A DNA stretch of 21,350 nt from positions 1,072 to 22,421 of the forward strand of contig MNUP01000104.1 in assembly GCA_001871075.1 (NCBI GenBank), written 5' to 3'. Positions 1-21,350 of the stretch are shown piece by piece (the first letter of the stretch is position 1; every line of letters starts with the position of its first letter). The stretch comes from Candidatus Desantisbacteria bacterium CG1_02_49_89 (GTDB lineage Bacteria > Desantisbacteria > UBA1551). Below the pieces are notes generated by a model. The model saw nothing but the letters and a program-made list of their open reading frames with translations, was not told the DNA's origin and searched no databases. The translations under genes and the position numbers were made by a program.

Positions 1-303
1 CTTAAATCCATAAAAATAAAAAACTTTAGCAAAAATATGATTTAACCCCCCGCGGCTTGCCGCGGGGATACAAATCATCCTTACCTGAAGGGGAGAAGAG
101 GGGAAACGAGGCCGTTGCCCCTCATCCTTAAAGGATTGCCGTAAGCAATCCTGCGCAGCTTCGGCTCGATTTCAAGCCGAAGCGAGCATAAGACTCCCCG
201 CGGCTTGCCGCGGGGTAATTCAAAGAATTTGGGAGGATGCCCGCAAGGGCTCCTCTCAGGATTAATCAGGATCAGGATTTTAATAGGATGGCATAGATGA
301 CAG
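1..303. repeat. Gene-free region packed with palindromes
   Basis: No coding region is supported here. It holds two identical 20-bp palindromes (48-67 and 196-215: a 9-bp GC-only stem with a TT loop), a hairpin at 98-123 (GAGGGG/CCCCTC), one at 132-152 (AGGATTGC/GCAATCCT) and one at 158-183 (GCTTCGGCT/AGCCGAAGC). From about 257 a loose run of CAGGAT words leads up to the start codon at 304. None of the hairpins is followed by a T-run, so they look like dispersed palindromic repeats rather than terminators. I see no convincing promoter. Confidence 0.75.
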
Positions 304-1620
304 ATGATTTGTAAAAAAGCCCCAAATCTTGGGCTCAGGATTATCCTGCAGGCGGCATGCTGCGGCCTGGCACTGTTATGCTTTGCCGGACCCGGATACG
401 GGAACGTCTCAAATTACGTGGGCTGCTCATACTCCAACATCAACAAGCTTCCTGCTGGGTCGATCGGCAGCAATATGCTGAATGCCCAGCTTGTGCCTGA
501 TACAACCGTATCCAGACTCAAATTCATTACTCCTTCACGCATTATTATCGTTGGTTCTCCCTCAGGCATAATGTTTGGCAACAGCATCACGGTTGAGGCG
601 CAGAACGCGCTGGGCAACACGGACGCTTCCTTCAGCGGCACGGTAACCCTCAGTTCAAGCTCGGGCACAGGGCGGTTCTCGCGCAACGGCGTCACCTGGA
701 GCACGCTCAGCGATTCTGTGTTCACGATGCAGGCAGGATCAGTCAGCTTCTACTTCAAAGACTTTGTTGAGAACAGCCCCACGATCTCAGCGCTGCACGC
801 GTCCCTGATACCGGCCTCGCAGATCGAAGGCGTCCTTATTGACTCAACCGCCCCGCAGGGGGCTGTTTCAATTAACAGCGGCGCGTTGTTCGCGAACAGG
901 AAAAACGTAACGCTGAACCTTTCCGCGGCTGACACGATGGTCAGCGTTGACCTGATAGTTATCAGCAACAGCCCGGCTTTCGAAACTTCAAACACGGTCG
1001 CTTACAGCGCTTCAGCTCCGTGGACGCTGTCAGGCGCGGAAGAAACTAACACCGTTCACGTTAAATTCATTGACAGGGTCGGAAACGTTTCAGCGGTGTT
1101 CAGCGACAGCATATACGTTGACCTCACAGCGCCCGTCACGGGCAGTGTCAGCATAATCACGGATACCTATTCGATCTATGCTTACTCAAGGAACGTAGTG
1201 CTTTCGCTCAGTGCTTCTGACACGCTTACATCAATAGACACGATGGTCATAAGCAATTACGCTGACTTCAGCGCAAGCAGCACGGTTGCATACGCCAATA
1301 CGGCTTCCTGGACACTGCTTACAGGCGACGGCACCAGGACAGTATACGTGAAGTTCATGGATAAAGCAGGCAACCTGTCTGCTGTGTATTCGGACAATAT
1401 CATGCAGGTAATGGGCACCATAAGCGGCGCGGTTTTCAAGGACACTGATCCATACGATACATACACTTATCTGCAGCCCATTGCCGCGGTTGTCATTGAC
1501 ATTATGAAAAATACGGAGATTATCGCTACTGCCGCAACCTACAGTGACGGTACATTCGGTTCATGGATCTTAATAGCGGTACATACTCCGTTGTGGCAAC
1601 GTGGATCGCTAATGACATAG
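304..1620 (+). CDS. Exported Ig-repeat surface protein, N-terminal part (frameshifted)
   Basis: This is the N-terminal two thirds of a large exported protein. Residues 1-33 form a signal peptide. Residues 85-180 look like a bacterial Ig-like domain. Two homologous repeats of about 93 residues follow (180-272 and 273-366), each with the pattern D-TAP ... VxLxLSAxD ... ISN ... WTL-G-TxTVxVKFxDxxGNxSA, typical of Ig-like repeats in surface proteins. A carboxypeptidase-regulatory-like domain begins near 371 (GTISGAVFKD). The frame then breaks near 1557-1561, and the last ~18 residues before the stop are out of frame. The natural continuation is the next entry; restoring one T would give a protein of about 660 residues. 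There is no clear Shine-Dalgarno sequence before 304. Ligand unknown. Confidence 0.75.
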   Translation: MICKKAPNLGLRIILQAACCGLALLCFAGPGYGNVSNYVGCSYSNINKLPAGSIGSNMLNAQLVPDTTVSRLKFITPSRIIIVGSPSGIMFGNSITVEAQNALGNTDASFSGTVTLSSSSGTGRFSRNGVTWSTLSDSVFTMQAGSVSFYFKDFVENSPTISALHASLIPASQIEGVLIDSTAPQGAVSINSGALFANRKNVTLNLSAADTMVSVDLIVISNSPAFETSNTVAYSASAPWTLSGAEETNTVHVKFIDRVGNVSAVFSDSIYVDLTAPVTGSVSIITDTYSIYAYSRNVVLSLSASDTLTSIDTMVISNYADFSASSTVAYANTASWTLLTGDGTRTVYVKFMDKAGNLSAVYSDNIMQVMGTISGAVFKDTDPYDTYTYLQPIAAVVIDIMKNTEIIATAATYSDGTFGSWILIAVHTPLWQRGSLMT

Positions 1621-2285
1621 TTTCCAGCGTGTCCAGCGACATCCGCACCGGGACTTTGGGCCTGACTTACACCCTGTCGATCAAATACAAGCTGGGCGAG
1701 ATCTCAGGGCTGGTCGCGGGAGTCAAAGCCAGGGTAACGCCGTTCAAGTTCGGGTGCAAAGTGTTCTCGGCGGAATCAGACGGCATTGTTGAGCTCTCCC
1801 AGAGGGGAAGAGTTGTTATCAGGGTTCCTGTTGACGCTATCGGAAGGTACTCGATCCCGAACCTGCTGCCCGGAACATTCACTGCAAGGGCGTTTAACGG
1901 TTATATCTGGAGCAACACGGTCAGGGTAACGCTCAGGGAAGGCCAGCTGCTTAACCTTAACTTCACGTTTGAAGCCCTGCCTGAAACGCTGGTGAAGAGT
2001 TATCCCAACCCGGTTAAGAACGGTTCAGCGACAATCGAATTCTACTGCGACTATACTGCCGCAGACCTTGAAATAAGGATATTCACGCTCGACGGAGAAG
2101 TTGTAAAAACATTCGTATGGTTATACGGTGGAGTGTCGGGAACTATACATACTAAAGTATGGAACTGCGACAACGAGTTGACCGAAAAGGTCGCAAGCGG
2201 CGTATACCTGTACCAGGTTGTTGCCACGGATAAATTAACAAGTCAGCGCAAGTCGGTTGTGAAGAAACTGATGATCATCAGGTAG
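1563..2285 (+). CDS. C-terminal part of the frameshifted surface protein, with FlgD/type-A-sorting-like domain
   Basis: This frame continues the preceding gene after a one-base loss. Read with a restored T, ...YSDGTFG joins F-MDLNSGTYSVVATW, which completes the carboxypeptidase-regulatory-like fold. A second such segment covers residues 46-135 (GRYSIPNLLPGTFTARAF). The end, from about 140, has YPNPVKNG, an IRIFTLDGEVVKTF strand, ASGVYLYQVVATD and a basic tail VVKKLMIIR. That is the layout of FlgD Ig-like and type-A C-terminal sorting domains found on proteins exported by type IX-like systems. The ATG at 1563 lacks a Shine-Dalgarno sequence and is probably not a real start. The piece is a pseudogene fragment, or a sequencing error split one gene in two. 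Confidence 0.7.
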   Translation: MDLNSGTYSVVATWIANDIVSSVSSDIRTGTLGLTYTLSIKYKLGEISGLVAGVKARVTPFKFGCKVFSAESDGIVELSQRGRVVIRVPVDAIGRYSIPNLLPGTFTARAFNGYIWSNTVRVTLREGQLLNLNFTFEALPETLVKSYPNPVKNGSATIEFYCDYTAADLEIRIFTLDGEVVKTFVWLYGGVSGTIHTKVWNCDNELTEKVASGVYLYQVVATDKLTSQRKSVVKKLMIIR

Positions 2286-2286
2286 T

Positions 2287-2366
2287 CTCAAACCTCCCTC
2301 CTGAAAGATTTGCGGGTTTTCAAAAAGGTTTGAGTTACGTAACTCAGGGCTTCAGCCCTGAGGGTT
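2287..2366. repeat. Three nested/adjacent inverted repeats between the surface genes
   Basis: TCAAACCT (2288-2295) pairs with AGGTTTGA (2326-2333). It is followed by a perfect 14-bp palindrome at 2332-2345 (GAGTTACGTAACTC) and a 9-bp stem with a TC loop at 2343-2362 (CTCAGGGCT/AGCCCTGAG). The last stem ends in GGTTTTAA, too short a T-run for a confident terminator, though weak termination after the preceding gene is possible. Confidence 0.6.
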
Positions 2367-2378
2367 TTAAGGAAAAAT

Positions 2379-3932
2379 ATGAAAGATACTAAAAAAATGT
2401 TATTTTGGGTTCTGATGGCAATGCTGATCGCGTTAGGGACAGCAGGGCAATGCGCGATAACGCAGATGGCGGTGCAGACCATTGACGGGTTTGGTAAGCC
2501 GACTGCTTCGTTCTCAGAGGGCGGGCAGATAGGGTTGGGAATATCCTTCTATAATAATAATGCAAATGTGGGGAGGGTTTATTTTGAATTTTATATTTAT
2601 GAGCCCAGCGATACGCAAAAGCAGCACCCCGTTTTTACGCACTTAGGTAATTCCGCTCCCGGGGGTGCGGGAAATAAATCTTCTTCCCTGAAGGTGCCGG
2701 TCAACTTATTTTATACAAAACCAGGATTTTATATTTTTCAAGGCGTAGCTAAGGCAGATACAGAGACAGTCACGGATTATAGAAGATTCAGGATACTGCC
2801 CGGGGTCATCGACCTTTTCTACCCGCCCAACGCGATGAAAGACGTTGCTGATAACCCTCTTGTTTTCAGGTGGTATTCGTCCGGCGCGGACAAATACAGG
2901 ATATTATTTGACGATAATTCGGGGTTCATGAACCCCATCTGGAGCACGGAAACAGACCAGGCAAGCGTTGAATACCCGGCTTTCCCTGCAGACCCCAGGC
3001 AGAAGCTTTCATCAGGAATAGTTTACTGGTGGAAGGTGGAAGGGCTGGACGCGTTCGGGAACAAGATACTTGACTCGCGCGCTCCTTTCAGTTTCACCCT
3101 GAAGGAAGCTATTGCTTCGGACGTGCTCGTGGAAAGGATCGGCATGCTGATAGACAGTGAGAAAGAGGAAATATTCATTTTCGCGGACGTGAAGAACGCG
3201 GGAGGCAAGGCCGAATACAACATACCGCTATCGGTCTATTTCAACGGAGAACAGGTAGGTTCGGCCAAAACCATAGACGTGATCCAGGTCAACGAAACAA
3301 AAAGGGTCACATTTGACTGCAGCAGTAAGGCAATGCAGCTTCTCGGTGCCAAGGAAGCCATAAATGTGGTTATTTCCGGAATGATAAATTTCGCCGACGA
3401 CAGCCAGAAGAACAACCTGTTGACAGCGGCGCTGAAAATTGAACTTGAGAAAGCGAAAATAATAGGAAGGATCACTGACAGCGAAAGCCCGCCCATGGGG
3501 GTGGAAGGGGTTTCGGTGTTCTATTCAGGCCCTGTGAGCGGTGAAGTCAAGACAAACAATGGCGGGCATTACAAGATAGAAAACCTGCCGCTTGGGGAAT
3601 ACACGATAAGGACGGTAAAAGAAGGATTCGAAGTCCCGTCTTCTCTTTTGATAAGATTGGAAAAGAGAAAGGCCTGCACGGGCAATAACGTTGTCCTGGT
3701 AAAACTCGGAGAGGAAGCAGTTCTGCTCATCGCGGATCCTTCTTACAGCCCGGCTGATCCTTATTTAGGTGAAAGCATCACTGTTCAGGTCAGGATCAAG
3801 GATTCCAAAGGCATAGACAAAGTCGAAATACTCTACCAGCTCCCCGGAGAAGAAGGCGCCAGGACAATAGAAATGAACAGGGTGAGCGGGGACCAGAAGG
3901 AAGGAGTTTATGAAGCCACAATCAAACAATAA
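2379..3932 (+). CDS. Exported CARDB / carboxypeptidase-regulatory-like domain protein
   Basis: A 517-residue protein starting after AAGGA, with a signal peptide at about 1-26 (cleavage after GQCA). Residues 27-140 resemble an Ig/extracellular beta domain. Residues 150-245 look fibronectin-III-like (NPLVFRWYSS..DKYRILFDD .. YWWKVEGLDAFGN). Residues 248-350 resemble CARDB (FADVKNAGGKAEYNIPLSVYFNG). Residues 355-440 form a carboxypeptidase-regulatory-like domain (KIIGRITD ... NNGGHYKIENLPLGEYTIRTVKEGF). The last 70 residues begin another Ig-like domain that stops abruptly at GVYEATIKQ, at the edge of a heptamer array and overlapping the next gene by 23 bp, so the C-terminus may be truncated. No enzymatic motif is visible. 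It is probably periplasmic or cell-surface and grouped with the neighbouring envelope genes. Confidence 0.75.
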   Translation: MKDTKKMLFWVLMAMLIALGTAGQCAITQMAVQTIDGFGKPTASFSEGGQIGLGISFYNNNANVGRVYFEFYIYEPSDTQKQHPVFTHLGNSAPGGAGNKSSSLKVPVNLFYTKPGFYIFQGVAKADTETVTDYRRFRILPGVIDLFYPPNAMKDVADNPLVFRWYSSGADKYRILFDDNSGFMNPIWSTETDQASVEYPAFPADPRQKLSSGIVYWWKVEGLDAFGNKILDSRAPFSFTLKEAIASDVLVERIGMLIDSEKEEIFIFADVKNAGGKAEYNIPLSVYFNGEQVGSAKTIDVIQVNETKRVTFDCSSKAMQLLGAKEAINVVISGMINFADDSQKNNLLTAALKIELEKAKIIGRITDSESPPMGVEGVSVFYSGPVSGEVKTNNGGHYKIENLPLGEYTIRTVKEGFEVPSSLLIRLEKRKACTGNNVVLVKLGEEAVLLIADPSYSPADPYLGESITVQVRIKDSKGIDKVEILYQLPGEEGARTIEMNRVSGDQKEGVYEATIKQ

Positions 3933-4734
3933 GTCAAATTGCAAATTGCAAATTGCAAATTGGTTAATCCTGATCAACCTATTGGCATTTTTGATAATGG
4001 TTGACACAGTTGCGCAAGCGGCGAGGATAGCCACGTTATCTTTGTTCTCGGGTAAAGTGGAGGTGCAGAGAAGCCAGAAAGACAGCTGGGAACCTGTAAA
4101 GATCAAAATGCCGCTTTACGTGAAGGACAAAGTGAGGACGGCAGCCAAATCTTCGGCGGAAATAGTGCTTGATGATAATAGTATATTGAGATTAAAGGAA
4201 AGGTCTGTTATGGAAATAAGGGACCTTAGCGAGGAAAGAGGGGCCAGAAATACTTCCTTCGGAGTACTTATCGGGAAGGTCTGGACCAGCGTGACACCCC
4301 AGCCCGCGGGTTCCAAGTTCCAGATACTCAGCACGTCCGCCACTGTAGGCGTAAGGGGCACGGTAATGGCCGTCAGCGTTGACGTGGAGCAGAACATGAG
4401 GGTCCTGCTTTTTGAGGGCAGCGCTATGATCACCACCATAAGAGCCAGGATGGAAGAAGCGCAGTCCTTGATGCTTTCCGCTAACCAGGCTGTTAATATA
4501 ACACCCGTTGTTTTATCACAGCCCGAACCTATCAAGCGGCAGGAGCGCGGGGAGTGGGATGATTTCATAAAGGAAATGGATAAAATAAAAGATGCGGCTG
4601 CGCCTGAGGCAGGTATAAAGCCGGGCGGCACTATAAAATATTCCATAAAAGCAAAGAACGTTGAGGGCAAGGAAAAGGAATCCGCCAAATACTCAATTGA
4701 AACAAAGGGCGGGACAAGGCAGGAAACGCAATAA
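3910..4734 (+). CDS. FecR-domain exported protein
   Basis: A 274-residue protein. Its start is supported by GAAGGAAGGAG ending a few bases upstream, inside the end of the previous gene. After a short N-terminal stretch partly encoded by a heptamer array, a hydrophobic segment at 18-35 acts as signal peptide or anchor. The FecR fold follows at about 40-175: VRTAAKSSAEIVLDDNSILRL, then GVLIGKVWTSV, then FQILSTSATVGVRGTVMAV and LLFEGSAMI. These match the FecR pattern in which a repeated beta unit surrounds a TxxAxxxVRGT motif. The C-terminal 80 residues are Lys/Glu-rich and look disordered. Enterobacterial FecR is a sigma regulator, but stand-alone FecR proteins of this kind in candidate phyla have no established role. 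No sigma factor is nearby. Confidence 0.85.
   Translation: MKPQSNNKSNCKLQIANWLILINLLAFLIMVDTVAQAARIATLSLFSGKVEVQRSQKDSWEPVKIKMPLYVKDKVRTAAKSSAEIVLDDNSILRLKERSVMEIRDLSEERGARNTSFGVLIGKVWTSVTPQPAGSKFQILSTSATVGVRGTVMAVSVDVEQNMRVLLFEGSAMITTIRARMEEAQSLMLSANQAVNITPVVLSQPEPIKRQERGEWDDFIKEMDKIKDAAAPEAGIKPGGTIKYSIKAKNVEGKEKESAKYSIETKGGTRQETQ
3935..3962 (+). repeat. Heptamer array CAAATTG x4, in frame at the FecR gene start
   Basis: Four perfect 7-bp units. They lie inside the FecR reading frame, where they encode the CKLQIAN stretch just before the hydrophobic segment. Related CAAAATG/CAAATTG units occur at 6770-6797 and 16914-16948, also at the starts of exported-protein genes. Confidence 0.95.
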
Positions 4735-4742
4735 ATTAAAAC

Positions 4743-4782
4743 AGCTTATAAGCTTATAAGCTTGTAAGCTCACAAGTTATAC
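4743..4782 (+). repeat. Octamer array AGCTTATA x5 (degenerate)
   Basis: Units are AGCTTATA, AGCTTATA, AGCTTGTA, AGCTCACA and AGTTATAC. The array fills nearly the whole gap between the FecR gene and the barrel gene and ends 13 bp before the latter's ATG. No Shine-Dalgarno sequence remains in the gap. Confidence 0.9.
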
Positions 4783-4795
4783 AGTCAAAAAGCAA

Positions 4796-6688
4796 ATGAA
4801 ACGGATAATGATTTTTATTATTTTGGGTGTTATGATGGCACCGCCGGCGGCCATGGCCATTAAACAGGCAGAGCTTCAGCTGTCTGTTGCCTTCCCTGAT
4901 CCCGTGAAAGCAGGGGATAAAATAACGTTCCAGGTGGTTATTTTAAACACAGGCAGCGAGACATGGCTGGCAAACAGGTACTCGATCTACGCTGAAATAT
5001 ACGACGCGCGCGAGAAATACCTGGCCAAGACCGACCAGATACTCGGTAATGTAGCGGTAGGCTCCGCGGGCATGGCTATAATATACCTGCCGTATGCAAT
5101 TCCGCAGGATGAATATGAAGGCATGTATAAATACAGGATAATAGTGAATTATGAAAATAAGAGGATACTGTACAGCGATTTCCTGAGTTACACCGTAAGT
5201 TCGATCGCGCGCAAGGAGGAAAAAGCGTTCCTCCTGCCCGTAAAACTGAACGGCAAGGGCATGGTTTCATACAGGAACAGCACTGAGGAAAACTGGGACA
5301 GCTACTTATGGAATTTCAACCTGGGCCTGATGGGCCAGGCTTTTGATAACCCCATGATGTTTAAGCTTGATTCCGGGATTGCGACAGACGGCTTCAGGCT
5401 GAACACAATACTGCTCAATTACCGCCTGCCCGCGCTAAGCGTTTCAGCCGGGGACGTTATGCCCGTATTTTCACAGCTTGCCTTTTATAATACAGGTGTC
5501 AGGGGTTTTATGGTTGAATACAAACCGGGGAAGATAGAGCTGGCAGGAGTACTTGCGTCTTCGGTATTTGCCCGGCAGGGCACTGATACAGCGTCCGGTT
5601 CGTACGCAAGGTATACGGGCGGAGCCAGGGCAGGATTGGAAGCGGTTAAAGACATGAAATTCGGGGTTTCATGCGTTTATACTGCCGATGCCCCGGGTTC
5701 TCTTACGGATCCCGCCGTTTCTATGGCGCCGGCGAAAAACCTGGTCCTTGCAGCAGATGTTTCCTGCCTTATGTTCGGGAACTTCCTGCTGGACGGGGAA
5801 TACGCATACAGCAGTTATTCGGCAGACCTGGCAAGCGACACGGCAGCGCTGGACGACGGCGCATACAGGATTTCTTTTTCAGCGATGCTGGGTGATATTA
5901 CGGCTGGCATAACTTATAAGGAAGTAGGCACTTATTTTTCCTCGCTGAACAGCTCTTATTCAATAAGCGACAGGGCGGGGATAGAAGGGCTTCTTAATTA
6001 CAGCCTCGATTTCCTGAAGATCTATTTCATGTACGGCAGATTCAACGATAACCTTAGCAATGCCCCTGAAAAGGTTACTACCGCGATAGACAACCTGTCT
6101 TCATTTGTCACGGTCGCGTTCAGGGGATTTCCCGTATGCACTCTGGGTTACACGTGGAACAGCCTGGTGGGTAATCCGGCGTCGCTCGTTAACAACGTTA
6201 CCAGGAACGCGTCCATAGGGATAACGCATAAAATATGGGAAACCAACATATCCGCCGGGTACCAGGTCGCTGAATTTTACGATATCACTGACCTGTCGTC
6301 CGATATCATAAGCTATTCAGGCAATCTCCGCTTCAACCGCATGATAAACAATATTATTTCCCTGAACGCGGGAGTGAATTATTCCCGGCTCTACAGTATA
6401 GACCTTCCCAAGACCGATCAGACAGCGGGTGCAAGCGCGGGCGTGAATTACAGGCTGATACCAGAGAAATTCATCATTTCGGGATTTACAAGCGTTTCGC
6501 GCAGGATAGATGACGCCGGTACAACCGATAACCTTTATATTAACCTGAACGTGGACGGCACGTATAACATAAGCAGCGAGATGGCCCTTACGGTTGGGAC
6601 AGGCTGGATTAATTCCGCGGACCAGATCAATTCCGCCAACAGCTGCCAGAGCTGGAGCCTGGGCACGCGCGCGAGCTACAGCTTCTAA
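4796..6688 (+). CDS. Outer-membrane beta-barrel protein with N-terminal Ig-like domain
   Basis: A 630-residue protein with a clear signal peptide (1-21, ending AMA). Residues 24-130 form a soluble beta domain (LSVAFPDPVKAGDKITFQVVILNTGSE ... YRIIVNYENKRI) reminiscent of periplasmic Ig-like domains. From about 150 to the end, short amphipathic strands rich in alternating aromatic and small residues are separated by turns, for example GDITAGITYKEVGTYF, FLKIYFMYGRF and ETNISAGYQVAEF. The final strand LGTRASYSF ends in phenylalanine, the usual BAM recognition signal. The family is not recognised by name. No Shine-Dalgarno sequence is visible; an octamer array occupies that position. Its place between the FecR gene and the PorV gene suggests they act together at the outer membrane, which is inference. 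Confidence 0.75.
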   Translation: MKRIMIFIILGVMMAPPAAMAIKQAELQLSVAFPDPVKAGDKITFQVVILNTGSETWLANRYSIYAEIYDAREKYLAKTDQILGNVAVGSAGMAIIYLPYAIPQDEYEGMYKYRIIVNYENKRILYSDFLSYTVSSIARKEEKAFLLPVKLNGKGMVSYRNSTEENWDSYLWNFNLGLMGQAFDNPMMFKLDSGIATDGFRLNTILLNYRLPALSVSAGDVMPVFSQLAFYNTGVRGFMVEYKPGKIELAGVLASSVFARQGTDTASGSYARYTGGARAGLEAVKDMKFGVSCVYTADAPGSLTDPAVSMAPAKNLVLAADVSCLMFGNFLLDGEYAYSSYSADLASDTAALDDGAYRISFSAMLGDITAGITYKEVGTYFSSLNSSYSISDRAGIEGLLNYSLDFLKIYFMYGRFNDNLSNAPEKVTTAIDNLSSFVTVAFRGFPVCTLGYTWNSLVGNPASLVNNVTRNASIGITHKIWETNISAGYQVAEFYDITDLSSDIISYSGNLRFNRMINNIISLNAGVNYSRLYSIDLPKTDQTAGASAGVNYRLIPEKFIISGFTSVSRRIDDAGTTDNLYINLNVDGTYNISSEMALTVGTGWINSADQINSANSCQSWSLGTRASYSF

Positions 6689-6693
6689 ATGCA

Positions 6694-6721
6694 GTCATGG
6701 GTCATGTGTCATGAGTCATGA
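6694..6721 (+). repeat. Heptamer array GTCATGA x4
   Basis: Four 7-bp units (GTCATGG, GTCATGT, GTCATGA, GTCATGA) immediately after the stop codon of the barrel gene, 36 bp before the next start codon. Confidence 0.95.
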
Positions 6722-6757
6722 GCAAAATTGGAATAAAAATAGTTCGAAGGAGGGAAT

Positions 6758-7744
6758 ATGTTACAAATTCAAAATGCAAAATGCAAAATGCAAAATGCCC
6801 CAAAGGGATCCATTCGGACAAAGGTCAAAATGATTATTTTTATTCTTGCCTTACACCTTACACTTTACACGTTACACGGTATTTGCGGGGGGCCAGGCAC
6901 GACAGGAGCCGCATTCCTGAAACTGGGCGCAGGTTCTCGCCCGGTTGCCATGGGTGAGGCGTTCGTGGCAGCGGCAGACGATATAAACGCGCTTTACTGG
7001 AACCCGGCTGGCCTGGCGCTTGCAGACGGAAAACAGGTGAGCTTCGTCCATACAGAATGGTTCCAGTCGATCAGGTACGAGTACCTTGCTTATTGCCAGC
7101 AGGCTTTAGGCGGCACGATAGGGGCGGGGATTACCTACCTGTATATTGACGGCATAGAGAGGAGGGATGCGGCAGGAGTTCTGCTAAGTTCCGTGTCTAT
7201 TCCGGCAAACGACCTTGCTGTTGCTGCCGCGTATTCAAAGTCCCTTTCAGAGAAGCTTGCTGTCGGGGCGTCGGTAAAATTCATAAACCAGCAGCTTGAT
7301 GACCAATCCGCGATGGGTGTCGCGGCTGATATCGGCGTGCTTTTCAGGCCTTCTCCCGAAGGCCTGGCAGTAGGTGTTGCTTTGCAGAACCTGGGTTACC
7401 AGGCGGCTTTCGAGACAGTGGCAAGCCCGCTTCCCACAAACCTTAAGGCAGGAATATCCCAGAAATCCGCTGACGGCAACTTTACTTTCGCGGCCGATTT
7501 CAATTATTCCCTTCTTGACAGTATCTGGGCTGCCGGCGCAGGCATAGAATATTGGTTCCATCCGGTGTTTTCAGTCAGGGCAGGTTACAAATACAACAGC
7601 GCGATAAACAGCACTTTGGGGGCACTCTCAGGCCTTACCTGCGGTGTCGGATTTAAGGTAAGCATGATGAATATTGACTACGCGCTTGTTCCTTACGGTG
7701 ATTTAGGTTATACGCACAGAATAACCGTGGGGGCTAAGTTTTAA
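6758..7744 (+). CDS. PorV/PorQ-family outer membrane protein
   Basis: A 328-residue barrel of the PorV/UPF0164 family, related to FadL-type barrels. Hallmarks are GAGSRPVAMGEAFVAAADD followed by ALYWNPAGLA (about residues 50-80), then alternating strands and a C-terminal aromatic (VGAKF). PorV in type IX secretion is an outer-membrane lipid-linked shuttle that receives cargo with C-terminal sorting domains. That role here is inferred from the sorting-like domain encoded at 1563-2285. The ATG at 6758 is backed by a strong AAGGAGGG 3 bp upstream. The N-terminus is odd: residues 1-24 come from a heptamer array plus a palindrome, and the hydrophobic core (25-45) contains a second array (TTACACN x4). 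A later start at 6830 would give a more ordinary signal peptide but has no Shine-Dalgarno. Confidence 0.88.
   Translation: MLQIQNAKCKMQNAPKGSIRTKVKMIIFILALHLTLYTLHGICGGPGTTGAAFLKLGAGSRPVAMGEAFVAAADDINALYWNPAGLALADGKQVSFVHTEWFQSIRYEYLAYCQQALGGTIGAGITYLYIDGIERRDAAGVLLSSVSIPANDLAVAAAYSKSLSEKLAVGASVKFINQQLDDQSAMGVAADIGVLFRPSPEGLAVGVALQNLGYQAAFETVASPLPTNLKAGISQKSADGNFTFAADFNYSLLDSIWAAGAGIEYWFHPVFSVRAGYKYNSAINSTLGALSGLTCGVGFKVSMMNIDYALVPYGDLGYTHRITVGAKF
6770..6832 (+). repeat. CAAAATG array split by a BamHI-centred palindrome
   Basis: Four perfect CAAAATG units (6770-6797), then a 28-bp segment containing CCCCAAAGGGATCC (6798-6825), then a fifth CAAAATG (6826-6832). All of it is translated in the PorV gene. 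A near-identical CCCCAAAGGGATCC segment interrupts another array at 15511-15532. Confidence 0.93.
6851..6878 (+). repeat. Heptamer array TTACACN x4 in the PorV signal peptide
   Basis: Units are TTACACC, TTACACT, TTACACG and TTACACG. They encode the LHLTLYTLHG part of the hydrophobic segment. The same word, as TTACACG/TGACACG, recurs inside the signal peptide of the gene at 9106. Confidence 0.95.
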
Positions 7745-7796
7745 CGTGGGATGGAGAATGCCCGGTGGAATCCGGCCTGCTCACCATCTCGCAGGC

Positions 7797-7835
7797 GTCG
7801 CTAAACCGTCCCGATTTATTCATCGGGACAGCGAC
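7797..7835. repeat. Double-stem palindrome abutting the PorV remnant
   Basis: Outer stem GTCGCT/AGCGAC and inner stem TCCCGAT/ATCGGGA with a 6-base loop. It ends exactly where homology to the PorV C-terminus begins. There is no T-run, so this is a dispersed palindrome rather than a terminator. Confidence 0.75.
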
Positions 7836-7889
7836 CCTTATGGCGATCTGGGTTATACCCACCGGATAACAGTAGGCGCTAAGTTCTAA
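7836..7889 (+). pseudogene. Remnant 3' end of a second PorV-family gene
   Basis: Reading from 7836 gives PYGDLGYTHRITVGAKF and a stop, identical to the last 17 residues of the PorV protein ending at 7744. The DNA differs at nine of the 18 codons and every difference is synonymous, for example TTA/CTG and AGA/CGG. That is the mark of an ancient paralogue that diverged under protein-level selection and later lost everything except its tail. The sequence upstream of 7836 shows no further match. Confidence 0.88.
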
Positions 7890-7914
7890 TTAGTGTCCAG
7901 TATCCAGTAACAGC

Positions 7915-7950
7915 AGTTTACAGAGTTTATAAAGTTTACACAGTTTACAA
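7915..7950 (+). repeat. Nonamer array AGTTTACAN x4
   Basis: Units are AGTTTACAG, AGTTTATAA, AGTTTACAC and AGTTTACAA. Just downstream is a looser run of (C)GTGTAAAT-like words to about 8016. A related nonamer array lies at 15639-15674. Confidence 0.93.
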
Positions 7951-8023
7951 GTGAAAGATAAATTTCGTGTAAATCGTGTGCAATCGTGTGGTTAAATTTT
8001 GTGGTTTTGCGGTGGTTTTTAAC

Positions 8024-8053
8024 AAGGGTCCTCTGAAAAGGGGACCCTTTTTA
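8024..8053 (+). terminator. Intrinsic terminator closing the surface block
   Basis: Stem AAGGGTCC (8024-8031) pairs with GGACCCTT (8042-8049) across a 10-base loop, and the right arm runs into TTTTTATTT. It lies upstream of the promoter at 8126 and separates the PorV region from the chaperone operon. Confidence 0.85.
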
Positions 8054-8125
8054 TTTCCTTATATTTATACACTCTTTCAGCAGATTTTCAACGGAGGGGA
8101 AAGGGGTAAAAAAGGGGATTTTCTC

Positions 8126-8154
8126 TTGACTTTCAACGTAAAATATGGTATAAT
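8126..8154 (+). promoter_or_regulatory. Near-consensus sigma-70-type promoter for the SurA/PpiC-pdxA-rsmA genes
   Basis: TTGACT at 8126-8131, a 17-base spacer and TATAAT at 8149-8154. Transcription would start near 8161, giving a 5' leader of about 60 nt that is AT-rich and ends with AGGAGG at 8211-8216, 4 bases before the GTG start at 8221. Confidence 0.88.
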
Positions 8155-8220
8155 ATATGAATTATATATATAATGAATAACGATGTATATATAATAGTAT
8201 TTATGCTATAAGGAGGCAAA

Positions 8221-9096
8221 GTGAAAAGGTTTATTGCGGTAGGATTGGTGTGGGTTTTTATGCTGGGCGCGGTTGTTGTAAATGCCGCAGAAAAGAAAAG
8301 CACCAAGACAGGCACTGCTAAAAAGGCGGCGCCGGAAAAGTGGGTGGCTAAGATAAATGACAAGTACATAACCCTGGAGGAATTTGAATCAAGGTGGAAC
8401 GCGATACCTTTCCAGTATAAATACCAGTACGGCCTTTTCGGCCCTGAAGGCAAAATAAGGGTTCTGGATACACTTGTTAAAAATGAGCTGCTTTACCAGG
8501 AAGGCATAAAGAAGGGTATATTGAATTCGGAGACAATAACCCAGAGGATCGAGGACCTGAAGAAACAGGTTGTTGCAGAGGAACTGCTGACAAGGCAGAT
8601 GAAAGGCCTGGAAGCAAACGACTCCGAGGCTATGAGCTATTATAACGCGAACAAGCAGGAGTTCGGAGAGCCTGAACAGGTAAGGGTAAGGCATATACTT
8701 GTAAAAGCCGAGACCGAAGCCAATGAAGTCCTTGCTAAGCTGAAAAAAGGAGAGGATTTAGCGAAACTCGCCCCGGAGTACTCGATTGACCCGGGCACCA
8801 AGGACAAAGGCGGCGAGCTGGGTTTCTTTTCCAGGGGCCAGATGGTGCCTGAATTCGAGGAAGCGGCTTTCGGCTTAAAGGTCGGAGAGCGCAGCGGCGC
8901 CATAAAAACCGCATACGGCTACCACATTATAGAATCCGAGGAGAAAAAAGAAGGCTCCCAAAAAAGTTTTGATGAAGTAAAGGAAGAGGCAAAGAACGCC
9001 GCGTTCCAGGAGAAGCAGAGGAAGCTGTTTGAGGCTTACCTCGAGGAACTTGGCAAGAAGGCTGATGTTCAGCTTAAACAAGAGCTTCTTCAGTAA
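8221..9096 (+). CDS. Periplasmic peptidylprolyl isomerase, PpiC/PrsA/SurA type
   Basis: A 291-residue exported foldase that catalyses cis-trans isomerisation of proline bonds and probably chaperones outer-membrane proteins in the periplasm. The GTG start follows a strong AGGAGG. The signal peptide is residues 1-23 and is followed by a Lys/Ala-rich linker. A SurA-N-like helical chaperone region spans about 40-145. One parvulin domain covers 152-243, with VRVRHILVK, YSIDPGTKDKGGELGFFSRGQMVPEFEEAAF and TAYGYHIIES, which are the conserved parvulin blocks. The C-terminal helix is charged. It is first in its operon and 9 bp from the next SurA-like gene. It is smaller than E. coli SurA, which has two parvulin domains. 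Confidence 0.92.
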   Translation: MKRFIAVGLVWVFMLGAVVVNAAEKKSTKTGTAKKAAPEKWVAKINDKYITLEEFESRWNAIPFQYKYQYGLFGPEGKIRVLDTLVKNELLYQEGIKKGILNSETITQRIEDLKKQVVAEELLTRQMKGLEANDSEAMSYYNANKQEFGEPEQVRVRHILVKAETEANEVLAKLKKGEDLAKLAPEYSIDPGTKDKGGELGFFSRGQMVPEFEEAAFGLKVGERSGAIKTAYGYHIIESEEKKEGSQKSFDEVKEEAKNAAFQEKQRKLFEAYLEELGKKADVQLKQELLQ

Positions 9097-9105
9097 GGAA
9101 AACAC

Positions 9106-9756
9106 ATGCGTAAACTTATTTCTCTGATAGTTTTTAGTATAGTTTGTTTCTTTTTTATCTTACACGTAACACGTGACACGTTACACGTTTGTTACGCCGC
9201 CCAGGTCGTTGAGCGCATTGTCGCAAAGGTTAACGATGAGGTTATATTCAAGTCCGAGCTTGATGAATATGTCAGGAACGCGCGCGCCCAGATGGGAGAC
9301 AGGATAACCGGCAGTGAGAGCGAGCTTGCCAGGAAAGCACTCGACCAGATGATAGAGGAAAAAATATTGCTGCAGGAGGCGAAAAAGGAAGATATAGAAG
9401 CCACGGAAGACGATCTGAAAACAGCGCTTCAGAACATAAGGGATAAGTTTCCCTCTAAGGATGAATTTGACAGAGAGATGAAAAAGCAGGGCATGACCCT
9501 TGCGGATCTGCAGGAAACGCTGAAGAAGCAGGTCAAAATATTGCGCCTTATAGAGAAAAACGTGAAAAGAAAGATACAGGTGACAAGCGGGGAGGGGAGG
9601 GAGTATTACAGGCAGCACAAGGATGAGATAGGGAAGCCGCTGGACAGCGCAAAAGAAGAGATCAACAACATTATTTTCGAGCAGAAGTTCAACGAAGCGT
9701 TCGGAAAATGGGTTGAAAAACTGAAAAAAAGAGCCATCATCGAGATCAAATTATAA
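9106..9756 (+). CDS. SurA N-terminal-domain protein lacking a parvulin domain
   Basis: A 216-residue exported protein. After the signal peptide (about 1-32) it has a typical SurA start, VERIVAKVNDEVIFKSELDEYV, then helices ARKALDQMIEEKILLQEAKKEDIEATEDDL and a C-terminal helix pair that swaps back as in SurA. No parvulin blocks are present, so it should act as a chaperone without isomerase activity. Its Shine-Dalgarno (AAGGA) overlaps the stop codon of the preceding foldase, so the two are co-translated and may work as a pair on outer-membrane proteins such as the barrels encoded upstream. The signal peptide contains a translated heptamer array (9163-9190). Confidence 0.88.
   Translation: MRKLISLIVFSIVCFFFILHVTRDTLHVCYAAQVVERIVAKVNDEVIFKSELDEYVRNARAQMGDRITGSESELARKALDQMIEEKILLQEAKKEDIEATEDDLKTALQNIRDKFPSKDEFDREMKKQGMTLADLQETLKKQVKILRLIEKNVKRKIQVTSGEGREYYRQHKDEIGKPLDSAKEEINNIIFEQKFNEAFGKWVEKLKKRAIIEIKL
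9163..9190 (+). repeat. Heptamer array CACGTNA x4 in the SurA-like signal peptide
   Basis: Units are CACGTAA, CACGTGA, CACGTTA and CACGTTT, a rotation of the TTACACG word at 6851-6878. They encode HVTRDTLHVC, which puts Arg and Asp inside the hydrophobic part of the signal peptide, an unusual composition. Confidence 0.93.
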
Positions 9757-9763
9757 TTACAGT

Positions 9764-9888
9764 GTCGCCCCTGCGGCGACCCGCCATGCCTCGTCGGCAG
9801 GTCGCCGAAGTGGTGACCGAAGTGGCGGGATTCTGAAAGAGATTACCCCTGCAGCCCCGACATAAGAATCGGGACAAAACGCAGGGGT
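9764..9888. repeat. Three palindromic elements between the SurA-like gene and pdxA
   Basis: The stems are GTCGCC/GGCGAC (9764-9780), CCCGCCA/TGGCGGG (9780-9829) and an outer ACCCCTGC/GCAGGGGT stem (9845-9852 and 9881-9888) enclosing CCCGA/TCGGG. The third shares its outer stem (CCCTGC/GCAGGG) with the element at 19600-19628. None has a T-run. A direct 13-bp repeat, AATCACCGTAATC, follows at 9921-9933 and 9944-9956, just before the pdxA ribosome-binding site. Confidence 0.8.
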
Positions 9889-9982
9889 CCTTTAGGGACA
9901 GTGATTATTTAAATTTAGATAATCACCGTAATCAGCAGTTAAAAATCACCGTAATCGTTTTTACAAGGAAGGTGAGAAAGGT

Positions 9983-10999
9983 ATGAAGAAACAGGTGGTC
10001 GGTATCACAATGGGCGACAGCACGGGCATAGGGCCTGAAGTTATAGCCAAGTCCCTCCTGGAGAAATCCATATACAAAGTTTGTTCTCCCCTGGTTATAG
10101 GGGACCCCGAGGTGATGAAGGATGCTTTCCGCATAATCAAAAAGAGAGCGTCTATAAATACCGTTAAAAAACCCGAGCAGGCTGAATTCAATTACGGCTG
10201 CATAGATATTCTTTTTTTCCCTGAATGGAGGATGGAGACCATCGTTAAAGGCCAGATAAATCTTTCTTCAGCCAGGGCATCAGTGGGATACATAAAAGAG
10301 GCGACAAACCTGGTTATGAAAAGGCAGATCGATGCTATCGTGACAGGCCCCATTAACAAAGAGGCGGTCAGGAAAGCCGGTTTTTATTTCGACGGGCACA
10401 CGGAACTGCTTGCGCAGCTGACCAATACAAGGAAATACGCGATGATGTTTGTGGGGGGAGGCTTATATGTGGTTCTCCTTACAACGCACCTTCCCATCAA
10501 AAGGATCAGCAATTTCGTGATCAGGGAAAAGGTGTTAAAGGTGATTAACCTGACCAGGGAAGTGATGGAAGCCTATTTCGGCATCAGGAATCCCAGGATA
10601 GGCGTCAGCGGCCTGAACCCGCATGCCGGCGAGTCCGGCGTATTCGGGCAGGAGGAAATAAAGGAAATAATACCCGCAATAAAAGAAGCAAAGGAAAACG
10701 GGATAAACGTGACGGGCCCGATCTCGCCCGACATCATTTTCGTCAAGGCGAAGAAGAAGGATTTTGATGTTGTTGTTGCCATGTACCATGACCAGGCGCT
10801 GATCCCGATCAAGATGCTGGATTTCAGGAGGGCCGTGAACCTGACTATAGGGCTTCCTTTCATACGTACGTCTGTGGACCACGGCGTGGCATACGACATA
10901 GCCGGCAAGGGGACCGCGGATTACCATAGCATGGTCGAAGCGATAAAGCTTGCAGCCAGGCTTTCTTCCAGAAGCACCCTCACCAAAAAAACAGAATAA
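9983..10999 (+). CDS. pdxA: 4-hydroxythreonine-4-phosphate dehydrogenase
   Basis: A 338-residue cytoplasmic enzyme of the DXP-dependent vitamin B6 pathway. It oxidises 4-phosphooxy-L-threonine with NAD(P)+; the product decarboxylates and is used by PdxJ to make pyridoxine 5'-phosphate. The family signature is present throughout: GITMGDSTGIGPE at the N-terminus, FDGHTELLA (137-144), and the three metal histidines in TTHLP (H169), LNPHAGE (H214) and MYHDQALIP (H269), then RTSVDHGVAYDIAGKG. Length is normal. The second motif residue pair is ST where most enzymes have PA. An AAGGAAGG-type ribosome site precedes the ATG. The partner pdxJ is not in the window. A PdxA2-type 4-phosphothreonate dehydrogenase cannot be excluded, but the genomic context favours PdxA. 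Confidence 0.93.
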   Translation: MKKQVVGITMGDSTGIGPEVIAKSLLEKSIYKVCSPLVIGDPEVMKDAFRIIKKRASINTVKKPEQAEFNYGCIDILFFPEWRMETIVKGQINLSSARASVGYIKEATNLVMKRQIDAIVTGPINKEAVRKAGFYFDGHTELLAQLTNTRKYAMMFVGGGLYVVLLTTHLPIKRISNFVIREKVLKVINLTREVMEAYFGIRNPRIGVSGLNPHAGESGVFGQEEIKEIIPAIKEAKENGINVTGPISPDIIFVKAKKKDFDVVVAMYHDQALIPIKMLDFRRAVNLTIGLPFIRTSVDHGVAYDIAGKGTADYHSMVEAIKLAARLSSRSTLTKKTE

Positions 11000-11035
11000 A
11001 AACAGCCTGCTGGTCCTACGGCAGCAGCAACCAAT

Positions 11036-11917
11036 ATGGAAACATTTGAGCAGGAGATAAGGCGGTTATTAGCGGAATACCATTTAAACGCAAGGAAACG
11101 CCTCGGCCAGAACTTCCTGGTTGACAGCGCGGTCGTTTCAAGGATAATACAGGCGGCAGACCTTTCCGGCGACGACACTGTTCTTGAGATCGGTTCCGGC
11201 CCCGGGATCCTGACCGGGCTCATAGCGGAAAAAGCCGGAAAAGTATTTGCCATTGAGCTTGACAGGGGATTTATAAAAATCCTTGAGGACAGGTTCGGCG
11301 GGAACAGCAAGGTCGGGATAGTAAGGGGGGATATCCTGAAGATCGACCTGCTTCCCCTTTTTTCAGCGGAACGGGAAAAACCGGTTAAGATCATAGCCAA
11401 CCTCCCTTATTACATAACAACACCTATTCTGATGCGCCTGCTCAGCCTGAAACTGCCGCCGTTAAGCACCATGTTTGTAATGGTGCAGAAAGAAGTGGGC
11501 ATGCGCCTGGCAGCAAAGCCCTGCTCAAAGGATTACGGCATACTCACGCTCGTTACCAGGTATTATGCGGAACCCGAAATGCTGTTGCTGGTGCCCAGGA
11601 ATTCGTTCATGCCGTCACCCGCGGTCGATTCAGCGCTGCTGAAGCTTACCGTGCTTGAAAGGCCGCCGGTAAACGTGAAAGACGAGAAACTATTCTTCTC
11701 CGTTATTAAAACCGCGTTCGGGCACAGGAGAAAAATGCTCGTTAATTCATTTGTCAAAAGCCCGCTGGGATCTTCGACAAAAAAGCAGGTTCTCGGTTTT
11801 TTTTCTGCCGCAGGGATAGATCCCCGCAGAAGGGCAGAGGAACTGGGCATGGGAGATTTCGCCCGCCTTTCCGACGTTATACATGATAACAAACAGATGC
11901 TGGATCCTGGATCCTAG
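11036..11917 (+). CDS. rsmA: 16S rRNA (adenine1518/1519-N6)-dimethyltransferase
   Basis: A 293-residue RsmA/KsgA. It uses S-adenosylmethionine to dimethylate two adjacent adenosines in the 3'-terminal hairpin of 16S rRNA, a late small-subunit maturation step. Motifs are RLGQNFLVD (22-30), the SAM loop EIGSGPGILT (51-60), AIELD (72-76), GDIL (98-101) and the catalytic NLPYYITTPI (122-131). A C-terminal helical domain contains FGHRRKML. It lies 36 bp after pdxA; pdxA-ksgA adjacency is also found in E. coli. The Shine-Dalgarno is weak. The last residues, LDPGS, are encoded by a CTGGATC tandem duplication (11900-11913), so the tail appears to be repeat-derived. Confidence 0.95.
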   Translation: METFEQEIRRLLAEYHLNARKRLGQNFLVDSAVVSRIIQAADLSGDDTVLEIGSGPGILTGLIAEKAGKVFAIELDRGFIKILEDRFGGNSKVGIVRGDILKIDLLPLFSAEREKPVKIIANLPYYITTPILMRLLSLKLPPLSTMFVMVQKEVGMRLAAKPCSKDYGILTLVTRYYAEPEMLLLVPRNSFMPSPAVDSALLKLTVLERPPVNVKDEKLFFSVIKTAFGHRRKMLVNSFVKSPLGSSTKKQVLGFFSAAGIDPRRRAEELGMGDFARLSDVIHDNKQMLDPGS

Positions 11918-12029
11918 TTAAAGGAGTTTTATTTAAATAAATCCTTAATCCAGGATCTAACATCCCCGCCCTGAAACCTTAGGGCGAGGCTCGCCCAGGC
12001 ATAGGCCATGGGCGGCAGCATCCAGGATC
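11900..12029. repeat. CTGGATC/ATCCAGGATC words flanking a GC-rich palindrome
   Basis: CTGGATC occurs twice in tandem at 11900-11913. ATCCAGGATC, whose ATCCAG is the inverse of CTGGAT, occurs at 11948-11957 and 12020-12029. Between the latter two sits a 50-bp element bounded by CCGCCC (11966-11971) and GGGCGG (12010-12015), containing GCCCT/AGGGC. It occupies the gap between rsmA and the sugar-nucleotidyltransferase gene. Confidence 0.82.
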
Positions 12030-12046
12030 TGTTTAATGGAGATTGC

Positions 12047-14554
12047 ATGAAAGCGATGGTTCTTGCCGGTGGTTTCGGAACAAGGCTCAGGCCGCTGACC
12101 TCCACCATACCAAAACCTTTGGTCCCTGTTCTGAACAAGCCCATAATGGCCCACACGGTGGAGCTTCTGCGCAGGTATGGTTTTAAAGACATTATTATGC
12201 TGCTTTTTTACCAGGGCGAGCTGATAAGGGATTATTTCAGGGACGGCAAAGACTGGGGCGTCAAGATCTCCTACATAGAAGAGGAGGAGGACCTGGGCAC
12301 GGCGGGCTGCATAAAACTTGCCCGGGAATTACTGAATGAACCGTTCCTTGTGATAAGCGGCGACATACTCACGGATTTCGATCTCTCCGAAATAATGGAT
12401 TTTCATAAAAGCAAGAAGTCTTTTCTTACCATAACGCTGACCAGGGTGAAGAATCCCCTCGAATACGGGATCGTCATTACAAAAGATGACGGCAGGATAG
12501 ACAGGTTACTCGAAAAGCCCGGCTGGGGCGAAGTGTTCAGCGACACGATAAACACCGGGATATACGTCCTGCAGCCCGGGGTGCTGAACCACATACCCGA
12601 CAAGAAAGAATTTGATTTCAGCAAGGACCTTTTTCCGCTCCTGATGGAAAATAAGCTGCCGCTTTACGGCTTCATATCCAGCGGTTACTGGAGGGATATT
12701 GGCAGTATTTCCGAATACAGCCTTGCGCATTACGAGGCGCTTAGAAAAGAGGTAAGGCTGGACCTTCCCGGGGAAAAAATGCGCGAGGGTAACGTCTGGA
12801 TAGGAAGCGAAACTACCGTGGAGGCGGGAGCCATATTCAAGGGGACCGTTGTAGCCGGTGACAACTGCGTGATAAAAAGCGGGGTTGAAATCAGGGATTC
12901 GGTTGTGGGCGATAACTGCGTGATAGAGGAAGGCGCGGTCGTCAACAGGTGCATAATCTGGAACGGCACGATACTGGGGAAGAACTCGCATTTTAAAGAG
13001 AATATTATCGGAAAAAACTGCAAGATAGGCAGCAAGGTTTTTATGGAGGAGGGCGCGGTCGTTGCCGATGACTGCAGGATAGGGGACCAGAGCCTTATAA
13101 GGCAGTCTGTCAAGATATGGCCGCACAAGATCGTTGAGAAAGAGGCGATAGTCTCGACCAGCCTTGTCTGGGGCGAGAAATGGTCCAAGTCGCTTTTCGG
13201 CATCTACGGCGTGACAGGCCTGTCCAACATAGAGATAACGCCTGAATTCTCGGCAAAGCTCGGAGCCTCATACGGCGCTTCCCTTAAGAAAGGCTCGGCG
13301 GTCATTACCAGCCGGGACAGCCACCGTTCATCCAGGATGATAAAGCGCTCTTTTATTTCCGGCCTCCTTTCCACGGGCGTGAACGTGGATGATATCAGGG
13401 ATATGCCGGTGCCGGTCGTAAGGTACATAATGCGCACTTCCGGCGAATACGCGGGGGGGATACACGTGCGCATGTCTCCCTATGACCCCAAGCTGATGGA
13501 TGTCAAGTTCCTGGAGCCTTCCGGCATGGATATTTCCTCGGGAAAGGAAAAAGCGATCGAAAGGCTTTTTTTCCGCGAGGATTTCCGAAGGGCAAGCAGC
13601 GAGGAAACCGGAAGCCTTGAGGTCCCTTCACGCGTCATAGAGTATTACAGGGAAGGTTTCCTTTCGAAGCTGGACACAGGCCTGATAAAAAAGAGGAAAT
13701 TCAAGATAGTGGTGGATTACGCTTTTTCCAGCGCGGGAAGCGTTTTTTCTTCGATGCTCGGTGAGCTCGGATGCGAGGTTATCGCGCTGAACGCCTACGT
13801 GGATGACAGGAAGACGGCGAAAACCGCCGAGGAATTCGAAAATTCCCTGAACCAGCTTTCTAATATCGTGGTCACGCTCAAGGCGGATATAGGTTTCATG
13901 TTCGACGCGGGCGCCGAGAAGGTCTTCCTGGTGGATGAGGGGGGGAAGGTCCTGTCAGGCGATCTTTCGCTCGCGCTGGTCAGCAGGCTCGTGATGGAGA
14001 CCTATACGAAACCCGCGATAGCCGTGCCTGTCACAGCGTCGCATATCATTGAAGAAATGGGCAGGGAATACGGCGCTACCGTGGTGCGCACGAAAACCAA
14101 TTCACACTCCATGATGGCGGCAGGGAGCACGAAGGAAATAAGTTTTATCGGCGAGATAAAGGGCGGGTATATATTTCCCGAATTCCAGCCGGCTTTCGAC
14201 ACCATGTTTTCGCTGGGCAAGATACTTGAAATGCTTGCCAGGACCGGGGGAATGCCCGGCAGGTTTGTTTCCGAGATCCCCAGGATCTCGATGGTCAGGG
14301 AGCATGTGTTCTGCCCCTGGGAGCTCAAGGGCAGGATAATGCGCCTGCTCATAGAGGAAACAAAGAACAGGAAAAGGGACCTTATAGAAGGCATCAAGAT
14401 ATACGAGGGTGAAAGCCTTGGTATACCATGGGTCATAATCCTGCCTGATGAGGACAGAGCCCTTTTTCACGTTAACGCGGAAGCCAAGACGACCGAGGAA
14501 GCAAAAGAGCTGACGCAGAAATATATAGCCAAGATAAAAGAATGGCAGAGGTAG
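12047..14554 (+). CDS. Sugar-1-phosphate nucleotidyltransferase / hexapeptide / degenerate phosphomannomutase fusion
   Basis: An 835-residue cytoplasmic protein. The ATG at 12047 follows TGGAG and begins directly with the nucleotidyltransferase motif MKAMVLAGGFGTRLRPLT; an in-frame ATG at 12008 is inside a repeat and less likely. Residues 1-235 are the transferase, with FLVISGDILTD and LLEKPGWGE intact, expected to make an NDP-sugar such as GDP-mannose. Residues 245-375 are left-handed beta-helix hexapeptide repeats (VWIGSETTVEAGAIF and so on). Residues 380-835 have the phosphomannomutase/phosphoglucomutase fold, but the motifs are eroded: TASHNP aligns with RMSPYDP (Ser477 kept), the metal loop DGDADR is DAGAEK (620-625), GEESGH is GEIKGG (702-707) and the C-terminal RPSGTEP loop is missing (near 799-812). 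The mutase part is probably structural or regulatory. NDP and sugar specificity is uncertain. Confidence 0.9.
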   Translation: MKAMVLAGGFGTRLRPLTSTIPKPLVPVLNKPIMAHTVELLRRYGFKDIIMLLFYQGELIRDYFRDGKDWGVKISYIEEEEDLGTAGCIKLARELLNEPFLVISGDILTDFDLSEIMDFHKSKKSFLTITLTRVKNPLEYGIVITKDDGRIDRLLEKPGWGEVFSDTINTGIYVLQPGVLNHIPDKKEFDFSKDLFPLLMENKLPLYGFISSGYWRDIGSISEYSLAHYEALRKEVRLDLPGEKMREGNVWIGSETTVEAGAIFKGTVVAGDNCVIKSGVEIRDSVVGDNCVIEEGAVVNRCIIWNGTILGKNSHFKENIIGKNCKIGSKVFMEEGAVVADDCRIGDQSLIRQSVKIWPHKIVEKEAIVSTSLVWGEKWSKSLFGIYGVTGLSNIEITPEFSAKLGASYGASLKKGSAVITSRDSHRSSRMIKRSFISGLLSTGVNVDDIRDMPVPVVRYIMRTSGEYAGGIHVRMSPYDPKLMDVKFLEPSGMDISSGKEKAIERLFFREDFRRASSEETGSLEVPSRVIEYYREGFLSKLDTGLIKKRKFKIVVDYAFSSAGSVFSSMLGELGCEVIALNAYVDDRKTAKTAEEFENSLNQLSNIVVTLKADIGFMFDAGAEKVFLVDEGGKVLSGDLSLALVSRLVMETYTKPAIAVPVTASHIIEEMGREYGATVVRTKTNSHSMMAAGSTKEISFIGEIKGGYIFPEFQPAFDTMFSLGKILEMLARTGGMPGRFVSEIPRISMVREHVFCPWELKGRIMRLLIEETKNRKRDLIEGIKIYEGESLGIPWVIILPDEDRALFHVNAEAKTTEEAKELTQKYIAKIKEWQR

Positions 14555-14559
14555 GCACG

Positions 14560-15471
14560 ATGGAGGATCTGAGGTACGCAAGCGCTGTTGCAAGGATAAG
14601 GGTCCTGGAAAAATCCCTTCTGTCCGGGGAAAAGATCCGGAGGATGGAGGACGCGCCCGATGTTCCGGGGGCCTGGCAGGAAACAAAGGGCTGGGGCCTG
14701 AAGGAGACAGGGGATATAAACGCCGGCGATGCCGGGGAAATAAACGCGTTCCTTTTAAGCGAGCTCAGGTATACCAGGGACCTTGTTCTTTCCTTGGCGC
14801 TGGAAAAGAACATTGCGGAGCTGTTTTTTATCAAATATGACCTGCAGAACATCAGGGCGGCGCTTAAAGGCATGGGTGACGAAGGTATTTCTGATATCGG
14901 GACGGTTCCCGCGCGGAAAATAAAATCAGCCATGGAAAGCAGCGATTTTACCGGCCTGCGCCCGATGCTGAGAAAAATAATGAGCGCGAGGATAGAAGAG
15001 CTGCGAGCGGAGCCCGAAAATGCGGGCGCGGTGCTCGATGCCGATGCATACAGGCTGAGCATGGAAGAGATAAACGGAACCGAGTTCCCGTCCAGGGAAT
15101 TTGTCAGGGAGGTTTTCCGCACCGAGATCGATATCCACAATCTCAGGAGCCTTGCCAGGAGCAGGAGGCTTTCGAGGAAAGCCGATTTTTTTTCCAGGAT
15201 AGCCCTGGATGGCGGCACGCTGGAAAAGAAATTTCTGGTTGACAGGTATGAGTCGGAAACGGGCGGCCTGGATAGCATGGTGAGTTCCAGGCTGCAGGAA
15301 TCCAGCGCGAGGCTGAAGAAATTATATGAGTCCAGCATGTACACGGCTTTCGGTTTTGAACCGGTAATAACATATTTAAAAATGAGGGAAAGGGACGCCA
15401 GGCTTATCAGGGGAATAATGCTGTCAAAAATTTACGGAGAACAGCTGGATACGGCAGACTATATGGTTTAG
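14560..15471 (+). CDS. atpC: V/A-type ATP synthase subunit C
   Basis: A 303-residue AC39/subunit-C family protein that couples the V1 central stalk to the membrane rotor of a V/A-type ATPase. Visible features are an N-terminal helix LRYASAVARIRVLEKSLLS, YDLQNIRAALKGMG, and a C-terminal TAFGFEPVITYLKMRERDARLIRGIMLSKIYG. The last closely follows the family pattern of FG.EP...Y....E...IR.I..GK. The ATG at 14560 is preferred because AGAGGT lies 7 bases upstream; an in-frame ATG at 14542 would overlap the preceding gene by 13 bp and lacks a ribosome site. Tight spacing implies translational coupling to the nucleotidyltransferase fusion gene, an unusual partner. The other ATPase subunits are absent from the window apart from F. 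Confidence 0.85.
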   Translation: MEDLRYASAVARIRVLEKSLLSGEKIRRMEDAPDVPGAWQETKGWGLKETGDINAGDAGEINAFLLSELRYTRDLVLSLALEKNIAELFFIKYDLQNIRAALKGMGDEGISDIGTVPARKIKSAMESSDFTGLRPMLRKIMSARIEELRAEPENAGAVLDADAYRLSMEEINGTEFPSREFVREVFRTEIDIHNLRSLARSRRLSRKADFFSRIALDGGTLEKKFLVDRYESETGGLDSMVSSRLQESSARLKKLYESSMYTAFGFEPVITYLKMRERDARLIRGIMLSKIYGEQLDTADYMV

Positions 15472-15489
15472 GCCATAGCAGGCCAAGCC

Positions 15490-15539
15490 AATTATGAGTT
15501 ATGAATTATGCCCCAAAGGGATCCCTTCGGGAAATTATG
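15490..15539 (+). repeat. AATTATG array split by a BamHI-centred palindrome
   Basis: AATTATG, AGTTATG and AATTATG (15490-15510), then CCCCAAAGGGATCCCTTCGG (15511-15530, containing the perfect 12-bp palindrome AAGGGATCCCTT), then AATTATG again (15533-15539). It has the same architecture and nearly the same palindrome as 6770-6832, but a different heptamer word. Confidence 0.92.
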
Positions 15540-15577
15540 AATCAACAACAAGGAATTTTATTTAAACAAGGAGTGTT

Positions 15578-15712
15578 CCCGCCCAAAAGATTGGCGGGTC
15601 CGCCAATTAGTGTGGCGGAAACCTGTGGTTAAAAGAGAAGTTTACATGGTTTGCATAGTTTAAAGAGTTTCCAGGTCAAGATAATTAGTGGAAATTAGTG
15701 GAAATTCGTGGT
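15578..15712. repeat. Hairpin pair plus nonamer and decamer arrays between atpC and atpF
   Basis: Hairpins are CCCGCC/GGCGGG (15578-15598) and CCGCCA/TGGCGG (15600-15618). A 9-bp array follows (15639-15674: AGTTTACAT, GGTTTGCAT, AGTTTAAAG, AGTTTCCAG). Then comes a 10-bp array (15683-15712: AATTAGTGGA twice, AATTCGTGGT). Together with 15490-15539 they account for most of the 263-bp gap that separates two subunit genes normally found back to back. Confidence 0.88.
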
Positions 15713-15734
15713 TAGGTGGTTAGGGGGATTTACG

Positions 15735-16046
15735 ATGGAGGAGATAGCAGCGGTTGGGCCTGATGCCGGAGTTCTCGGTTTTGCCGCGTGCGGGATAAAG
15801 GTCTTCCCGGTAAAAAACGCGGAAGAGGCCGCAGGCATAATAAAAAAAATTATTGGAAAGTATGCCATTATACTTGTGAGCGAAACATTTATCGATGAGT
15901 TGAAAAAAAACATAAGGGATGTCGAAACAGGCGGATCGTCCATGATACTGCCCTTGCCAATGCTCGGTAGGTCTTCGGGAAAGGCAAAGGAAAGGATCGA
16001 AAGGTTCATCAGGGGGGCGATAGGCATCCCGGGGCAATCAGTCTAA
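15735..16046 (+). CDS. atpF: V/A-type ATP synthase subunit F
   Basis: A 103-residue protein of the V-type ATPase F/NtpG family, a small Rossmann-like central-stalk subunit. Features are the start IAAVGPDAGVLGFAACGIKVFPV, then AEEAAGIIKKI, AIILVSETFIDEL, ILPLPM and a C-terminal helix ERIERFIRGAIGI, matching the family's ending. The ATG at 15735 follows TAGGGGG by 7 bases. A GTG at 15708 is in frame but lies inside a 10-bp repeat array and adds nine residues unlike the family, so it is rejected. It lies 263 bp after subunit C, with repeats between. I do not see subunits A, B, D, E, I or K. Confidence 0.85.
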   Translation: MEEIAAVGPDAGVLGFAACGIKVFPVKNAEEAAGIIKKIIGKYAIILVSETFIDELKKNIRDVETGGSSMILPLPMLGRSSGKAKERIERFIRGAIGIPGQSV

Positions 16047-16070
16047 AATGAATATTTTCTTGCTTTTTAC

Positions 16071-16098
16071 TTGCATTTTAATAAAAAGATGGTATAAT
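16071..16098 (+). promoter_or_regulatory. Sigma-70-type promoter of the small basic protein
   Basis: TTGCAT at 16071-16076, a 16-base spacer and TATAAT at 16093-16098. The predicted start of transcription is near 16105, leaving a leader of about 45 nt with GGGGGT before the ATG at 16151. Confidence 0.83.
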
Positions 16099-16150
16099 AC
16101 AATGAGTGGAAAGGAAACTTTCCAAGTCTTAAAATACGGGGGTAATGGAA

Positions 16151-16273
16151 ATGGGCAAGGTTATTTTAAAGAATGCCGTAAAAAGAGAAAAGGGATGCAT
16201 GTATTATGTGGATGGCAAGGGAAATCTTTGCGAAGCAAAGATGGCAAAAGGCGGGAAGAGGAAAAAGAAATAA
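16151..16273 (+). CDS. 40-residue highly basic small protein, own transcription unit
   Basis: A compact ORF encoding 40 residues, about one third Lys or Arg: it starts MGKVILKNAVKREKG, has a central CMYYVDGKGNLCEAKMA and ends KGGKRKKK. The two cysteines are 11 residues apart. GGGGGT (16138-16143) is a suitable ribosome-binding site for the ATG at 16151; an in-frame ATG at 16145 is too close. It has a dedicated promoter (16071) and terminator (16304), typical of abundant small proteins. The basic tail and aromatic/Gly-rich core resemble small ribosome-associated or nucleic-acid-binding proteins. I have a vague memory of similar tiny proteins in candidate phyla but cannot name a family. Function unknown. 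Confidence 0.78.
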   Translation: MGKVILKNAVKREKGCMYYVDGKGNLCEAKMAKGGKRKKK

Positions 16274-16303
16274 CCGTTAGTTCTGTTTTATTAACTTTCC
16301 TGA

Positions 16304-16338
16304 ATAGGGTTGGCGCGTCCTGTGCCAACCCTATTTTT
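16304..16338 (+). terminator. Strong intrinsic terminator after the small basic protein
   Basis: An 11-bp perfect stem, ATAGGGTTGGC (16304-16314) with GCCAACCCTAT (16324-16334), and a 9-base loop, followed by TTTTTG. It sits 30 bp after the stop codon. Confidence 0.93.
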
Positions 16339-16348
16339 GTTTAAATAT

Positions 16349-16408
16349 GATTACACGGATTTTAAAAATGATTCCTCAGATTAAAAATATCCTGGAATCT
16401 GTGTAATC
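16349..16408. repeat. Inverted repeat GATTACACGGATT / AATCTGTGTAATC
   Basis: 13-bp arms at 16349-16361 and 16396-16408 with one mismatch, separated by A/T-rich DNA carrying a degenerate inner copy (GATTCCTCAGATT). It fills the gap between the terminator and the cvpA start. Repeats of this style are frequent between genes in many environmental genomes. Confidence 0.82.
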
Positions 16409-16417
16409 GGTGGAAAC

Positions 16418-16900
16418 ATGGGATGGCTTGATTTTGCGGTTTTGGGCGTTTTGATAGCAAGTATTGTCCTGGGGCTTAAAAGAGGCCTTGTAAGGGAAAT
16501 AATTTCGCTTGCCGGCATAATAACGGGGCTTGTTATCGCGAGCCGTTTTTATAAAAACTTTACGTTCTTTGGAAATACCTTTAAAAACCCGGTCCTGGGA
16601 AGGACAATTTCATTCCTGCTGATCTTTGCCGGGATCGCGGCTGTATTCGGCATAATAGGCATGCTGGTGCATAAATTCGTAAAAGCAGGCGGCCTGGGTA
16701 TGCTTGACCACCTGGGAGGGTTTATATTCGGATTTTTAAAGGGTGTATCGGTTACGGGGATCATCCTGTTCCTGCTCTCAAAATTTGTGTTTTTCCAGAA
16801 ATTAATGGATAAATCACCTGTAGCATCAGCCATCCTGAGGGTTTTTAGAAATATACTTTACCTTATATGGAGCAAACCGGAGACAACGGAATACATATAG
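16418..16900 (+). CDS. CvpA-family inner membrane protein
   Basis: A 160-residue integral membrane protein with four predicted transmembrane helices (about 4-22, 27-45, 62-84 and 100-125). The family start is present (WLDFAVLGVLIASIVLGLKRGLVREIISLAGIITGL, with the conserved G-x-x-RGLVREI turn). CvpA is linked to colicin V production and purF regulation in E. coli, and family members affect envelope integrity, but the molecular activity is unsettled. The Shine-Dalgarno is weak (GGTGG). It follows an independent terminator, so its promoter should lie in the repeat-filled gap at 16340-16417; I cannot identify one there. Confidence 0.88.
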   Translation: MGWLDFAVLGVLIASIVLGLKRGLVREIISLAGIITGLVIASRFYKNFTFFGNTFKNPVLGRTISFLLIFAGIAAVFGIIGMLVHKFVKAGGLGMLDHLGGFIFGFLKGVSVTGIILFLLSKFVFFQKLMDKSPVASAILRVFRNILYLIWSKPETTEYI

Positions 16901-16913
16901 CAGGATGACATTT

Positions 16914-16948
16914 CAAATTTCAAAATGCAAATTGCAAAATTTAAAATG
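16914..16948 (+). repeat. Heptamer array CAAAWTN x5 at the M16 peptidase start
   Basis: Units are CAAATTT, CAAAATG, CAAATTG, CAAAATT and TAAAATG. The annotated ATG (16925) and the alternative ATG (16946) both lie inside the array, and no Shine-Dalgarno is found next to either. Confidence 0.9.
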
Positions 16949-18304
16949 AAAAGAAATATACTTTTGGTGCTCCTTTTTGTTATGGTATGCGGTGCTTCCG
17001 GCGCGGCAGACGTGAAATATCTCAGGCTGGACAACGGAATGACCGTGATACTGAAGGAAGACCACAAGATACCGGCTCTGGCGATCCAGCTGTGGGTAAG
17101 GTGCGGTTCGAAAGACGAAGAAGAAACGATGGGCGGCATTTCGCATTTCCTGGAGCATATGGCATTCAAGGGGACCGAGAAGTACGCCGTAAATGAAATT
17201 CACAGAGAGGTTGAGAAGAGGGGCGGGGACATAAACGCCGGCACTTCCAGGGATTTTACCTATTATTACATTATCCTGCCCGGCAGCTTGTTATCCTATA
17301 TGGGCGAAACTCAGGCGCAGGGCCGGGAGAAGGCCGGGAATTCAAGCCTGCGCACCGGGCTCGATATCATATACCAGGTTTCTATGAAGTCTGTTTTCGC
17401 GGATGAAGAGATCGAGAAGGAAAAGCTTGTGGTCCTCGAGGAGATAAAACGCAAGTACGATGACCCGCAGGGTTACCTGTGGGACCTTTTCAATCAGGCG
17501 GTTTACGCCGGTTCTCCGTACGCGCACCCGGTACTCGGGACCGAAGTATCCGTTGGGAATTTCACTTCCGGGAACGTTGCGGATTATTTCAGGGAGCATT
17601 ATACCCCGCGGAATTTCATTCTTGTGCTCGCAGGTGATTTTAAGACCGGTGAAGCCGCGGGTATTATCAGGGAGCTTTTCGGAAAAGAGAAGGGCGGCCC
17701 GGTCTTTCCGGCGGCCCATGTTTCTCTTCCCCGGCAGCGGGAAAACCCGGAAGAAGTAAAGGCCGAAAGGAACATGATGCAGGCTTACCTGATAACAGGG
17801 ATGCTCGGTCCCGCCGGCGCTGACCAGGATGCTTACGCCATGGACGTTCTGGTCTACATACTCGGAAAAGGCAGGGCTTCAAGGCTTCACAGGATACTGA
17901 GGGAACGCAGGGAACTTGTCTGGGATATCGACTGTTCTTTTATAACGCAGGCGGGAATGGGGCCGTTCTACGTGTATGTGGAATGCGATCCGCAGAAGAT
18001 CCCCGAAGCGCGCGAAGAAATAAAGAACCAGCTGGACAGGTTTTCAGTGGAACAGGTGACTGAAGAGGAGATACGCAGGTCAAAAGCCCTTATAGAAAGC
18101 GAATACCTGCTGGGAACCGAATCAAACCAGGGTTTTGCTTTTAACCTGGGATACTACGAGCTCATAGGTTCCTACAGGTGGGGGCTTGACTATCTGAAGA
18201 ATATCATGAAGGTGACAAGCGGAGACATATTGCGGGTAGCCCGGAAATACATTGCAACGGAACGGTCCTTATGCGTAATGGTTGTTCCTTCTTCTGCGCA
18301 GTAG
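16925..18304 (+). CDS. M16-family zinc peptidase, catalytic member of a pair
   Basis: A 459-residue exported insulinase-type metallopeptidase. After a signal peptide (about 1-28) comes the inverted zinc motif HFLEH (H74, E77, H78), and the third ligand is E172 or E173 in VVLEEIKRKYDDP. The second half-domain has the substrate-binding RASRLHRILRERRELVWDID. Residues 125-143 are an extra stretch absent from the usual M16 spacing (the His-Glu distance normally has about 76 intervening residues). It is encoded by a palindromic insert (17297-17353), so activity may be altered. The start is uncertain because ATGs at 16925 and 16946 lie inside a heptamer array without a clear ribosome site. It is followed, with overlap, by a non-catalytic paralogue, the classic heterodimer arrangement. 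Confidence 0.92.
   Translation: MQIAKFKMKRNILLVLLFVMVCGASGAADVKYLRLDNGMTVILKEDHKIPALAIQLWVRCGSKDEEETMGGISHFLEHMAFKGTEKYAVNEIHREVEKRGGDINAGTSRDFTYYYIILPGSLLSYMGETQAQGREKAGNSSLRTGLDIIYQVSMKSVFADEEIEKEKLVVLEEIKRKYDDPQGYLWDLFNQAVYAGSPYAHPVLGTEVSVGNFTSGNVADYFREHYTPRNFILVLAGDFKTGEAAGIIRELFGKEKGGPVFPAAHVSLPRQRENPEEVKAERNMMQAYLITGMLGPAGADQDAYAMDVLVYILGKGRASRLHRILRERRELVWDIDCSFITQAGMGPFYVYVECDPQKIPEAREEIKNQLDRFSVEQVTEEEIRRSKALIESEYLLGTESNQGFAFNLGYYELIGSYRWGLDYLKNIMKVTSGDILRVARKYIATERSLCVMVVPSSAQ
17297..17353 (+). repeat. In-frame palindromic insert within the M16 peptidase gene
   Basis: About 57 bp, a multiple of three, encoding 19 extra residues. Its core has a 7-bp perfect stem GCGCAGG (17315-17321) and CCTGCGC (17347-17353), with two GCCGGG words between. 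The boundaries are estimated from the normal M16 motif spacing. Confidence 0.65.
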
Positions 18305-19566
18305 TAGTAATATTGCTTGGTTTTTCCGCACCTGTTCTTTCTGCCGACAAGTATATAACGAATAACGGCATTACGGTTATATACCAGCAGGATAAATCAA
18401 GCCTTATGACGCATGCCGTGGCTTTCATAAAAGGCGGCAACTGCGAAGAGAAAAAAGGGCAGGTGGGCATAACGACCTTCCTCCAGAGGATGCTTCTCAA
18501 GGGGACGGACGGCCGCAGCGCCGATCAGATAGCCGAGGGAATAGAATCGCTGGGCGGCTCGCTGGGGGCCGATCTTTCAAATGATTTCCTGCAGATCTCG
18601 CTTACGGTGCCGACAAGGTATTTCAGGGAAGGGTTCGGCATCTTCGCGGACGTGATAAGAAACCCGGCCTTCCCCGAGAACGAGGTTGAAAAGGAGAGGA
18701 AGGTATTGCTTGCGGATATCAAGGCGCGCTACGACGAGATATTCCCTTACACCTACGACTATTTTCTTATGACGATGTACGAAACCCTCCCGTACGGCAA
18801 CCTGATCCTTGGCGACAGGGAAGATGTCCGCGCGCTTACCAGGCAGGATATAATACAGTATTATTCCGGGTTCTGCGCCCCCAACAATATCGTGCTGGTT
18901 GTCCTGACGGGAATACCCGTTACGGATATCAAAAAAAGGATTGACGCGGAATTCGGGGATATGCTGCCGCGCGACAGGAACTGGGCGGGCAGCTGGGAAG
19001 TGCCGGAACGCGGCGAACCTGCCAGGATCACCGCGGGCAGGGGTTTCAAGCAGGCATTCCTTATGGTCGGTTTCGCGGCGCCGGAGGTCAGCTCAGATGA
19101 TTACCCGGTGATGAAACTGGTCAATAATATCATAGGTGAAGGCGGCAGCTCCAGGGCATTTGTCCGGCTCAGGGAAAAAGAGGGCCTGGCGTATGAGGTC
19201 GGCTCTTTTTATCCTTCAAGGAAGAATACAAGCCATTTTGTTGTCTATATGGGCCTTGCCCCGGAAAATATCTCTAAGTCCAGGGAAGAGATCCTTGATA
19301 TCCTGGATTCGGTTTCAACGCTCTCGGATGACGAGCTCAGTGACGCTAAATCATACCTTATCGGCAAATTCATACTGGACCACGAGAGCCCGCAAAGGCG
19401 CGCGTGGTACCTGGGCTGGTACGAGATAATGGGGAAAGGGTACGGGTATGACGAAAAATACCCGCAGGAGATAGCCGGCGTGAAAAAAGAGGATATAGAA
19501 AAGGCAGCCGCGGCATATTTCGGGAAAGACAACTGGGTATGCGTTGAGGTAGTGCCGCAGAAATAA
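18271..19566 (+). CDS. M16-family peptidase-like protein, non-catalytic partner
   Basis: A 431-residue exported protein with the M16 double fold. The signal peptide is residues 1-25. The zinc motif HxxEH is replaced by TFLQR (69-73), so all three motif residues are gone while the flanking VGITTFLQRMLLKGT matches the family. The second half has GEGGSSRAFVRLREKEGLAYEVGSFY, the R/Y substrate-binding region of M16 C domains, which is intact. The gene overlaps the active paralogue by 34 bp in another frame, implying translational coupling and 1:1 production. Active/inactive M16 pairs that form heterodimers are established (mitochondrial processing peptidase, some bacterial pairs). The expected role is periplasmic peptide or protein turnover; the substrate is unknown. 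Confidence 0.92.
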   Translation: MRNGCSFFCAVVVILLGFSAPVLSADKYITNNGITVIYQQDKSSLMTHAVAFIKGGNCEEKKGQVGITTFLQRMLLKGTDGRSADQIAEGIESLGGSLGADLSNDFLQISLTVPTRYFREGFGIFADVIRNPAFPENEVEKERKVLLADIKARYDEIFPYTYDYFLMTMYETLPYGNLILGDREDVRALTRQDIIQYYSGFCAPNNIVLVVLTGIPVTDIKKRIDAEFGDMLPRDRNWAGSWEVPERGEPARITAGRGFKQAFLMVGFAAPEVSSDDYPVMKLVNNIIGEGGSSRAFVRLREKEGLAYEVGSFYPSRKNTSHFVVYMGLAPENISKSREEILDILDSVSTLSDDELSDAKSYLIGKFILDHESPQRRAWYLGWYEIMGKGYGYDEKYPQEIAGVKKEDIEKAAAAYFGKDNWVCVEVVPQK

Positions 19567-19578
19567 AAAATGAACCAC

Positions 19579-19688
19579 AGTTCAATAGCTCAATTGCTTC
19601 CCTGCAGGCCCTTATGGCCTAACGCAGGGATTTCACTCCCAGTTCAACAATAGTTCAATAGTTCAAGGAATCCTCTGTGTCCTCTGTG
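19579..19688. repeat. AGTTCAAT array split by a CCCTGC/GCAGGG palindrome, plus TCCTCTGTG x2
   Basis: AGTTCAAT and AGCTCAAT (19579-19594) are followed by a 46-bp segment with nested stems CCCTGC/GCAGGG and AGGCC/GGCCT, then AGTTCAAC, AGTTCAAT and AGTTCAAG (19641-19667). TCCTCTGTG is duplicated at 19671-19688. These fill the gap between the M16 pair and larB. Confidence 0.9.
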
Positions 19689-19716
19689 GTTAGAAGTATG
19701 TTGGATAGGGATCTCA

Positions 19717-20454
19717 ATGGATAAAATAGAAAGACTGCTGAAAAAAATAAGGGCGAAAAAACTGGGCGTAAAAAAAGCGATGGAGGAACTGAAGCTGCTT
19801 CCTTACGAGGATATCGGTTTTGCGAAGATCGACCATCACAGGAAGCTGAGGAAGGGCGTGCCGGAGGTTGTTTTCTGCCCCGGGAAAAAACCGGAGCATA
19901 TAGCGCTAATTATGTCGAAGATCCTCAGGTATACCGATACCGTGCTTGCCACCAGGGCTTCTCCGGATATTTTCAAGCTCGTCCAAGGCAGTATACCTGA
20001 CGCGATCTACTTTGAGGACGCCGGGATAGTGGCAGTATGCAGGGGCAAAAAAGCGCGGAAACGCGGCAGGGTCCTTGTAGTGAGCGCCGGTTCAGGCGAT
20101 TTCCGCGCTGCCGAGGAGGCAGCGGTTGTCCTTGAGCTTCTGGGGAACAGGGTTGATCGCCTCTACGACGTGGGGGTCGCGGGCCTGCACAGGCTGATAT
20201 CAAACAAGGACAAGCTCAGTAAAGCGAATGTTATTATTGTCCTGGCAGGTATGGAGGGAGCGCTGGCAAGCGTTGTGGGCGGGCTTACAGACAAACCGGT
20301 CATAGCGGTTCCCACAAGCATAGGGTACGGGGCAAGCTTCAGGGGCATCGCGCCCCTGCTCACAATGCTTAACTGCTGCGCGCCCGGGGTTACGGTTGTG
20401 AACATTGACAACGGGTTCGGCGCGGGCTATTTCGCGCACCTTATAAATAAATAA
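19717..20454 (+). CDS. larB: Nickel-pincer cofactor biosynthesis protein LarB
   Basis: A 245-residue protein matching LarB, which carboxylates and hydrolyses nicotinic acid adenine dinucleotide to pyridinium-3,5-biscarboxylic acid mononucleotide. This is the first step to the nickel-pincer nucleotide of lactate racemase and related LarA enzymes. Seen: the N-terminal family motif IDHHRKLRKGVPEVVF (38-53) and an AIR-carboxylase-like domain (about 115-240) with SAGSGDFRAAEEA, GVAGLHRL, VLAGMEGALASVVGGL, PVIAVPTSIGYGASFRGIAPLLTMLNCCAPGVTVVNIDNGFGAG. Length is normal. The AGSGD loop differs slightly from the usual AGTSD. LarA, LarC and LarE are not in the window, so the cofactor pathway must be completed elsewhere or be absent. 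The ribosome site AGGGA lies about 6 bases before the ATG. Confidence 0.94.
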   Translation: MDKIERLLKKIRAKKLGVKKAMEELKLLPYEDIGFAKIDHHRKLRKGVPEVVFCPGKKPEHIALIMSKILRYTDTVLATRASPDIFKLVQGSIPDAIYFEDAGIVAVCRGKKARKRGRVLVVSAGSGDFRAAEEAAVVLELLGNRVDRLYDVGVAGLHRLISNKDKLSKANVIIVLAGMEGALASVVGGLTDKPVIAVPTSIGYGASFRGIAPLLTMLNCCAPGVTVVNIDNGFGAGYFAHLINK

Positions 20455-20458
20455 AAGC

Positions 20459-20553
20459 GTGTCAGAGTGTCAACGTATCAACGTGTCAAAGTAAATACAT
20501 TTTCAGTAATTCTTTGTTGTTACGCTGATACGCTGATACATTGATACGTTGAT
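20459..20553. repeat. Two octamer arrays in inverted orientation
   Basis: GTGTCAGA, GTGTCAAC, GTATCAAC and GTGTCAAA (20459-20490) face ACGCTGAT, ACGCTGAT, ACATTGAT and ACGTTGAT (20522-20553). GTATCAAC is the exact reverse complement of GTTGATAC in the second array, so the pair could form an imperfect stem around a 31-base spacer. It fills the larB-dtd gap. Confidence 0.92.
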
Positions 20554-20571
20554 ACGCAGTAAGGAAAAAGA

Positions 20572-20781
20572 ATGCGGGCCGTGGTCCAGAGGGTCAAGTG
20601 GGCGAAGGTATCCAGGATATCAGGCGAAAAAAGTGAACCGCTGGGTGAGATAGGCAAAGGCATGCTTATTTTCCTCGGGATAGGGAAGGGCGATAGCGCG
20701 TCCGATGCCCAGTACCTTGCGGACAAACTTTTAAACCTCAACGACGGCCCCGTTACCTTTGTAATAGACTCTAAGCAATGA
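20572..20781 (+). pseudogene. dtd: D-aminoacyl-tRNA deacylase with internal deletion
   Basis: Only 69 residues remain of a protein normally near 145-150. Residues 1-56 are a typical Dtd N-terminus (MRAVVQRVKWAKV ... GEIGKGMLIFLGIGKGDSASDAQYLADKLLNL). Residues 57-69 are the family's last strand (NDGPVTFVIDS). The roughly 80 residues between, including the catalytic SQFTL-type motif and the GVFGA-type region, are missing, and the frame is preserved across the junction near 20737-20742. Dtd removes D-amino acids (and glycine from tRNA-Ala) from mischarged tRNA; this version should be inactive. The ribosome site (AAGGA) and start look intact. An assembly collapse is an alternative explanation. 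Confidence 0.88.
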
Positions 20782-20789
20782 AAGTTTTT

Positions 20790-20909
20790 GACACTGATCT
20801 GCACAGATATACACTGTTAAATCAGCGAAAATCAGTGTCTAATACAAACGCATAAAATAACCTGATAGTGTCATTGCGAACGAACGAAATGAGTGTGGCA
20901 ATCTCGTCG
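20790..20909. repeat. Inverted repeat GACACTGAT/ATCAGTGTC and an ATTGC...GCAAT element
   Basis: GACACTGAT (20790-20798) pairs with ATCAGTGTC (20831-20839). Next, 20869-20909 is a TGTCATTGCGAACGA...GTGGCAATCTCGTCG element with terminal ATTGC/GCAAT arms. This matches the general form of a palindromic repeat known from Rickettsia and many environmental genomes. It occupies the dtd to PorV-like gap. Confidence 0.85.
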
Positions 20910-20926
20910 TTAAAATGGGGGAGAGA

Positions 20927-21350
20927 GTGAAATCAATTAAATATGCGGTATTTTTTCTACTCAGCGTGCTGATATTATCGCCTTGTTCCTCGCGCACCGC
21001 GCGCGCCGATACGCTCGCGCGGGACATATACAGAGAGGGCATAACCGGTGCCAGCATAAGGGCAATGGGGATGGGCGGGGCTTTCATCCATATCGGGGAC
21101 GAGAACCCCGCGTATTTCAATCCGGCCGCTCTTCTTGGTTCCAAGGACTGCAAAATGACCAATAATTCCGTTTTCCTTTTCAGTGACAAATTCAGCTTCG
21201 GTAATTCCTCGCTTGTCAGGGTAAATGAGAATATTTATTTTTCACTTTCCGTGGGCAATGACGTTGATATGCTGGAAGGGACCAGATACACGGTCCTGGG
21301 AGGATACGCGGTGCCTTTCGGAGAATCCACAACTTTCGGTTTCAATGTGA
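20927..21350 (+). CDS. PorV/PorQ-like outer membrane protein, 5' part
   Basis: An open frame runs off the window end, with 141 codons visible. The GTG at 20927 follows GGGGGAGA by a short spacer; an in-frame ATG at 20915 is upstream of that ribosome site. A signal peptide (VKSIKYAVFFLLSVLILSPC..., possible lipobox-like LSPC) is followed by ITGASIRAMGMGGAFIHIGDENPAYFNPAAL, the N-terminal signature of PorV/FadL-like barrels (RAMGMGGAF ... NP-A-FNPAAL). Amphipathic strands come next (NENIYFSLSVGNDVDML, YTVLGGYAVPFGESTTFGFNV). It is probably an outer-membrane barrel; the exact subfamily cannot be fixed from the N-terminus. Confidence 0.8.
   Translation, partial: MKSIKYAVFFLLSVLILSPCSSRTARADTLARDIYREGITGASIRAMGMGGAFIHIGDENPAYFNPAALLGSKDCKMTNNSVFLFSDKFSFGNSSLVRVNENIYFSLSVGNDVDMLEGTRYTVLGGYAVPFGESTTFGFNV

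Follow-up and report, generated by a model that had tools for sequence, protein, structure and literature searches.

The tandem arrays of short words carried by the DNA analysed here, a stretch of 21,350 nucleotides (the window; MNUP01000104.1 positions 1072-22421) from Candidatus Desantisbacteria bacterium CG1_02_49_89, have the look of dispersed genomic elements of a class about which little is known, not of random stutter. The host genome is a 2.48-Mb draft in 150 contigs which is 93.5% complete, and array counts were made on 868 kb of stretches from it, together with searches of the whole genome. The 868 kb contain 371 arrays of period 7-10 (42.7 per 100 kb), of which 218 have a period of seven. 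A 586-kb subset holds 140, 54, 34 and 16 arrays of periods 7, 8, 9 and 10 respectively, and dinucleotide shuffles of this subset give about 0-0.7 arrays per period. Comparison with shuffled sequence, which the original prediction had proposed as a check, stands overall at 244 arrays against about one.

All fourteen sites of the original prediction are present in the window, at or within a few nucleotides of where it had placed them. Apart from two palindromic elements, they are described on the plus strand. Four exact copies of CAAATTG, a word of the YAAAWTK family, are preceded by AAGT (3935-3962) and lie where one gene stops and a FecR-domain open reading frame has its 5' end, and a AGCTTATA array of about 4-5 units is located between two genes (4743-4781). 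Four units of GTCATGN are found just 3' of a stop codon (6694-6722). The PorV-like gene carries two arrays in frame: CAAAATG in four copies right after the start codon (6765-6798), with a CCCCAAAGGGATCC palindrome following, and TTACACN in four copies in the signal-peptide region (6849-6878). Likewise in frame, a SurA-like gene has four copies of TTACACG where its signal peptide is encoded (9160-9189), and in a spacer there are four copies of AGTTTACAN, of the AGTTTAYAN family (7910-7949). The same word recurs in about four units further on, followed at 15683 by three copies of AATTAGTGGA, which is related to a class of three-copy 10-mers (15639-15711). An M16 peptidase gene carries at its 5' end a YAAAWTK array of about five CAAAWTK units (16910-16947), and an inserted palindrome, CCCTGCAGG...CCTAACGCAGGG, interrupts the AGTTCAAT array (19579-19667).

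Three features of the window are palindromic elements or part of one. The full element (20457-20560) is located between the stop codon of a larB-like gene and the start of dtd and is composed of four CGTRTCAR units, a degenerate core and four inverted CGTRTCAR units; it folds with a z of -8.8, and its arms are mismatched at six of eight free positions. The two arrays listed separately at 20459 and 20522 both exist but are the two arms of this one element. A half element (15490-15572) has TTATGAR units split by a CCCCAAAGGGATCCCTTCGGGA palindrome and followed by the core half CAACAACAAGGAATTTTATTTAA; this is the site listed as AATTATG, of which three units adjoin and a fourth lies past the inserted palindrome. 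A smaller element with GGATCCT-word arms and a AAAGGAGTTTTATTTAAATAAATCCTT core (11894-11962; RNA fold z -4.8) had been overlooked. A search of the window against Rfam gave no match. In the same window dtd (20572-20840) encodes only 69 amino acids, with a Pfam match to positions 1-51 of 144, and is possibly a broken gene, adjoined downstream by a dispersed ACTGAT...ACACTG-type repeat; the open reading frames 304-1620 and 1563-2285 resemble one secreted-protein gene with a frameshift (304-2285).

The words, which had been taken as locus-specific, recur across the genome in about fifteen degenerate families, including TTATGAR, CGTRTCAR, AGTTTAYAN, YAAAWTK, TTACACG, ACGAYGN, GTCATGN, AAAGTTR, the GGATCCT types, AATYCGTGGN, CACAGAGG and others. 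The best families are near-invariant over about 80-106 units except at one or two positions (R, Y or N), and AGTTTAYAN, GTCATGN and ACGAYGN have one fully free base per unit. Runs were counted for nine words, allowing at most one mismatch per unit. Four units make up 27 of the 34 runs of TTATGAR (five runs have three units and two have five) and 36 of the 42 of CGTRTCAR (four with three, two with five). Runs of three, four and five units number 10, 19 and 2 for AGTTTAYAN, 7, 15 and 2 for TTACACG and 16, 36 and 6 for ACGAYGN; the YAAATTG family is broader (17, 16 and 9), and the 10-mer AATYCGTGGN occurs in 26 runs of three and none of four or more. In shuffled sequence only one run of at least three units turned up for all nine words together. 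A peak near four is thus present in the main families, and the proposal that period and copy number are kept while the word varies holds for them. The spike is not an artefact of the method, because in another genome (G065) the counts decay up to 15.

Inverted copies form 22 of 68 neighbouring array pairs, against 4.75% of random pairs. TTATGAR and CGTRTCAR are the arms of inverted-repeat elements of about 105 bp with a common AT-rich core, in idealised form CAACAACAAGGAATTTTATTTAAATAAAATTCCTTGTTGTTG; between GGATCCT arms a similar AAGGA...TCCTT core is found, and some elements carry two different arms. The view that no single dispersed repeat family is involved is incomplete: such a family does account for part of the arrays, since in at least two word families these are the arms of palindromic elements that share a core. 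When the TTATGAR element was searched for with a covariance model, the host genome gave 66 matches, each locus matching on both strands, so that they correspond to about 33 loci; a relative of the same order (G001) gave none, and two further genomes gave weak matches. Example elements fold with z values of -7 to -13.5. Identity between elements is 94.5% in the arms (outside the free columns) and 72-75% in the core. The terminal inverted repeats expected of a MITE are present in 30 elements with inverted arms of four units; no target-site duplication was evident by eye in the flanks of these 30. In 26 of the 30 a rare TGATG or TGCTG unit is restricted to one arm and tracks the polarity of the core, which suggests that the elements are passed on whole, as blocks. 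Such block copying is well supported for TTATGAR only: tests of unit order over lumped families, in which left and right arms are mixed, are weak or null for most. Most word families consist of single arrays with no core, and the single arrays are as conserved as the paired ones.

The arms preserve the word while avoiding perfect pairing. At the free purine of 30 TTATGAR elements, arm against arm, A faces G in 85 cases, A faces A in 26 and G faces G in 4, so that 30 of 115 positions are in the same state, against 59 expected. Polarised by the marker, the elements show 27 matches against 45.8 expected (P<1e-4); the permutation takes copies as independent, so that significance is overstated, which is lessened by counting each of 17 distinct haplotype pairs once (20 against 30.3, P=0.0009). 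For CGTRTCAR, with the window element included, matches number 6 of 24 where 12.4 were expected (P=0.004). The arms of one element therefore pair worse with each other (4.63 mismatches) than do arms taken from different elements (3.38). Covariation of an RNA stem and compensatory changes as in REPINs were therefore rejected at the free positions, these being anti-complementary in both TTATGAR and CGTRTCAR. Inversion of the inner segment is unlikely as the cause of the anti-correlation, since in full-core elements the inner free bases are exchanged without any change in how core polarity goes with the TGATG marker, and a bias of assembly against perfect palindromes found no support, as contig ends show no excess of arrays (7 out of 93, compared with 6.7%). 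Two similar pairs were seen by eye in other genomes, AAGCTNT on an Omnitrophota contig (L037:3409-3493) and GAGTCAA in four copies facing four of GAGTCTG in G065 (L159:18792-18866).

Array midpoints are intergenic in 174 of 244 cases, though 12.6% of the sequence lies outside long open reading frames, a more than five-fold enrichment. The predicted location between genes is therefore correct; the predicted preference for gene 5' ends is not, since 4.8% of arrays lie 0-9 nt from a start codon against 9.4% expected. The 0-9 nt after a stop codon hold 27.9% of the arrays, where 10.8% would be expected if they were placed at random within the same spacers. Divergent promoter spacers, about 10% of spacer length, hold 9 of 164 arrays and are not enriched. 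Between a stop codon and the next ribosome-binding site, a TTATGAR element often takes up all of the spacer. TTACACG, whose forward strand has no stop codon, lies in frame in signal-peptide regions at 6849 and 9160 of the window and also in the stretches L064 and L076. The SurA-like orthologue in G001 has in the same region an array of another word, of the GTCATYT type; heptamer arrays were also seen in signal-peptide regions of secreted proteins of G001 at L129:3432 and L118:17729.

Density of arrays varies between genomes. The relative G001 has 4.7 per 100 kb in the 232 kb examined, and in most of the small samples taken from other genomes there are none. G065 and G094 have 35-38 per 100 kb, a value which may be inflated since their stretches were partly picked for CAAATTG-like matches; in G065, a genome of 1 Mb (L142, L143, L150-L159), heptamer and octamer arrays are dense, with copy numbers decaying from 3 to 15. 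Horizontal spread of the words is not claimed, words shared with these two distant genomes being only weakly above chance (8 against 3.4 for G065, 3 against 1.4 for G094). A blastn search of plasmids with a 50-nt artificial heptamer sequence as query found nothing.

Candidates for a mover were sought among RAYT transposases. Two RAYT genes with repeat-rich flanks are surrounded by a different REP family, not by the word arrays, and no word arrays were present near seven of eight Y1 loci inspected; mobilisation by RAYT was rejected as the two RAYTs carry their own REP. Both are RAYT-like transposases of 163 amino acids on L089 and L090 (G000:C23), and the REP round them, GTAACTCA...TGAGTTAC, is present there in many copies; it forms a repeat family of its own, found in the window as well, near 2338. 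Repeats of the TGTCATTGCG/TCGCAATGAC type were noted in about 35 of 399 sampled host spacers and of the CACCGTAATC type in about 27. As to binders, only three RHH_1 proteins were found encoded in the host genome. SbcD (TIGR00619) has no match in the 93.5%-complete draft, while 13 of 14 control genomes have one, and the match to SbcC is weak.

Replication slippage would make the arrays ordinary heptamer microsatellites, growing and shrinking locally. In many bacteria the most frequent of the long simple repeats are heptamers, according to Mrazek 2007 as summarised in PMC4679880; the lumped families YAAAWTK, ACGAYGN and AAAGTTR are more alike within than between arrays, and the decay in G065 from 3 up to 15 is of the kind that slippage would leave. 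The host lacks the variable, length-decaying copy number of such repeats: counts spike at four with hardly any above five, and at exactly three for 10-mers, and this spike with a near-empty tail disfavours slippage, as the original prediction had held. Homogenisation is absent in TTATGAR, CGTRTCAR and AGTTTAYAN (unit identity within arrays 0.88, 0.89 and 0.84, between arrays 0.89, 0.88 and 0.86), and inverted arms have a common core. We consider slippage decidedly unlikely. Transcribed, REP-like stem-loops at stop codons, with RNA selected for transcript ends, stability or translation, are unlikely; strong hairpins and the excess of arrays up to 9 nt after stop codons speak for them, but the free positions are anti-complementary instead of covarying, most arrays are without a partner, and singles are conserved like pairs.

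RHH proteins bind tandem words of 7-8 bp, and tandem operators or centromeres bound by them include those of MetJ and omega/ParB. Arrays of operators for several transcription factors would fit the degenerate words, which with their fixed and free positions resemble binding motifs, and RHH binding to tandem words has precedent in the heptads of pSM19035 (PMC9499535). Yet arrays are not in excess in divergent promoter spacers, they are located downstream of stop codons and within signal-peptide regions, and hundreds of them occur per genome; operators are accordingly very unlikely. Synthesis from a template, with about four copies of it added at breaks by an enzyme resembling a reverse transcriptase or telomerase and with the free base non-templated, would account for the fixed unit number and for the one fully free base that units of AGTTTAYAN, GTCATGN and ACGAYGN have; it is extremely improbable, as the arms and core of TTATGAR elements are inherited together in blocks and many templates would be required.

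The reading to which we give about an even chance is that small, dispersed, non-autonomous intergenic elements have expanded in this lineage and that the arrays form their bodies or arms, with the four-copy word as putative recognition block. The word would be read cooperatively, as duplex DNA, by a putative protein needing about four adjacent sites, which may be the mover of the element or a host factor; a factor that reads the phased array of four is a live idea. Because the free bases avoid pairing, the word is more likely selected in duplex DNA than as an RNA stem. The mismatches would be kept as a perfect palindrome of about 100 bp would extrude or be lost, and may thus protect against palindrome instability. 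Against the element reading, no mover or binder was found among the RAYT flanks and RHH_1 genes examined, most families lack a core, and fifteen or more words would call for several binders. It is possible, though we doubt it, that an undescribed class is involved, with a constant palindromic core, exchangeable arms, exactly four copies of a subfamily-specific word, cooperative word-binding machinery and mismatches at one free base that prevent perfect pairing; the pairs in Omnitrophota (L037) and G065 (L159) are possible further cases.

The elements resemble several known systems and fail at least one defining feature of each. The short tandemly repeated repetitive sequences (STRR) of heterocystous cyanobacteria are heptanucleotides with many words per genome, mostly intergenic. 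The predicted analogy with them is close, the host arrays being dominated by period 7 (218 of 371), of several words and intergenic (174 of 244). Unlike STRR, the host has mostly four units, periods of 8, 9 and 10 as well and two families that are palindrome arms, and it is not a heterocystous cyanobacterium, the nearest named relative of its LarB-like gene being in Ca. Desantisbacteria CG1_02_38_46 (67% identity). The TAACTGA direct repeats of marine Beggiatoaceae and some Cyanobacteria and Bacteroidetes are one word in two to six copies, falling in number from two up and mostly just upstream of starts (PMC4679880). They share with the host arrays short heptamer sets which are mostly intergenic, tolerated at gene ends and suspected of mobility, whereas the host has about fifteen words, a spike at four and a bias to the bases after stop codons. 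REPINs have two conserved inverted arms and a less conserved spacer with compensatory changes, are extragenic and expanded in particular lineages, and single arms are common (PMC3116915, PMC3733652). The host elements are alike in arms better conserved than the spacer (94.5% against 72-75%), extragenic location, expansion in a particular lineage and common singles; they differ in that the arms are tandem words, not palindromic REPs, no linked RAYT was found, singles are not more decayed than pairs and free positions anti-covary. The parS of pSM19035 consists of contiguous 7-bp repeats, of which the RHH protein ParB requires at least four for function (PMC9499535), a precedent for a threshold of four heptads; parS is a plasmid centromere of one word, and neither a protein of this kind nor a link to ParA was found in the host.

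The fixed four units, the fixed and free positions and the non-pairing arms make the origin of such arrays testable, as block movement against slippage, as duplex recognition against an RNA stem and as a binder with a four-site threshold. For decades, intergenic tandem heptamers have been recorded in cyanobacteria and now and then in other organisms, and no account of their origin is known to be accepted.
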